Assembly: GCA_946059305.1 (NCBI GenBank)
Contig: CAMGMU010000004.1
Coordinates: forward strand, 1-56,686
Reading direction: 5' to 3'
DNA length: 56,686 nucleotides
From: an uncultured Bacteroidales bacterium
GTDB lineage: Bacteria > Bacteroidota > Bacteroidia > Bacteroidales > Paludibacteraceae
The first letter of the stretch is position 1; each line of letters starts with the position of its first letter. The notes below the pieces were generated by a model. That model worked only from the letters and a program-made list of their open reading frames with translations, ran no database searches and had not been told where the DNA came from. This document shows, piece after piece, positions 1 through 56,686 of the stretch. Made by a program: the position numbers and the translations under genes.

Positions 1-181
1 CCCACTTTGCGTTCTCGAAGCAGATACGCTGTGTGTCTTCACACATCTGATAAGGATCGATACCTGCGCTCTCGCAAATCTCATTGGCCTCTTCGATGCT
101 GTTGATGCCGTTGGCTTTCAAAGCGGCGAGGACCTGGTCCATACGACGCTCTTGACTTTCAAAACTAACTTTTCTTATCAT
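1..181 (-). CDS. GGGtGRT-family protein, N-terminal 60 residues (runs off the window)
   Basis: The reading frame starts with ATG at 181-179 and stays open to the window edge. The peptide begins MIRKVSFESQERRMDQVLAA and continues with a short helical segment (NGINSIEEANEICESAGIDP) and CFENAKW. These match my memory of the start of the GGGtGRT family (about 330 residues, function unknown), which is found next to a NifU-like gene in Bacteroidales and Clostridia. A strong AGGAGG lies about 8 bases upstream of the ATG, which fixes the start. It is 15 bases downstream of the NifU-like gene and is surely cotranscribed with it. Only the first sixth is present, so the name rests on this start plus the neighbour. 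Confidence 0.75.
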   Translation of the reverse strand, partial: MIRKVSFESQERRMDQVLAALKANGINSIEEANEICESAGIDPYQMCEDTQRICFENAKW

Positions 182-196
182 AGCAATGGTCCTCCT

Positions 197-898
197 TTAT
201 TCTTTACGTGGGTCAATAGATTTCACAACACCCTGCTCGGCAGTAGTGCGGCCATAGCGACCGGTAAACTTGGTGACAGCCTCATTGGCATCCATACCAT
301 TCTTGATGGCTTCCATCATCTTGCCAAGGTGTACATACTCGTAACCGCAAACTTGGCTGTCTTTGTCGAGATACATCTTGGTGATGTAGCCCTCGGTGAG
401 CTCCAGATAGCGTGTGCCCTTAGCAACGGTACCATAGAGGGTACCTGTCTGAGAGCGAAGACCCTTGCCGAGATCCTCAAGACCTGCACCAATAACAAGA
501 CCACCCTCTGAGAAGGCACTCTGGCTACGGCCGTAAACAATCTGGAGGAAGAGCTCGCGCATAGCGGTGTTGATAGCGTCGCAAACGAGGTCGGTATTGA
601 GTGCCTCAAGGATGGTCTTACCCGGGAGGATCTCAGCTGCCATTGCAGCAGAGTGCGTCATACCCGAGCAACCGATGGTCTCTACGAGCGCTTCTTCAAT
701 AACGCCATCTTTTACGTTCAAACTCAGCTTGCAGCAACCCTGCTGGGGAGCGCACCAGCCGATACCATGCGTCATACCGGAGATGTCTTTAATCTCAGTA
801 GCTTTTACCCACTTGCCCTCTTCGGGGATTGGAGCAGGACCATGCTTCGGGCCCTTAGCTACTACGCACATTTCTTGTACTTCTTTAGAGTAAATCAT
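197..898 (-). CDS. NifU-like iron-sulfur scaffold family protein
   Basis: A 233-residue protein that resembles the NifU/IscU N-terminal scaffold fold. Candidate cluster-binding cysteines lie in GWCAPQQGCCKLSL (around residues 48-57) and in ETIGCSGMTHSAAM (around 76-80), followed by a C-x-A-I-N-T-A-M segment near residue 106. A second half of about 120 residues, rich in glycine, is absent from ordinary IscU (about 130 residues). It starts 100 bases downstream of a canonical Bacteroidales promoter and leads directly into the GGGtGRT gene. Known scaffolds hand Fe-S clusters to apoproteins in the cytoplasm; whether this long variant does so is inference. I know of no defined role for the pair. 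Confidence 0.7.
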   Translation of the reverse strand: MIYSKEVQEMCVVAKGPKHGPAPIPEEGKWVKATEIKDISGMTHGIGWCAPQQGCCKLSLNVKDGVIEEALVETIGCSGMTHSAAMAAEILPGKTILEALNTDLVCDAINTAMRELFLQIVYGRSQSAFSEGGLVIGAGLEDLGKGLRSQTGTLYGTVAKGTRYLELTEGYITKMYLDKDSQVCGYEYVHLGKMMEAIKNGMDANEAVTKFTGRYGRTTAEQGVVKSIDPRKE

Positions 899-1000
899 GT
901 TGTAGATTAGTAATAATTTATGATTAAAAACGTTAGCTATGCAATATTATAAACGACAGTAGCGGATTGTAGAATCGACCGCTTCGCTCACTTTGCGATG

Positions 1001-1030
1001 CAAAGTTACAAAATATTTCCGAAACTGCAA
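1001..1030 (-). promoter_or_regulatory. Bacteroidales sigma-70-type promoter for the NifU-like/GGGtGRT pair
   Basis: Read on the minus strand, a TTG (1030-1028) is followed after 19 bases by TAACTTTG (1008-1001). This fits the Bacteroidetes -33 TTG and -7 TAnnTTTG elements. Transcription would start near 994 and give a leader of about 95 bases before the ATG at 898. The promoter sits just downstream of the terminator that closes the nucleotide cluster, so the two units are separately transcribed. Confidence 0.75.
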
Positions 1031-1040
1031 AACATTGCCG

Positions 1041-1084
1041 AAAAAAAATCTCCCGATTGCTCAATTAAGTTTGCAAACGGGAGA
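1041..1084 (-). terminator. Intrinsic terminator closing the nucleotide biosynthesis cluster
   Basis: An inverted repeat pairs TCTCCCG-A-TTGC (1049-1059) with GCAA-A-CGGGAGA (1074-1084), which gives 11 pairs, one mismatch and a loop of about 14. On the minus strand it is followed by eight U (1048-1041). It lies 127 bases after the purF stop. A T-rich tract also follows on the plus side, so it may work in both directions. It is the only stem with a long U-run that I found between pyrC and the NifU-like gene. Confidence 0.8.
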
Positions 1085-1210
1085 GATTTTGTAATTTTTT
1101 TGCCTCATTGAGCCATTTTTGAGTCCCCTACTCCGCCACTTCATGAGCAGGCGACTCCGTTTGGGTGGGTAAACGTATTAAAGCGAATTTGCTAAACCAC
1201 CTTTGGGCAG

Positions 1211-2650
1211 TTAGAGATTGGTTTCGCGGAGTGAGAAATCCGAACTGCCATCAAAGCAATGCGTACACAATTCGCATTTAGGCAAACCGATAGCCTCCAC
1301 GAGGTCCTCCAATCGGGTGAAGCGGAGCGAACTGAGTCCGAAGCGCTTTTGGATAGCCTCCACCATTCTCAGATACTCCGGCGAATCGGTCTTGCTATAC
1401 GCTTTCAGACGTTCCGGATCGTTGGCAGCATCCATTCCCTCAAACTCCGCAATCAATCGGCGCGTCAGCAACTCCATCTCAGACTTGGAGGAGGTGAAAT
1501 TAATAAACGGGCAGCCGTAGAGCAATGGTGGGCTGGCAATACGCATGTGCACCTCTTTCGCTCCGGCTTCAAACAGGCATTTGGTATTGTCGCGAAGTTG
1601 GGTACCACGAACAATGGAATCATCGCAGAACAACACGCGTTTATCGCGAAGAACGGCTCCATTATGAATCAACTTCATCTTGGCTACCAGTTCGCGAAGT
1701 TCCTGCTTGGAAGGGGTGAAGGAGCGCGGCCAAGTAGGGGTATATTTGGAAATAGCACGACGATACGGCACTCCGTGGCCCGAAGCATAGCCGATAGCCA
1801 TACCAATACCGCTATCCGGAATACCGCAAGCGCAGTCCACTTCGGTGGTATCGATGCGTCCCATAGCCTCACCACAGGCATTGCGCACTTCCTCCGTATT
1901 GCGATTCTCGTAATCGGAAGTGGGGAAGCCGTAATACACCCATAAGAATGAGCATATTTGCTTACGCGGACTGGGTTTACGGAGCTGCTCCATATAGCTG
2001 GCCGTGATGCGAACAATCTCACCAGGACCTACAAAATATTCGGTCTCAAAACCCAAATTCTGAAACGCGGATGATTCAGATGCCACAGCATACGCATCGT
2101 CTCTTCGTCCGACTACAATGGGCGTTCTGCCCCAACTGTCGCGAGCAGCGATGATACCATCTTCGGTAAGCACCAAGATGCTGCATGAGCCCTTTACAAG
2201 GCGATAGACGTTTTCTATACCATCTACAAACGTTTTGCCTTTCACTATCAGCAAACCTACCAATTCCGTAGGATTGATGCGTCCGGAGCTGAATTCCGAC
2301 AAGTGCATATTCTCCTGCAGAAGGTGCTCTACAAGTTCTTCTGCATTGAGAATCTTCCCAACCGTAGAAACCGCAAAACGTCCTAAATGCGAATTAAAGA
2401 GCAGCGGTTGTGCATCGGTATCGGAGATGATACCTATACCGGCATTACCCGAAAAATCATCGAGCTCGTCTTCGAACTTCGTTCGGAAGGGTGAATGCTG
2501 AATGGAGTGAATCACCCGGCGAAAACCATTCTCCTCCGAAAACGTAGCCATACCAGCACGACGAGTGCCAAGATGGCTATGGTAGTCCGTGCCGTAAAAA
2601 ACATCTGCTACACAAGAAGATTTACCTATTGAACCGAAAAATCCTGCCAT
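1211..2650 (-). CDS. purF: Amidophosphoribosyltransferase PurF with a degenerate glutaminase domain
   Basis: This 479-residue protein makes 5-phosphoribosylamine from PRPP, the first purine step. The phosphoribosyltransferase half looks intact: LFCDDSIVRGTQ (340-351) is the PRPP loop, and C233, C380, C459 and C462 align with the four Fe-S ligands of Bacillus-type PurF. The class II amidotransferase half is not intact. Active PurF starts Met-Cys-Gly after processing; here it starts MAGFFGSIG, so Ala replaces the nucleophile. The usual RGxDxAG is LGTRRAG, the GHxRYST region is GIISDTD, and the HNG oxyanion motif is STVG. I infer that it uses free ammonia or a separate glutaminase. Similar Cys-lacking PurF proteins occur in Bacteroides. 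It is the last gene of the cluster, 21 bases after purC. Confidence 0.9.
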   Translation of the reverse strand: MAGFFGSIGKSSCVADVFYGTDYHSHLGTRRAGMATFSEENGFRRVIHSIQHSPFRTKFEDELDDFSGNAGIGIISDTDAQPLLFNSHLGRFAVSTVGKILNAEELVEHLLQENMHLSEFSSGRINPTELVGLLIVKGKTFVDGIENVYRLVKGSCSILVLTEDGIIAARDSWGRTPIVVGRRDDAYAVASESSAFQNLGFETEYFVGPGEIVRITASYMEQLRKPSPRKQICSFLWVYYGFPTSDYENRNTEEVRNACGEAMGRIDTTEVDCACGIPDSGIGMAIGYASGHGVPYRRAISKYTPTWPRSFTPSKQELRELVAKMKLIHNGAVLRDKRVLFCDDSIVRGTQLRDNTKCLFEAGAKEVHMRIASPPLLYGCPFINFTSSKSEMELLTRRLIAEFEGMDAANDPERLKAYSKTDSPEYLRMVEAIQKRFGLSSLRFTRLEDLVEAIGLPKCELCTHCFDGSSDFSLRETNL

Positions 2651-2671
2651 ATTATATCCAACAACCCGTCT

Positions 2672-3619
2672 TTATTTGGTGAGATAATCGGTTACGTTCT
2701 TCTCAATGCGAGCAGCCAAGTCATCCGTTTCTTGCGAGAGGTCAATCTTTTCGCCGGTAATACCCTCATACAACTCCTCATAACGAGCGGTGATTCCACT
2801 GACAACGGCATCCGTCATTTCCGGCACTTGCTGTCCGTCTTTTCCCTGGAAGCCATTCTCCATCAACCATTCGCGCACAAACTCCTTAGACAACTGCTTT
2901 TGCGGCTCGCCAGCAAGGAAACGCTCCTCATAGCCTTCTTTATAGAAATAACGGCTGGAGTCAGGCGTATGCACCTCGTCCATAAGCATAATCTGACCAT
3001 TGTAATTGCCAAACTCATATTTGGTATCCACAAGAATCAACCCCTGCTCTGCCGCAATCTGCTGACCACGCTCAAAGAGCGCCAATGCGTATTTCTCAAT
3101 CTGCGCATACTCATCAGCAGGCACAAGACCGCGTGCGATAATCTCTTCGCGAGAGATATCCTCGTCGTGCGTACCAATCTCTGCTTTGGTAGTAGGCGTA
3201 AGGATGGGCGTGGGGAATTTCTCATTCTCACGCATGCCATCGGGCAACCGTACACCGCAGATCTCGCGCACACCATTCTTATAGGCTCGCCATGCGCTAC
3301 CGCAGAGGTAACCGCGTACAATCATCTCTACAGGATAGCCCTTGCAGCAACGGCCAACCGACACCATCGGATCGGGAGTAGCCACCAGCCAATTCGGCAC
3401 GATATCCTCCGTCTGGCGAAGGAACTTAGCTGCAATCTGATTGAGAATCTGTCCCTTAAAGGGAATACCCTTGGGGAGAATCACATCAAAGGCAGAGATA
3501 CGATCCGTAGCGACCATTACGAGCAGATCGTTCTCCAAAAAATACACATCACGGACTTTGCCGTTGTACACCCCAGTCTGACCGGGGAAATGGAAGTTGG
3601 TAGAAGTAAGAGCTTTCAT
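2672..3619 (-). CDS. purC: Phosphoribosylaminoimidazole-succinocarboxamide synthase (SAICAR synthetase)
   Basis: This 315-residue enzyme joins CAIR and aspartate with ATP to form SAICAR, the eighth purine step, in the cytosol. The sequence shows the family pattern: [21 protein letters not shown] near residue 20 (glycine-rich ATP site), [25 protein letters not shown], and a C-terminal LVDTKYEFG. The length matches the roughly 315-residue Bacteroidales and yeast-like form rather than the 240-residue E. coli form. The start is the ATG at 3619; no strong Shine-Dalgarno is seen. The gene follows a 146-base structured gap and is 21 bases before purF, so these two may form a sub-unit with their own post-transcriptional control. 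Confidence 0.95.
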
Positions 3620-3629
3620 ACAAACTGTT

Positions 3630-3754
3630 AAGGTGGGATATAAAAATTCCCACTAAAAAAATTATTCATTATTGTGGGTAAACAGCTAATTTTTAGAACC
3701 CACCTTAATTATAATATTATGAAGGGATTATCCCCCATTGTGGGGGATTTTCCC
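3630..3754 (-). promoter_or_regulatory. Structured leader between carB and purC with mutually exclusive hairpins
   Basis: This is the largest gap in the purine half of the cluster. In transcript order there is first a hairpin, AUCCCCC-ACAAU-GGGGGAU (3748-3730), inside an outer GGG/CCC pair. Four short segments follow: AAGGUGGG (3706-3699), CCCAC (3678-3674), GUGGG (3653-3649) and CCCACCUU (3637-3630). Segments 1+4 pair perfectly and enclose 2+3; alternatively 1 pairs with 2 and 3 with 4. The purC ATG is 11 bases past segment 4. Such switching is typical of attenuators or translational controls. No consensus internal promoter is visible. Ligand and function are unknown. Confidence 0.5.
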
Positions 3755-3765
3755 AATGATTTCAA

Positions 3766-6700
3766 TTAATACTCATCCCATGCGGTGATATCGAGCGACT
3801 CAAGCGGAATGGTACAGAATGCGTTGACGAATGCTGCTGCCAATCGCGGATTGGTAATCAGCGGAATATTGAGGTCGATGGAAGCACGCCGAACGCGATA
3901 GCCATTGTGCTTCTCATCCGTAACAATGTCTCTCGGGATGCTGATTACGAGATCAATCTCTTTATTATGGAGCATATCGAGCGCCATGGGAATATCCAAA
4001 CTTTCGGGCCTTTCTTCTGCCAACTCAGAGGGCAACCATACGCGTGTGTTCTCCACACCCGAATCGCTGAGGAACTTGGACGTTCCGCGAGTAGCATATA
4101 CTTTATAGCCCTTATTTACAAGCTGACGAGCCGCATTGAGCAGCATGGTCTTATGCTTGGGGTCACCAGCAGAAATGAGTACGTTATGTTCAGGAACGCG
4201 TTGTCCTACGGAGAGCATCGACTTGAGCAGTGCGCTGTTGGCATCCTCGCCAAGGCAACCCACCTCACCCGTAGAAGCCATATCCACACCTAAGCGAGGA
4301 TCGGTATTCTGCAAACGGTTGAAGCTGAACTGAGATGCTTTTACGCCTACATAATCGAAGTCAAAGCACGACTTCGAAGGTTTCTCTACCGGTAAGCCAA
4401 GCATGATGCGAGTGGCTATATCAATGAGATTGATTTTCAGCACTTTGCTTACAAATGGGAACGAACGCGATGCGCGAAGATTGCATTCAATCACCTTAAT
4501 TTCATTATCGCGCGCGAGGAACTGGATATTAAACGGACCCGAAATCTTCAGTTCGCGAGCAATCTGACCGGAAATCTTCTTAATACGTCGAACCGTTTCC
4601 ACATAGAGTTTCTGAGCCGGGAACATAATCGTAGCGTCACCAGAGTGCACACCTGCAAACTCCACGTGCTCCGAAATAGCATACGCTATAATCTCACCAT
4701 TGCGGGCTACTGCATCCATCTCCACTTCCTTGGTGTTTAGCATGAATTTGCTAACCACCACAGGGTGCTTCTGGCTTACATTGGCTGCAAGCGAGAGGAA
4801 GCGATTTAGTTCCTCATCGTTAGAGCATACGTTCATTGCTGCACCTGACAATACGTAGGACGGACGCACCAGCACAGGATAGCCCACTTTCTCTACAAAA
4901 GTATGAATATCTTCGAGTGAAGTAAGTGCGCTCCATTCCGGCTGATCCACTCCTATTCTATCGAGCATTGCCGAGAACTTATCGCGATCTTCTGCATTGT
5001 CAATAGACTGAGCGGTAGTACCTAAAATAGGCATGTGCTGCTGATCCAGTTTCAGCGCCAGATTATTGGGAATCTGACCACCTGTGCTGACGATAACGCC
5101 ATGCGGATTCTCCAATTCGAGGATATCCATCACGCGCTCAAAGGTAAGCTCGTCGAAATACAGGCGATCACACATATCATAGTCAGTAGATACCGTCTCA
5201 GGGTTGTAATTGATCATTACCGAGCGGAATCCGTTTTCTCGAATGGTATTGAGCGCTTGTACGCCGCACCAGTCAAACTCTACAGACGAGCCGATGCGAT
5301 ATGCACCCGAACCCAATACAACGATAGAGCGTTTATCACCCTTATAATCAACATCTCCGCTCACGCCGGAATACGTAAGATACAGATAGTTCGTAAGCGC
5401 AGGATACTCAGCTGCAAGCGTATCAATCTGCTTCACAACCGGAAGCACACCAAGCCATTTGCGGTATTGGCGCACTTGCAGTACGGCCTCATCTGCATCC
5501 ATACCCTCAGCCATCAAGCCAGTAGCACGAGCTATCTGGAAATCAGAGAAGCCCTGACGTTTGGCCTTACGCATCAAGTCAGCATCCACATTATTGAGTC
5601 CGCCTACACGCGTTAACTCTTTTTCTGTAATAAAGATATCCTCCAACTTCTGCAAGAACCACAAGTCAATCTTGGTGAGCTCGTGGATTCGTTCGATGCT
5701 GTAGCCCTGCTTGAGCGCCTCTGCTACTACGAAAACACGCTTATCCGTAGGTGCTGCAAGCGAGCGGTCGATATCCTCTATTTGGAGCGCCTTATTGGCT
5801 GCAAAACCATGCATACCCTGCCCTATCATGCGCAAGCCCTTCTGAATGGCTTCTTCAAACGTGCGACCTATAGCCATCACTTCGCCTACGGACTTCATCG
5901 AAGAACCAAGCTCGCGATCCACGCCTCTGAACTTATTCAGGTCCCAGCGCGGAATCTTACATACCACATAATCGAGCGCCGGCTCAAAGAAAGCCGAGGT
6001 GGTTTTGGTAACCGAGTTATTCAGTTCGAAAAGACCATATCCCATGCCGAGTTTGGCTGCTACGAAGGCCAACGGATAGCCCGTAGCCTTGGAAGCCAAG
6101 GCAGAAGAACGCGAGAGACGAGCATTCACCTCAATCACGCGATAATCCTCCGATTCGGGGTCAAAGGCGTATTGCACATTACACTCGCCCACAATACCAA
6201 TATGACGAATGATCTTGATGGCCAACGCACGAAGTTTATGATATTCAGAGTTGGTCAGCGTCTGCGAAGGAGCAATCACTATCGACTCACCGGTATGGAT
6301 GCCAAGCGGATCGAAATTCTCCATGTTGCAGACGGTGATGCAATTATCGTATCGGTCTCTAACTACCTCATACTCAATCTCTTTCCATCCCTTCAAGCTC
6401 TTCTCTACAAGCACCTGAGGAGAGAAAGAGAAAGCTTTTTCTGCCAAACGATTAAGCTGTTCTTCATTGTCGCAGAAGCCAGAACCTAATCCTCCAAGCG
6501 CATAAGCGGCTCGCAAAATAACGGGATAGCCCAATCGAGCAGCCGCTTCACGAGCTGCCTCTATCGTTTCGCAAGCTTCTGATTTGATGGTTTTTACATC
6601 AATCTCATTGAGTCGTTCTACAAACAATTCACGGTCTTCCGTATCGATAATCGCTTGGATAGGCGTACCGAGAACCTGCACTCCATATTTCTCCAGGATT

Positions 6701-7014
6701 CCCTCTTTATAAAGCTCCACACCGCAGTTGAGGGCCGTTTGGCCACCAAACGATAGGAGAATGCCATCGGGTTGCTCTTTCTGAATCACCTTCTCTACGA
6801 AATAGGGCGATACGGGGAGGAAGTAGATCTTATCGGCTACACCCTCAGAGGTCTGAACGGTAGCAATATTGGGGTTGATAAGCACCGTGCTGACACCTTC
6901 CTCGCGAAGCGCTTTGAGTGCTTGACTGCCGGAATAGTCAAATTCGCCGGCTTCGCCAATTTTCAGCGCTCCGGAACCTAATACCAGGACTTTATGTATG
7001 TTTTCTATTTTCAT
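3766..7014 (-). CDS. carB: Carbamoyl-phosphate synthase large subunit
   Basis: A 1082-residue, full-length enzyme. It makes carbamoyl phosphate from bicarbonate, two ATP and ammonia delivered by CarA, feeding pyrimidines and arginine. Two homologous ATP-grasp halves are visible. The first starts KVLVLGSGALKIGEAGEFDYSG and the second, near residue 560, SIVVLGSGAYRIGSSVEFDW. Metal-binding ends such as IEVNARLSRSSALASKATGYP and VIECNLRASRSFPFVSKV are present. The C-terminal 140 residues form the MGS-like allosteric domain (UMP/ornithine in other species). It starts 49 bases after carA. Its position within purine genes, far from the other pyr genes, is unusual. Confidence 0.97.
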   Translation of the reverse strand: MKIENIHKVLVLGSGALKIGEAGEFDYSGSQALKALREEGVSTVLINPNIATVQTSEGVADKIYFLPVSPYFVEKVIQKEQPDGILLSFGGQTALNCGVELYKEGILEKYGVQVLGTPIQAIIDTEDRELFVERLNEIDVKTIKSEACETIEAAREAAARLGYPVILRAAYALGGLGSGFCDNEEQLNRLAEKAFSFSPQVLVEKSLKGWKEIEYEVVRDRYDNCITVCNMENFDPLGIHTGESIVIAPSQTLTNSEYHKLRALAIKIIRHIGIVGECNVQYAFDPESEDYRVIEVNARLSRSSALASKATGYPLAFVAAKLGMGYGLFELNNSVTKTTSAFFEPALDYVVCKIPRWDLNKFRGVDRELGSSMKSVGEVMAIGRTFEEAIQKGLRMIGQGMHGFAANKALQIEDIDRSLAAPTDKRVFVVAEALKQGYSIERIHELTKIDLWFLQKLEDIFITEKELTRVGGLNNVDADLMRKAKRQGFSDFQIARATGLMAEGMDADEAVLQVRQYRKWLGVLPVVKQIDTLAAEYPALTNYLYLTYSGVSGDVDYKGDKRSIVVLGSGAYRIGSSVEFDWCGVQALNTIRENGFRSVMINYNPETVSTDYDMCDRLYFDELTFERVMDILELENPHGVIVSTGGQIPNNLALKLDQQHMPILGTTAQSIDNAEDRDKFSAMLDRIGVDQPEWSALTSLEDIHTFVEKVGYPVLVRPSYVLSGAAMNVCSNDEELNRFLSLAANVSQKHPVVVSKFMLNTKEVEMDAVARNGEIIAYAISEHVEFAGVHSGDATIMFPAQKLYVETVRRIKKISGQIARELKISGPFNIQFLARDNEIKVIECNLRASRSFPFVSKVLKINLIDIATRIMLGLPVEKPSKSCFDFDYVGVKASQFSFNRLQNTDPRLGVDMASTGEVGCLGEDANSALLKSMLSVGQRVPEHNVLISAGDPKHKTMLLNAARQLVNKGYKVYATRGTSKFLSDSGVENTRVWLPSELAEERPESLDIPMALDMLHNKEIDLVISIPRDIVTDEKHNGYRVRRASIDLNIPLITNPRLAAAFVNAFCTIPLESLDITAWDEY

Positions 7015-7063
7015 GAAAAACGCAAATTACGTTGTGTACTTAGAATACGGATAGCTTCCGGCC

Positions 7064-8179
7064 TTACTTAAGAAGGGCTATGAAGTCATCAAAGAGAAAC
7101 TCGGTATCAACCGGACCTGCGCAAGCTTCAGGATGGAACTGTGCGGAGAACCATGGTTTGGACGTGTGGCGAATACCCTCATTGGAGCCATCGTTCATGT
7201 TTACGAAATACGGTTCCCAACCGGGCATCAGTGTCTCCGTATCAACGGCATAACCATGGTTTTGCGTAGTAATAAAACAACGCTCCGTACCAACCATTCT
7301 TACAGGCTGATTATGGCTTCGATGGCCGTATTTGAGTTTATATACGGTAGCGCCTGCCGCCTTGCCCAAGAGCTGATTACCCATGCAGATACCCATAAGC
7401 GGTCGGCTCTCTTGCTTCGGCATCTCCGCCTCAATAAACTTACGGATATGCTGCACAGCAATATCGCAAGTATTCGGATCACCAGGGCCGTTAGAAAGGA
7501 AAAGACCATCAAATTCGAGTTGATTAAAGTCATAATCCCAAGGCACACGAATCACCTCTACTCCGCGGCGAACAAGGCAACGAATAATATTGTGCTTTAC
7601 GCCACAATCGAGCAAGACCACTTTCTTGGGATTCTCCAGACCTTCCTGCCGATAGGTGATTACTTCTTTACAAGAAACCTCATCCACGAAGTTGACACCT
7701 TCATAGGTAGCTTCCGGCAAATTGTCAGGTTCGTCATCAAAAATAATCTGCCCCATCATTACACCATGTTCGCGCAAACATTTCGTGAGGGCACGAGTGT
7801 CTATTCCCGTGATGCCGGGAATATGCTCTCTTTTCAACCATTCGGCAAGACTCTCATGAGCGTTCCAATGGCTGTATCGTTCGCTATAATCGCTCACAAT
7901 AATGGCAGATGCATAAATACGGTCAGACTCCATAAAGGTTGCCAAGCCATCGGCTTCCATCGAAAAAGCCGGTACACCATAATTGCCGACAAGCGGATAC
8001 GTAAGAGCCATCAACTGGCCAGCATACGAAGGATCGGTAAGACTCTCGGGATAGCCCATCATGGCTGTATTAAACACCACCTCACCCGCTACAGGTTGCT
8101 CGTAGCCAAATGAAGTACCATGAAAACAGGTTCCATCCGATAGACGCAATGTTACTTTTCGCATAGATAGTTGAGTCAT
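7064..8179 (-). CDS. carA: Carbamoyl-phosphate synthase small subunit (glutaminase)
   Basis: A 371-residue partner of CarB that hydrolyses glutamine and channels ammonia. The N-terminal small-chain domain (GEVVFNTAMMGYPESLTDPS) spans roughly 1-150. The class I amidotransferase domain covers about 185-371 and holds C265 in GICMGNQ, with H349 and E351 in FHPE. The residue after C-x-G is Asn where most CarA have His (GHQ), but the catalytic triad is present. ATG codons at 8179 and 8164 (MRKVTLRL) are both possible; the second gives the more typical N-terminus. Unlike PurF in the same cluster, this glutaminase looks functional. Confidence 0.96.
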   Translation of the reverse strand: MTQLSMRKVTLRLSDGTCFHGTSFGYEQPVAGEVVFNTAMMGYPESLTDPSYAGQLMALTYPLVGNYGVPAFSMEADGLATFMESDRIYASAIIVSDYSERYSHWNAHESLAEWLKREHIPGITGIDTRALTKCLREHGVMMGQIIFDDEPDNLPEATYEGVNFVDEVSCKEVITYRQEGLENPKKVVLLDCGVKHNIIRCLVRRGVEVIRVPWDYDFNQLEFDGLFLSNGPGDPNTCDIAVQHIRKFIEAEMPKQESRPLMGICMGNQLLGKAAGATVYKLKYGHRSHNQPVRMVGTERCFITTQNHGYAVDTETLMPGWEPYFVNMNDGSNEGIRHTSKPWFSAQFHPEACAGPVDTEFLFDDFIALLK

Positions 8180-8197
8180 TGACTCTATTTTGATTTA

Positions 8198-9499
8198 TTA
8201 ATTTCGGAGAATGGTTGCATCGCGATCAGGACCTACTGACACAATCTTGATAGGAGTCTGAAGCTCTTTTTCAAGGAAGGCAATATAGTCTTTAAATGCT
8301 TTTGGGAAATCGGCTTCAGAGCGGCAACCTGTAAGGTCACAGTTCCAACCGGGGAGCTCTACATACTGAGGCTCAACTTCGCCCTCAAGGCTGAAGGGGA
8401 ATTCGCTGGTTAGCTCGCCGTTTACCTTATATGCAGTACATGCTTTGATGGTAGGGAAGGTATCCAGCACGTCGGATTTCATCATGATCAGTTGCGTTAC
8501 GCCATTCAGCATGATCGTATATTTGAGTGCAACCAAATCAATCCATCCGCAGCGGCGTTCACGACCGGTAACAGCACCATACTCATGGCCAATACGGCGA
8601 ATCTCGGCTCCCGTTTCGTCGAACAATTCGGTTGGGAACGGACCAGCGCCAACGCGCGTGCAATAGGCTTTGAAAATGCCAAACACCTCGCCAATCTTAT
8701 TAGGCGCAATACCCAACCCCGTACATGCTCCTGCGCACACGGTATTGGAAGAGGTCACGAAAGGATACGAACCGAAATCCACATCCAGCAATGAACCTTG
8801 CGCGCCCTCACACAAAATGGATTTATCTTCTTTCAGGCAATTATTTACGAAATGCTCTGAATCAATCACCCGGAACTGCTTAAGATACGCAGCACCTCGC
8901 ATCCATTCGGCTTCCAGCGCGTCTAATCCTTCGAGCGAAACAGCCTCACCACCCTTTTCTACGGCAAGACGATTCAAACCCTCAATCATTTCAATATGGC
9001 GAAGTTTGGCAGCTGCATATTTCTCTTCAAAACGATCAAACAAATCGCCTACTCGCAATCCATTACGGCTCACCTTATCGGTATAAGTAGGGCCGATGCC
9101 CTTACCGGTTGTGCCAATTTTTGCCTTACCTTTAGCGGCTTCATTCGCCTTATCAAGCAAACGATGAGTAGGTAAAATAAGGTGTGCTTTCTTGGAAATA
9201 AACAAGCGTTCCTTGAGGTTATGGCCGGACTTTGCCAATTCTTCAGCTTCGGTCATAAAAAGCAGCGGATCAAGCACTACGCCATTACCGATAATATTTA
9301 CCTTGTCGCCTTGAAAAATACCTGAAGGAATAGAGCGAAGCACATATTTCTCGCCGTTGAATTCCAGCGTATGACCCGCATTCGGTCCTCCCTGAAAACG
9401 AGCAACTACACTATAATTCGGAGTGAGGACATCTACGACCTTACCTTTACCTTCGTCGCCCCACTGCAATCCTAAAATGACATCTACTTTTTTCATCAT
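8198..9499 (-). CDS. purA: Adenylosuccinate synthetase
   Basis: A 433-residue enzyme that converts IMP and aspartate to adenylosuccinate with GTP, the first AMP-specific step. The N-terminal LGLQWGDEGKGKVVDVL is the GTP P-loop and catalytic Asp region. GPNAGHT supplies the catalytic His, GTTGKGIGPTYTDK the IMP site, and VGPDRDATI the C-terminal guanine-binding region. The length is normal. ATG ATG occurs at 9499-9494; either may be used. It is 33 bases downstream of purB, which catalyses the next step, and 18 bases upstream of carA. Confidence 0.97.
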   Translation of the reverse strand: MMKKVDVILGLQWGDEGKGKVVDVLTPNYSVVARFQGGPNAGHTLEFNGEKYVLRSIPSGIFQGDKVNIIGNGVVLDPLLFMTEAEELAKSGHNLKERLFISKKAHLILPTHRLLDKANEAAKGKAKIGTTGKGIGPTYTDKVSRNGLRVGDLFDRFEEKYAAAKLRHIEMIEGLNRLAVEKGGEAVSLEGLDALEAEWMRGAAYLKQFRVIDSEHFVNNCLKEDKSILCEGAQGSLLDVDFGSYPFVTSSNTVCAGACTGLGIAPNKIGEVFGIFKAYCTRVGAGPFPTELFDETGAEIRRIGHEYGAVTGRERRCGWIDLVALKYTIMLNGVTQLIMMKSDVLDTFPTIKACTAYKVNGELTSEFPFSLEGEVEPQYVELPGWNCDLTGCRSEADFPKAFKDYIAFLEKELQTPIKIVSVGPDRDATILRN

Positions 9500-9532
9500 T
9501 TTTTATTTTTGTTGGCTTTTGCCTGATTAGTA

Positions 9533-10825
9533 TCAAATACCTACCTGATTGAAGATATAATCCACGTTCTTCATATAGTAATCGAGCGTGAAGCAATTGT
9601 CGATTTCTTCTGCAGTAAGATGTTCGGTTACCGCAGGGGTGCGTTTCAGATTCTCCTGCATCTCACCGCCTTCCATTAGCGTTTTCATAGCTACCGGCTG
9701 CACCAAATCATACGCTTGCTCACGCACGAAGCCCTTCTCAATAAGTGCATTCATTACGCGTTGTGCAAAGATAGCACCATGAGTGAGGCCGATGTTATGA
9801 AGCATATTTTCCGGATATACTACAAGGTTATCCAAAATACCCTCAAAACGCGCGAGCATATAATCAAGGAGCATCGTTGCATCCGGCAGAATAATACGTT
9901 CGGTTGACGAATGCGAGATATCGCGCTCATGCCAGAGAGCAATATTCTCATTGGCCGTGCACATATAACCGCGCATTACGCGAGCGCATCCGCAAATATT
10001 CTCTGAAGAAATAGGGTTACGCTTATGCGGCATGGCCGAGGAGCCCTTTTGCCCTTTGCGGAAAGCCTCCTCTACTTCTCTTACTTCCTGACGCTGCATA
10101 TTGCGCACTTCAAGAGCCATCTGCTCAAGCGTGCCGGCAATACAAGCGAGCGTAGAGAGATAGAATGCATGGCGGTCACGACCGAGTACTTGGGTTGCAA
10201 TCTTAGCCGATTCAATGCCAAGGTGCTCACATACATACGTTTGGATGGCAGGCGGGATATTGGCATAATTGCCTACTGCACCCGACAATTTACCGGCTTC
10301 CACTCCGCGAGCCGCCATCTCAAAGCGCTCGATATTGCGCGCCATAGCCTCATACCACAACGCCCATTTCAATCCAAAAGACGTTACATCAGCATGCATA
10401 CCATGCGTGCGTCCTATTACAGGTGTGTACTTAAACTCATTCGCACGGCGCTTCAGCACTTCCATAAAAGAAGCCAGGTCTTTGCGGAGAATAGCGTTGG
10501 CTTGCTTAAGAAGATAGCCATTCGCAGTATCTACTACATCGGTAGAGGTAAGGCCATAATGAACCCATTTCTTTTCTTCACCAAGCGATTCACTTACCGT
10601 ACGGGTAAATGCCACCACATCATGGCGAGTAATTTCTTCAATCTCATGGATGCGATCTACGTTGAACGTAGCTTTTTCGCGCAGAAGTTTTACGTCTTCT
10701 GCCGGTACCACACCCAGAGTGGACCAAGCTTCAGCAGCAAGAATCTCTACCTCCAAATAAGCATTGAACTTATTCTCCTCAGTCCAAATGTTGCGCATAA
10801 TTGCGCGGCTGTAACGATCGATCAT
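9533..10825 (-). CDS. purB: Adenylosuccinate lyase, short Bacillus-like form
   Basis: A 430-residue lyase that acts twice: SAICAR to AICAR, and adenylosuccinate to AMP. Family marks are TRHDVVAFTRTVSE, HYGLTSTDVVDTA, GRTHGMHADVTSFG and the flexible signature GSSAMPHKRNP around residue 263. The start MIDRYSRAIMRNIWTEENKF and the 430-residue length match the Bacillus/Thermotoga subtype. My recollection is that Bacteroides PurB is usually the E. coli-like form beginning with an SPIDGRY motif, so this copy may have been acquired from elsewhere; a tree would be needed. It is packed between purT and purA. Confidence 0.95.
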   Translation of the reverse strand: MIDRYSRAIMRNIWTEENKFNAYLEVEILAAEAWSTLGVVPAEDVKLLREKATFNVDRIHEIEEITRHDVVAFTRTVSESLGEEKKWVHYGLTSTDVVDTANGYLLKQANAILRKDLASFMEVLKRRANEFKYTPVIGRTHGMHADVTSFGLKWALWYEAMARNIERFEMAARGVEAGKLSGAVGNYANIPPAIQTYVCEHLGIESAKIATQVLGRDRHAFYLSTLACIAGTLEQMALEVRNMQRQEVREVEEAFRKGQKGSSAMPHKRNPISSENICGCARVMRGYMCTANENIALWHERDISHSSTERIILPDATMLLDYMLARFEGILDNLVVYPENMLHNIGLTHGAIFAQRVMNALIEKGFVREQAYDLVQPVAMKTLMEGGEMQENLKRTPAVTEHLTAEEIDNCFTLDYYMKNVDYIFNQVGI

Positions 10826-10861
10826 ATGTTTATTTCAAATTAATTCTAAATCATAAGTTTA

Positions 10862-12049
10862 TCAGCGCGGGAGCACCGTATATTCAAGCTCTGCATACGC
10901 TTTCTCTGCTTTCTCAAGTGCTTTTTCAACCGATGAATCGGTAGCCAAAATCACGCCAAAGCGGCGGTGTCCACATACTTCGGGTTTGCCAAACAAACGA
11001 ATCTGCACACCCGGAATAGCGAGCACTCTCTCCAACCCGGAGAAAGCTACTTTATCCGAGTTGCCTTCAATAACGATAGCCTTGGAAGCCGATGGCCCGA
11101 AGAAACGAATCTCGGGAATAGGCAATCCTAAAATCGCACGAGCATGGAGTGCAAATTCGGATAGATCTTGAGAAATCATCGTAACCATACCTGTATCGTG
11201 CGGACGGGGCGACACCTCAGAGAAAATCACCTCATCGCCACACACGAACATCTCTACACCAAATATACCATAACCACCCAACGCATCCGTTACGGCTTTA
11301 GCAATATGTTGTGCTTTCTCAATGGCTACAGCAGACATCGGTTGCGGTTGCCATGACTCACGATAATCTCCATCTACCTGATGATGCCCTACAGGCTCTA
11401 AGAACAAGGTACCACCGGCATGACGTACGGTCAAGAGCGTGATCTCATAATCAAACGTTACAAACCCCTCTACGATTACTCGTCCAGCACCAGCACGTCC
11501 GCCTTCTTGCGAAACGGCCCATGCATTTTCAATATCTTCCGGTTTCTTCACGGTAGATTGCCCATGCCCCGACGATGACATAATCGGCTTCACAACGCAA
11601 GGCAAACCAATCTCCTCAACAGCAGTCAAAAACTCCTCATGATTGTCAGCAAAGCGATAACGAGCTGTCTTCAATCCTAAATCCTCAGCAGCCAATCGGC
11701 GGATAGCCTCGCGATTCATAGTCAGGAAAGCAGCATTGGCAGTAGGAATCACATGATATCCTTCTTTCTCAAGCTCTACAAGCGTAGGAGTAGCAATCGC
11801 TTCCACCTCAGGGATAATAAGTGATGGGTGCTCTGCTTCTACTATCTCACGAAGCTTTTCACCATCAAGCATATTAAACACATGGCAGCGATGCGCCACC
11901 TGCATAGCCGGTGCATTGGCATATTTATCACATGCTATCACTTCAACGCCATATCGCTGAAGTTCAATCGTAATTTCTTTACCCAACTCACCACTACCGA
12001 GCAGCAAAGCTCGTGTGGCACAGGGTTTTAGGGGAGTTGCTATTGTCAT
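10862..12049 (-). CDS. purT: Formate-dependent GAR transformylase
   Basis: A 395-residue ATP-grasp enzyme that makes FGAR from GAR, formate and ATP, the third purine step. It matches E. coli PurT closely: [11 protein letters not shown] (Rossmann-like start), [64 protein letters not shown] and [16 protein letters not shown] choose the ATG at 12049 ([13 protein letters not shown]) because it aligns with the E. coli start; an in-frame ATG five codons earlier (12064) is the alternative. No PurN is present, so this cluster takes the third step from formate and only the ninth (PurH) from 10-formyl-THF. Confidence 0.96.
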
Positions 12050-12076
12050 GGAATTATAAATCAACTTATTTATGAA

Positions 12077-12928
12077 TCAATTATTATTCATTCTGCGGAG
12101 AAAACACTCGATGGTGTTACGCATCAGCATGGTGATGGTCATAGGGCCTACACCACCTGGTACCGGCGTAATAGCACCTGCAATCGCTTTAGCTCCTTCA
12201 AAATCCACATCGCCTACCAATCGACCATCCTCAAGGCGGTTGATGCCTACGTCTATCACCGCAGCACCAGGCTTGATATAATCCGCTGTAAGCATCAGCG
12301 GGCGCCCCACTGCAGCTACGAGAATATCAGCCTGACGACATACTTCTTTCAGGTTTTTGGTGCGGCTATGTGCAATCGTTACGGTTGCGTTTCGATCCAA
12401 AAGCAGTTTGGCTACCGGTTTGCCAACAATATTGCTGCGACCTACAACCACTGCATTCTTGCCAGATATTTCAATTCCTGCACGATCGAGCATCACAATT
12501 ACTCCTTTAGGGGTACAAGGAACGATACACGGCTGATTGAGCCAGAGTCGGGCTACATTGGTAGCATGGAATCCATCTACATCTTTCTCAGGTGAGATGG
12601 CTGCAATCACGCGATCTTCAGAGATATGTTTCGGGAGCGGAAGTTGCACCAATATTCCATCCACCTGTTCATCCTGATTCAGGCGCTCAATTTCTGCAAT
12701 CAAAGCATCCTCCGTAACATCTTCAGGAAGTGAAACAAGCGAGCCATCAAATCCTACATATTCCGTTGCTTTGATTTTTCCGCGTACATACGATTGGCTG
12801 GCGGGATTATTGCCAACAATCACCACCATCAAACACGGACGACGACCATATTCCTTTGCAAGCGCATCAACTTCTTGACGCATCTCATCTTTCAGCTCTT
12901 GAGAAAGCTGTTTTCCATCAAGTATCAT
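12077..12928 (-). CDS. folD: Bifunctional methylenetetrahydrofolate dehydrogenase/cyclohydrolase
   Basis: A 283-residue enzyme that interconverts 5,10-methylene-THF and 10-formyl-THF. It shows SYVRGKIKATEYVGF with the catalytic Lys, VDGILVQLPLPKHI, PEKDVDGFHATNVARLW, GKNAVVVGRSNIVGKPVAKLL (NADP site) and PGGVGPMTITMLMRNT at the C-terminus. In this setting it supplies the formyl donor for PurH, so its place between purD and purT is functional rather than accidental. The spacing is 48 bases after purD and about 27 before the purT start. Confidence 0.96.
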   Translation of the reverse strand: MILDGKQLSQELKDEMRQEVDALAKEYGRRPCLMVVIVGNNPASQSYVRGKIKATEYVGFDGSLVSLPEDVTEDALIAEIERLNQDEQVDGILVQLPLPKHISEDRVIAAISPEKDVDGFHATNVARLWLNQPCIVPCTPKGVIVMLDRAGIEISGKNAVVVGRSNIVGKPVAKLLLDRNATVTIAHSRTKNLKEVCRQADILVAAVGRPLMLTADYIKPGAAVIDVGINRLEDGRLVGDVDFEGAKAIAGAITPVPGGVGPMTITMLMRNTIECFLRRMNNN

Positions 12929-12976
12929 ATCAAGATTTTTTTCTAATTATTACATAAATTTTCTCGCCTATGGCAG

Positions 12977-14227
12977 TTAGTCAATAGCCCAATGAGCAAT
13001 ATCTTTGCGGTAGAAGAGGTTATCTGAATGAATCTTCTGAATCTCATCATACACGTTAGCATAGGCTTCTTTAACGTCTTTACCCGTCATGATGCACATC
13101 ATCACCCGACCACCATTCGTAAGCAATTTGCCATCTTGCAGTTTAGTGCCCATATGATAAATCTTTCCGGCAAAAGCCTCCGTACCTTCTATCAATCGGC
13201 CTTTTTCATACGCACCCGGATAGCCATTGGAAGCCAGCACAACGCCTACAGTAGCTTCCTTTCTCCATCGAATTGGCGGAAGCGGTTGTCCTTTCGCTAT
13301 TCGGCTGAACACCTCGAAGGGGTCAGTATCAAGCAGCGGAAGAATAACCTCCGTTTCAGGATCTCCAAAGCGAGCGTTGAATTCTATTACGCGAATACCT
13401 TGCTTGGTTTTCATCAGTCCGCCATATAGTACGCCGCTCAAAGAACACCCTTCTGCAACCATACCATCAGCGGTAGCTTTAAGCACTTTCTCGAGCGCAA
13501 AGCGTTCGTCAGCTTCCGTGATGAACGGCAGCGGAGTATAAGCGCCCATGCCACCGGTATTCGGACCTTTATCCCCATCATAAGCACGCTTATGATCTTG
13601 CGCTAAGGGCATGGGATATACGCGGCCGCCATCTACGAAGCACATGAAGGAGAACTCCGGACCTTCCAGATAATCTTCTATCACGACCTTGCCTTCGCCA
13701 AAAGCAGCATCGAGCAACATATCGCGTAGCGCAGCCTCTGCTTCTTCTTCGTTAGAAGCAATCACCACACCCTTACCCGCGGCCAAGCCATCGTATTTGA
13801 TTACAGCCGGATAACTACCTTCTTTCACATAAGCGAGCGCTTCGTCAAAATCGGAAAAAGAACGATAACCTGCAGTAGGAACACCATACTTCATCATGAT
13901 TTCTTTGGCAAACTCCTTACTTGACTCAATTCGAGTAGCCGCTTTCGTATGACCAAAAATCGGCAGTCCTGCTGCTCGGAAAGCATCTACCACACCTACA
14001 GACAACGCTGCTTCTGGCCCCACCACTGTAAGGTCAATCTGCTGCTCTTTGGCAAACTGCAAGAGCCCTTCTACATCCGTATCTTTGATATTAACGAGCG
14101 TAGCCTGCGCTGCTATTCCGGCATTACCCGGAGCACAGAAGATTTGTGAAACCTGCGGACTGCGCGAGAGCGCATCTACAATGGCATGTTCGCGGCCGCC
14201 ACCACCAATTACGAGAACTTTATTCAT
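12977..14227 (-). CDS. purD: Phosphoribosylamine-glycine ligase (GAR synthetase)
   Basis: A 416-residue ATP-grasp enzyme that couples phosphoribosylamine and glycine, the second purine step, and so consumes the PurF product. Visible marks are VLVIGGGGREHAI at the start, GPEAALSVGVVDAF, AVIKYDGLAAGKGVVIA, EDYLEGPEFSFMCFVDG, AQDHKRAYDGDKGPNTGGMG and EFNARFGDPETEVILPLL. The length is at the short end of the family (420-430). It stands alone and is not fused to PurM or PurN as in eukaryotes. It follows purH by 58 bases. Confidence 0.97.
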   Translation of the reverse strand: MNKVLVIGGGGREHAIVDALSRSPQVSQIFCAPGNAGIAAQATLVNIKDTDVEGLLQFAKEQQIDLTVVGPEAALSVGVVDAFRAAGLPIFGHTKAATRIESSKEFAKEIMMKYGVPTAGYRSFSDFDEALAYVKEGSYPAVIKYDGLAAGKGVVIASNEEEAEAALRDMLLDAAFGEGKVVIEDYLEGPEFSFMCFVDGGRVYPMPLAQDHKRAYDGDKGPNTGGMGAYTPLPFITEADERFALEKVLKATADGMVAEGCSLSGVLYGGLMKTKQGIRVIEFNARFGDPETEVILPLLDTDPFEVFSRIAKGQPLPPIRWRKEATVGVVLASNGYPGAYEKGRLIEGTEAFAGKIYHMGTKLQDGKLLTNGGRVMMCIMTGKDVKEAYANVYDEIQKIHSDNLFYRKDIAHWAID

Positions 14228-14285
14228 TGGATTCTCTGTTAATGAGATGAATGTAATAACTTATCCTAATTAATAAAAATACTTA

Positions 14286-15821
14286 TTAATGCTTAAAATG
14301 GCGCGTACCTGTCATCATCATGCAGATACCGAGTTCGTTGGCTTTAGCAATACAATCATTATCGCGAATAGAACCACCCGGCTGTACGATTGCCGAAACG
14401 CCATATTGAGCAGCCAATGCAACGGTATCATCAAATGGCAAGAAACCATCAGATGCCAAAATCAGCCCTTCTGTATAACCGGCGGCCTGAGCTTGCTTGA
14501 GAGCAATCTCTGCTGAACCAACGCGATTCATCTGTCCGGCTCCTACGCCCAGCGTGTGACCGTCTTTAACCACTACGATAGCATTGGATTTCACGTGCTT
14601 CACGATTGTCCATCCGAATTGCATATCCGCAGCCATATCGGGAGTTGGCTTTGTCTCCGTTACGCACATCTCGGGAGTAATGGTCTCAATCTGTGTATCA
14701 AGATGCTGAACCAGCAAACCGCCATTTACGCTAACATATTGCTCAATAGGCTCATTTGACGGCGTCATATCTACTTCCAGCACGCGGAGGTTCTTCTTTG
14801 ATGCTAATACCTCGAGGGCTTCCGGAGTAAACGATGGAGCCATTACGATTTCCAAGAAGATAGGCTTCATGCCGAGTGCTACTGCTTCGGTAATCTCCCG
14901 ATTGCAGACCACGATACCACCATAGATACTTACAGTATCCGATTCATACGCTTTCTGCCATGCTTCCTCAATCGTAGGCGCTACAGCTGCTCCACACGGG
15001 TTCATGTGCTTGAGGGCAACGCAACAAGGCTCCTGAAAATCACGCACGATACAGAGCGCAGCATTAGCATCCTGAATATTGTTGTACGACATCTCTTTGC
15101 CTTGAATCTGACGAGCAGTAGCAAGGGAGAATGGCATCGGCTTGAGAGCGCTATAGAACTTAGCTTGCTGATGGGGATTCTCACCATAACGGAGGCTCTG
15201 CTTGAGGTCAAACTCCAAGAAGAGTTTCTCATTCAAACCAGCATGTTCGCGCATATAAGTAGCGATGCAGCAGTCGTATTCTGCTGTATGCGTATAGGCT
15301 TTGGCTGAAAGTTGCAGACGTGTTTGGAGTGTGGTGGAACCGGTAGCCTGAATCTCGCTGAGAATTAGGTTGTAATCAGCCGGGTCGCATACCACGGTAA
15401 CATCGTTGAAGTTCTTGGCTGCCGAACGAAGCATCGAAGGGCCACCAATATCAATCTTCTCGATAGCCTCCGCCATCGTAGTACCTTCTTTAGCAATCGT
15501 CTCGCGGAAAGGATACAGATTCACGCAAACAAGGTCAATAAACTCAATACCATTCTCTTGAAGTGCCTGAAGGTGAGAGGGTTCATCTCGGCGTGCGAGG
15601 AGCGCACCATGCACTTTCGGATGGAGGGTCTTGACTCTACCATCACAAATCTCAGGAAAACCCGTAATCTCAGAAATGCCAATCGTCTTTACACCACTTT
15701 CTTCAAGAAGATGCTGCGTGCCACCCGTTGCGATAATCTCCCAACCTGCAGCCTGAAGGCCACGAACAAAATCCACTAAACCGGTTTTGTCACTTACGCT
15801 GACCAATGCTCTTTTTGCCAT
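14286..15821 (-). CDS. purH: Bifunctional AICAR transformylase/IMP cyclohydrolase
   Basis: A 511-residue two-domain enzyme for the last two steps to IMP. The N-terminal cyclohydrolase (MGS-like) domain has RALVSVSDKTGLVDF, IIATGGT, GFPEICDGRVKTLHPKVHG and KNFNDVTVV. The transformylase domain from about 195 has LRYGENPHQQAKFY, CVALKHMNPCGAAVA, SDGFLPFDDTVALAAQYGV and IVQPGGSIRDND. The start is the ATG at 15821 (MAKRALVSV). It is separated from purM by 99 bases that carry a GGUGGA/UCCACC hairpin. Confidence 0.97.
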   Translation of the reverse strand: MAKRALVSVSDKTGLVDFVRGLQAAGWEIIATGGTQHLLEESGVKTIGISEITGFPEICDGRVKTLHPKVHGALLARRDEPSHLQALQENGIEFIDLVCVNLYPFRETIAKEGTTMAEAIEKIDIGGPSMLRSAAKNFNDVTVVCDPADYNLILSEIQATGSTTLQTRLQLSAKAYTHTAEYDCCIATYMREHAGLNEKLFLEFDLKQSLRYGENPHQQAKFYSALKPMPFSLATARQIQGKEMSYNNIQDANAALCIVRDFQEPCCVALKHMNPCGAAVAPTIEEAWQKAYESDTVSIYGGIVVCNREITEAVALGMKPIFLEIVMAPSFTPEALEVLASKKNLRVLEVDMTPSNEPIEQYVSVNGGLLVQHLDTQIETITPEMCVTETKPTPDMAADMQFGWTIVKHVKSNAIVVVKDGHTLGVGAGQMNRVGSAEIALKQAQAAGYTEGLILASDGFLPFDDTVALAAQYGVSAIVQPGGSIRDNDCIAKANELGICMMMTGTRHFKH

Positions 15822-15853
15822 ATATCAATATGAATAATTTTTATAATTTGTTT

Positions 15854-15874
15854 GGTGGAGATAATCATTCCACC
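15854..15874 (-). promoter_or_regulatory. Intercistronic hairpin between purM and purH
   Basis: Read on the minus strand, GGTGGA (15874-15869) pairs perfectly with TCCACC (15859-15854) across a nine-base loop. It lies about 33 bases before the purH ATG, with A/T-rich sequence and no U-run after it. It is more likely an mRNA-stability or translation element than a terminator. It resembles the GTGGG/CCCAC stems in the guaB-guaA and carB-purC gaps. Confidence 0.4.
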
Positions 15875-15920
15875 CATAAAAAGTTAATAATCAATGGAAA
15901 GGAGAACAATCAAAGATGGA

Positions 15921-16952
15921 TTATTTCAACACAATCTCGTTTTCTCCCTCAATCACGCGGCCGATAACCTGTGCTTTTTCACCCCATTTCGTAAGAATCT
16001 CAATTGCTTTGGCTGCATCGGCTTCGGGCAAGGCCAATACCATACCAATTCCCATGTTGAAGATATTGAACATCTCACGATGCGGGATGCCACCCCACTC
16101 TTCCAATTTGCGGAAAATGGGCAGAATTTCCCAACTGCCTTCTTCAATATAAAAACTTTGACCAGGCTTGAAGATACGAGGAATATTCTCATCAAAACCA
16201 CCACCGGTAATGTGTGCCACACCATGCACATCGCAATTGCGAATTACATCGAGCACTTGCTTAACGTAGATGCGAGTAGGAGTAAGCAGCACCTCACCGA
16301 GGGTCTTCTCATCAGAGAGTCCTTCGTATTTCTGATTCAGATCAAGCTTAGCGTCAGCCACGACTTTGCGCACCAAACTATATCCATTGGAATGAACACC
16401 CGAAGAGGAGATACCTACGAGCACATCGCCTACTGCCACCTTCGTACCGTCAATCAGTTTGGATTTTTCTACCACACCTGTCGTATAACCTGCAATATCA
16501 TATTCGCCATCAGCATACATACCCGGCATCTCAGCCGTTTCGCCACCAACCAATGCACAACCAGCCTGACGGCAGCCCTCTGCTACACCGGCTACAATCG
16601 CTTCCACCTTAGCCGGAATATTATGCCCTACAGCCACGTAATCCAAGAAAATTAGCGGTTCTGCTCCTTGAGCCAACACATCGTTTACGCACATAGCTAC
16701 AGCATCAATACCTATCGTATCGTGTTTATCCATAGCGAACGCAATCTTCAGCTTCGTGCCTACGCCATCCGTACCGCTTACCAGCACCGGCTCCTTAATC
16801 TGTAGCGCAGAGAGGTCAAACATACCGCCAAACGAGCCGATATTTCCCATTGAGCCAAAACGTTGCGTGCTCTTAACGTGAGACTTGATGCGGTGAACCA
16901 CTTCATAACCTGCTTCGAGGTTCACGCCTGCATTTTCATAACTTTTTGCCAT
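15921..16952 (-). CDS. purM: Phosphoribosylformylglycinamidine cyclo-ligase (AIR synthetase)
   Basis: A 343-residue enzyme that closes the imidazole ring, turning FGAM into AIR with ATP. It has [19 protein letters not shown] at the start, [15 protein letters not shown] near residue 65, [62 protein letters not shown] and [14 protein letters not shown] take the ATG at 16952 ([10 protein letters not shown]) rather than the in-frame ATG twelve codons earlier, because the family starts here. It lies 88 bases after purL, the enzyme of the preceding step; that gap holds a GTTCGC-CATT-GCGAAC hairpin. Confidence 0.96.
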
Positions 16953-17040
16953 TATTGTATTTATTTTTTGTTCGCAATGGCGAACCAATTAGTTATTTGT
17001 TTATACCACTTGCCCCACCCGCTTAGAGCAGGGCTACGCG

Positions 17041-20000
17041 TTATTTCTTACGGAAGTAGCGCACTGCATTCTCAAAGAGCGGCTGACGAAGATTGCCGCT
17101 TATATTGCGGAACACACCATTTTCATAACGCTCTGAGTGGCCCATCTTTCCGAGAATCTGACCATTCTTGGAAATGATACCCTCAATTGCGTAATACGAG
17201 CCATTCGGATTAAACGGAGCCTGCATAGTAGGTACACCTGAAACAGGATCAGCGTAACGGAAAGCCACTTGTCCATTCTCAAAGAGTTCACGTGCCAAAG
17301 TTTCATTTACCACGAACTTACCCTCGCCATGGCTGACTGCAATCGAGTGCATATCGCCTACGTTCATTCTATAAAGCCAAGGCGAAGCCGTAGTAGCTAC
17401 AACGGTTGACACCATCTGCGAAACGTGGCGGTTGATATCGTTGCGGAAAAGGGTTGGTGAATCGGGGGTTACACATCCTAACTTGCCGTATGGCAGTAAA
17501 CCGCTCTTCACCAAAGCCTGGAAACCATTGCAAATACCGAGGATTAATCCACCGCGAGCAATCAAGCGCTCAATAGCAGCACCTACCTTCTTATTACCAA
17601 TCACGCTTGCAATATATTTGCCTGAGCCATCTGGTTCATCGCCTGCGGAGAAACCACCTGCAAACATCAAAATATGGCAACGGTCGATATACGTTTCCAT
17701 CTCGTTGATACTCTCAAGCACATCATTGGCAGTAAGGTTGCGGAACACCGTAGTTTGTACCTCAGCTCCTGCTGCGCGGAAAGCTTTTGCACTATCGTAA
17801 TCGCAGTTGGTACCGGGGAAAATAGGAATATACACGATAGGATGTTCTACAGCCTCACCCGGATAAACCATCGGGGCATTCGTTTTCACCTCGCCTACTC
17901 CTTCCGGCATCAATGCTTTGTGTTCGGGCGCTACAGCGGGAGCATAAATTTGTGCAAAACGACCGAAACAAGCATTTTGCAATTTATCCAAGCACATCTC
18001 TTCGCCATTTACTCGAATCACGCCATCGGTTGTCTCGCCGAGGTATTCTGCGTTGCGATAACGCAAATCCTCATCGGTAGTAATGAGAATCGAGCCGTAG
18101 TTATACGCAAAGAGGTCGGCCTCTGGCATTTGAATGGAAGCACCAATACGATTACCGAAACTGCACTTGGCGATAGCCTCAGCCACACCGCCAAAACCAA
18201 TCGCATAGGCAGAAGAAATTTTGCCCTCATTATTCATGCGATGGAGGAAATTCCAGTTGCATGTCAAGTCGTTTACTTCCGGCATGAAGTTCTTGGTTGG
18301 ATGATGGCGGAGGAGGTATATTTTTTGTCCGGTCTTCTTAAATTCCGGAGAAATAGCCTTGTCAGCAGGCATCGTCGTTACGCCGAAAGCAATCAAGGTA
18401 GGCGGCACGTTGATATGCTCAAATGTACCACTCATAGAGTCCTTACCGCCAATCGAAGGCAAACCGAGCTCTACCTGCATACGGAGCGCACCGAGGAGTG
18501 CCGAAAGGGGCTTTCCAAAGGTGTGTGGGTCAGCCGTCATGCGCTCAAAATACTCTTGATATGAGAAGCGCATCTTTGAGTAATCAGCACCAGTAGCAGC
18601 AACCTTCGCACATGCTTCTACAACGGCATACGCTGCACCATGATAGGGGCTCCACTCTGAGATAAACGGATTGAAGCCAAACGCCAATACGCTGGCTGTA
18701 TTCGTATAGCCAAACGTAGGCAATTTCTGGATAGATACCTGATTCTCCGAAAGCTGCATCTTGCCGCCGTAAGGCATCATCACGGTCGAACGACCGATGG
18801 TAGCGTCAAAATTCTCAATCAAACCTTTCTGCGAGGTCACGTTATCGGATGCGAGCATGGTGCAGAATCGCTCTTCGAGCGTGTCGCCTGCATATTTCTG
18901 CGCAAACGGATTCTTTTTCTCTACTGCTCCAATCGTAGCATTGGCATAATGCTTAGCACCTGCCGAGTCAATAAACTCGCGGCTGATATCTGCCACCACT
19001 TCACCTTTGTAGAACTGGCGCATATGAGCCGTGTCCGTAACATCGGCTACATGAGTAACCTCCACGTTGTCTTTGCGACAATACGCTTCAAACGCTTCAC
19101 GATCTTTAGCCTCAACCACAACAGCCATACGCTCTTGCGATTCGCTAATAGCCAATTCAGTAGGATTCAAGCCCGCATATTTGGTCGGTACACGATCCAA
19201 ATAGATATCCAAACCATCAGCCAACTCACCGATGGCTACACTTACTCCACCTGCTCCGAAGTCATTTGATTTCTTGATGAGTCGGGTAACCTCCTCACGG
19301 CGGAACAAACGCTGGAGCTTGCGCTCTTCGGGCGCATTACCTTTCTGCACCTCGCTGCCGCAAGTGTTGAGCGAAGCCTCCGTATGCTCTTTCGATGAGC
19401 CGGTTGCACCGCCTATACCATCGCGTCCGGTACGGCCACCAAGCAAAAGAATCACATCACCTGGTGCAGGGCTTTCACGACGAACTTGGTCAGCTTTTAC
19501 GGCGCCTACAACAGCACCTACTTCCAATCGCTTAGCCACATAAGAGGGATGATAAATCTCACGCACATGGGTAGTAGCCAATCCAATCTGATTACCATAA
19601 CTGGAGTATCCGGCAGCGGCTTTATGTGAAATCACCTGCTGCGGCAGTTTGCCCGCCATCGTTTCTGATACCGGCTTGTAAATATCTCCTGCACCCGTTA
19701 CGCGCATGGCTTGATACACGTAAGCGCGGCCAGACAACGGGTCACGAATAGCGCCGCCGAGGCAGGTACTTGCACCGCCAAACGGCTCAATCTCCGTAGG
19801 GTGATTATGCGTTTCGTTCTTAAACTGAAGCAACCATTTCTGCATCTCGCCATCCACATCCACGTTTACATAAATGGAGCAGGCGTTGTTCTCTTCGCTC
19901 ACTTCCAAGTCATTGAGCAGGCCCTGCTTGCGCAAATAACGCGCACCTATGGTAGCAAGTTCCATCAAGCAAAGACTCTTTTTCTCACGACCGAGCTCCT

Positions 20001-20763
20001 GGCGCATGTGAAGGAACAAATCAAGACTCTCCTTCAGTTCGCGCTTCATAAACGATTCGTCAATCGTAATGGTCTGCAGCTCGGTAGTAAACGTAGTATG
20101 GCGGCAGTGGTCGCTCCAATAGGTATCCAAAATGCGAAGCTCAGTCTCGGTAGGATTGCGCTTCTCGCCTCGGAAATAGCGCACCACCTCACCTAAGTCA
20201 TCGGCATTCATTGCCAATCCCCACTCCTTGCAGAATGCAGCATACGCTGATTCGGGCATATCGATAAATCCATCGAGCTTCTGCAGTGGCTTCACCTCAG
20301 CCTGCTCGCCAAGCGACAAATCGGAAAGATTCTTCTCGCGAGACTCTACAGCGTTGATATAATACTTGCGAATAGCCTGGATTGCTTCGTCAGAAATATT
20401 GTCGTCAAAAATAAGCAATCTACTGCTTCGGATTTCGATATCGGCAGAAGGATCAATCAAATGCACGCAATCTACTGCGGAAGAAGCACGTTGATCAAAC
20501 TGACCGGGCAAATACTCCACTGCCAGATATTTTTTCCCTTCGAGATTCAGGCTGTCAACCACAGTATCGGTCACCGTCTCACCAAACACGCTGTAGCGGC
20601 TCTGCTCCAGCAATTCGGGCGTGAATCCGAAAAGGTCATATACATTGATATATCGGAGTTCACGAATTTGAAGCTGAAGATTATCATTCAGCTCGCGGCG
20701 CAAACTCTCGGCCTCCACACGGAAAGCCTCTTTTTTCTCGACAAATACGCGAAAATTAGCCAT
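17041..20763 (-). CDS. purL: Phosphoribosylformylglycinamidine synthase, single-chain Gram-positive-like type
   Basis: A 1240-residue single-chain enzyme that converts FGAR and glutamine to FGAM with ATP. It starts MANFRVFVEKKEAFRVEAES at the ATG at 20763; the longer open frame to 20907 has no family-like sequence and overlaps purE. The N-terminal, two AIRS-like and C-terminal amidotransferase regions are all present. FKNETHNHPTEIEPFGGAST, DFGAGGVSVAIGELADGLDI and GGKDSMSGTF mark the synthase core. NCDYDSAKAF, GGFSAGDEPDGSGK, LGICNGFQAL (nucleophile Cys) and SHGEGKF mark the glutaminase. The start and the overall style fit the Clostridium/Streptococcus subtype better than E. coli PurL. It is 31 bases after purE. 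Confidence 0.95.
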   Translation of the reverse strand: MANFRVFVEKKEAFRVEAESLRRELNDNLQLQIRELRYINVYDLFGFTPELLEQSRYSVFGETVTDTVVDSLNLEGKKYLAVEYLPGQFDQRASSAVDCVHLIDPSADIEIRSSRLLIFDDNISDEAIQAIRKYYINAVESREKNLSDLSLGEQAEVKPLQKLDGFIDMPESAYAAFCKEWGLAMNADDLGEVVRYFRGEKRNPTETELRILDTYWSDHCRHTTFTTELQTITIDESFMKRELKESLDLFLHMRQELGREKKSLCLMELATIGARYLRKQGLLNDLEVSEENNACSIYVNVDVDGEMQKWLLQFKNETHNHPTEIEPFGGASTCLGGAIRDPLSGRAYVYQAMRVTGAGDIYKPVSETMAGKLPQQVISHKAAAGYSSYGNQIGLATTHVREIYHPSYVAKRLEVGAVVGAVKADQVRRESPAPGDVILLLGGRTGRDGIGGATGSSKEHTEASLNTCGSEVQKGNAPEERKLQRLFRREEVTRLIKKSNDFGAGGVSVAIGELADGLDIYLDRVPTKYAGLNPTELAISESQERMAVVVEAKDREAFEAYCRKDNVEVTHVADVTDTAHMRQFYKGEVVADISREFIDSAGAKHYANATIGAVEKKNPFAQKYAGDTLEERFCTMLASDNVTSQKGLIENFDATIGRSTVMMPYGGKMQLSENQVSIQKLPTFGYTNTASVLAFGFNPFISEWSPYHGAAYAVVEACAKVAATGADYSKMRFSYQEYFERMTADPHTFGKPLSALLGALRMQVELGLPSIGGKDSMSGTFEHINVPPTLIAFGVTTMPADKAISPEFKKTGQKIYLLRHHPTKNFMPEVNDLTCNWNFLHRMNNEGKISSAYAIGFGGVAEAIAKCSFGNRIGASIQMPEADLFAYNYGSILITTDEDLRYRNAEYLGETTDGVIRVNGEEMCLDKLQNACFGRFAQIYAPAVAPEHKALMPEGVGEVKTNAPMVYPGEAVEHPIVYIPIFPGTNCDYDSAKAFRAAGAEVQTTVFRNLTANDVLESINEMETYIDRCHILMFAGGFSAGDEPDGSGKYIASVIGNKKVGAAIERLIARGGLILGICNGFQALVKSGLLPYGKLGCVTPDSPTLFRNDINRHVSQMVSTVVATTASPWLYRMNVGDMHSIAVSHGEGKFVVNETLARELFENGQVAFRYADPVSGVPTMQAPFNPNGSYYAIEGIISKNGQILGKMGHSERYENGVFRNISGNLRQPLFENAVRYFRKK

Positions 20764-20794
20764 AATAATTGGGCGTTGATTTGTTTTTGAAAGA

Positions 20795-21262
20795 TTAAAT
20801 TTCAGTAGCGAGCACTTTCTCCGTTTGTTTCCTACGGAAATCCTCCAGTTTTGCAAGCAGCAACTCATCGTTGAGCGCAAGCATTTGGATAGCGAGCAAA
20901 GCGGCATTTTTCGAGCCGTTGATTGCTACCGTAGCTACCGGAATACCCGACGGCATCTGTACGATAGAGAGCAGTGAATCAAGACCATCGAGCGTTTTGC
21001 TTCGAACCGGAACACCTATTACAGGGAGGGTAGTTAGACCGGCAATCACGCCAGCCAAATGAGCAGCCCCACCTGCACCTGCGATAATCACACGCAAACC
21101 GCGTTCGCGGGCTGACTCTGCCCACTCCATCAATGCATGCGGAGCACGATGCGCACTTATCACGCGTTTCTCCACTTCGATACCAAACTCTTCAAGGGTG
21201 ACTACAGCAGGTTCCATTACATCCCAATCGCTGCCCGACCCCATGATAACTCCTACTTTCAT
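20795..21262 (-). CDS. purE: N5-carboxyaminoimidazole ribonucleotide mutase, class I PurE
   Basis: A 155-residue enzyme for the carboxylation stage that gives CAIR. It shows [14 protein letters not shown] at the start, [43 protein letters not shown] and [16 protein letters not shown]. These are class I features (the SAHR motif and the MPxGIPV loop), so it should need PurK to make its N5-CAIR substrate. No purK is found in this otherwise complete cluster, so PurK must be encoded elsewhere or AIR must be carboxylated without it. purE lies 63 bases after guaA and 31 before purL. Confidence 0.95.
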
Positions 21263-21325
21263 ATAATATATATCAGGAATATAAAAATGATAAACTAAAT
21301 GATGATTTGATGTTGTCCAAAGCGA

Positions 21326-22936
21326 TTATTCCCACTCGATTGTGGCAGGTGGTTTGGAAGAAATATCGTAACAAACGCGATTAACACCCTTCACCTTATT
21401 AATAATATCATTGGAAACTTTAGCCATAAAGTCATACGGCAGATGTGCCCAATCGGCAGTCATAGCATCCGACGAAGTGACAGCCCGGAGCGCTACTGGA
21501 TTCTCATAGGTGCGCTCATCGCCCATCACGCCAACCGACCTTACTTCTGAGAGTAGGATAGCTCCCGCTTGCCAAATCTGATCGTAAAGGCTCACCTCTA
21601 TCTCGCCGTTTTGCATATCAGCAGGAACGCCAGCAGCCAAAACCGCACGCGCTTCTTCACCGCTCAAGCGCACCTTATATTCGCGCAAACCGCGGATGAA
21701 AATATCATCGGCATCTTGCAGCACGCGCACTTTCTCGCGGGTAATATCGCCAAGGATGCGCACAGCCAATCCCGGTCCAGGGAAAGGATGCCGCGTAATC
21801 AAATGCTCGGGCATACCCATCGAGCGTCCCACTCTGCGAACTTCGTCTTTAAATAGCCATTTCAATGGTTCGCAAAGCTGCAAGTGCATTTCTTCAGGCA
21901 GACCACCCACGTTGTGATGACTCTTTATCACCTTACCTGTGATATTGAGCGACTCTATTCGATCCGGATAAATCGTACCTTGCGCAAGCCACTTGGCATC
22001 GGTAATCTTGCGGGCTTCATCATTGAACACCTCTACAAAATCCCGGCCAATAATCTTGCGTTTTTTCTCCGGCTCAGTCACCCCGGCCAAATCCGAGAGG
22101 AAACGTTCGCTGGCATCTACGCCAATCACGTTCAGTCCGAGACATTCATAATCGCGCATCACATCTGCAAACTCATTCTTACGGAGCATACCATGATCAA
22201 CGAAAATGCAGGTGAGTTGCTCACCGATAGCCTTGTTGAGCAATACGGCTACCACCGACGAATCCACACCTCCGGAGAGGCCGAGAATTACGCGGTCTGA
22301 ACCAATCTGCTCGCGGAGCTCTCGTACGGTAGTCTCCACAAACGCATCTGCGCTCCACTCCTGCTTGCTGCCGCACACATCCACTACGAAATTTTTCAAG
22401 AGCAAGGTGCCCTGAAGCGAATGAAACACCTCCGGATGAAATTGCGTACCAAACACCGGCTTCTCACCGGGGATATAATATGCTGCATTCTCTACCGTCT
22501 CAGTAGAAGCTACCACATGTGCGCCTTCGGGAATACGCGTGATACTATCGCCATGCGACATCCATACCTGTGAATGGGCATCAAATCCCTTAAATAGCGG
22601 GCAGGTTGTATCAACATATGCCAGATTTTGACGTCCGTATTCGCGTGTGCCAGCACTTTCCACTTTGCCACCATAAATATGGCTCATATATTGCGCGCCA
22701 TAGCAGATGCCAAGGATAGGCAGCCGACCGCGGATCTTGCTCAAATCCACATGGAAAGCGTCGTCTGCATATACGCTCAGCGGCGAACCAGAGAGTATCA
22801 CACCAATCACATCGGAGTCGTCTTCGGGATATTTGTTGTATGGCAGGATTTCGCAAAACGTATCCAACTCACGTACACGACGGCCGATAAGCTGTGTGGT
22901 TTGCGATCCAAAATCCAAAATAATAATTTTCTGCAT
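21326..22936 (-). CDS. guaA: GMP synthase (glutamine-hydrolysing)
   Basis: A 536-residue enzyme that aminates XMP to GMP. The class I amidotransferase domain (1-190) has C78 in LGICYGAQ and H167/E169 in FHPE. The PP-loop SGGVDSS is at 221-227. The XMP-binding dimerisation domain ends in the expected [26 protein letters not shown] is present. The length is slightly above the usual 510-525, with extra residues in the synthetase region. The start is the ATG at 22936. It is paired with guaB, the previous step, across a 68-base gap that holds a GTGGG/CCCAC hairpin. Confidence 0.97.
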
Positions 22937-22976
22937 ACTTGAGAAACAAGTTTCTGAGAGTATAGTATTTATGATT

Positions 22977-22995
22977 GTGGGAAAATGAAACCCAC
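22977..22995 (-). promoter_or_regulatory. Hairpin in the guaB-guaA gap
   Basis: Read on the minus strand, GTGGG (22995-22991) and CCCAC (22981-22977) pair across nine bases and are followed by AATCATAAATA. The purC leader has the same CCCACAAT-x-AT-x-AAT string at 3678 downward. A second small stem, AGAAAC-TT-GTTTCT (22950-22963 region), lies between this hairpin and the guaA ATG. A shared protein- or RNA-binding element is possible but unproven. Confidence 0.35.
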
Positions 22996-23004
22996 TCGTA
23001 TTAA

Positions 23005-25559
<2,555 letters not shown>

Positions 25560-25563
25560 ATAC

Positions 25564-26199
25564 TTACTGCTTCATCCAACTTTCGTCGGAGGGGTTATTT
25601 CTAAACTGAATCAATCCTTTCTGTTGTGCTTCGGTGATGTAGCCTTCTTTTACAGCCACTTCGGAGAGCACGTCTAAGTTACTGAGGCTCACGTTCTTCA
25701 CCTTGGCTTCAGCCAAACGGTCGATCCCTTTCTGCATGCCGTAGGTAAAAATGGAAACAACGCCAAGTACATCCGCACCCGCTTCGCGGAGCACGTTCAC
25801 TACCTCGATGCAGCTGCCGGCAGTAGAAATCAAGTCTTCTACCACCACCACTTTCTGCCCTTTCTCCAAACGGCCTTCAATCTGATTTCCGCGACCATGA
25901 TCTTTCGCACCACTACGCACATAGCCCATCGGCAGATTGAGTTTGGTAGCGGTAATAGCTGCATGCGCGATACCGGCAGTAGAGGTGCCCATCAATACTT
26001 CAGCTTCGGGGTATTCTCTGCGAATGGTATCAGCAAGTCCATTTTCCACATCCTCGCGAACATTTACATCGCTCAACGTCAGTCGGTTGTCGCAATAAAT
26101 CGGGCTCTTGATTCCACTTGCCCACGTAAACGGCTCCTCCGGACGAAGGAACACCGCCTTGATCTTAAGCAGATCACTTGCTATTTTTTCTTCTATCAT
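25564..26199 (-). CDS. pyrE: Orotate phosphoribosyltransferase
   Basis: A 211-residue enzyme that makes OMP from orotate and PRPP. The PRPP loop [13 protein letters not shown] is near residues 118-130. [17 protein letters not shown] is the substrate loop, and [16 protein letters not shown] the flexible catalytic loop. I use the ATG at 26199 ([11 protein letters not shown]); an in-frame ATG seven codons upstream (26220) would add MGRAREN. That upstream segment forms a GGGC-AGA-GCCC hairpin and closely matches the start of pyrF, so which ATG is used is a real question. It lies 4 bases before pyrB. Confidence 0.95.
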
Positions 26200-26207
26200 A
26201 TTCTCTC

Positions 26208-26220
26208 GGGCTCTGCCCAT
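26208..26220 (-). promoter_or_regulatory. Start-proximal GC hairpin of pyrE, matching one at pyrF
   Basis: The minus strand reads ATG-GGC-AGA-GCC-CGA and then, after GAGAAT, the ATG of pyrE. GGGC and GCCC pair with a three-base loop, 8 bases before the chosen start. The same design occurs at pyrF (26972-26984). Both contain an in-frame ATG exactly seven codons upstream. Confidence 0.45.
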
Positions 26221-26267
26221 ATTAACAATCTCAAACCTAAGCTCCTATAGGAGTATTCACTAACCAG

Positions 26268-26963
26268 TTATTCAAACTCGCTGACACACCTGCGATAAGC
26301 AGCTACAGGGTCTTCAGCTGCGGTGATTGGGCGCCCCACCACGATATAATCCGAACCAATCTCTTTGGCTTTCTCGGGTGTGGTGATGCGTACCTGATCG
26401 CCAACTGCACCATCAGCAAAACGGATGCCAGGCGTAACACAGAAGAAATCCTTACCGCAGGCTTCTTTCACGATACCTGCTTCCAGCGGGCTGCACACTA
26501 CGCCATCCAAACCCGAATCTTTCGCGTTTTTCGCATAATGGCGCACGCAATCAGCTACCGTGCCGGGAATGAGCAAGTCACGGTTCATACGCTCCTCGCT
26601 CGTTGAAGTGAGTTGGGTGACAGCCAGCAGAATCGGTCGACTGCCATCCGCACGCGTGAGGCCCTCTAAAGCTGCCACCATCATCTCTTTCGTTCCGGCA
26701 GCATGCAGGTTGACCATATCCACATCCAAACGACTCAACACGGCCATTGCTTTCTTCACCGTATTGGGGATATCATGCAGTTTCAAGTCGAGGAAAATCT
26801 TATGTCCACGACGCTTCAACTCACGAACAATAGCCGGTCCTTCAGCATAAAAAAGTTCCATGCCTATTTTTACAAACGGTTTCTCTTCCGTAAATCGATC
26901 CAAGAATCGATACGTTTCTTCTGCGCTCGAAAAATCACACGCAATAATCACTTCTCTTTTCAT
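26268..26963 (-). CDS. pyrF: Orotidine 5'-phosphate decarboxylase
   Basis: A 231-residue barrel enzyme that converts OMP to UMP, the last step of this pathway. It shows [11 protein letters not shown] at the start, [13 protein letters not shown], the catalytic [11 protein letters not shown] near residue 60, [38 protein letters not shown] and [13 protein letters not shown]. The ATG at 26963 ([11 protein letters not shown]) fits the family; an ATG seven codons upstream (26984) would add MGMARKD. That stretch is similar in RNA and in peptide to the extension before pyrE. The upstream gap of about 135 bases to pyrD is non-coding, with small hairpins. Confidence 0.95.
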
Positions 26964-26971
26964 ATCTTTTC

Positions 26972-26984
26972 GGGCCATGCCCAT
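26972..26984 (-). promoter_or_regulatory. Start-proximal GC hairpin of pyrF, matching one at pyrE
   Basis: The minus strand reads ATG-GGC-ATG-GCC-CGA and then AAAGAT and the pyrF ATG. GGGC and GCCC pair around ATG, eight bases before the chosen start. The pattern ATGGGCAnnGCCCGAnA recurs at pyrE, so one copy probably arose from the other. Confidence 0.45.
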
Positions 26985-27119
26985 TTTAAATTATCAATAA
27001 ATAACTTTCCTCCTTGCTCCTTTGCGAGCCCCTCTAAGAGCATCCTCCTCGCCCCTTTGTAGGGCCCAAGTGCCGAACGCGAGCGTATTGTTCGTTGGTA
27101 GGAGATAGTATCTCCGTAT
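26985..27119 (-). other. Non-coding gap between pyrD and pyrF with a small palindrome
   Basis: No reading frame of interest is present. On the minus strand GGAGAT-ACT-ATCTCC (27114-27100) forms a six-pair stem just after the pyrD stop. A GC-rich segment (GGGCCCTAC, GGGGC) and a purine-rich tract (GAGGAGGATG, GGAGCAAGGAGGAAAG) follow. There is no U-run and no consensus promoter, so I see it as an intercistronic spacer rather than a transcription boundary. Confidence 0.4.
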
Positions 27120-28025
27120 TTAATTCACCACTCCGATAATCTCGCTCAGGTGCTCTATCCGGTTGGCAGCCATCACGTCGGGCAACGCTTCGATAATGTC
27201 TTTGCAGATTGTCGGATTGATGAGATTGGCGGCTCCTATCTCCACAGCCGAAGCGCCTGCCATCATCATCTCCACCACATCTTCTGCAGAAGAAATACCG
27301 CCGCAACCGATGATGGGAAGCGAGGTTGCTCGCGCTACCTGATTCACCATCCGAAGCGCGATGGGGAAGATACCCGGGCCGCTGTAACCGCCATAGCGAT
27401 TGGCAATGATGGGTTGCCTACGACGGATGTCGATACGCATGCCGAGCATCGTATTGATTAAGCAAAGACCATCTGCTCCTGCCTCTTCACAAGCCTTCGC
27501 AATGCTGACGATATCCGTCACGTTCGGCGAAAGTTTCATGTAGATGGGCTTGCGTGTGGCTGCTTTTACGGCTCGCGTCACTTCGGCTGCCGCTTCGGGC
27601 GAAGTGCCAAAAGCCATACCACCGTTGTGCACATTCGGGCAACTGATATTCACCTCGATGATATCCACCTCCGGTGCTTGATCCATCAGCTGCGAAGTAA
27701 AGACATAATCATCGATTGAGAATCCGCTCACGTTGGCAATCACCACGCCCTTGTACAACTCACGAAGGCGAGGCAATTCATGCGCCACCACATGTTCCAC
27801 TCCGGGGTTTTGCAGTCCCACAGCATTGATCATGCCATAGCCACCACACTCTGCAATACGTGGCAGCGCATTGCCATAGCGCGCTTCGCGGGTGGTGCCC
27901 TTAAACGAGATGCCACCCAAGATATTCAAGTCATATACCTGAGCAAACTCCTCGCCGAAACCATACGTTCCCGAAGCCGGAATAACCGGATTCTTCAACT
28001 CAATATTTGATAATCTTGTTTTCAA
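27120..28025 (-). CDS. pyrD: Dihydroorotate dehydrogenase B, catalytic subunit
   Basis: A 301-residue FMN enzyme that oxidises dihydroorotate to orotate. It is class 1B because it pairs with PyrK and has a catalytic Cys in VNISCPNVHNGG (around residue 130) rather than the membrane-type Ser. Other marks are SGTYGFGEEFAQVYDL, GGISFKGTT, KLSPNVTDIVSIAKACEEAG and IIGCGGISSAEDVVEMMMAGASAVEIGAAN. The start codon is TTG at 28025-28023: a TAA lies three codons upstream in frame, no ATG occurs between, and the peptide from TTG (MKTRLSNIELKNP) is the normal family start. The rare codon may lower its translation relative to pyrK. Confidence 0.95.
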   Translation of the reverse strand: MKTRLSNIELKNPVIPASGTYGFGEEFAQVYDLNILGGISFKGTTREARYGNALPRIAECGGYGMINAVGLQNPGVEHVVAHELPRLRELYKGVVIANVSGFSIDDYVFTSQLMDQAPEVDIIEVNISCPNVHNGGMAFGTSPEAAAEVTRAVKAATRKPIYMKLSPNVTDIVSIAKACEEAGADGLCLINTMLGMRIDIRRRQPIIANRYGGYSGPGIFPIALRMVNQVARATSLPIIGCGGISSAEDVVEMMMAGASAVEIGAANLINPTICKDIIEALPDVMAANRIEHLSEIIGVVN

Positions 28026-28092
28026 AAAAACGAAGTTTTAAAAAGTTCCATCCATTCATCTTCCTCCTCTCAACAGGGTGCGCCTGAGAGGG

Positions 28093-28842
28093 TCAGAGCT
28101 TCAGCTCGCTCGCTTTAAACACCGGCCCATCTTTGCAAACGCGCTTCGGGCCGTTGACGGTTTGAATAGAGCACCCCATGCAAGCACCGAAACCGCATCC
28201 CATCCGCTCTTCCATACTGAGTTCGCCATCGTGACTGACAGCCTTAGCGAGGGCACGGAGCATCGGAAGCGGGCCGCAAGCGTAGTAATACGAAGAGTAA
28301 GCAGGGAGGGCGTTGGTTACAAACCCTTTCGTGCCATACGAACCATCCACCGTGGTGACGCTCACCTCGCAGCCAAGTGCACGGAAATCCTCCTCGCTAA
28401 ACACCTCCGATTGCGTATTGAAACCTAACACCACATTTACGTCCTTTCCTTGCTCACGAAGCTGCTTCGCCAACATATACATGGGCGGCACACCTACCCC
28501 ACCGCCTACGAGCAACGGATGGTCGCCCGCGAGAGAGAGGTCGTAGCCATTGCCCAAATGCGTGAGCACATCGAGCTGCATCCCAGCTTGCATCGCTGCC
28601 ATCGCAGCTGTACCTTTACCCACCACCTTATAAATAATAATAAGGAGTCGGTCATAGGCATCGCAAACGGATATCGGACGACGCAAAAACAGCCCCGGCA
28701 ACTGTAACTCCACGAATTGGCCCGGACGAATACCGCTTACTGCAGCCGCATCGCCTTCGAGCGTCATCCGCCACACTTCTGCCGTGAGGGGCTCGTTTCG
28801 TAATATCGTAAACTGCGTTTGTTTCATTTTCTGCAAATCCAT
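28093..28842 (-). CDS. pyrK: Dihydroorotate dehydrogenase B, electron transfer subunit
   Basis: A 249-residue FAD/[2Fe-2S] protein that passes electrons from PyrD to NAD. The FAD site RRPISVCDAYDRLLIIIYKVVGKGT, the NAD site LVGGGVGVPPMYMLAKQL, and the C-terminal cluster motif C-x4-C-x2-C-x11-C in MGCGFGACMGCSIQ...VCKDGP are all visible. The start at 28842 (MDLQKMKQTQFTI) leaves 19 bases after pyrC; the longer frame from 28884 would overlap pyrC and adds atypical residues. A further ATG at 28827 is possible. It lies immediately upstream of pyrD, as in Bacillus. Confidence 0.94.
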   Translation of the reverse strand: MDLQKMKQTQFTILRNEPLTAEVWRMTLEGDAAAVSGIRPGQFVELQLPGLFLRRPISVCDAYDRLLIIIYKVVGKGTAAMAAMQAGMQLDVLTHLGNGYDLSLAGDHPLLVGGGVGVPPMYMLAKQLREQGKDVNVVLGFNTQSEVFSEEDFRALGCEVSVTTVDGSYGTKGFVTNALPAYSSYYYACGPLPMLRALAKAVSHDGELSMEERMGCGFGACMGCSIQTVNGPKRVCKDGPVFKASELKL

Positions 28843-28861
28843 TGTCAATATCGCCCATTCA

Positions 28862-29953
28862 TCAATCCCAAACCGGCTGTCCATACACTTCCCAACCAGC
28901 GAAGGGGGTTGCCTTACCGAGGCTGATAAACTGAGCAGGGTCGATGATATAATGCTTATCGAGGTTCATCTTCACGAACGACTGCGGCTCGCCCATACGC
29001 ATGATGCGGCGAGGAGCCAAACTCATCAGTTCAATCAAACGCTCCATCGAGATGATATTCTTCTTCACGAAATAGGTGTACATCAGCGGGAAAGCGGTCT
29101 CAAGGCCCACGATTCCGAAGGCGCTCTTGGCGAGCCCTCGACTCTTCTCTTCAGCCGAATGCGGAGCATGGTCAGTAGCTATCGCGTCAATCGTGCCATC
29201 GATGATGCCCTCTATGAGCGCATCGCGGTCGGCTGCTGCCCGCAAAGGCGGGTTCATCTTCCAGCATCCGTCTTCGCGGAGGTCCATATCGGTGAGCAAG
29301 AGATAATGCGGCCCCGTCTCACACGTCACGGGCAATCCCGCGCGTTTGACTTCACGGATAAGCTGCACACTTTCCTTAGTGGAAATATGGCAGATATGAA
29401 AACGACACCCAGTCTCTTTGACAAGACGGATGTCGCGTTCTATCTCCTTCCATTCGCTCTCAGAGCAGATACCTTTGTGCTGATGCTCGAGAGCGTATTG
29501 ACCCTCGTGGATGTAGCCGCCGCGGAGCAACGAATCCACCTCACAATGAGCCACGATAATGCGGTCTACGGCCTTGCAACGCACCATAGCCTCGCGCATC
29601 AAGTCCTCTGACTGCACGCCACGGCCATCGTCAGAGAAGCCTGCCACATACGGAGCCAATGCCTCGAAATCCACAAGCTCGCCGGCACCACGTTGGCCAT
29701 GCGTGATGGCAGCATAGGGGTGCACACCTATCACGGCATCACGAGCTATGATATCCGTCTGCACTTTCAAATTCTCCAAACAATCGGGAACGGGATTAAG
29801 GTTAGGCATGGTAAAAACGTCAGAATACCCTGCCGCACGTGCTGCCATAGAGCCCGTACGAATCGTTTCTTTATACGAAAAACCCGGTTCGCGGAAGTGA
29901 ACATGCAAGTCCACCATTGCCGGAATCGTTACCACACCATCTTTTTGCATCAT
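28862..29953 (-). CDS. pyrC: Dihydroorotase, class I, without the N-terminal beta domain
   Basis: A 363-residue amidohydrolase that cyclises carbamoyl aspartate to dihydroorotate. The metal motif DLHVHFREPG is at 15-24, the bridging Asp lies in GFSDDGRG (106-112), and ligand His residues lie in AHCE (135-138) and CHIST (188-192). The catalytic ATDHAPH is at 259-265. Most class I enzymes (about 420-440 residues) have some 50 residues of beta-sandwich before the first His; here only about 14 remain. An in-frame TAA two codons before the ATG rules out an upstream start. It is the first gene of the cluster, with a leader of about 113 bases and a hairpin 7 bases before its ATG. Confidence 0.94.
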   Translation of the reverse strand: MMQKDGVVTIPAMVDLHVHFREPGFSYKETIRTGSMAARAAGYSDVFTMPNLNPVPDCLENLKVQTDIIARDAVIGVHPYAAITHGQRGAGELVDFEALAPYVAGFSDDGRGVQSEDLMREAMVRCKAVDRIIVAHCEVDSLLRGGYIHEGQYALEHQHKGICSESEWKEIERDIRLVKETGCRFHICHISTKESVQLIREVKRAGLPVTCETGPHYLLLTDMDLREDGCWKMNPPLRAAADRDALIEGIIDGTIDAIATDHAPHSAEEKSRGLAKSAFGIVGLETAFPLMYTYFVKKNIISMERLIELMSLAPRRIMRMGEPQSFVKMNLDKHYIIDPAQFISLGKATPFAGWEVYGQPVWD

Positions 29954-29959
29954 ACCTTA

Positions 29960-29978
29960 GCCTCTTTAGGGGAGAGGC
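29960..29978 (-). promoter_or_regulatory. Hairpin just upstream of the pyrC start
   Basis: On the minus strand GCCTCT (29978-29973) pairs perfectly with AGAGGC (29965-29960), with a seven-base loop CCCCTAA. The ATG begins 7 bases after the stem, so folding would cover the ribosome landing area of the first gene in the cluster. This could couple pyrC translation to RNA structure; no regulator is evident. Confidence 0.45.
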
Positions 29979-30072
29979 AGCCCTTTTACCTGTTTACAGA
30001 GTGAGGTTCTCCTGAAAAATGCCGTTTTCTGCTACATAAGTCAAAAAACAGCCCTTTCTCCGAAATTTTCTG

Positions 30073-30103
30073 CAAAGGTAGTACTTTTTTTTGAATTAGA
30101 CAA
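30073..30103 (-). promoter_or_regulatory. Main promoter of the nucleotide biosynthesis cluster
   Basis: The minus strand has TTG (30103-30101), then 20 bases, then TACCTTTG (30080-30073), an exact fit to the Bacteroidales consensus. The spacer carries an A8 tract. Over 34 bases it differs at only four positions from the tRNA-Glu promoter at 31750-31780. Transcription should start near 30066. No other consensus promoter was found in the gaps between pyrC and purF, so this one may drive all 21 genes. Confidence 0.8.
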
Positions 30104-30183
30104 ATATAAATAACAAAATTCTCAAAAATCTCTAAAAATATTATTTTCGTGCCTCCTCGTTCGTCAGAATATTGCTATGCGAA

Positions 30184-30420
30184 GCGTCTTCGTTATGTTC
30201 ATATATGGTGTGCGTGGGACGCACACCCGCCCAAAAAGGGGCGCGTCTTCGTTACGTCAATATATGGTGTGCGTGAGACGCACACCCGCCTGTAAGGGGG
30301 CGTTTTCGTTATGTTCATATATGGTGTGCGTGGGACGCACACCCGCCCAAAAGGGGGCGTGTCTTCGTTATGTTCCTATATGGTGTGCGTGGGACGCACA
30401 CCCGCCCCAAAGGGGGCGCG
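30184..30420. repeat. Four tandem copies of a 57-62-bp palindromic unit
   Basis: Units start near 30184, 30243, 30300 and 30359. Each has CGTTATGTTCATATATGGT (with variants), then the perfect inverted repeat GGTGTGCGT-GGG-ACGCACACC, then a second stem CGCCC-AAAA-GGGGCG. The GTG/CAC stem is strictly kept, apart from a loop change (GAG for GGG) in unit 2. The open frame across it simply reflects the repetition and is not a gene. It lies upstream of both the pyrC promoter (minus) and the promoter at 30522 (plus), between diverging units. Confidence 0.85.
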
Positions 30421-30429
30421 TATTGCTCG

Positions 30430-30476
30430 TTGACAGACGGGATTGGTCACATATTATCTGCGTCTGATATTGTCAA
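30430..30476. repeat. Interrupted inverted repeat next to the tandem repeats
   Basis: TTGACAGACG (30430-30439) can pair with CGTCTG (30461-30466) and TGTCAA (30471-30476), with a four-base bulge and a 21-base loop. A purine-rich A tract follows (30481-30498). It could be an end-of-transcript stem or the boundary of the repeat insertion; no gene is seen here. Confidence 0.35.
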
Positions 30477-30521
30477 CCTAAGAAAAAAAAAGAAAAAATC
30501 TGCTAAAACAATGGCAGAAAT

Positions 30522-30552
30522 TTGCAGGATTCAATTTTTTTTTGTAACTTTG
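30522..30552 (+). promoter_or_regulatory. Bacteroidales promoter facing the small unknown gene
   Basis: TTG at 30522-30524, 20 bases, then TAACTTTG at 30545-30552, with a T9 run in the spacer. Predicted start of transcription is near 30559. The leader to the likely ATG at 30792 is about 233 bases and contains two strong stems. Confidence 0.75.
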
Positions 30553-30575
30553 TAGCCGATTTTATAATGAAAGCC

Positions 30576-30676
30576 AATCGTTGCTCAAAACAACGATTTG
30601 TTCGACCATCGCACGTCCATCTAGCTTACATCTAGCTTACATGTACGTGCGCTGTAAGCTAGATGTAAGCTAGATG
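30576..30676 (+). ncRNA. Highly structured leader: two perfect hairpins with possible pseudoknot
   Basis: Stem A pairs AATCGTTG (30576-30583) with CAACGATT (30591-30598). Stem B is a perfect 24-bp inverted repeat (30618-30641 with 30653-30676), made of the 11-mer CATCTAGCTTA twice and its complement twice. The loop of B carries ACGTGCG (30645-30651), complementary to CGCACGT just before the stem (30610-30616), which allows a pseudoknot. A 22-codon frame from ATG 30567 ends at TAG 30635 inside the left arm. It could be a structured regulatory leader, a small RNA, or a mobile palindrome; I recognise no known family. Confidence 0.4.
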
Positions 30677-30791
30677 CGTTATGGATGCTCGGACAATCAT
30701 CATACAAAAACAACCCGCTGTCGGGATAAATCTTCCCTCTTGTTTCCACTCCCAGCAGCCCAAAACAACAGCGGAACAAGAGGCTATAATC

Positions 30792-31202
30792 ATGGGAAAA
30801 CTCAAATCAGCAGACAGCCAGCTTTTGCATAGCGGCCGCCCATCGCGCCAAGAGCGCACCTACACGCGAATTATCAAAAAGACCAACCAAGTGCAAACGG
30901 TTACCATTAAAAATCCCCGCAAGGCCATCTCCGCCAACCAGAAGCATTCTGCCAATGCATTCTCGTTGGTCATCTCTACACTCAGCCGTTGGATACGAGA
31001 AAATAAAGCTGCTAACAGCGCTGATTATCAAGAAGTTAAGGAGCTGTTCGATAGGCAAGACCGCTACTCATCACTCCGCGGCTTTATGCTCTCGAAAGGA
31101 ATGTACGAAGTGAGCGAAGATAAGCAGTCCGTCACGGTAGATATCCACGCCCGCACCATCTTCAAGACCGCATTCGGAATTGACAAAAAAGCCCCTCTCT
31201 AA
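30792..31202 (+). CDS. Unknown basic protein, 136 residues
   Basis: I do not recognise this protein. It starts MGKLKSADSQLLHSGRPSRQ, with AAGAGG about 10 bases upstream. The first 55 residues are strongly basic (RTYTRIIKKTNQVQTVTIKNPRK). A helical middle (ANAFSLVISTLSRWIRENK), YQEVKELFDRQDRYSSLRGFM, and a short strand-rich end (VTVDIHARTIFKTAFGI) follow. There is no signal peptide or membrane segment. The charge pattern would suit nucleic-acid binding, but that is a guess. The frame is open back to 30681, yet those residues look non-coding. A promoter and a strongly folded leader precede it, and a minisatellite follows 33 bases after the stop. Confidence 0.6.
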   Translation: MGKLKSADSQLLHSGRPSRQERTYTRIIKKTNQVQTVTIKNPRKAISANQKHSANAFSLVISTLSRWIRENKAANSADYQEVKELFDRQDRYSSLRGFMLSKGMYEVSEDKQSVTVDIHARTIFKTAFGIDKKAPL

Positions 31203-31235
31203 CTCCCGATTCTCAAAGCCTCTCCTATGCAGAAA

Positions 31236-31440
31236 GATAGCTGCAAAAGCAGGATAGCAGAAGAATGAAAGCACAGAGATAGCTGCAAAAGCAGAAAAAT
31301 AGAAGGATGAAAGCACAGAGATAGCTGCAAGAGCAGGAAAGCAGAAGGATGAAAGCACAGAGATAGCTGCAAAAGCAGGAAAGCAGAAGGATGAAAGCGC
31401 AGAGATAGCTGCAAGGGCAGGAAAGCAGAAGGATAGAAAT
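31236..31440. repeat. Minisatellite: five copies of a 42-bp unit
   Basis: Copies start with GATAGCTGCAAAAGCAGGAA at 31236, 31278, 31320, 31362 and 31404, spaced exactly 42 bases. Copies 1 and 2 are the most divergent. Because 42 is a multiple of three, all frames repeat. One plus frame reads EIAAKAGKQKDEST per unit but is closed by TAG in copies 1 and 2; the antisense frame gives a leucine/phenylalanine-rich repeat. I see no start signals for either. It directly follows the unknown gene and might have been part of a longer coding region once. Confidence 0.85.
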
Positions 31441-31464
31441 AAGATCAGGGGAACGTTATTATTC

Positions 31465-31526
31465 GGGGCTCGTGTGACGAGCCCCATGTGGATATTCGCG
31501 GATAATACACGCAGATGCTATCTGCG
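31465..31526. repeat. Two compact palindromes in the gap before tRNA-Glu
   Basis: GGGGCTCGT-GTG-ACGAGCCCC (31465-31485) is a perfect nine-pair stem with a three-base loop. CGCAGA-TGCTA-TCTGCG (31510-31526) follows. The first shares the core CGTGnGACG with the stem of the 58-bp tandem repeats, so both probably belong to one family of dispersed palindromes. Neither has a U-run, so I do not call them terminators. Confidence 0.5.
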
Positions 31527-31551
31527 GCCCCCAAAAAGACGGATAACGCGC

Positions 31552-31588
31552 AAAAAAAACACAGCCCCGTGCCGAGGCAGGAGCTGTG
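31552..31588 (-). terminator. Intrinsic terminator of tRNA-Glu
   Basis: On the minus strand CACAGC-TCCTGCC pairs with GGCACGG-GCTGTG around a short UC loop, with internal mismatches. It is followed directly by eight U (31559-31552). It begins 3 bases after the tRNA 3' end, which suits a single-gene tRNA unit. Confidence 0.75.
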
Positions 31589-31590
31589 GG

Positions 31591-31663
31591 TAGTGCTACG
31601 GGGATTCGAACCCCGGTTTACGGCGTGAGAGGCCGTTGTCCTAGACCCCTAGACGATAGCACC
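31591..31663 (-). tRNA. tRNA-Glu (anticodon CTC)
   Basis: The 73-base cloverleaf is complete on the minus strand. Acceptor GGTGCTA pairs with TAGCACT (first pair G-U). The D arm contains TCTAGGGGTCTAGGA. The anticodon stem ACGGC/GCCGT encloses the loop CTCTCAC, giving anticodon CTC for GAG codons. The T arm is CGGGG-TTCGAAT-CCCCG. CCA is not encoded. It has its own promoter and terminator. Glu-TTC can read both Glu codons by wobble, so the CTC isoacceptor is an extra that should speed GAG decoding. Confidence 0.93.
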
Positions 31664-31749
31664 ATAAATAAATCTATCAACAAACGCAAATGAGAAGCAA
31701 GCGAGCAACCAACGAGCGGCCATCAAGCGGCATTTCTCAATTGCGAGTG

Positions 31750-31780
31750 CAAAGGTACTGCTTTTTTTTGAATTGGCCAA
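31750..31780 (-). promoter_or_regulatory. Promoter of tRNA-Glu
   Basis: TTG (31780-31778), 20 bases with an A8 tract, then TACCTTTG (31757-31750) on the minus strand. The predicted start lies about 80 bases before the tRNA. This element and the pyrC promoter are nearly the same sequence, including AATTC followed by A8 and the GCA after the -7 box. Confidence 0.8.
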
Positions 31781-31858
31781 ATTTTTAAGCAAAAAAATGC
31801 AAAAAAACGTAAAAAAAGCGAAAATTCACGCGAAAATGCATAATTTTTCGCTTATTTT

Positions 31859-31889
31859 TTGGCGAAATGAGATTTTTTCAGTAACTTTG
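31859..31889 (+). promoter_or_regulatory. Promoter of nadE
   Basis: TTG at 31859-31861, 20 bases, TAACTTTG at 31882-31889. The predicted start near 31896 gives a leader of about 80 bases. It lies divergent from and about 80 bases beyond the tRNA-Glu promoter. Confidence 0.78.
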
Positions 31890-31890
31890 T

Positions 31891-31942
31891 CCCCAATTTG
31901 GGGCGCAAGCTCCGGAAGAACAATAAATGGAGCACAAGCTCC
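31891..31942 (+). promoter_or_regulatory. Palindromic nadE leader
   Basis: CCCCAA-T-TTGGGG (31891-31903) straddles the predicted transcription start. GCTCC (31909-31913), GGAGC (31929-31933) and GCTCC (31938-31942) then allow two exclusive stems, one with the loop ACAA. This may be a control element for NAD synthesis, but it matches no riboswitch I know. Confidence 0.35.
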
Positions 31943-31974
31943 GCTAAAAAAACTGGGATGAAAAGCCCGCTACC

Positions 31975-33876
31975 ATGCAAACAGACTTAGGATTCGTACG
32001 CGTGTGCGCAGCCGTGCCGCGCATGAAAGTGGCAGATGCCCACTACAACAAACAAGAAATCCTCATCCAAATTGATGAGGCAGTAAGCAAGGGAGCAGAA
32101 GTAGTCTGCTTCCCAGAATTGTGTATCACCGGCTACACGTGTGCGGACTTGTTTTTCCTCCAGCAACTGCAGCACAACACCCTTTGCGCGCTTGAGGAGA
32201 TATGCGAGTACACCCGCGAGAAACCGATTATCGTGATTGTAGGCGCTCCGCTGAAGGTGGATAACAACCTCTACAACTGTGCGTTTGTGATGACCGATGG
32301 TGAAGTACTTGGCGTCGTGCCCAAAGTGAACCTGCCCAATACGGGTGAGTTTTATGAGAAACGTTGGTTTACTCCCGGCCGCAATATCACCCTCCGCACG
32401 ATTGATATCTTCTCGGGCGATGTGCCGTTTGGCCCCGACCTGCTCTTCATGACGCCTCGTTTCAGCTTTGGCGTGGAACTCTGCGAAGACCTTTGGTCAC
32501 CCCTACCCCCTTCTACGCAACTCGCCATCCAAGGCGCTGAGATTATTTTCAACCTCTCGTCGAGCAACTGCATCACGGGTAAACATGCTTTCCGAAGAGA
32601 CATGATCACGCAGCAGTCGGCTCGCGTACATTGCGGCTATGTCTATACCTCCAGCGGCATTGGCGAGAGTACAACCGACCTCGTGTTCTCTGGTAGCACC
32701 TACATTGCCGAAAACGGCGACCTACTCGCCGAAGGCGAACGATTCCAGCAAGAATCGACCATGCTCCTGAGCGAAATCGACATCGAGCGTATCCGTACGC
32801 TCCGTCAGCGCAACACCAATTTCACCTCTGACCACCTGGGGCAATACCGCAAGATCTACCTCAACCCGCTCCGCTACACGGAGGAGACCGAGTTGCTATA
32901 CCGCCGGTTGGCCCGCAATCCGTTTCTTCCGGAGGGCGAAACGCGTTTGCAATACTGCTATGATGTGCTCAAGATTCAGACGTGCGGCTTAGCCAAACGT
33001 TGGGAGCATGCGCATGCACAAACGGTAGTGCTCGGCATCAGCGGCGGACTCGATTCCACCTTGGCCCTCCTGGCTGCCTGCCTCACGGCTGACATGATGG
33101 GCGTGAGCCGCAAACAGGTGATTGGCGTTACGATGCCAGGCTTTGGTACCTCTGATCGTACCCACTCCAATGCCGTAGAGCTCATGGACGAACTCGGCAT
33201 TACCCAATTTGATATCCCCATCCGAGATGCCGTTATTCAGCATTTCAAAGATATCGACCACGACATCAACATCCACGATATCACCTACGAAAACTCGCAA
33301 GCGCGCGAGCGTACGCAGATATTGATGGATATGGCCAACAAACACAACGGCATGGTGCTCGGCACCGGCGACCTCTCGGAGTTGGCGCTCGGTTGGGCCA
33401 CCTACAACGGCGACCAGATGAGCATGTACGGCCTCAACGCCGGCATCCCCAAGACGCTTGTAAAGGCAGTGGTTGCCTATGCTGCTGACGAGGTTTTTGG
33501 CGGACGAATCAGCGAGATTCTCCACGATGTGATCGACACGCCCGTATCGCCGGAACTTCTGCCCACCGACAGCGAAGGACAGATAGCACAAAAAACCGAA
33601 GATAAGGTCGGACCATACGAACTCCACGATTTCTTCATTTTCTACACTCTTCGCTATGGATTCACCCGCGAGAAAATTCTCTACATGGCCGAACGCACGT
33701 TTGAAGGCGACTATAGCCCAGAGACCATCAGTTTCTGGCTCGACACGTTCATGCGCCGATTCTATCAGCAGCAATACAAACGCAGTTGTATGCCCGATGG
33801 CCCGAAAGTGACATCCGTGGGCCTCTCGCCACGAGGAGACTGGCGTATGCCGTCGGATTCGGAGATTGTTTCGTAA
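31975..33876 (+). CDS. nadE: Glutamine-dependent NAD synthetase
   Basis: A 633-residue, two-domain enzyme that amidates nicotinic acid adenine dinucleotide to NAD. The N-terminal nitrilase-type glutaminase has the triad E48 ([10 protein letters not shown]), K117 (PKVNLPN) and C170 (GVELCEDLW). The C-terminal synthetase has the PP-loop [17 protein letters not shown] near residue 355 and [28 protein letters not shown]. The length is typical of the glutamine-dependent form with this long linker. The start is the ATG at 31975. A promoter lies 85 bases upstream; dsbD follows after 56 bases and may be cotranscribed. Confidence 0.97.
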
Positions 33877-33932
33877 ATTAATAGAACACCGAATTTAAAA
33901 AATCAATTTATAATAAATATCTTACTCTCTTT

Positions 33933-35834
33933 ATGAGAAAATTTATCACTTGTTGCTTCCTTGCGCTCGCCACGTTGCTGTCAGCGCAAATCCTTGAGCC
34001 GATTCATTGGAAAGTGAGTGCCAAAGCCCTCACGGACTCCACTACGGACGTAATCATGACCGCCACCATCGATGAAGGTTGGCATCTTTACACGCAAGAC
34101 ATCCCCGATGGCGGACCTGTACCAACGCAGTTCAGCTATGGCGAACTGCCGCTCATCGGAAAAACGACCACCTCGGCGAAAGTGTATTCCGCTTACGATG
34201 AGAACTTCGAGATGGACCTCACGTTTTACGAAACCAAAGCTGTTTTCCATCAAACGGTTCTCACGCGAGGCGCCAAAGAGTTGACCGCAAGCGTTACTTT
34301 TATGGCGTGCAACGATCAGATGTGTCTTGCGCCTGCCACTGTGGAGAAGAAAGTGAACGTACCGGCTTTTGTAAGCGATAGCGATGACAAAGCGGCTGAA
34401 GCGGCAGCGGAGAAAACTGCCGAAGAATCGCAACTGGCTGATAATCCACAATCAAACGAAGAAGTAGTCAATCAAGTAGCTGAAGACCAACAACCAAGCG
34501 ATGAAGCAGTCAATCCATCCTCTAATGAGGTAGTCGGCTCCCTCGAATCGGGCGTGAGCTTATGGAAGATTTTCATCCTTGGTTTGCTCGGCGGTTTATT
34601 AGCCATCTTCACGCCTTGCGTTTGGCCGATTATCCCGATGACTGTTTCGTTCTTCTTGAAGCGCGCTGAGAAAGCTGAGAAAGAGAAGGGCATACAGGCT
34701 TCCAAGCAAGGCATCCGCGATGCCATTCTCTATGGTATAGCCATTATCATCATCTATGTGGGCTTGGGCTTGCTCGTTACGATTATCTTCGGTGCTTCAG
34801 CACTTAACAGTCTGAGTACCAGCGCCTTAGCCAACTTGATATTCTTCGCTATCCTTGTTATTTTTGCGCTTTCATTCTTCGGTCTCTTCGAAATTACCCT
34901 TCCAGCTTCGTGGAGCAACGCGATGAACAGCAAGTCGAGCAGCACGACTGGTTTCCTCTCTATTCTCTTCATGGCGTTCACCCTCGTTTTGGTGAGCTTC
35001 AGCTGTACGGGCCCGATTATCGGCACGCTATTGGTGGAGGCTGCGAGCGGCAACTCGTGGGTAGCACCCGCTATCGGCATGTTCGGCTTTGCTTTTGCTT
35101 TGGCATTGCCTTTCTCACTCTTTGCGATGTTCCCGAGCGCACTCAAGAAAATGCCGAAATCCGGAGGATGGATGCACAGCTTTAAGGTGATTCTCGCCTT
35201 CATCGAGCTCGCCCTTTCGCTGAAATTCCTCTCGGTAGCCGACATGGCTTACGGATGGGGTATTCTACCGAGATGGCTCTTCCTTCTGCTCTGGATCATC
35301 ATCTTCTTCGCGATGGGCGTGTTCCTCGTATGGAAGATTTGGGAAGTAAACAAAGTGCGTATGGCGCTTCGCATCATCCTTATTGCCCTCTCTTGGGGCT
35401 TCACCGCTTACCTTATTCCTGGCCTTTGGGGCGCTCCCGTAAAAGCCGTTTCTGCTTTTGCTCCGCCTATGCCGATTGAAGACCGCGAGGTGTTCTACGA
35501 TTACGAAGAAGGCTTAGCATACGCCAAGCAGGAAGGCAAACCCGTTTTGCTCGATTTCACGGGATACGGATGCGTCAACTGCCGAAAGATGGAGGCTTAT
35601 GTGCTCTCCGATGAAACGGTGAAAGAACGACTGAAAGCATATGTGCTCATTGAGCTGTACGTAGATGATAAGAACGATGGCATCGGCGAGAAAAACTCCA
35701 AAATCCAACGAGAGATTTATGGTGCTAATGCACAGCCGTATTACATTCAGCTTGATAAAAACGGACAGAAAATTTCGCAGCCATATGCCTTCTCTATCGA
35801 TCCGCAAGAATTCCTCGATTGGCTGCAATATTAA
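33933..35834 (+). CDS. Thiol:disulfide interchange protein, DsbD family
   Basis: A 633-residue membrane protein that should carry reducing power from cytoplasmic thioredoxin to the periplasm. Signal peptide [19 protein letters not shown]. The N-terminal DsbD-alpha-like domain has a C-NDQM-C pair near residue 128. A long acidic linker (about 150-210, rich in E, N and Q) follows. The membrane domain has conserved Cys in [12 protein letters not shown] and [11 protein letters not shown] with eight or so helices. The C-terminal thioredoxin-like domain has CVNC in [14 protein letters not shown]. All three redox pairs are present. No own promoter is seen. A strong inverted repeat follows 60 bases after the stop. 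Confidence 0.93.
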
Positions 35835-35897
35835 GTAAGTTGATTTTGATTTTTTTGGATAAAAGAATCACATAGTTATTCCTAACATTAACAAGCT

Positions 35898-35925
35898 CGA
35901 CCTCTTTCCTATCGGAAGGAGGTCG
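35898..35925 (+). promoter_or_regulatory. Hairpin that hides the thioesterase Shine-Dalgarno
   Basis: CGACCTCTTTCC (35898-35909) pairs with GGAAGGAGGTCG (35914-35925) around TATC: 12 pairs with one G-U. The right arm contains AAGGAGG, the best Shine-Dalgarno in the neighbourhood, lying 5-17 bases before the possible starts (GTG 35927, TTG 35930, ATG 35939). There is no U-run, so it is less likely a terminator. Sequestration of this kind is used by RNA thermometers and translational repressors. Confidence 0.5.
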
Positions 35926-35938
35926 GGTGTTGAAAAAT

Positions 35939-36448
35939 ATGAGAAAAATCAGTAATCCTTGGCTGGGAAATCCAGCGTATGACTGCTTCGGATGCTGCCC
36001 CGACAATCCACAAGGCGCGCACATGCGCTTTTACGAAGAAGGCGACGATATCGTATCGGTTTGGCAACCGAATCAACATTTTCAATCGTGGATCAACACC
36101 CTCCACGGTGGCATTCAAGCCACTCTGCTCGATGAGATATGCGGGTGGGTTATTTTCCATAAGATGCAAACGGCAGGCGTAACAGCCAAGATGGAAATAC
36201 GTTATCGCAAGCCAGTTGACACGCGACAACCTTATATAGTATTGCGCGCGCGCATACAGGAGAAAAAGCGCAACATCGTCATCGTGAAGGGCGAAATTTG
36301 GAGTGCAGAGGATGAGCTGTTGGCAGAGTGCGAATGCACGTATTTCACTTTCTCGCAGAAAGAGGCAGAAGAGAAAATGGGCTTCCTACCAAGCTCCTTA
36401 TCCGACGAAGAAACGTCGCTTGAGGATATCAAAAAGCAATGCAAATAA
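35939..36448 (+). CDS. PaaI-type hotdog thioesterase
   Basis: A 169-residue cytoplasmic protein of the hotdog superfamily, likely an acyl-CoA or related thioesterase. The signature FQSWINTLHGGIQATLLDEICGWVIF (about residues 45-70) includes the HGG loop and the catalytic acidic residue region. ITAKMEIRYRKPV-like strands and a C-terminal acidic tail follow. I report the ATG at 35939 (MRKISNPWLGNPAYDCFGC), but GTG 35927 or TTG 35930 lie at better spacing from AAGGAGG and would add MLKN. Its end overlaps the mfd start by 10 bases, so the two are translationally coupled. Confidence 0.85.
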   Translation: MRKISNPWLGNPAYDCFGCCPDNPQGAHMRFYEEGDDIVSVWQPNQHFQSWINTLHGGIQATLLDEICGWVIFHKMQTAGVTAKMEIRYRKPVDTRQPYIVLRARIQEKKRNIVIVKGEIWSAEDELLAECECTYFTFSQKEAEEKMGFLPSSLSDEETSLEDIKKQCK

Positions 36449-39400
36449 ACGACATTTTTCAGTTGTATGAGCAGCATCCGGGCATTGATGCTCTGGCAAG
36501 TATGCTCAAGAAGAAAAAAGGCGAGAATAGACTTCTTGCCCGCGATTGCTGCGGCAGTATGCCTGCTTTGGTACTCAGCGTTTTAAGCCGAAAGCTGCAT
36601 CGAGATATCGTTTTTATTCTTGAAAATCAAGAAGAAGCATCTTACCTGCAGCACGATTTGGCCGTTATTCTTGGCGACGAACAAGCCTCCAAAGGTGCTT
36701 GCCATAGTTACCTCTTTCCCACTACGCATCGCATTCGGCAGAAAGGCTCAGATGAGAGTTACACCATCCAACGTACCGAAGTGCTGTCGAGGCTGAAAAG
36801 CGGTGAACAAGCTGAGCGAGAACCGATTATCATCACCACATACCCCGATGCGCTGATGGAAGAGGTGGCTTCGCAAGAGGAGCTTATGACCAACAGCCTT
36901 GTGCTCAATTGTGGGCAGACCATGAGCGAAGTGGCACTCGGCAAGCAACTCATCGAACTCGGTTTCGAGCGTGTGGATTTCGTATATGAGCCTGGTCAAT
37001 ATGCCATCAGAGGCGGCATTGTGGATATCTATTCGTTTGCGTATGAACTGCCGTTTCGTCTCGATTTTTTCGGCGATGAGATTGATAGTATCCGCACTTT
37101 CGACATCGAGACGCAGCTCAGTCAGCAGAAGGTGATGACGGCTGAAGTGGTAGGGGTCAAAGTGAGCAAAGGCAGCACCAAACAAGCCACACTCATGGAT
37201 TACCTCCTTGCGAACACCCTCTTCGCCGCAAAAGATTTTAATTTCGCTCTGAAAACCATCGATGGCATGGGCTACAGCCAAATGGTGCAACAGATTGAGC
37301 AACATGACGCACTGGAGTTTGCGCAACATTCGTATTGGAAATCACATGCGATAGTCAATTTTGAAAGCAAACCGCAGCCCGTTTTCCGAAAGAATTTCGA
37401 CCTGCTTTTCGAGGAGATTTCCACCAAGCGCGATGCCGAATACACGGTGTATATCCTCTCTGACAGCCGCAAGCAAACCGACCGCCTCGGTGCCATTTTG
37501 GATACATTCAAGGAGATGAACACGCTCGAAGATGCGCTTGATGATAGCCGCAAAGACCGCATTTTCTCTGCCGTTTACCCCACCTTGCACGAAGGTTTCG
37601 TTGACCATAAGCTGAAAGCGTGCTGCTTTACAGACCACCAAATTTTTGAGCGGTATCACAAAGTAGAGCAACGGCCTGACACCGCTCGAAAAGGTAAGGT
37701 ATTGCTTACGCTCAAGGAGCTCAACCAGCTGCAAGTGGGCGATTATGTGGTGCATGTGGATCATGGTATCGGTAAGTTTGGCGGCCTTGTAAAAACGACC
37801 GTCAATGGCAAGCTGCAAGAATTGATTAAGTTGCAATACAAAGGCGGTGAGATTTTTGTGAGCATTCATTCGCTCCATCGCATTTCCAAATACAAAGGCA
37901 AAGAAGGCGGCGAGCCGACTCTCTCCAAGCTCGGCAGCGGGCAGTGGGAGCGACTCAAAGAGCGCACCAAGGAGAAGGTGAAGGATATCGCGCGTGACCT
38001 TATTAAATTATATGCCGCGCGCAAGGCTGAGAAAGGGTTTGCATTCTCAGCCGATAGTTACATGCAGCACGAACTCGAAGCCTCATTTCTTTACGAAGAC
38101 ACCCCCGACCAAGCGAAGGCCACCATCGACCTCAAACACGATATGGAGAGCCCCATGCCGATGGATAGACTCATCTGCGGCGATGTAGGATTCGGCAAGA
38201 CGGAGATAGCAATGCGAGCTGCGTTTAAGGCGGCTTGCGACAACAAACAGACGGCTGTGCTCGTACCGACTACCGTGTTAGCGCTACAGCATTACAACTC
38301 CTTTCGCGAGCGATTTAAAAATTTTCCTGTGAGGGTTGAATACCTCAGTCGCGCAAAGACAGCCAAGCAGACGAAAGACATTCTCGCTGACCTCGAAAAC
38401 GGCAAGATTGATATCTTGATTGGTACGCATAAGCTCGTAGGTAAGTCCGTTAAATGGAAAGATTTGGGATTGCTCATTATCGATGAAGAGCAGAAATTTG
38501 GTGTGGCCGTGAAGGAGAAACTCAAGACGCTCAAAGTGAATATCGACACCCTCACACTAACCGCCACTCCTATTCCTCGAACGCTCCAATTTTCGCTTCT
38601 TGGGGCGCGCGATTTGTCGGTTATGACTACTCCTCCCGCTAATCGCTACCCCATTCAGACGATGGTCATCAACCCCACTGACGAGGATATTCTGCAAGAA
38701 GCTATTCGGCAAGAGATGAGCCGTGGTGGGCAGGTGTTTTTCATCCACAACCGCGTCAGCACGCTCGATATGGTGGTGCATCAGATAGAGCGACTCTGCC
38801 CCGAAGCACGCATCGTAAAAGCCCACGGGCAGATGCCCACAGAGGAGGTAGAGCGCGTGTTAACCGACTTTATCAACTACGATTACGATGTGCTCGTTGC
38901 TACAAGCATCATCGAAAATGGAGTGGATATTCCCAACGCCAACACCATCATTATCAGTGGAGCACAGCATTTCGGACTCAGCGATTTGCACCAGATGCGC
39001 GGACGCGTGGGCAGATCAAACAAGAAAGCCTACTGCTATTTGATTGCGCCTTCGAGCGAGTTGCTCACCCCCGAAGCACGACGCCGATTAAATGCGCTTG
39101 AGACGTTTGCCGACCTCGGCAGCGGTTTTCACCTCGCGATGCAGGATCTGGACATCCGTGGAGCGGGCAATATGCTGGGTGCAGAGCAGTCGGGCTTCAT
39201 CGCTGACTTGGGTTATGAAACCTACCAAAAGATTCTCAACGAAGCCGTGATGGAACTCAAAGAAGACGAATTTTCTGAGCTGTTCGATGACAATCTCAAC
39301 TCCTCTCGCGGTGAGAAAAACTACGTGCAGGATTCGCAGCTGGAGACCGACCTCGAGATTGGCTTTCCCACCACTTACGTGGAGAATATTTCCGAGCGTA

Positions 39401-39792
39401 TCAGCCTCTATCGCGAGCTTGACAGCATTCAATCAGAGGCAGCATTACAAGACTTCAAGAAGCGGTTAATCGACCGATTTGGCGTTGTGCCGGAAGCGGG
39501 CGAAGAGTTGTTGCAAGTGGTGCGACTTCGTTGGCTTTGCATGCGGCTCGGTATTGAGCGAATCATCCTCAAGCAGGGAACTATGATCATTTATTTCCCG
39601 CAAAACAACCAATCGTCGTATTATCAAAGCGAAGTATTCGGAAAGATAATCAGTTGGTGTATGAGCCGTTGGCAGCGTTGCAAAGTGCGCGATTTAGAAG
39701 GCAAACGAAGTGCCGTGATTCAAGACGTGCGCACTATCAATGGCGCATTCACCTTATTAAGTAAAATCGAATTAAGCCATACAAACGAATGA
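36439..39792 (+). CDS. mfd: Transcription-repair coupling factor
   Basis: A 1117-residue ATPase that removes RNA polymerase stalled at DNA damage and recruits UvrA. The N-terminal UvrB-like region has no helicase motifs. The polymerase-interacting domain starts LNQLQVGDYVVHVDHGIGKFGGL near residue 430. The translocase has Walker A GDVGFGKTEIAMRA (around 580), DEEQKFGV, TATPIPRTL and the RecG-like motif QMRGRVGRSNKKAYCYL. The C-terminal domain follows. The length is normal. The start overlaps the thioesterase stop (ATGCAAATAA), and its TGA overlaps the ATG of kdsB (ATGA). Confidence 0.96.
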   Translation: MQINDIFQLYEQHPGIDALASMLKKKKGENRLLARDCCGSMPALVLSVLSRKLHRDIVFILENQEEASYLQHDLAVILGDEQASKGACHSYLFPTTHRIRQKGSDESYTIQRTEVLSRLKSGEQAEREPIIITTYPDALMEEVASQEELMTNSLVLNCGQTMSEVALGKQLIELGFERVDFVYEPGQYAIRGGIVDIYSFAYELPFRLDFFGDEIDSIRTFDIETQLSQQKVMTAEVVGVKVSKGSTKQATLMDYLLANTLFAAKDFNFALKTIDGMGYSQMVQQIEQHDALEFAQHSYWKSHAIVNFESKPQPVFRKNFDLLFEEISTKRDAEYTVYILSDSRKQTDRLGAILDTFKEMNTLEDALDDSRKDRIFSAVYPTLHEGFVDHKLKACCFTDHQIFERYHKVEQRPDTARKGKVLLTLKELNQLQVGDYVVHVDHGIGKFGGLVKTTVNGKLQELIKLQYKGGEIFVSIHSLHRISKYKGKEGGEPTLSKLGSGQWERLKERTKEKVKDIARDLIKLYAARKAEKGFAFSADSYMQHELEASFLYEDTPDQAKATIDLKHDMESPMPMDRLICGDVGFGKTEIAMRAAFKAACDNKQTAVLVPTTVLALQHYNSFRERFKNFPVRVEYLSRAKTAKQTKDILADLENGKIDILIGTHKLVGKSVKWKDLGLLIIDEEQKFGVAVKEKLKTLKVNIDTLTLTATPIPRTLQFSLLGARDLSVMTTPPANRYPIQTMVINPTDEDILQEAIRQEMSRGGQVFFIHNRVSTLDMVVHQIERLCPEARIVKAHGQMPTEEVERVLTDFINYDYDVLVATSIIENGVDIPNANTIIISGAQHFGLSDLHQMRGRVGRSNKKAYCYLIAPSSELLTPEARRRLNALETFADLGSGFHLAMQDLDIRGAGNMLGAEQSGFIADLGYETYQKILNEAVMELKEDEFSELFDDNLNSSRGEKNYVQDSQLETDLEIGFPTTYVENISERISLYRELDSIQSEAALQDFKKRLIDRFGVVPEAGEELLQVVRLRWLCMRLGIERIILKQGTMIIYFPQNNQSSYYQSEVFGKIISWCMSRWQRCKVRDLEGKRSAVIQDVRTINGAFTLLSKIELSHTNE

Positions 39793-40736
39793 ATTTTATT
39801 GGTATCATCCCAGCACGTTATGCGTCGTCTCGTTTTCCGGGCAAACCGCTTGCTATGATAGGTGGCAAGCCGATGATTCAGCGCGTATATGAACAAGCAA
39901 AAAAAGCACTGGACTATGTGGTAGTGGCTACCGACGACGAACGCATCTTTGATTGCGTGACTTCATTTGGCGGGTTGGCCGTTATGACATCTGCCGACCA
40001 TCCGTGCGGCACCAACCGTTGTCAGGAAGCTTACGAACGATGCAGCTTGATGGTCAACGCTTTGATTGACAGAGGCGAGCTGCCGGAAGAGCTGCCCAAC
40101 GTGAAGTGGAACTGCCATCAGGATGTGATTATCAATATCCAAGGCGATGAGCCTTTCATTCAGCCTGAACAAATAGAGGCAGTGAAAGCATGTTTCAAAC
40201 TCGCAGGCGGACAAATAGCAACGCTTGTGAAGCCCTTTTCTCCGCAAGATGGCTTACAGGCGTTGCGCAATCCCAATAGCCCGAAAGTGGTGATTGCTCC
40301 GCTTAAGAAAGCAGCTGCTTTTACGAAAGTATCTGCTACTTTTTCTTTAGATGCTTCTTCAGGAGTTTCCCCTATTGCTTCTTCCGTGGCTTCGCCCGCT
40401 GATGGCATTATCGGCAAGGCGGTGTATTTCTCCCGCAGCGTGATTCCTTATCTACGCGGTGTAAAAGAGGAGGAATGGCTGCAAGAAGCTGAACGAAAAG
40501 GCAAGCCATTTTACAAGCATATCGGGCTGTATGCTTATCGTGCAGACGTGTTGACGGCAATCACTCGACTGCCACTTTCCTCGCTTGAGCAAGCCGAGAG
40601 TCTCGAACAACTGCGCTGGATAGAAAACGGTTTTGAGATTCGCGTAGCCCTCACCGAGCAACAAACCATCGGCATCGATACCCCCGAAGATTTGCAGCAA
40701 GCAGAAGCTTTCCTCAAGCTGCTGGAAGGCAAATAA
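39789..40736 (+). CDS. kdsB: CMP-KDO synthetase with two insertions
   Basis: A 315-residue nucleotidyltransferase that activates KDO with CTP for lipopolysaccharide. IIPARYASSRFPGKPLAMIGGKPMIQRVYEQ (CTP loop), VATDDERI, MTSADHPCGTNR and INIQGDEPFI are diagnostic, as are YFSRSVIPYLRG and KHIGLYAYR. Usual KdsB is about 250 residues. The excess comes from a segment near 84-112 (MVNALIDRGELPEELPNVKW) and a Ser/Ala-rich segment near 176-206 (KVSATFSLDASSGVSPIASS). Catalytic residues are untouched, so it is probably active. It overlaps mfd by four bases. Confidence 0.93.
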   Translation: MNFIGIIPARYASSRFPGKPLAMIGGKPMIQRVYEQAKKALDYVVVATDDERIFDCVTSFGGLAVMTSADHPCGTNRCQEAYERCSLMVNALIDRGELPEELPNVKWNCHQDVIINIQGDEPFIQPEQIEAVKACFKLAGGQIATLVKPFSPQDGLQALRNPNSPKVVIAPLKKAAAFTKVSATFSLDASSGVSPIASSVASPADGIIGKAVYFSRSVIPYLRGVKEEEWLQEAERKGKPFYKHIGLYAYRADVLTAITRLPLSSLEQAESLEQLRWIENGFEIRVALTEQQTIGIDTPEDLQQAEAFLKLLEGK

Positions 40737-40844
40737 ACGTTGCCTTCCAAACTCCGCTCATGGTGATTTACTCACAGCCTATGGGCTTTTCGCCAAACAA
40801 ACAACCAATTGTTGAACATTAAATCATGTATAAAAATAGCAAGA

Positions 40845-41498
40845 ATGCGAAATCTGTATTTTAGTCTTTTCCTCCTGCTACTCCCCTTATTTGCCTTTGC
40901 GCAAACAGACACAACAACGACAAAAAAGAAAATTAGCTTTTCCGGTGGCATGATGCTGCATATCGGCTATCAAGGCGGCAAAGGTTGCGGATTTATAGAC
41001 AACACTACCGGCCAAGAACAAACGCTCCATAGTCTCACGTATGGAATTGGTGGTCAACTCCGATTTCATCTGCTGGATCACATGCACGTGGGCACTGAAG
41101 GATATGTATCTACAATGCCGCTCAATAAGCAAGGCAAAGAATCGAATATTCGAACCGGTTGGGGTGGTATTCTATGCGGCTACTACACCACGTTCAATCG
41201 AATTCAGTTGATGACAGGAGGAACGCTCGGCGGTGGTGCACAACGCAGTTTACACGTGTTTCAACCCGCGGAAAAACAGACAACAGCAACTGAGTTAACG
41301 AATGAATCGCCCATTCTTTCTTCTGTGTTTGCAAAGAAATCGTTCTTCGTTTTTGACCCCTACATCGCCCTCGAATATGCACTTACACAACGCATTCATC
41401 TGATATTCAAACTCGATTATATGATAGCCGTACATCAACAACAGTTTCTCACTCCGAGCGGCCCCCGCTTATATGTAGGCTTCATGTTTTGCCATTAA
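40845..41498 (+). CDS. Small outer-membrane beta-barrel protein
   Basis: A 217-residue exported protein of unknown role. Start ATG 40845: MRNLYFSLFLLLLPLFAFAQ is a clear signal peptide; the in-frame ATG twelve codons earlier would spoil it. Alternating-residue strands follow (SFSGGMMLHIGYQGGK, YGIGGQLRFHLLDHMHVGTEGYV, WGGILCGYYTTFNRIQLMTGGTLGGGA) and the protein ends in an aromatic-rich strand (LYVGFMFCH). This fits an eight-stranded barrel in the outer membrane. The 108 bases before it hold a short AGCC/GGCT stem but no consensus promoter. Confidence 0.7.
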   Translation: MRNLYFSLFLLLLPLFAFAQTDTTTTKKKISFSGGMMLHIGYQGGKGCGFIDNTTGQEQTLHSLTYGIGGQLRFHLLDHMHVGTEGYVSTMPLNKQGKESNIRTGWGGILCGYYTTFNRIQLMTGGTLGGGAQRSLHVFQPAEKQTTATELTNESPILSSVFAKKSFFVFDPYIALEYALTQRIHLIFKLDYMIAVHQQQFLTPSGPRLYVGFMFCH

Positions 41499-41567
41499 GT
41501 TGCCCTTGCATTTTTTCAATAAGGTAGCTGGCTTTTTGAGCAATTTTTAAGAAAATAGCACGTTTTT

Positions 41568-41598
41568 TTGGTAATATCAAAAAATTTTTGTATCTTTG
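41568..41598 (+). promoter_or_regulatory. Promoter of lysS
   Basis: TTG at 41568-41570, 20 bases, TATCTTTG at 41591-41598, with A and T tracts in the spacer. Transcription should begin near 41605, leaving a leader of about 65 bases. Confidence 0.8.
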
Positions 41599-41670
41599 CG
41601 CCGAAATTCGTGTATTGTGTTTTCACCGTTTTGAATTACAACATTATTTAGAATAAAAATCAGTAAAGAT

Positions 41671-43260
41671 ATGGAACTTTCAGAACAAGAACAAGTACGA
41701 CGCGGCTCGCTTCAGGCTATGCGCGATTTGGGCATCGATCCCTACCCTGCAGCAGAATATGAAGTGACTGGTCATTCAGTAGAAATCAAGGCAAATTATA
41801 TCGACCTTCCCTCAGAAGAGAATGGTGCCGTTCAATCGCCAGTAACGCGCGAAGCCGGTAAGTGGTACACGGGTGATACCATCCGTATTGCCGGTCGCCT
41901 CATGAGCAAGCGCATCATGGGTAAAGCCTCATTTATTGAGATTCAAGACTCTAAAGGCCGCATTCAGGTGTATGTGAGCCGCGATGATATTCAGGCTCCT
42001 ACGCCCGAAGGTCAAACACCCACTACAGCTGAGCAGCAGATGTATAACGTGGTATTCAAGAAACTGCTCGATATCGGTGATATTATCGGCATCGAAGGTT
42101 TTGTTTTTCGCACGCAGATGGGCGAGATTTCTGTACATGCCAAGAAACTCACCATCCTCGCCAAGTCACTCCGTCCGCTTCCAATCGTGAAGTATAAAGA
42201 TGGTGTAGCGTATGATGGTTTCAACGACCCCGAGCAACGCTATCGTCAGCGTTATGTGGATTTGGTGGTCAACGAAGGGGTAAAAGACACCTTCCTCAAG
42301 CGTGCTACCATCCTCCGCACCATGCGTCGCATTTTTGATGAAGCAGGTTATACCGAGGTTGAGACGCCTATTCTGCAGCAGATTGCGGGTGGCGCAAGCG
42401 CTCGTCCGTTTATCACCCACCACAATACGCTCGACACCGATATGTATCTGCGTATCGCTACTGAGCTCTACCTCAAACGCCTTATTGTAGGCGGATTTGA
42501 GGGCGTATATGAGATTGGACGCAATTTCCGCAACGAGGGTATGGACCGCAACCACAATCCCGAGTTTACCTGCATGGAGCTCTACGTTCAATATAAAGAC
42601 TACAACTGGATGATGCGCTTTACAGAGAATCTCCTCGAGCAGATTGCCATTGCTGTAAATGGCACCACCAAGGTGAAGATTGGCGAAAACGAAGTGGATT
42701 TTAAAGCGCCTTATCGCCGTTTGCCCATCCTTGATGCCATCAAAGAAAAGACAGGCTACGATCTCAGCAGCATGACCGAAGAAGAGATTCGCGAAGTGGC
42801 CAAGAAAGTGGGCGTAGAAGTGGAAGAATCGATGGGTAAAGGTAAACTCATTGATGAGATTTTTGGTGAGACTTGCGAGGGTACGTTTATCCAACCTACA
42901 TTCATTACGGACTACCCTGTAGAGATGTCGCCGCTTACGAAGAGGCACCGCGATAAACCCGGTTTAACAGAACGCTTTGAGCTTATGGTCAACGGCAAAG
43001 AGCTTGCGAATGCGTATTCAGAGCTCAACGACCCCATCGATCAGTACAACCGCTTTGTGGATCAGATGAAGCTTGCCGATAAGGGCGATGACGAGGCGAT
43101 GATTATCGACCACGATTTCATGCGCGCACTCGAATATGGTATGCCTACTACCTCGGGTATCGGTATCGGCATTGACCGCCTCACGATGTTCATGACCGGT
43201 CAATCCACCATTCAGGAAGTTCTTCTCTTCCCGACAATGAAGCCGGAAGTTCAGCAATAA
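41671..43260 (+). CDS. lysS: Lysyl-tRNA synthetase, class II
   Basis: A 529-residue enzyme that charges tRNA-Lys. The N-terminal OB-fold covers about 55-150 (VRIAGRLMSKRIMGKASFIEIQDSKGRIQVY-type pattern). Class II motif 1 is near YTEVETPILQQIAGGASARPF, motif 2 is GRNFRNEGMDRNHNPEFT, and motif 3 is GIGIGIDRLTMFMTG. The C-terminus, TIQEVLLFPTMKPE, is the usual end. It lacks the extra C-terminal region of some Bacteroides LysS. It has its own promoter; gpsA follows after 6 bases. Confidence 0.97.
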   Translation: MELSEQEQVRRGSLQAMRDLGIDPYPAAEYEVTGHSVEIKANYIDLPSEENGAVQSPVTREAGKWYTGDTIRIAGRLMSKRIMGKASFIEIQDSKGRIQVYVSRDDIQAPTPEGQTPTTAEQQMYNVVFKKLLDIGDIIGIEGFVFRTQMGEISVHAKKLTILAKSLRPLPIVKYKDGVAYDGFNDPEQRYRQRYVDLVVNEGVKDTFLKRATILRTMRRIFDEAGYTEVETPILQQIAGGASARPFITHHNTLDTDMYLRIATELYLKRLIVGGFEGVYEIGRNFRNEGMDRNHNPEFTCMELYVQYKDYNWMMRFTENLLEQIAIAVNGTTKVKIGENEVDFKAPYRRLPILDAIKEKTGYDLSSMTEEEIREVAKKVGVEVEESMGKGKLIDEIFGETCEGTFIQPTFITDYPVEMSPLTKRHRDKPGLTERFELMVNGKELANAYSELNDPIDQYNRFVDQMKLADKGDDEAMIIDHDFMRALEYGMPTTSGIGIGIDRLTMFMTGQSTIQEVLLFPTMKPEVQQ

Positions 43261-43266
43261 AACATC

Positions 43267-44271
43267 ATGAAACTGGATTTAACGAAAAAGAAGGTAGCGG
43301 TGCTTGGCGGTGGCAGTTGGGCTACAGCGTTGGCAAAGATTGTGATGAACAACGTTGAAAGCATCAATTGGTATATGCGCAAACCCGAGCAAACGCAGGA
43401 GTTTGCCGCCACAGGCAAGAATCCACATTATCTGAGTGCTATTAAATTCGATGTCAGCAGAATTCATTTCTCTAACGATATCAACGAAGTGGTAGCCAAC
43501 AGTGATGTGCTCATTCTTGCAGTGCCTTCGCCTTTCCTCAAGCTCCACCTCAAGAAACTCCGCAGAAGCATCCGCAGAAAATACATTATCAGCGCCATCA
43601 AGGGTATGGTGCCAGATGAGAATATGGATGTTACAGAGTATCTGCATGTTCGCTATGAGGTACCTAACGATCAGCTCGGCATGATTGCGGGCCCATGTCA
43701 TGCAGAAGAAGTGGCGATGGAGCGACTCTCCTATCTCACCATCGGTTGCACCAATCATGAACGCGCCATCGACATGTGCCAACTCTTCACTACACAGTTC
43801 GTACATACTACGCCATCCACTGACGTAATGGGGCTCGAATACTCTTCTGTAATGAAAAACGTGTTTGCTATCGCAGCCGGTATGTGTTACGCACTCAAGT
43901 ATGGAGACAACTTTCAAGCCGTATTGATAAGCAACGCTATTCAGGAGATGAAACGCTTTATTGCTGCCGTTAATCCGCAAGAGCGACATGTGTCGGATTC
44001 TGCCTATTTGGGCGATTTGCTCGTAACGGCTTATTCGCAGTTTTCTCGAAATCGCCAATTTGGTAATATGATTGGCCGAGGTTACAGCGTTAAGACGGCT
44101 CAATTGGAGATGGAGATGGTAGCAGAAGGCTTTTATGGAACCAAATGCATTCACGATCTTAATCAGCGTTACCACGTGGAATTACCGATTACCGAAGCTA
44201 TATATAATATTCTCTATCGCCATGCTTCTCCTACACTCGAAATCCATTCACTTACTCAAAAATTGAAATAA
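43267..44271 (+). CDS. gpsA: Glycerol-3-phosphate dehydrogenase, NAD(P)-dependent
   Basis: A 334-residue enzyme that reduces dihydroxyacetone phosphate for phospholipid synthesis. The nucleotide-binding start is KVAVLGGGSWATALAKIV, followed by LILAVPSPFLKLHLKKL, GMIAGPCHAEEVAM (catalytic region near 140-155), GLEYSSVMKNVFAIAAGMCYAL with the catalytic Lys, and YLGDLLVTAYSQFSRNRQFG. It is directly coupled to lysS. The last 11 bases and the following sequence are part of a tandem 26-base duplication, so its 3' end has been locally copied. Confidence 0.95.
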   Translation: MKLDLTKKKVAVLGGGSWATALAKIVMNNVESINWYMRKPEQTQEFAATGKNPHYLSAIKFDVSRIHFSNDINEVVANSDVLILAVPSPFLKLHLKKLRRSIRRKYIISAIKGMVPDENMDVTEYLHVRYEVPNDQLGMIAGPCHAEEVAMERLSYLTIGCTNHERAIDMCQLFTTQFVHTTPSTDVMGLEYSSVMKNVFAIAAGMCYALKYGDNFQAVLISNAIQEMKRFIAAVNPQERHVSDSAYLGDLLVTAYSQFSRNRQFGNMIGRGYSVKTAQLEMEMVAEGFYGTKCIHDLNQRYHVELPITEAIYNILYRHASPTLEIHSLTQKLK

Positions 44272-44309
44272 CATCCGTTTTCGCATAATTGAAATAACAT
44301 CCGTTTTCG
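44261..44309. repeat. Tandem duplication at the gpsA 3' end
   Basis: AATTGAAATAACATCCGTTTT occurs, with two more shared bases, at 44261-44283 and 44287-44309, 26 bases apart. A weaker third echo (AACTGAAGTAA) follows. The first copy holds the gpsA stop codon. This looks like slippage duplication in the gpsA-pgi gap. Confidence 0.85.
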
Positions 44310-44333
44310 TAAACTGAAGTAATTTTTTAGAAT

Positions 44334-45665
44334 ATGAAACTTTCCATTCAGAACGCAGCCTCGTTCATACCGTCAGGCTGCCTCGCAGCCGCAGCAGAGC
44401 AAACGGCTGCTGCCAATCAACTTCTTGAGTCCGGACAAGGTGCCGGAAGTGATTTCCTCGGTTGGGTACACCTCCCCTCCTCTATCACCGAGACTTTCCT
44501 CGACGAAGTACAGGCTACGGCCAATATCCTCCGCGAGAAAGCTGAGATTATTGTGGTAGCAGGCATCGGTGGTTCGTATCTTGGCCCGCGTGCGGTAAAC
44601 GAAGCGCTCGACCACGCTTTCGGTCTCAACGGCAATAATCCTCGCATTGTATATGCAGGCAACAATATCGGCGAAGACTATTTAGCTGATTTGATGGAGT
44701 TGCTCGATGGCAAGACCTTCGGCATTATCAATATCTCCAAATCGGGCACTACGACCGAAACGGCACTCGCATTCCGTCTGCTCAAGACCATGCTTGAGAA
44801 GCAAGTAGGAAAAGAAACTGCCAAAGATTTGATTGTAGCCGTTACAGACAAGGAGAAAGGTGCAGCGCGCAAACTCGCGACCAAAGAGGGTTACAAGACG
44901 TTCGTTATTCCTGACAACGTAGGCGGCCGCTTCTCTGTACTCACTCCAGTTGGCCTCCTCGCCATTGCTTGCGCTGGTCATGATATCAAAGCGCTCGTTC
45001 GCGGTGCGCAGGACATGGAGAAGAATACGGGCGTAAACGTTCCTTACGAGCAGAATCCAGCAGCGCAATATGCAGCTATTCGCAACGTGCTCTATCAGTA
45101 TGGCAAGAAGATTGAGATTCTCGTTAACTTCAACCCCAAACTCCATTATTTCATGGAATGGTGGAAGCAGCTATTCGGTGAATCAGAGGGTAAAGACCAT
45201 AAGGGCATTTATCCCGCATCGGTAGATTTCACTACTGACCTTCACTCAATGGGTCAGTGGATTCAAGAGGGCGAACGCACCATCTTTGAGACGGTTGTGT
45301 CCATCGAAAAATCCAATAAGACAGTTATCGTGCCGATGGACGAAGAGAATCTCGATGGATTGAATTTCCTTGCAGGAAAACGCGTGGATGAAGTCAATAA
45401 AATGGCCGAACTCGGAACCCAACTCGCACACGTTGATGGTGGTGTTCCGAATATCCACTTGAGTTTTGAGAAGATTGATGAATACAACCTCGGTCAGTTC
45501 ATCTATTTCTTCGAACGCGCATGCGGTATTTCTGGCTACATGCTCGGCGTGAATCCGTTTAATCAGCCCGGTGTAGAAGCTTACAAGAAGAATATGTTTG
45601 CTTTGCTTCACAAGCCCGGTTATGAAGCAGCATCGGAAGCTATATACGCACGCTTGAATAAGTAA
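44334..45665 (+). CDS. pgi: Glucose-6-phosphate isomerase
   Basis: A 443-residue enzyme that interconverts glucose-6-phosphate and fructose-6-phosphate. It belongs to the short bacterial form (about 440-450 residues) of Bacteroidetes and Firmicutes. [71 protein letters not shown] and [21 protein letters not shown] are all family motifs. The start is the ATG at 44334 ([12 protein letters not shown]). A good terminator follows 58 bases after the stop and ends the lysS-gpsA-pgi unit. Confidence 0.96.
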
Positions 45666-45723
45666 TTGAGAATCGTGTTCTTACGCAAGAATGCATTACA
45701 CTACTTGTAAAGTTTGATGCTAA

Positions 45724-45756
45724 AAAAGCTGCCAGACGATTTGTCCGGCAGCTTTT
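45724..45756 (+). terminator. Intrinsic terminator after pgi
   Basis: AAAAGCTGCC (45724-45733) pairs with GGCAGCTTTT (45747-45756), with an AGAC/GTC inner extension and a small loop. The U-run is contained in the right arm. It is likely active in both directions because the A-run mirrors the U-run. Confidence 0.8.
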
Positions 45757-45815
45757 ATTATGCATAATTTCCATCATCTACGGATAACAATGCTTTCATT
45801 ATTGAAAACGAGCGT

Positions 45816-45974
45816 TTACCAAGGATAGCAATGGCAATTACGACTGTTGCGATGATATTTACTCTTACCATAGCGCGAGGCTTTGCCCGCGTGGAAGGCT
45901 AAATCAATCGAGAGTCCGATATAGCCATCTGAGAATTGTGATTGCTTATACGTATTATGACCATAGCCAGCCAA
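45816..45974 (-). pseudogene. Possible remnant of an outer-membrane protein gene
   Basis: A minus-strand frame of 52 codons, without a start codon, ends in TAA at 45818-45816. It reads LAGYGHNTYKQSQFSDGYIG, then LSIDLAFHAGK and a basic, Cys-containing tail. The middle is typical of the last strands of a Bacteroidetes beta-barrel. In another frame just upstream an ATG gives MKKIWLAMVII, like the start of a signal peptide. A gene that lost its middle and shifted frame would look like this. The rest of the 45757-46114 gap shows no gene and no consensus promoter. Confidence 0.35.
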
Positions 45975-46114
45975 ATTTTTTTCATAAAAGCACTACATTT
46001 TCGTAAGATAACACGATAATATGCAGCGTATGGCATACTTTTTGTAAATTACTACGCGTGAGAGTGCTTATGAACGCACCATAATTCAGCATCAAATAAA
46101 AGTATCATAAAAAA

Positions 46115-47110
46115 ATGAGTAATCCTATTGACATTCGCGAACTTCAAGAGCGTATTGAGCGTGAGAGTTCGTTTGTTGACGCCTTAAGCATGGGCATGAA
46201 CCAAACCATCGTTGGACAAAAACACCTCGTAGAGAGCCTCTTAATAGGCTTGCTTGCTGATGGTCATATTCTGCTGGAAGGTGTACCCGGTTTGGCCAAA
46301 ACGCTTGCTATCAAAACCCTAAGCGACCTTATCAAGGCTGATTTCAGCCGCATTCAGTTTACCCCCGACTTGCTCCCTGCTGACGTAATTGGTACGCAGA
46401 TTTATAGCCAAAAGAGCGAGGAGTTCCGCGTGAAGAAAGGTCCTATTTTTGCCAATTTCGTGCTCGCTGATGAAATTAACCGTGCTCCTGCCAAGGTGCA
46501 ATCAGCACTGCTCGAAGCCATGCAAGAGCGCCAAGTGACGATTGGTGATGAAACCTACAAACTCGCAGCTCCCTTCCTCGTATTGGCTACCCAAAACCCC
46601 ATTGAGCAGGAAGGAACCTACCCGCTTCCCGAAGCGCAGACCGACCGATTCATGCTTAAGGTTGTCATCAGCTACCCCAAGAAAGAAGAAGAGCAGCAGA
46701 TTATCCGCCAGAACATCATGGGCGAGAAGAAGCCGGTGCTTCCTATTCTCTCTACGGAGGATATTATCAAGGCCCGCGAAGTAGTTCGCCAAGTGTATAT
46801 CGACGAGAAGATTGAGAAGTATATTGTAGATATTGTATTCGCAACCCGTTTCCCCGATAATTATGGAATGGAGGATCTGAAACAAATGATCAGTTTCGGC
46901 GGCAGTCCGCGTGCGAGCATCAACCTCGCGTTGGCAGCCAGAGCATATGCTTTCATCCATCGCAGAGGCTATGTAGTGCCTGAGGATGTGCGCGCTGTGT
47001 GCTACGATGTACTCCGTCATCGTATCGGTCTCACCTACGAAGCTGAGGCTAACAACATCACTCAAGAAGACATCATCACCGAGATTCTCAACAAGGTACA
47101 AGTACCTTAA
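46115..47110 (+). CDS. MoxR-family AAA+ ATPase
   Basis: A 331-residue cytoplasmic ATPase of the MoxR family, which acts as a chaperone with von Willebrand (VWA) domain partners. Walker A is LLEGVPGLAKTLAIKTL (near 52-65), Walker B NFVLADEINRAPAKVQSALLEAMQE, sensor 1 VLATQNPIEQEGTYPLPEAQTDRF, and sensor 2 lies in GGSPRASINLALAARA. It is the first gene of the bat operon, 30 bases before the DUF58 gene, the classic arrangement. The promoter is not obvious; a near-miss TACTTTTTG lies about 65 bases upstream. Confidence 0.95.
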   Translation: MSNPIDIRELQERIERESSFVDALSMGMNQTIVGQKHLVESLLIGLLADGHILLEGVPGLAKTLAIKTLSDLIKADFSRIQFTPDLLPADVIGTQIYSQKSEEFRVKKGPIFANFVLADEINRAPAKVQSALLEAMQERQVTIGDETYKLAAPFLVLATQNPIEQEGTYPLPEAQTDRFMLKVVISYPKKEEEQQIIRQNIMGEKKPVLPILSTEDIIKAREVVRQVYIDEKIEKYIVDIVFATRFPDNYGMEDLKQMISFGGSPRASINLALAARAYAFIHRRGYVVPEDVRAVCYDVLRHRIGLTYEAEANNITQEDIITEILNKVQVP

Positions 47111-47140
47111 TCATTTTGCAGCAACTGAGTTGCACACATT

Positions 47141-48025
47141 ATGACATCAGAAGATTTACTTCAAAAAGTTCGAAAGATTGAAATCAAAACGCGAGGGCTG
47201 TCAAAAAACATCTTCGCAGGCGAATACCACAGCCAATTTAAAGGCCGCGGTATGTCGTTCAGCGAGGTGCGCGAATATCAGCCCGGCGACGATGTGCGCA
47301 GTATCGATTGGAACGTGACTGCTCGTCTTTCAAGGCCTTATATCAAGGTTTTTGAAGAAGAACGCGAACTGACCGTGATGCTGCTCGTGGACGTATCAGG
47401 TAGCCGAAACTTCGGTACACTCACGCAAATGAAGCGTGACATGATTACTGAAGTAGCCGCTACCCTCGCCTTCTCCACCATCGAGAACAACGATAAAGTA
47501 GGCGTGATATTCTTCTCTGATCAAGTTGAGAAATATATTCCGCCTAAAAAGGGCAAAACGCATGTGCTGCATATTATTCGCGAACTGATCAGTTTTCAGC
47601 CGAGCTCGCAGAAGACCGATATCCAGCTCGCATTACAGTATTTCACCAATGCCCAAAAACGTCGTTGTACTGCGTTCATCATCTCCGATTTTCAAGACGA
47701 ACCCATGCTCCAAACGGCTTCTTCAAAAGGTGGCTGCAAACCGCTACTGATTGCCGGAAATAAGCACGATTTGAACGCGATTCAAATCTACGACCACCGC
47801 GACGCTGAACTGCCCAATATTGGGCTTCTTAAACTCAAAGATGCGGAAACGGGCGAACGTATTTGGATAGATACTGCTGATAAACGTATTACGGAATCAT
47901 ATGCCAAAACGTGGCATAAAAATCAGCAAGCGCTTGACTCGCTCTTCACTAAGACCGGTACACGCAATATCTGCATCCGAACCGATGAGGATTACGTCAA
48001 GGGGCTCATGAGACTGTTCAGGTGA
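47141..48025 (+). CDS. DUF58 domain protein with VWA-like fold
   Basis: A 294-residue protein that accompanies MoxR in the aerotolerance operon. The DUF58 signature GRGMSFSEVREYQPGDDVRSIDWNVTAR is at about 35-65. The metal-site-like LLVDVSGSRNFGT follows at about 85, and RCTAFIISDFQDEPML later. It has no membrane segment, so it is probably the cytoplasmic or membrane-associated adaptor between MoxR and the membrane Bat proteins (inference from family context). It is separated by 30 bases from moxR and by 49 bases from the next gene. Confidence 0.93.
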   Translation: MTSEDLLQKVRKIEIKTRGLSKNIFAGEYHSQFKGRGMSFSEVREYQPGDDVRSIDWNVTARLSRPYIKVFEEERELTVMLLVDVSGSRNFGTLTQMKRDMITEVAATLAFSTIENNDKVGVIFFSDQVEKYIPPKKGKTHVLHIIRELISFQPSSQKTDIQLALQYFTNAQKRRCTAFIISDFQDEPMLQTASSKGGCKPLLIAGNKHDLNAIQIYDHRDAELPNIGLLKLKDAETGERIWIDTADKRITESYAKTWHKNQQALDSLFTKTGTRNICIRTDEDYVKGLMRLFR

Positions 48026-48074
48026 GTTATTATCAGAAACCACCTTTCGTTAACCTACATAATTTTTTCTTGTT

Positions 48075-49043
48075 TTGAATACTTTATTTGCGATATTATT
48101 GAGTGTGGTAGTTAGCGCACAAATCGACAGCACAACGCTGATGATTGGCGACCAAACAACCTTGCATTTGAGTGCTACGACCAGCCAAAACGAACATGTG
48201 CTCTTCCCAAATTTGGAAAAGGCGATTGGGCAGGAGATGACAGTAGTGGAACGCACGAACATCGACACCATTCAGGAGAAAGATGGTCGCACCACCTACC
48301 GCCAAGACCTCGTGCTTACTTCCTTCAAAGACACCTTGCTCTATATAGAACCGCTGCCGTTCGTGGTAAACGGCGATACCATCCGTTCCAACTCACTCAG
48401 CGTTAACATCATCATGCCGTTTGATAAAGCCGCTATGGACTCTTCAATGGCCATTACCGACATCAAGCCTGTGATGAAATCACCAATCTGGTGGTGGGGA
48501 ATCATTCGTTGGGTACTTCTCGCTTTGCTCATCGCGGGCATTGGCGTTGGCGCATTGTTCCTCTACCTCTGGTGGGACAAACGCATGCAGCAGAAACAGG
48601 TGGTCATCAAGCCCGAACTGCTCCGTCCGTGTGATGAAGTGGCGCTTGAGAAACTCGATAAAATCAAGCAGGAGAAAGTATGGCTGGCAGGCGAACACAA
48701 ACGCTATTTCTCCGAGCTCACGTTCGTCATCCGTGAGTACATCGGCCGTCGCTACGAGATTCGCTCAACCGAGAAAACATCGGATGAGACGCTTGCAGCC
48801 ATCAAGCCCGTGCTAACAGCGGAGGATCAGAAAGAACTCTATGAGAAACTGCGGAAGATGCTTCAACTCGCCGACCTCGTAAAGTTCGCCAAATGGCAAT
48901 CCACTCCAGACGAAAACGAGACAGCTCTCCTTGTTGCCTATCAGTTTATAAAAGAAACAAAGCCTGTTCTCACTGAAGAAGAGAAAGAAAAATATGCTCC
49001 AATGATGGATGTAGATAGCGAAGAGTTTAATAAGATTGATTAG
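48075..49043 (+). CDS. Bat-operon membrane protein with signal peptide (TTG start)
   Basis: A 322-residue protein always seen, to my knowledge, between the DUF58 gene and batA in Bacteroidetes. Signal peptide MNTLFAILLSVVVSAQ. The start must be TTG at 48075, since an in-frame stop lies at 48060 and no ATG comes between. A periplasmic beta-rich domain follows (residues 20-130). One membrane helix is at about 142-168 (GIIRWVLLALLIAGIGVGALFLYLWW), then a cytoplasmic helical domain with FVIREYIGRRYEI. Function is unknown. The 95-base gap after it carries a TTTCATTC/GAATGAAA hairpin (49075-49097). Confidence 0.85.
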   Translation: MNTLFAILLSVVVSAQIDSTTLMIGDQTTLHLSATTSQNEHVLFPNLEKAIGQEMTVVERTNIDTIQEKDGRTTYRQDLVLTSFKDTLLYIEPLPFVVNGDTIRSNSLSVNIIMPFDKAAMDSSMAITDIKPVMKSPIWWWGIIRWVLLALLIAGIGVGALFLYLWWDKRMQQKQVVIKPELLRPCDEVALEKLDKIKQEKVWLAGEHKRYFSELTFVIREYIGRRYEIRSTEKTSDETLAAIKPVLTAEDQKELYEKLRKMLQLADLVKFAKWQSTPDENETALLVAYQFIKETKPVLTEEEKEKYAPMMDVDSEEFNKID

Positions 49044-49138
49044 AAAATATATTCGCAAACCAAAACTCCATCTTTTTCATTCAATGGTGGAATGAAATCA
49101 TTTAAGTATAATCAGCGCTTTCGTAAGAATATTACGTT

Positions 49139-50125
49139 ATGACTTTTGCATCACCCGGATATTTATTTTTATTACTCCTTCTTGTGCCGATTGTGTTTTG
49201 GTATATATGGGAGTTGCATAAGAGCGACGCCAGCTTGCAGCTATCGGGCATACAGAGCTTGAAAAAGCATCCCAAGTCGGCGCGCATCTACCTGCTTCAT
49301 GTGCCGTTTGTACTGCGTTGTGCCGCTATCGTATTGCTCACAATCTGCCTTGCGCGTCCGCAGTTGTCCAACCGCTGGAGCAAGGAATCAACAGAGGGTA
49401 TTGATATCATGATGGCTATCGATATCTCCGGCACCATGCTGGCTGAGGACCTCCGTCCGAACCGATTGGAAGCCGCCAAACAAGTGGCCACTGAGTTTGT
49501 CAACGACCGTCCAAACGACAATATCGGTTTGGTAGTGTTTGCCGGCGAGAGTTTTACGCAATGCCCGCTCACTACTGACCATGCCGTGCTCATCAACCTC
49601 TTTCAAGCCGTACGCTTCGGCATGATTGATGATGGAACGGCTATCGGCCTTGGGTTGGCGAATGCCGTCAACCGCATGAAAGACAGCCCCACCAAATCGA
49701 AGGTGGTGATTCTTTTAACGGATGGCTCCAACAACTGCGGCGATATCGATCCTATCACGGCAGCGGAGATTGCTAAAACGTTTGGCATCAGAGTGTATGC
49801 CATTGGCGTAGGCTCCAAGGGTGAGGCTCGCGTGCCATATCAGACGCCTATCGGCATACAATACACCACCACCTCCGGCCAGTTTGATGAGGGTACGCTT
49901 CGTCAGATTGCTCAAACAACGGGAGGCGAGTATTTCCGCGCCACCGACAATGCTACCCTCAAGCGCGTGTATCAAGAAATTGATCAGCTCGAAAAAACCA
50001 AGATTCGCGTACGCGAATACAGCAAACGAAGCGAGAACTTCGCACCTTTCCTTTGGGCGGCTATTTGCTGCCTGCTGCTGGAGTTGCTGCTCCGATTCGT
50101 TGTACTTCGTACTATCACTAATTAA
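49139..50125 (+). CDS. batA: Aerotolerance protein BatA, VWA domain membrane protein
   Basis: A 328-residue protein with two N-terminal helices (about 6-22 and 58-75), a VWA domain, and a C-terminal helix (FAPFLWAAICCLLLELLLRF). The metal-site motif DISGTM is present in MMAIDISGTMLAEDLRPNR, with T in FAGESFTQCPLTTD and D in VILLTDGSNNCGD, so metal binding looks intact. In Bacteroides, bat genes improve survival of oxidative stress. It is followed by batB after 8 bases. The two are paralogues with the same layout. Confidence 0.93.
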   Translation: MTFASPGYLFLLLLLVPIVFWYIWELHKSDASLQLSGIQSLKKHPKSARIYLLHVPFVLRCAAIVLLTICLARPQLSNRWSKESTEGIDIMMAIDISGTMLAEDLRPNRLEAAKQVATEFVNDRPNDNIGLVVFAGESFTQCPLTTDHAVLINLFQAVRFGMIDDGTAIGLGLANAVNRMKDSPTKSKVVILLTDGSNNCGDIDPITAAEIAKTFGIRVYAIGVGSKGEARVPYQTPIGIQYTTTSGQFDEGTLRQIAQTTGGEYFRATDNATLKRVYQEIDQLEKTKIRVREYSKRSENFAPFLWAAICCLLLELLLRFVVLRTITN

Positions 50126-50133
50126 TATCAGAC

Positions 50134-51159
50134 ATGTTTAGATTCGCACATATCGAATTCTTATGGTTGCTACTGGCCATTCCCGTGCTGGTAGCTCTAC
50201 ATATTTGGATTACGCGCAGAAAACGCCAACAACTGCAACTGTTTGGGGACCCTGAGCTTATGGCAGAACTCATGCCGAACGCATCGAGAATCCGCCCGCA
50301 CGTGAAATTCGCTCTGATGCTCACAGCCCTATCACTCCTTATAATAGGCATCGCTCGCCCGCAATACGGCACTAAAGAGCAAACGGTTAAAAGGCAAGGA
50401 ATAGAGGTAATGATAGCCTTGGATATATCTAACTCCATGCTCGCGGAGGACGTAGCGCCCAACCGCCTGGAGCGCGCCAAACAGATGCTATCCAAACTTG
50501 TTGACCAGATGGTGGACGATAAGCTCGGCTTGGTCGTTTTTGCAGGCGATGCGTTTACGCAAATCCCTATCACTTGCGATTATGTGAGCGCCAAAATGTA
50601 TCTGCAGAGCATCACGCCCGAATTGATTCCCGCTCAGGGTACGGCCATCGGCAAAGCCATCTCCACCTGCGTAAGTGCTTTTGGCGCAGAAGATACCGAT
50701 AAGAGCCGCGCTATCATCCTCATCACCGATGGCGAAAACCACGAAGATGACGCACAAGCTGCCGCAAAAATGGCCAAGGAGAAGGGCATCCACGTGTTTG
50801 TGGTAGGTATCGGTAAACCCGAGGGAAGCCCTATTCCTGACGGACGTGGAGGATTTAAGAAAGACAGACAAGGAACAGTGGTTGTGAGCCGACTGAGCGA
50901 GGACATGTGTCAGGAAGTGGCAGCAGCGGGAGGAGGCATGTATGTACGTGCAGACAACTCCAATACCGCTACTCGAGCACTTGAGAAAGAAATTGACAAG
51001 CTCGGCAAACAGGAAATCGAGACGAAGGTTTATTCAGATTACAACGAGCAGTATCAATCCTTCATTTTCATCGCACTTTTACTGCTCGTAATCGACTTCT
51101 TCATTTTCAGCAGAAAGAATAAATCCATCAGCAGAATCAATCTTTTTGGAGATAAATAA
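50134..51159 (+). CDS. batB: Aerotolerance protein BatB, VWA domain membrane protein
   Basis: A 341-residue paralogue of BatA. Two N-terminal helices (about 7-24 and 52-68), a VWA domain with MIDAS residues in VMIALDISNSMLAEDV, VFAGDAFTQIPITCD and IILITDGENHEDD, and a C-terminal helix FIFIALLLLVIDFFIF. It likely forms a membrane complex with BatA and is worked on by the MoxR ATPase (inference from MoxR-VWA systems). The batC ATG follows one base after its stop. Confidence 0.93.
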   Translation: MFRFAHIEFLWLLLAIPVLVALHIWITRRKRQQLQLFGDPELMAELMPNASRIRPHVKFALMLTALSLLIIGIARPQYGTKEQTVKRQGIEVMIALDISNSMLAEDVAPNRLERAKQMLSKLVDQMVDDKLGLVVFAGDAFTQIPITCDYVSAKMYLQSITPELIPAQGTAIGKAISTCVSAFGAEDTDKSRAIILITDGENHEDDAQAAAKMAKEKGIHVFVVGIGKPEGSPIPDGRGGFKKDRQGTVVVSRLSEDMCQEVAAAGGGMYVRADNSNTATRALEKEIDKLGKQEIETKVYSDYNEQYQSFIFIALLLLVIDFFIFSRKNKSISRINLFGDK

Positions 51160-51160
51160 C

Positions 51161-51928
51161 ATGAGAAAAATCGTTTTCAGCCTTCTTGCTCTGACGCTTG
51201 CGTTGCCCATGATGGCGCAGCAGGAGTTTTCGAGCGTATGGAAAGGCAACAAAGAATATAACAAGGAGAAATACGCCGAAGCTGAGGTGGAATATCGTAA
51301 AGGGTTGGAGAAAAATGCCGACTCGTTTGAGGCACATTTCAATCTTGGCGATGCGCTGTTCCGCCAAGAGAAATACGCAGAGGCGCTCAATGAATGGCAG
51401 CGTGCGGCCCAGTTCATTCAGCCAGAAGAGGGTAAATACTCGGAGGCCGATAAGAAGAAATTGGCGCAGGTTTATCACAACATGGGCAACGCGCTCTACA
51501 TGCAGGAGGACTACGGCAAAGCCGTAGAAGCCTTCAAGCAGAGTTTGATAGCCAACCCTAAAGACGATGAGACGCGCTATAACCTCGTCAAGGCGCTTTC
51601 CATGCTTCAGCAACAGCAACAAGAGCAACAGCAGCAGCAAGAGCAGCAACAGCAGAAGAAAAATCAAGACAAGCAGCAGCAAGATCAGCAGCAACAGCAG
51701 CAAAACCAAGAGCAACAGCAACAAAACCAAGAGCAACAAGACGAAAATCAAGAGCAGGAACAGCAAGAGGATCAGCAGCAACAGCAGGAGGCTAACCCCA
51801 ACGAGATGAATCGCGAGCAGGCTGAACAGATTCTGCAAGCCTTGCAGCAAGACGAACAAGAAACGCAAGAGAAAGCCAAGCAGCAGCAAATACAGAACTC
51901 CAAATTCCGTACAGATAAAGACTGGTAA
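51161..51928 (+). CDS. batC: BatC, TPR protein with a glutamine-rich tail
   Basis: A 255-residue exported protein. Signal peptide MRKIVFSLLALTLALPMMAQ is only sensible from the ATG at 51161, not the in-frame ATG five codons earlier inside batB. Three tetratricopeptide repeats cover about 20-145 (YAEAEVEYRKGLEKNADSFE, YAEALNEWQRA, YGKAVEAFKQSL). From about 147 to 215 the chain is almost only Q, E, N, K and D, encoded by mixed CAG/CAA codons. A helical end follows (REQAEQILQALQQDEQETQE). Q-rich linkers are common in BatC, but this one is long and its DNA is repeat-prone. Confidence 0.9.
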   Translation: MRKIVFSLLALTLALPMMAQQEFSSVWKGNKEYNKEKYAEAEVEYRKGLEKNADSFEAHFNLGDALFRQEKYAEALNEWQRAAQFIQPEEGKYSEADKKKLAQVYHNMGNALYMQEDYGKAVEAFKQSLIANPKDDETRYNLVKALSMLQQQQQEQQQQQEQQQQKKNQDKQQQDQQQQQQNQEQQQQNQEQQDENQEQEQQEDQQQQQEANPNEMNREQAEQILQALQQDEQETQEKAKQQQIQNSKFRTDKDW

Positions 51929-51936
51929 ATTACGTT

Positions 51937-53802
51937 ATGATGAAACGATATCAAACAATAGGATTGCTTATTGTGCTCTTTATGGGAGCCATGAGCGCGT
52001 GGGCGGAAGATGTTGTCTTTCAAGCCAACGCCCCCAAGCAGGTAGTGCTCGGAAGACCCTTCCAAATCAGTTACACGGTCAACCAGCGCGCGAAGGATCT
52101 TCGTGCACCGGAAATGGTGGACTTCGATGTACTGGCAGGACCTTACACCAGCCAATCATCGAGCACCTCATTCGTCAACGGAAAACGCACTTCCGTCTTT
52201 AATCTAACCTTCACCTACACCATCATGGCGCAGAAAGAAGGCACGTTCAGCATTGCACCTGCTACCATCATGGTGGGCGGAAATCAATATCGAAGCAACG
52301 GATTGAAAATCACCGTCTTGCCGCCCGATGAAGAGGACAACAGCTCCAATGCCAACGCAGGGGGCAATAGTGCCAACGCAAGGGGCAATGGTTCTAAAAG
52401 TTCCAACAGTTCCAATAGCGGTAGCACTCTTTCCGGAGAAAATATCTTCATGAAAACCATCGTGAGCAAGACGAAGGTGAAAGAGCAAGAGTGTATCTTA
52501 CTCCAATATAAGATATATTGGGCAGGCGTTGATCTCGCACAATTTACGAACAACACCAAGATTCCTGAGTTTAAGGGTTTTCTGAAGCAGGATCTTGAGC
52601 AGGGCGAGATTCAGACCAACTTAGAGCATTACAATGGCCGCAATTACAACACGGCTGTCATTTATCAGACGCTCCTATATCCTCAGCGCGCAGGTGAGGT
52701 GAAGATTGAGCCGGCCAGCTTTGAAGCCGTTCTCCGCGTGCAGAATCGCGCGCAAGTACGCTCTATCTTCGATGATTTCTTTGGCTCATATACCACTGTC
52801 ACCAAGGTACTCAATGCGCCCGGTACGACAATCCAGGTGAGTAGTCTGCCCAGCGGCAAACCAGAGGGATTCTCGAGTGGTGTAGGCCAGTTCACTATCC
52901 AATCATCCATTACCAGCCAAGACATCACCACCAACGATGCCGTCACCATCCGCCTTACTATTCAAGGTACAGGCAACATGAAACTGCTGAAGACCCCCTC
53001 AGTGGATTGGCCAGAAGGGTTTGAGGTGTATGACCCTAAGGTTCAGAACAATTTCAAGAGCACGCCTTCAGGTGTAAGCGGCACCAAGTCCATTGAGTAT
53101 CTGGCAATAGCACGAGCTGCAGGTGACTATACCATTCCTCCTATCCTATTCTCGTATTACGATACGCAAGCGGGCGAATACCGCGTGCTTCAAACGCCCG
53201 AATATACGGTTCACGTAGCACGTGGTGCTGCCGATCCGTCGCAGCAGACGGTGGTTAATACGTTTGTTGACAAAGAAGATATCCGTCAGCTTGGTACTGA
53301 CATCCGCTATATTCACACCGCGGCATTGCCGGCAGTTCGCGAACCCCTTCTCAGCGGTTTCACTGGCCTCTGGTGGCTCTTTTACCTCGTGCCTGCCCTA
53401 CTTGCATGCCTCTTGTTTGTGCTTTTCAGAAAGCGTATACGAGAGAATGCCGATGAGGCACGCGTGCGCTATAAGAAAGCCGGAAAGGTGGCGCAGAAAC
53501 GGCTGAAGAAAGCCAAGAAACTGATGATCGAATCCAATGCCGCTTTCTATGAGGAAATCGAGCGTGCTGCATGGACATATCTCTCTGATCGACTGAGTAT
53601 TCCTACTGCGGAGCTCAATAAGGATAATATTGCGGAGATTTTGCGCGCCAAAGGCACTGCCGAAGCGCTTATTCAGCAGGTGCGCGAAGTGCTCTCTACG
53701 GCAGAGTTTGCGCGCTATGCACCATCTGCTGCTGGCTCCATGCAAGATCTCTATAGCAACACTGAATCACTCATCAATGCACTCGAAGATGCCAAATTAT
53801 AA
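51937..53802 (+). CDS. batD: Aerotolerance protein BatD
   Basis: A 621-residue exported protein. Signal peptide MMKRYQTIGLLIVLFMGAMSAWA. A large periplasmic region of beta-sandwich repeats has AN(A)PKQVVLGRPFQISYTVN, GTFSIAPATIMVGGNQYRSN and a Gly/Ser/Asn linker (about 130-165), then YQTLLYPQRAGEVKIEPASF and RAAGDYTIPPILFSYYD. A membrane helix is at about 468-490 (LWWLFYLVPALLACLLFVLF), followed by a cytoplasmic helical tail. This is the standard BatD layout. Two ATGs are adjacent at 51937. It is 8 bases after batC and 6 before batE. Confidence 0.92.
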   Translation: MMKRYQTIGLLIVLFMGAMSAWAEDVVFQANAPKQVVLGRPFQISYTVNQRAKDLRAPEMVDFDVLAGPYTSQSSSTSFVNGKRTSVFNLTFTYTIMAQKEGTFSIAPATIMVGGNQYRSNGLKITVLPPDEEDNSSNANAGGNSANARGNGSKSSNSSNSGSTLSGENIFMKTIVSKTKVKEQECILLQYKIYWAGVDLAQFTNNTKIPEFKGFLKQDLEQGEIQTNLEHYNGRNYNTAVIYQTLLYPQRAGEVKIEPASFEAVLRVQNRAQVRSIFDDFFGSYTTVTKVLNAPGTTIQVSSLPSGKPEGFSSGVGQFTIQSSITSQDITTNDAVTIRLTIQGTGNMKLLKTPSVDWPEGFEVYDPKVQNNFKSTPSGVSGTKSIEYLAIARAAGDYTIPPILFSYYDTQAGEYRVLQTPEYTVHVARGAADPSQQTVVNTFVDKEDIRQLGTDIRYIHTAALPAVREPLLSGFTGLWWLFYLVPALLACLLFVLFRKRIRENADEARVRYKKAGKVAQKRLKKAKKLMIESNAAFYEEIERAAWTYLSDRLSIPTAELNKDNIAEILRAKGTAEALIQQVREVLSTAEFARYAPSAAGSMQDLYSNTESLINALEDAKL

Positions 53803-53808
53803 AACGAT

Positions 53809-54576
53809 ATGAAACACATTGCAATCAAGCTCATCCATATATGTATGCTCGCGATGGTGAGCATCGGACTCGCTGCACAGACAGCATGGGAAACAGCCAA
53901 TCAGCATTATGCCGATGGTCAATACGAGGAAGCGATTATCGGTTATGAAAACCTGCTTCAGGATCCGTCAGTCAGAGCAGAAGCACGCGCAGAGGTGCTC
54001 TATAATTTGGGGAATGCGTATTTTAAAACGGGCGAAAATGCACGCGCCATCCTCGCTTATGAGCGTTGCTTGCGCCTCAATCCGCGCCATCAAGACGCCC
54101 AACATAATCTTCAGTTTGCTCAGGCGCGTATTATCGATAATATTGAGGATTATCAACCATTTTTCCTCCTCCAATGGGCGCAAACAGTGCGCGGGTGGCA
54201 GGGAGAAGAAGCTTGGTTACTCTGGTCAGTTGCGCTCTTTATCCTCTGCCTTGTAGGGATGTTTATTTTCGCATTCATGCGGCAGCTGATCCTCCGCAAG
54301 ACGGCATTTTACACGGGCGTGGCTGCATTCTGCTTCTCGCTCATTGCACTCTGGTGCGGACTCTCGCTTCATCATCGCGACCTAATCAAAGAAGAGGCTA
54401 TTATCGTGCAGGGGGTGGTAAACGCCAAATCGTCGCCTGACAAATCCGGTACTGACCTTTTTGTGCTCCACGAGGGTACGAAAGTGCATATTGGTGACCG
54501 CGTAGGCGAATGGTGCGAGATTCGCGTGGGTAATAATATCGGCTGGATTCGTCAATCGGCACTTGAACAAATCTAA
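53809..54576 (+). CDS. batE: Aerotolerance protein BatE, TPR and SH3 domains
   Basis: A 255-residue protein. Signal peptide (HIAIKLIHICMLAMVSIGLAAQ), two TPR repeats at about 27-105 (YADGQYEEAIIGYENLL, YNLGNAYFKTGENARAILAY), and two membrane helices around 135-185 (LLWSVALFILCLVGMFIFAF, TGVAAFCFSLIALWCGLSL). A C-terminal bacterial SH3 domain follows (GVVNAKSSPDKSGTDLFVLHEGTKV, WCEIRVGNNIGWIRQSALE). It completes the moxR-DUF58-batABCDE set. The SH3 part faces outward and may bind cell wall (family inference). Confidence 0.92.
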   Translation: MKHIAIKLIHICMLAMVSIGLAAQTAWETANQHYADGQYEEAIIGYENLLQDPSVRAEARAEVLYNLGNAYFKTGENARAILAYERCLRLNPRHQDAQHNLQFAQARIIDNIEDYQPFFLLQWAQTVRGWQGEEAWLLWSVALFILCLVGMFIFAFMRQLILRKTAFYTGVAAFCFSLIALWCGLSLHHRDLIKEEAIIVQGVVNAKSSPDKSGTDLFVLHEGTKVHIGDRVGEWCEIRVGNNIGWIRQSALEQI

Positions 54577-54582
54577 TAGGCT

Positions 54583-55230
54583 ATGGACATCTCCATCCTC
54601 CTCGCTTTCAATGGTGCCCATACGCCAGCACTCGATAAGCTCATGTGGTGGTTCAGCATGCCTACCAACGCCCTTTGGCTGACTATCTACGTACTGCTCA
54701 TCATCGCTATCGTTTGGCTCTACCGAGGGCAAAACCTTACGGATTATTCAAAGGGCAATTCGTTCCGCTCGTGGCTGCCGCTCATCGGAGCGCTCGTTGC
54801 CATTGCGTTGGCAGTGGGGCTGGCTGATTACATCAGTTCAGGCATCCTCAAACCATGGGTAGGACGCTTGCGTCCCACGCACGAACCCGCACTCGACGGC
54901 ATGTTGCATATCGTGAATAACTATCGAGGAGGGCTATACGGATTCCCGTCTTCCCATGCGGCAAACACGATGGCCGTCACCCTGATCGTCTGGCTACTCT
55001 GTGGCGTGCATCGGTATCGCTCAGTGGGTCGCACCACAATGCGTCCATTCATCAATGGAGCCGGTATCGCATTGCTCATCATCTACGTGCTGCCCAACTG
55101 CATCAGCCGGATCTACCTCGGTGTGCACTACCCTTCTGACGTCATCGTGGGCTTACTGATTGGGGCACTCACGGCCCTCTTTGCCTTCGGGCTGTTTAAA
55201 CTGTTATTAAGGAAAATACTCATTCATTAA
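54583..55230 (+). CDS. PAP2-family membrane phosphatase
   Basis: A 215-residue integral membrane protein with about five helices. The three PAP2 motifs are present: KPWVGRLRPT (K-x6-RP, near 95-104), FPSSHAANTMAVTL (PSxH, near 128) and SRIYLGVHYPSDVIVG (SR-x5-H-x3-D, near 174-187). Likely substrates are undecaprenyl pyrophosphate or lipid-A/phospholipid phosphates at the outer face of the inner membrane; the sequence cannot tell which. It is joined to batE (6-base gap) and precedes udk by 12 bases, so it rides on the bat transcript. Confidence 0.92.
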   Translation: MDISILLAFNGAHTPALDKLMWWFSMPTNALWLTIYVLLIIAIVWLYRGQNLTDYSKGNSFRSWLPLIGALVAIALAVGLADYISSGILKPWVGRLRPTHEPALDGMLHIVNNYRGGLYGFPSSHAANTMAVTLIVWLLCGVHRYRSVGRTTMRPFINGAGIALLIIYVLPNCISRIYLGVHYPSDVIVGLLIGALTALFAFGLFKLLLRKILIH

Positions 55231-55242
55231 ATCGCATATATC

Positions 55243-55872
55243 ATGACAATTATTGGCATTGCCGGTGGAACCGGTTCGGGAAAAACAACTGTAGTAAGAA
55301 AAATCGTAGAGGCGCTGCCCGAATGCAGTGTTGCGATTATTCCGCAAGATTCGTATTATAAAGATCAGAGTCATATTCCTTTGGAGGACCGCCGGAAAAC
55401 CAATTTTGATCACCCCGATGCTTTCGAGTGGCCGCTTTTCGTGAAGCAAATCCACGATTTGAAAGAGGGTCGTGCCATCGAGCAACCCGTCTATTCGTAT
55501 ATCATCAATACGCGGCTCAAGGAGACCATTCATATCGAACCCAAAGACGTGATTATCGTAGAGGGAATCATGGCGCTTTACGACAAGGACATGCGCGATT
55601 TGATGGACTTGAAGATATTCGTGGATACGCCTGCTGATGAACGTATGTTGCGCGTGTTCGTACGCGACATTGCAGAGCGTGACCAGCAGTTTGATATTCT
55701 TGTAGATAAATACCGCAACGTGCTCAAGCCCATGCACGATCAATATATCGAGCCCACGAAGCAGTATGCGGATATCCTCATCCCCAATGGTGGCGACAAT
55801 GCCAAGGCTATCGCCATGTTGCAGCAGTACGTCCGTTCGTTCGCCCGAGAGCTCGATATGAGAAAACAATAA
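55243..55872 (+). CDS. udk: Uridine kinase
   Basis: A 209-residue salvage enzyme that phosphorylates uridine and cytidine with ATP or GTP. The P-loop is GIAGGTGSGKTTVVRKI at the start. FDHPDAFEWPLF, PVYSYIINTRL, IIVEGIMALYDKDMRDLMD and FVDTPADERMLRVFVRDIAERD are all family marks. Length is normal. It is the only pyrimidine salvage gene in the window, about 25 kb from the de novo cluster. It ends the plus-strand run. Confidence 0.95.
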   Translation: MTIIGIAGGTGSGKTTVVRKIVEALPECSVAIIPQDSYYKDQSHIPLEDRRKTNFDHPDAFEWPLFVKQIHDLKEGRAIEQPVYSYIINTRLKETIHIEPKDVIIVEGIMALYDKDMRDLMDLKIFVDTPADERMLRVFVRDIAERDQQFDILVDKYRNVLKPMHDQYIEPTKQYADILIPNGGDNAKAIAMLQQYVRSFARELDMRKQ

Positions 55873-55903
55873 GTTCACTATTCTTCTGTCAATGCCCTTT
55901 GTA

Positions 55904-55985
55904 CTGAAAAAGGTTGACTCGTTTACGGATGTCGTTTCTTAATAATCGTACATTGTTGACACGTTTCCTGAAAAGGTTGACTCGT
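55904..55985. repeat. Direct repeat CTGAAAAAGGTTGACTCGT after udk
   Basis: CTGAAAAAGGTTGACTCGT (55904-55922) recurs with one A less at 55968-55985, and GTTGACACGTTT between them (near 55955) is a partial third copy. Spacing is about 64 bases. It sits between the conserved plus-strand operon and the prophage-like remnants. It may mark an insertion boundary, but no transposase is present. Confidence 0.6.
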
Positions 55986-55992
55986 ATTTTAA

Positions 55993-56011
55993 ATAAGAAA
56001 TTATTTCTTAT
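55993..56011. terminator. A/T-rich palindrome between convergent genes
   Basis: ATAAGAAAT-T-ATTTCTTAT is a perfect nine-pair inverted repeat that overlaps the stop codon of the minus-strand gene. It has a weak A/T stem and no classic U-run, so termination is only a suggestion. It lies between converging transcripts, where one would expect a shared terminator. Confidence 0.35.
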
Positions 56012-56499
56012 CGGAACTTGCGGAGGAGGCGGAGGAGCCAAACGAGGAGGATGCCGATATCGAGCCAAAAAGCGAAATGCGCACAGCGGTCGAACCAGTT
56101 GGGAGGGCGCTCTACTTCCTTCACTTCGCGGACGGTTACCGGATACGGAACGGAGTCGCGATGAACGATCCGAATGGTATCGTGCAGCAGCCTATAGCGG
56201 TACTCTACCGAGCGGTCTTTGACGAAGACCGTGTCCGCTGCAGATGGTCTCAGCGGGTTCAATGGGTTCAAATGGTATTCCGTTTGGCGGTCGCGATAAA
56301 CGTACACGCTATCCAGCCGAACGTCATGTACGACCAACGTATCGCGGATGCGCACCTCCGGTACTGCCAGCAGAGACTGCTCCGAGCGGCACGAACACAT
56401 ACTCAGGCACACTGCCGCTATGCCCAATGCGAGCGCTATCAGAAAAACGAGGTCGCGCTTTGCAGAATTTTTTACGTGAGAAATCATACGAATAATCAT
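56008..56499 (-). CDS. Prophage-type DS/DT-rich signal-anchored protein
   Basis: A 163-residue protein. An N-terminal hydrophobic segment (DLVFLIALALGIAAVCLSMC) ends in CLSMCSCRSEQ, which could be a lipobox. The middle is charged, with repeated D-T/S-hydrophobic strings (IRDTLVVHDVRLDSVYVYRD, DTVFVKD, HDTIRIVHRDSVPYPV). VERPPNWFDR and a C-terminal helix (FWLDIGILLVWLLRLLRKF) follow. This pattern is common in Bacteroides prophage lysis regions beside a peptidoglycan hydrolase, where a spanin-like role is plausible but unproven. The start may be the ATG at 56499 or at 56484. An M15 peptidase remnant lies 24 bases upstream. Confidence 0.6.
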   Translation of the reverse strand: MIIRMISHVKNSAKRDLVFLIALALGIAAVCLSMCSCRSEQSLLAVPEVRIRDTLVVHDVRLDSVYVYRDRQTEYHLNPLNPLRPSAADTVFVKDRSVEYRYRLLHDTIRIVHRDSVPYPVTVREVKEVERPPNWFDRCAHFAFWLDIGILLVWLLRLLRKFR

Positions 56500-56523
56500 A
56501 AAAAACAGTTAATAAAACAAAAA

Positions 56524-56664
56524 TCAGTTCTTCAGAAGAAAATGGATGACCTGATGGCGGTTCTGCGTGCGGTCGGACTTACAACTCACGTGTATCCAAT
56601 AAATCTGCCGGTTGGCTGTTTCCTTGATGAGCTGATGGTTATCAAAAACTTTGGATAACGACCA
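56524..56664 (-). pseudogene. C-terminal remnant of an M15-type peptidase (endolysin-like)
   Basis: The minus strand encodes FDNHQLIKETANRQIYWIHV, followed by SCKSDRTQNRHQVIHF and a stop at 56526-56524. WIHVS with a following NRxQV is the zinc-ligand end of D-Ala-D-Ala carboxypeptidase-like M15 peptidases, which serve as endolysins in many Bacteroidales phages. In the same frame TGA and TAA stand just upstream (near 56665-56670) and no start codon follows them. A different frame reads on as SFDNGRYPKF, so a frameshift or truncation is likely. The window ends here, so the upstream part cannot be checked. Confidence 0.45.
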
Positions 56665-56686
56665 TTATCAAAACTTAAATCTTATC

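What the first reader, a model, noticed from the sequence alone, without database searches (positions are those of the whole stretch)
1211..30103. Complete de novo purine and pyrimidine synthesis in one 28.7-kb, 21-gene co-directional cluster
All enzymes for UMP (CarAB, PyrB, C, DK, E, F) and for IMP, AMP and GMP (PurF, D, T, L, M, E, C, B, H, A, GuaB, GuaA), plus FolD for the formyl donor, are contiguous on one strand with gaps of 4-156 bases. I see one promoter matching the Bacteroidales consensus at the head and one strong terminator at the tail. In well-known bacteria these genes form two or more operons or are scattered. Joining both pathways would impose one transcriptional switch on all ribonucleotide supply.
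Basis: partly seen in the sequence, partly recalled or inferred. Interest (0 to 1): 0.82.

Follow-up and report, generated by a model that had tools for sequence, protein, structure and literature searches.

The report
All-in-one nucleotide-making gene cluster
An uncultured gut bacterium carries nearly all genes for making RNA building blocks in one unbroken 21-gene row, some close relatives keep the same row while many seem to lack purine synthesis, and its enzyme that starts purine synthesis looks built to use free ammonia instead of glutamine.

Summary
Confirmed: 21 same-strand genes (29953 to 1211) encode pyrCKDFEB, guaBA, purELMHD, folD, purT, purBA, carAB, purC and purF. One exact Bacteroidota-type promoter lies at the head, none inside, and a terminator hairpin at the tail. 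Three congeners have all 21 genes in the same order; a similar promoter precedes pyrC in 8 relatives. Looser pyr+pur clusters occur in Rikenellaceae, Muribaculaceae and Clostridia. PurL is found in only 22 of 61 genomes of the genus, so the cluster seems to mark prototrophs; some congeners have it split.

'Complete' needs correcting. PurF lacks the catalytic cysteine and other glutaminase residues but keeps PRPP and Fe-S residues. This form is in 48 of 149 genomes of the order and is the only PurF-like hit besides GlmS-like ones in seven PurL-positive congeners, but the window's own genome also has a Cys-bearing one. PurK: 0 of 61. PyrB carries a fused PyrI zinc domain.

Best reading: one operon, kept or lost largely as a unit, with an ammonia-using PurF. 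Transcription and activity untested.

The parts
30073..30104 (-). head promoter, TTTG-N20-TACCTTTG
   Evidence: only exact match in the cluster region; 0.13 expected; similar sites upstream of pyrC in 8 relatives
28862..29953 (-). pyrC, dihydroorotase
   Evidence: TIGR00857, 335 bits, over cut-off
28093..28884 (-). pyrK, dihydroorotate dehydrogenase electron transfer subunit
   Evidence: NF000799, 223.6 bits, under cut-off 314
27120..28025 (-). pyrD, class 1 dihydroorotate dehydrogenase
26268..26984 (-). pyrF, OMP decarboxylase
25564..26220 (-). pyrE, orotate phosphoribosyltransferase
24507..25559 (-). pyrB, aspartate carbamoyltransferase with C-terminal PyrI-type zinc domain (residues 317-349)
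23005..24471 (-). guaB, IMP dehydrogenase
21326..22936 (-). guaA, GMP synthase
   Evidence: GATase Cys and HPE motif present
20795..21262 (-). purE; no PurK found in the genome
17041..20907 (-). purL, large single-chain FGAM synthase; true start may lie downstream of the first ATG
   Evidence: TIGR01857, 1748 bits, match from residue 52
15921..16988 (-). purM
14286..15821 (-). purH
12977..14227 (-). purD
12077..12928 (-). folD
10862..12064 (-). purT, formate-dependent GAR formyltransferase
9533..10825 (-). purB
8198..9499 (-). purA
7064..8179 (-). carA; GATase Cys and HPE motif present
3766..7014 (-). carB
2672..3619 (-). purC
1211..2650 (-). purF, Cys-less form: starts MAGFFG, glutaminase residues lost, PRPP motif and four Fe-S-type cysteines kept
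1041..1086 (-). tail terminator hairpin with U-run
1001..1031 (-). promoter consensus just past the terminator, for the next gene (197-898)
   Evidence: read by eye; one search counted 3 exact matches on the minus strand of the whole window and printed only the one at 30104

Best explanation
The 21 genes form one operon for de novo UMP, IMP, AMP and GMP, read from one promoter upstream of pyrC and ended after purF. Within its genus it is kept or lost largely as a unit and so separates nucleotide prototrophs from apparent auxotrophs. Its last gene encodes a PRPP amidotransferase in an ammonia-dependent form: the PRPP-using half is intact and the glutamine-splitting half has become a non-catalytic domain. 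With no PurK and a formate-using PurT, the purine branch draws on free ammonia, CO2 and formate. The ATCase keeps only the zinc domain of the regulatory chain and so should lack CTP/ATP allostery. Shown: gene content and order, conservation, promoter and terminator signals, residue losses, co-occurrence with PurL. Inferred: one transcript, ammonia use, loss of allostery, prototrophy and auxotrophy. Separate confidence: single operon 0.8; kept or lost as a unit 0.65; ammonia-dependent PurF 0.6; non-allosteric ATCase 0.65.
For: Order: 21 of 21 genes in G268, G297 and G291; 20 in G307; 19 in G312. pyrB-guaB-guaA-purE-purL in a row in 11 of the 20 PurL-positive congeners fetched, of 22. A site with 0 or 1 mismatch and spacer 20 upstream of pyrC in the window and in 8 of 9 relatives tried, the ninth unusable; 1 exact match inside about 190 kb of cluster sequence, partly read in most relatives. 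Junctions of -1 or 2 bases, measured between tblastn match ends, recur in relatives. PurL in 22 of 61 genus genomes, 14 of 27 high-quality. PurL with/without Cys-less PurF 16/6, no PurL 2/37; PurL with/without PurT 19/3, no PurL 1/38. PurF: of 240 listed proteins of two searches, queries included, 239 have A or G after Met, 1 is truncated, none has C; of 33 distinct locus proteins at 40% identity or more, the window's included, none has C, of 8 below 40% 7 have C. DDSIVRGT and four cysteines kept in 32 of 32; best fold match is B. subtilis PurF. A review states that E. coli PurF without this cysteine still uses ammonia (PMC3261824, section 6 read). The Cys-less form, judged by score and frame length, is the only hit besides GlmS-like ones in PurL-positive G265, G276, G289, G291, G297, G307 and G320. 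PurK 0 of 61. Zinc cysteines invariant in 11 of 11 fused PyrB; no other PyrI_C in the genome.
Against: No transcript or enzyme data. The window's own genome has a second PurF-like protein, 599 aa, with the cysteine; four more of the 16 genomes with PurL and Cys-less PurF have a hit of that score and length (G268, G270, G286, G294), and relatives of it sit between purA and carA in G311 and G313, so it may be the glutamine-using PurF. Of the six PurL-positive genomes without the Cys-less form, four have a long-type hit, G277 a weak one and G303 none besides a GlmS-like one; G301 (partial gene) and G305 have the Cys-less form but no PurL. 95 of 149 genomes of the order have neither the Cys-less nor the canonical form; what they use was not worked out. 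G277, G303 and G313 have the pur part with no pyr genes upstream of guaB in what was read; G265, G302, G316 and G320 have parts split or interrupted. Sigma-70-type promoter matches do lie in some interior gaps, for example at 3765-3727 before purC; their number over both strands is 23 against 21.9 and 24 against 18.2 expected. PurH needs a folate formyl donor (recalled) and CarA, GuaA and PurL keep glutaminase motifs. The genus genomes are 54-100% complete, so absences are not certain.
Confidence: 0.6

Rival explanations
1. The Cys-less PurF is not the PRPP amidotransferase by itself but a regulatory or partner subunit of a Cys-bearing paralogue, such as the 599-aa protein on contig C38, which hydrolyses glutamine.
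For: Own genome has the paralogue; four other congeners have both types; relatives of the paralogue lie in the cluster in G311 and G313; the dead domain is well conserved; crenarchaeal PurF' coexists with PurF.
Against: Seven PurL-positive congeners, five of them at least 90% complete, show only the Cys-less form besides GlmS-like hits at E <= 1e-8. In Clostridia L186, L192 and L213 the Cys-less gene follows purE, and in L186 purM follows it.
Confidence: 0.25
2. The cluster is several overlapping transcription units with internal promoters that do not match the consensus; its order is kept by shared inheritance or transfer, not by joint regulation.
For: Interior gaps of up to 146 bases could hold promoters, and sigma-70-type matches occur in some; some congeners have only the pur part or scattered parts.
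Against: One exact Bacteroidota-type promoter, at the head; interior matches at chance level; very short junctions in relatives.
Confidence: 0.2
3. Ordinary clustering: usual pur and pyr operons placed side by side, with nothing special in the enzymes.
For: All genes are known families; joint pyr+pur clusters with Cys-bearing PurF exist in Rikenellaceae MAGs.
Against: Same 21-gene order in several species; PurF below the family cut-off and without its nucleophile; PyrB fusion; no PurK found.
Confidence: 0.1

Closest known systems
Canonical PurF, glutamine PRPP amidotransferase (B. subtilis type, PDB 1ao0, 1gph)
   Same: Fold (TM 0.76/0.80), PRPP motif, pyrophosphate loop, four cysteines aligned with those of Cys-bearing PurF
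   Different: Cys1 replaced by Ala; Arg, Asn and Asp of the glutaminase site (roles recalled) replaced by Ser, Val and Pro; 186 bits against cut-off 350; loop reads KYTPTW-x-RSF
PurF' of Crenarchaeota (PMC3261824, section 6 read)
   Same: PurF-like protein without the N-terminal cysteine, near other purine genes; ammonia use proposed there, untested
   Different: There each genome also has a Cys-bearing PurF; here seven PurL-positive congeners show only the Cys-less form. Sequence relationship of the two not tested
ATCase with PyrB and PyrI, separate or fused as in T. maritima (PMC4581275, passages seen)
   Same: Catalytic chain plus PyrI-type zinc domain
   Different: Zinc domain joined directly to the catalytic chain; about 50 residues follow it, and Pfam finds no allosteric domain
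Separate pur and pyr operons of model bacteria (recalled)
   Same: Same enzymes, operon organisation
   Different: Both pathways plus AMP and GMP branches in one row
Joint pyr+pur clusters in Alistipes, Tidjanibacter, Muribaculaceae and Clostridia MAGs
   Same: pyr genes running on into purE, purL, purM, purH on the same strand; the nine Bacteroidota ones have the PyrB-zinc fusion
   Different: Other order: carAB, where seen, between pyrC and pyrK or before pyrC; no guaBA or purBA seen in the Bacteroidota flanks; PurF has Cys in six Rikenellaceae ones, is Cys-less in three Clostridia ones

Membership tests
Canonical PurF (TIGR01134) | N-terminal nucleophilic cysteine | tested here: not met
   MAGFFG start; A, G or S in the relatives checked
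Canonical PurF (TIGR01134) | score over the curated cut-off (350 bits) | tested here: not met
   186 bits
Canonical PurF (TIGR01134) | PRPP-binding motif and PurF fold | tested here: met
   DDSIVRGT; PDB match 1ao0, E 1.4e-37
Canonical PurF (TIGR01134) | glutamine-dependent PRPP amidotransferase activity | not testable with these tools
   needs an enzyme assay
PurF' (Cys-less PurF of Crenarchaeota) | PurF-like, no N-terminal Cys, linked to purine genes | tested here: met
   definition
PurF' (Cys-less PurF of Crenarchaeota) | accompanied by a Cys-bearing PurF | tested here: inconclusive
   599-aa paralogue in the own genome; no such hit in seven PurL-positive congeners
PurF' (Cys-less PurF of Crenarchaeota) | same protein clade | not tested
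   no archaeal sequence was aligned
ATCase of the PyrB+PyrI kind | PyrI zinc domain with four cysteines | tested here: met
   PF02748 at 317-349; cysteines invariant in 11 of 11
ATCase of the PyrB+PyrI kind | allosteric nucleotide-binding domain of PyrI | tested here: not met
   Pfam finds none in the protein and the genome's only PyrI_C is the fused one; the PyrI N-domain was not searched for by itself
Single operon | same strand, short gaps, one promoter, one terminator | tested here: met
   by consensus matches only
Single operon | one transcript | not testable with these tools
   no RNA data
Complete de novo IMP pathway | PurK, or a PurE that does without it | tested here: inconclusive
   PurK over cut-off in 0 of 61; PurE has the SAHR motif of the PurK-dependent class (motif recalled; sequence); high CO2 may substitute (PMC3261824, passages)

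The most novel reading that the evidence does not exclude
Gut Bacteroidota and Clostridia contain a widespread second kind of PurF that has given up glutamine and aminates PRPP with free ammonia. In this lineage it sits in a single-promoter nucleotide operon whose purine branch is fed by free ammonia, CO2 and formate, and whose presence decides whether a species can make its own nucleotides at all.
Probability: 0.45. Interest if true: 0.75.

Novelty: new variant of a known kind. Interest (0 to 1): 0.55.

Why it matters
If right, one genetic unit decides nucleotide self-sufficiency in a group of gut bacteria, a simple marker of prototrophs and auxotrophs in metagenomes. The Cys-less PurF would mean that the committed step of purine synthesis in many gut anaerobes depends on environmental ammonia rather than glutamine, tying nucleotide supply to gut nitrogen chemistry. 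It also makes the untested proposal of an ammonia-dependent PurF (PMC3261824) directly testable in bacteria.

Tried and rejected
Chance co-orientation: rejected, all 21 genes recur in order in three congeners. Known leader RNA: Rfam lists only one tRNA in the window. The leader folds moderately better than shuffles (z -2.1, 8 of 200 as good). Internal terminators: the scan sites on the coding strand lie inside genes. Foreign origin by base composition: GC 0.46-0.52 over the window, no contrast at the cluster. Fixed chromosomal site: no ORF of 120 aa or more beside the window's cluster matched one beside the relatives' clusters at the limits (E 1e-25, 40% identity, 60% coverage), but the stretch downstream of G310's cluster was not in that comparison, and there two genes similar to window 39789-41498 lie near its purL (53% and 39%). 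General gene-order decay was not measured, so movement of the block is not shown. PurN: not searched for. PyrB tree (67 rows): 42 fused and 3 unfused Bacteroidota rows form one group (100/98); of the three unfused L112 is cut by a contig end, L172 and L179 are about 300 aa; L047 (unfused, G120) and the three fused Bacillota rows lie elsewhere. The first filter for PurF N-termini caught 20 of 30 loci and was replaced; one of its eight rows under 40% identity (L157) shows M where C is expected, perhaps a wrong start. G020, the only other genome of 149 with PyrB and GuaA within 30 kb, has none of the other cluster genes between them at the limits.

Literature: searches listed nothing I could recognise as describing a joint purine-pyrimidine operon, a Cys-less PurF in bacteria, or PyrB fused to the PyrI zinc domain alone. 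I saw listings with titles and abstract starts; of PMC4581275 passages, of PMC3261824 passages and section 6. Only open-licence papers are held.
Full report
What is there. Window 1211-29953 holds 21 genes, all on the minus strand, identified by NCBIfam and Pfam. In order of reading: pyrC, pyrK, pyrD, pyrF, pyrE, pyrB, guaB, guaA, purE, purL, purM, purH, purD, folD, purT, purB, purA, carA, carB, purC, purF. Of 20 junctions 18 have gaps of 4-146 bases and two overlap if first ATGs are used. Nineteen of 21 proteins pass the cut-off of at least one model; pyrK and purF do not (purF 186 against 350 bits). The genome is 2.18 Mb in 97 contigs, 95% complete. A PurF 99% identical to the window's comes from a MAG named Paludibacteraceae bacterium, so the family is probably Paludibacteraceae.

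One unit. The Bacteroidota promoter form used here (TTTG, 18-21 bases, TANNTTTG) is recalled. On the coding strand its only exact match in the cluster region is at 30104, 151 bases before pyrC; 0.13 were expected. With at most one mismatch there are 6, five of them interior, where 5.1 were expected. Of nine relatives tried one (G278) was unusable. Three (G268, G307, G297) have an exact match upstream of pyrC and five (G312, G291, G311, G270, G265) a one-mismatch match; the spacer is 20 in all eight, and the distance 81-82 bases in six. Interior exact matches: 1 in about 190 kb, the window included. After purF comes a hairpin with eight T and then, read by eye, another exact promoter before the next gene. 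In relatives many junctions are -1 or 2 bases between tblastn match ends, stop codons not counted. Against this, sigma-70-type matches lie in some interior gaps, with totals at or slightly above chance.

Conservation. Of 61 genomes of the genus 22 have PurL; of high-quality ones 14 of 27. I fetched 20 of these 22 loci. pyrB-guaB-guaA-purE-purL stand in a row in 11 (L248, L250-L258, L262). Whole order: 21 of 21 in G268, G297 and G291, 20 in G307 (no purT), 19 in G312 (no folD, purT). G311 keeps the order but has a long PurF between purA and carA and no Cys-less purF beside purC. G277, G303 and G313 have the pur part without pyr genes upstream of guaB in what was read. G265, G302, G316 and G320, close to the window by PurL identity (75-76%), have the genes split or interrupted. 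PyrB: of eight genomes of the genus listed in the family search 2 have it. The pathway is thus patchy in the genus, and the cluster can break up. A named public example is L154 (MAG RUG14221), with the same order up to purD, where the locus ends, but only a partial pyrC hit and no pyrE hit. In the order, PyrB and GuaA lie within 30 kb on one contig in 2 of 149 genomes, G000 and G020 (my reading of the lists; contig breaks may hide others). Outside the genus, purE or purL runs co-directionally with pyrB in 15 of the 80 named loci kept: nine Rikenellaceae or Muribaculaceae MAGs and six Clostridia or other Bacillota MAGs; many flanks are cut by contig ends.

PurF. The protein begins MAGFFG. In the alignment with B. 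subtilis PurF (1ao0) its residue 3 meets residue 2, so Ala2 stands where the nucleophilic Cys1 is. The glutaminase Arg, Asn and Asp (roles recalled) become Ser, Val and Pro, and an eight-residue loop is missing (MAFFT alignment agrees). DDSIVRGT and the cysteines at 233, 380, 462 and 465 are kept in all 32 Cys-less rows of A2, and in A3 in the three Cys-bearing rows too, which suggests an Fe-S cluster as in B. subtilis (recalled). The model (mean pLDDT 85.9) matches B. subtilis PurF best. Of 33 distinct proteins at 40% identity or more in fetched loci none has Cys (24 G, 7 S, 2 A); of 8 less similar ones 7 have Cys. Of the 240 proteins listed by two searches, queries included, 118 have A, 121 have G and one is truncated. 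In 149 genomes of the order 48 have this form and 8 a PurF over the family cut-off, two of them both; 95 have neither, and their PurF was not worked out. In the genus 0 of 61 have a PurF over the cut-off. Eighteen have the Cys-less form, judged by score and frame length, 16 of them with PurL. In seven PurL-positive genomes it is the only hit besides GlmS-like ones, five of these at least 90% complete. Against this, the window's own genome and four others (G268, G270, G286, G294) also have a long type, in the own genome 599 aa with the cysteine. CarA, GuaA and PurL keep their glutaminase motifs, so the loss is specific to PurF. A review (PMC3261824, section 6) reports that E. coli PurF without the cysteine still uses ammonia and proposes ammonia use for a Cys-less archaeal PurF'. 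Hence my reading of an ammonia-using PurF; the rival is a pair with a Cys-bearing paralogue.

Other donors. PurK: none over cut-off in 61 genomes; 20 have hits under the cut-off, and the ten whose coordinates I could compare with mapped clusters are PurT. The same review discusses doing without PurK at high CO2 (passages). PurT occurs in 19 of 22 PurL-positive genomes. PurN was not searched for. PurH and FolD imply that folate-bound formyl is still used.

PyrB. The 350-aa protein ends in a PyrI-type zinc domain with CX4C and CX2C, all four cysteines invariant in 11 of 11 fused rows. It is the only PyrI_C in the genome. The model (mean pLDDT 84.4) matches ATCase catalytic chains over about 300 residues. 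In the order 138 of 149 genomes have PyrI_C; by open-frame length only G000 and G113 have it fused to PyrB. In the family 20 of 120 genomes have full-length PyrB matches of 61% identity or more, and 19 of these show the zinc motif, the last (L112) being cut by a contig end. Fused forms also occur in Alistipes, Tidjanibacter and Muribaculaceae MAGs and in Negativibacillus massiliensis. The short tail leaves no room for the allosteric domain, so feedback by CTP is probably lost; untested.

Verdict. 'Complete' and 'ordinary enzymes' are not accurate, and the order is shared within the genus rather than unique. The most testable consequence is the ammonia-using PurF. Everything about transcription, enzyme activity and auxotrophy is inference.

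Noticed in passing
window 30184-30474: Four tandem copies of a 57-59 base unit, each with a near-perfect palindrome GGTGTGCGTGGGACGCACACC, just upstream of the head promoter; no exact copy of the palindrome in 315 other loci.
   Followed up: partly
window 30618-30676: Perfect 24-base inverted repeat with 11 bases between the arms, made of CATCTAGCTTA units.
   Followed up: no
L003 1156-2955 (G000 contig C38): 599-aa PurF-like protein with a Cys-bearing glutaminase start (HECGIA); relatives of it sit inside the cluster in G311 and G313.
   Followed up: partly
window 28862-29953: PyrC seems to lack about 30 N-terminal residues compared with the family model (match begins at model position 31); loci L133 and L153 align from its residue 1.
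   Followed up: no
L245 5467-19493 (G302): A 14-kb run of seven same-strand ORFs (176 to 1337 aa) lies between purL and purM in this congener.
   Followed up: no
P0105: 661-aa metagenomic relative of PurF in which the phosphoribosyltransferase part is repeated; may be an assembly artefact.
   Followed up: no
PurF residues 302-311 (alignments A2, A3): KYTPTW-x-RSF stands where the Cys-bearing forms have KNKY-x-GRTF; KYTPTW is in 239 of 240 listed Cys-less proteins and could serve as a marker.
   Followed up: partly
L308 3962, L262 731 (G310 contig C44): Two genes similar to window 39789-41498 (53% and 39%) lie on the far side of purL in this congener, the only flank genes of the window seen near a relative's cluster.
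   Followed up: no
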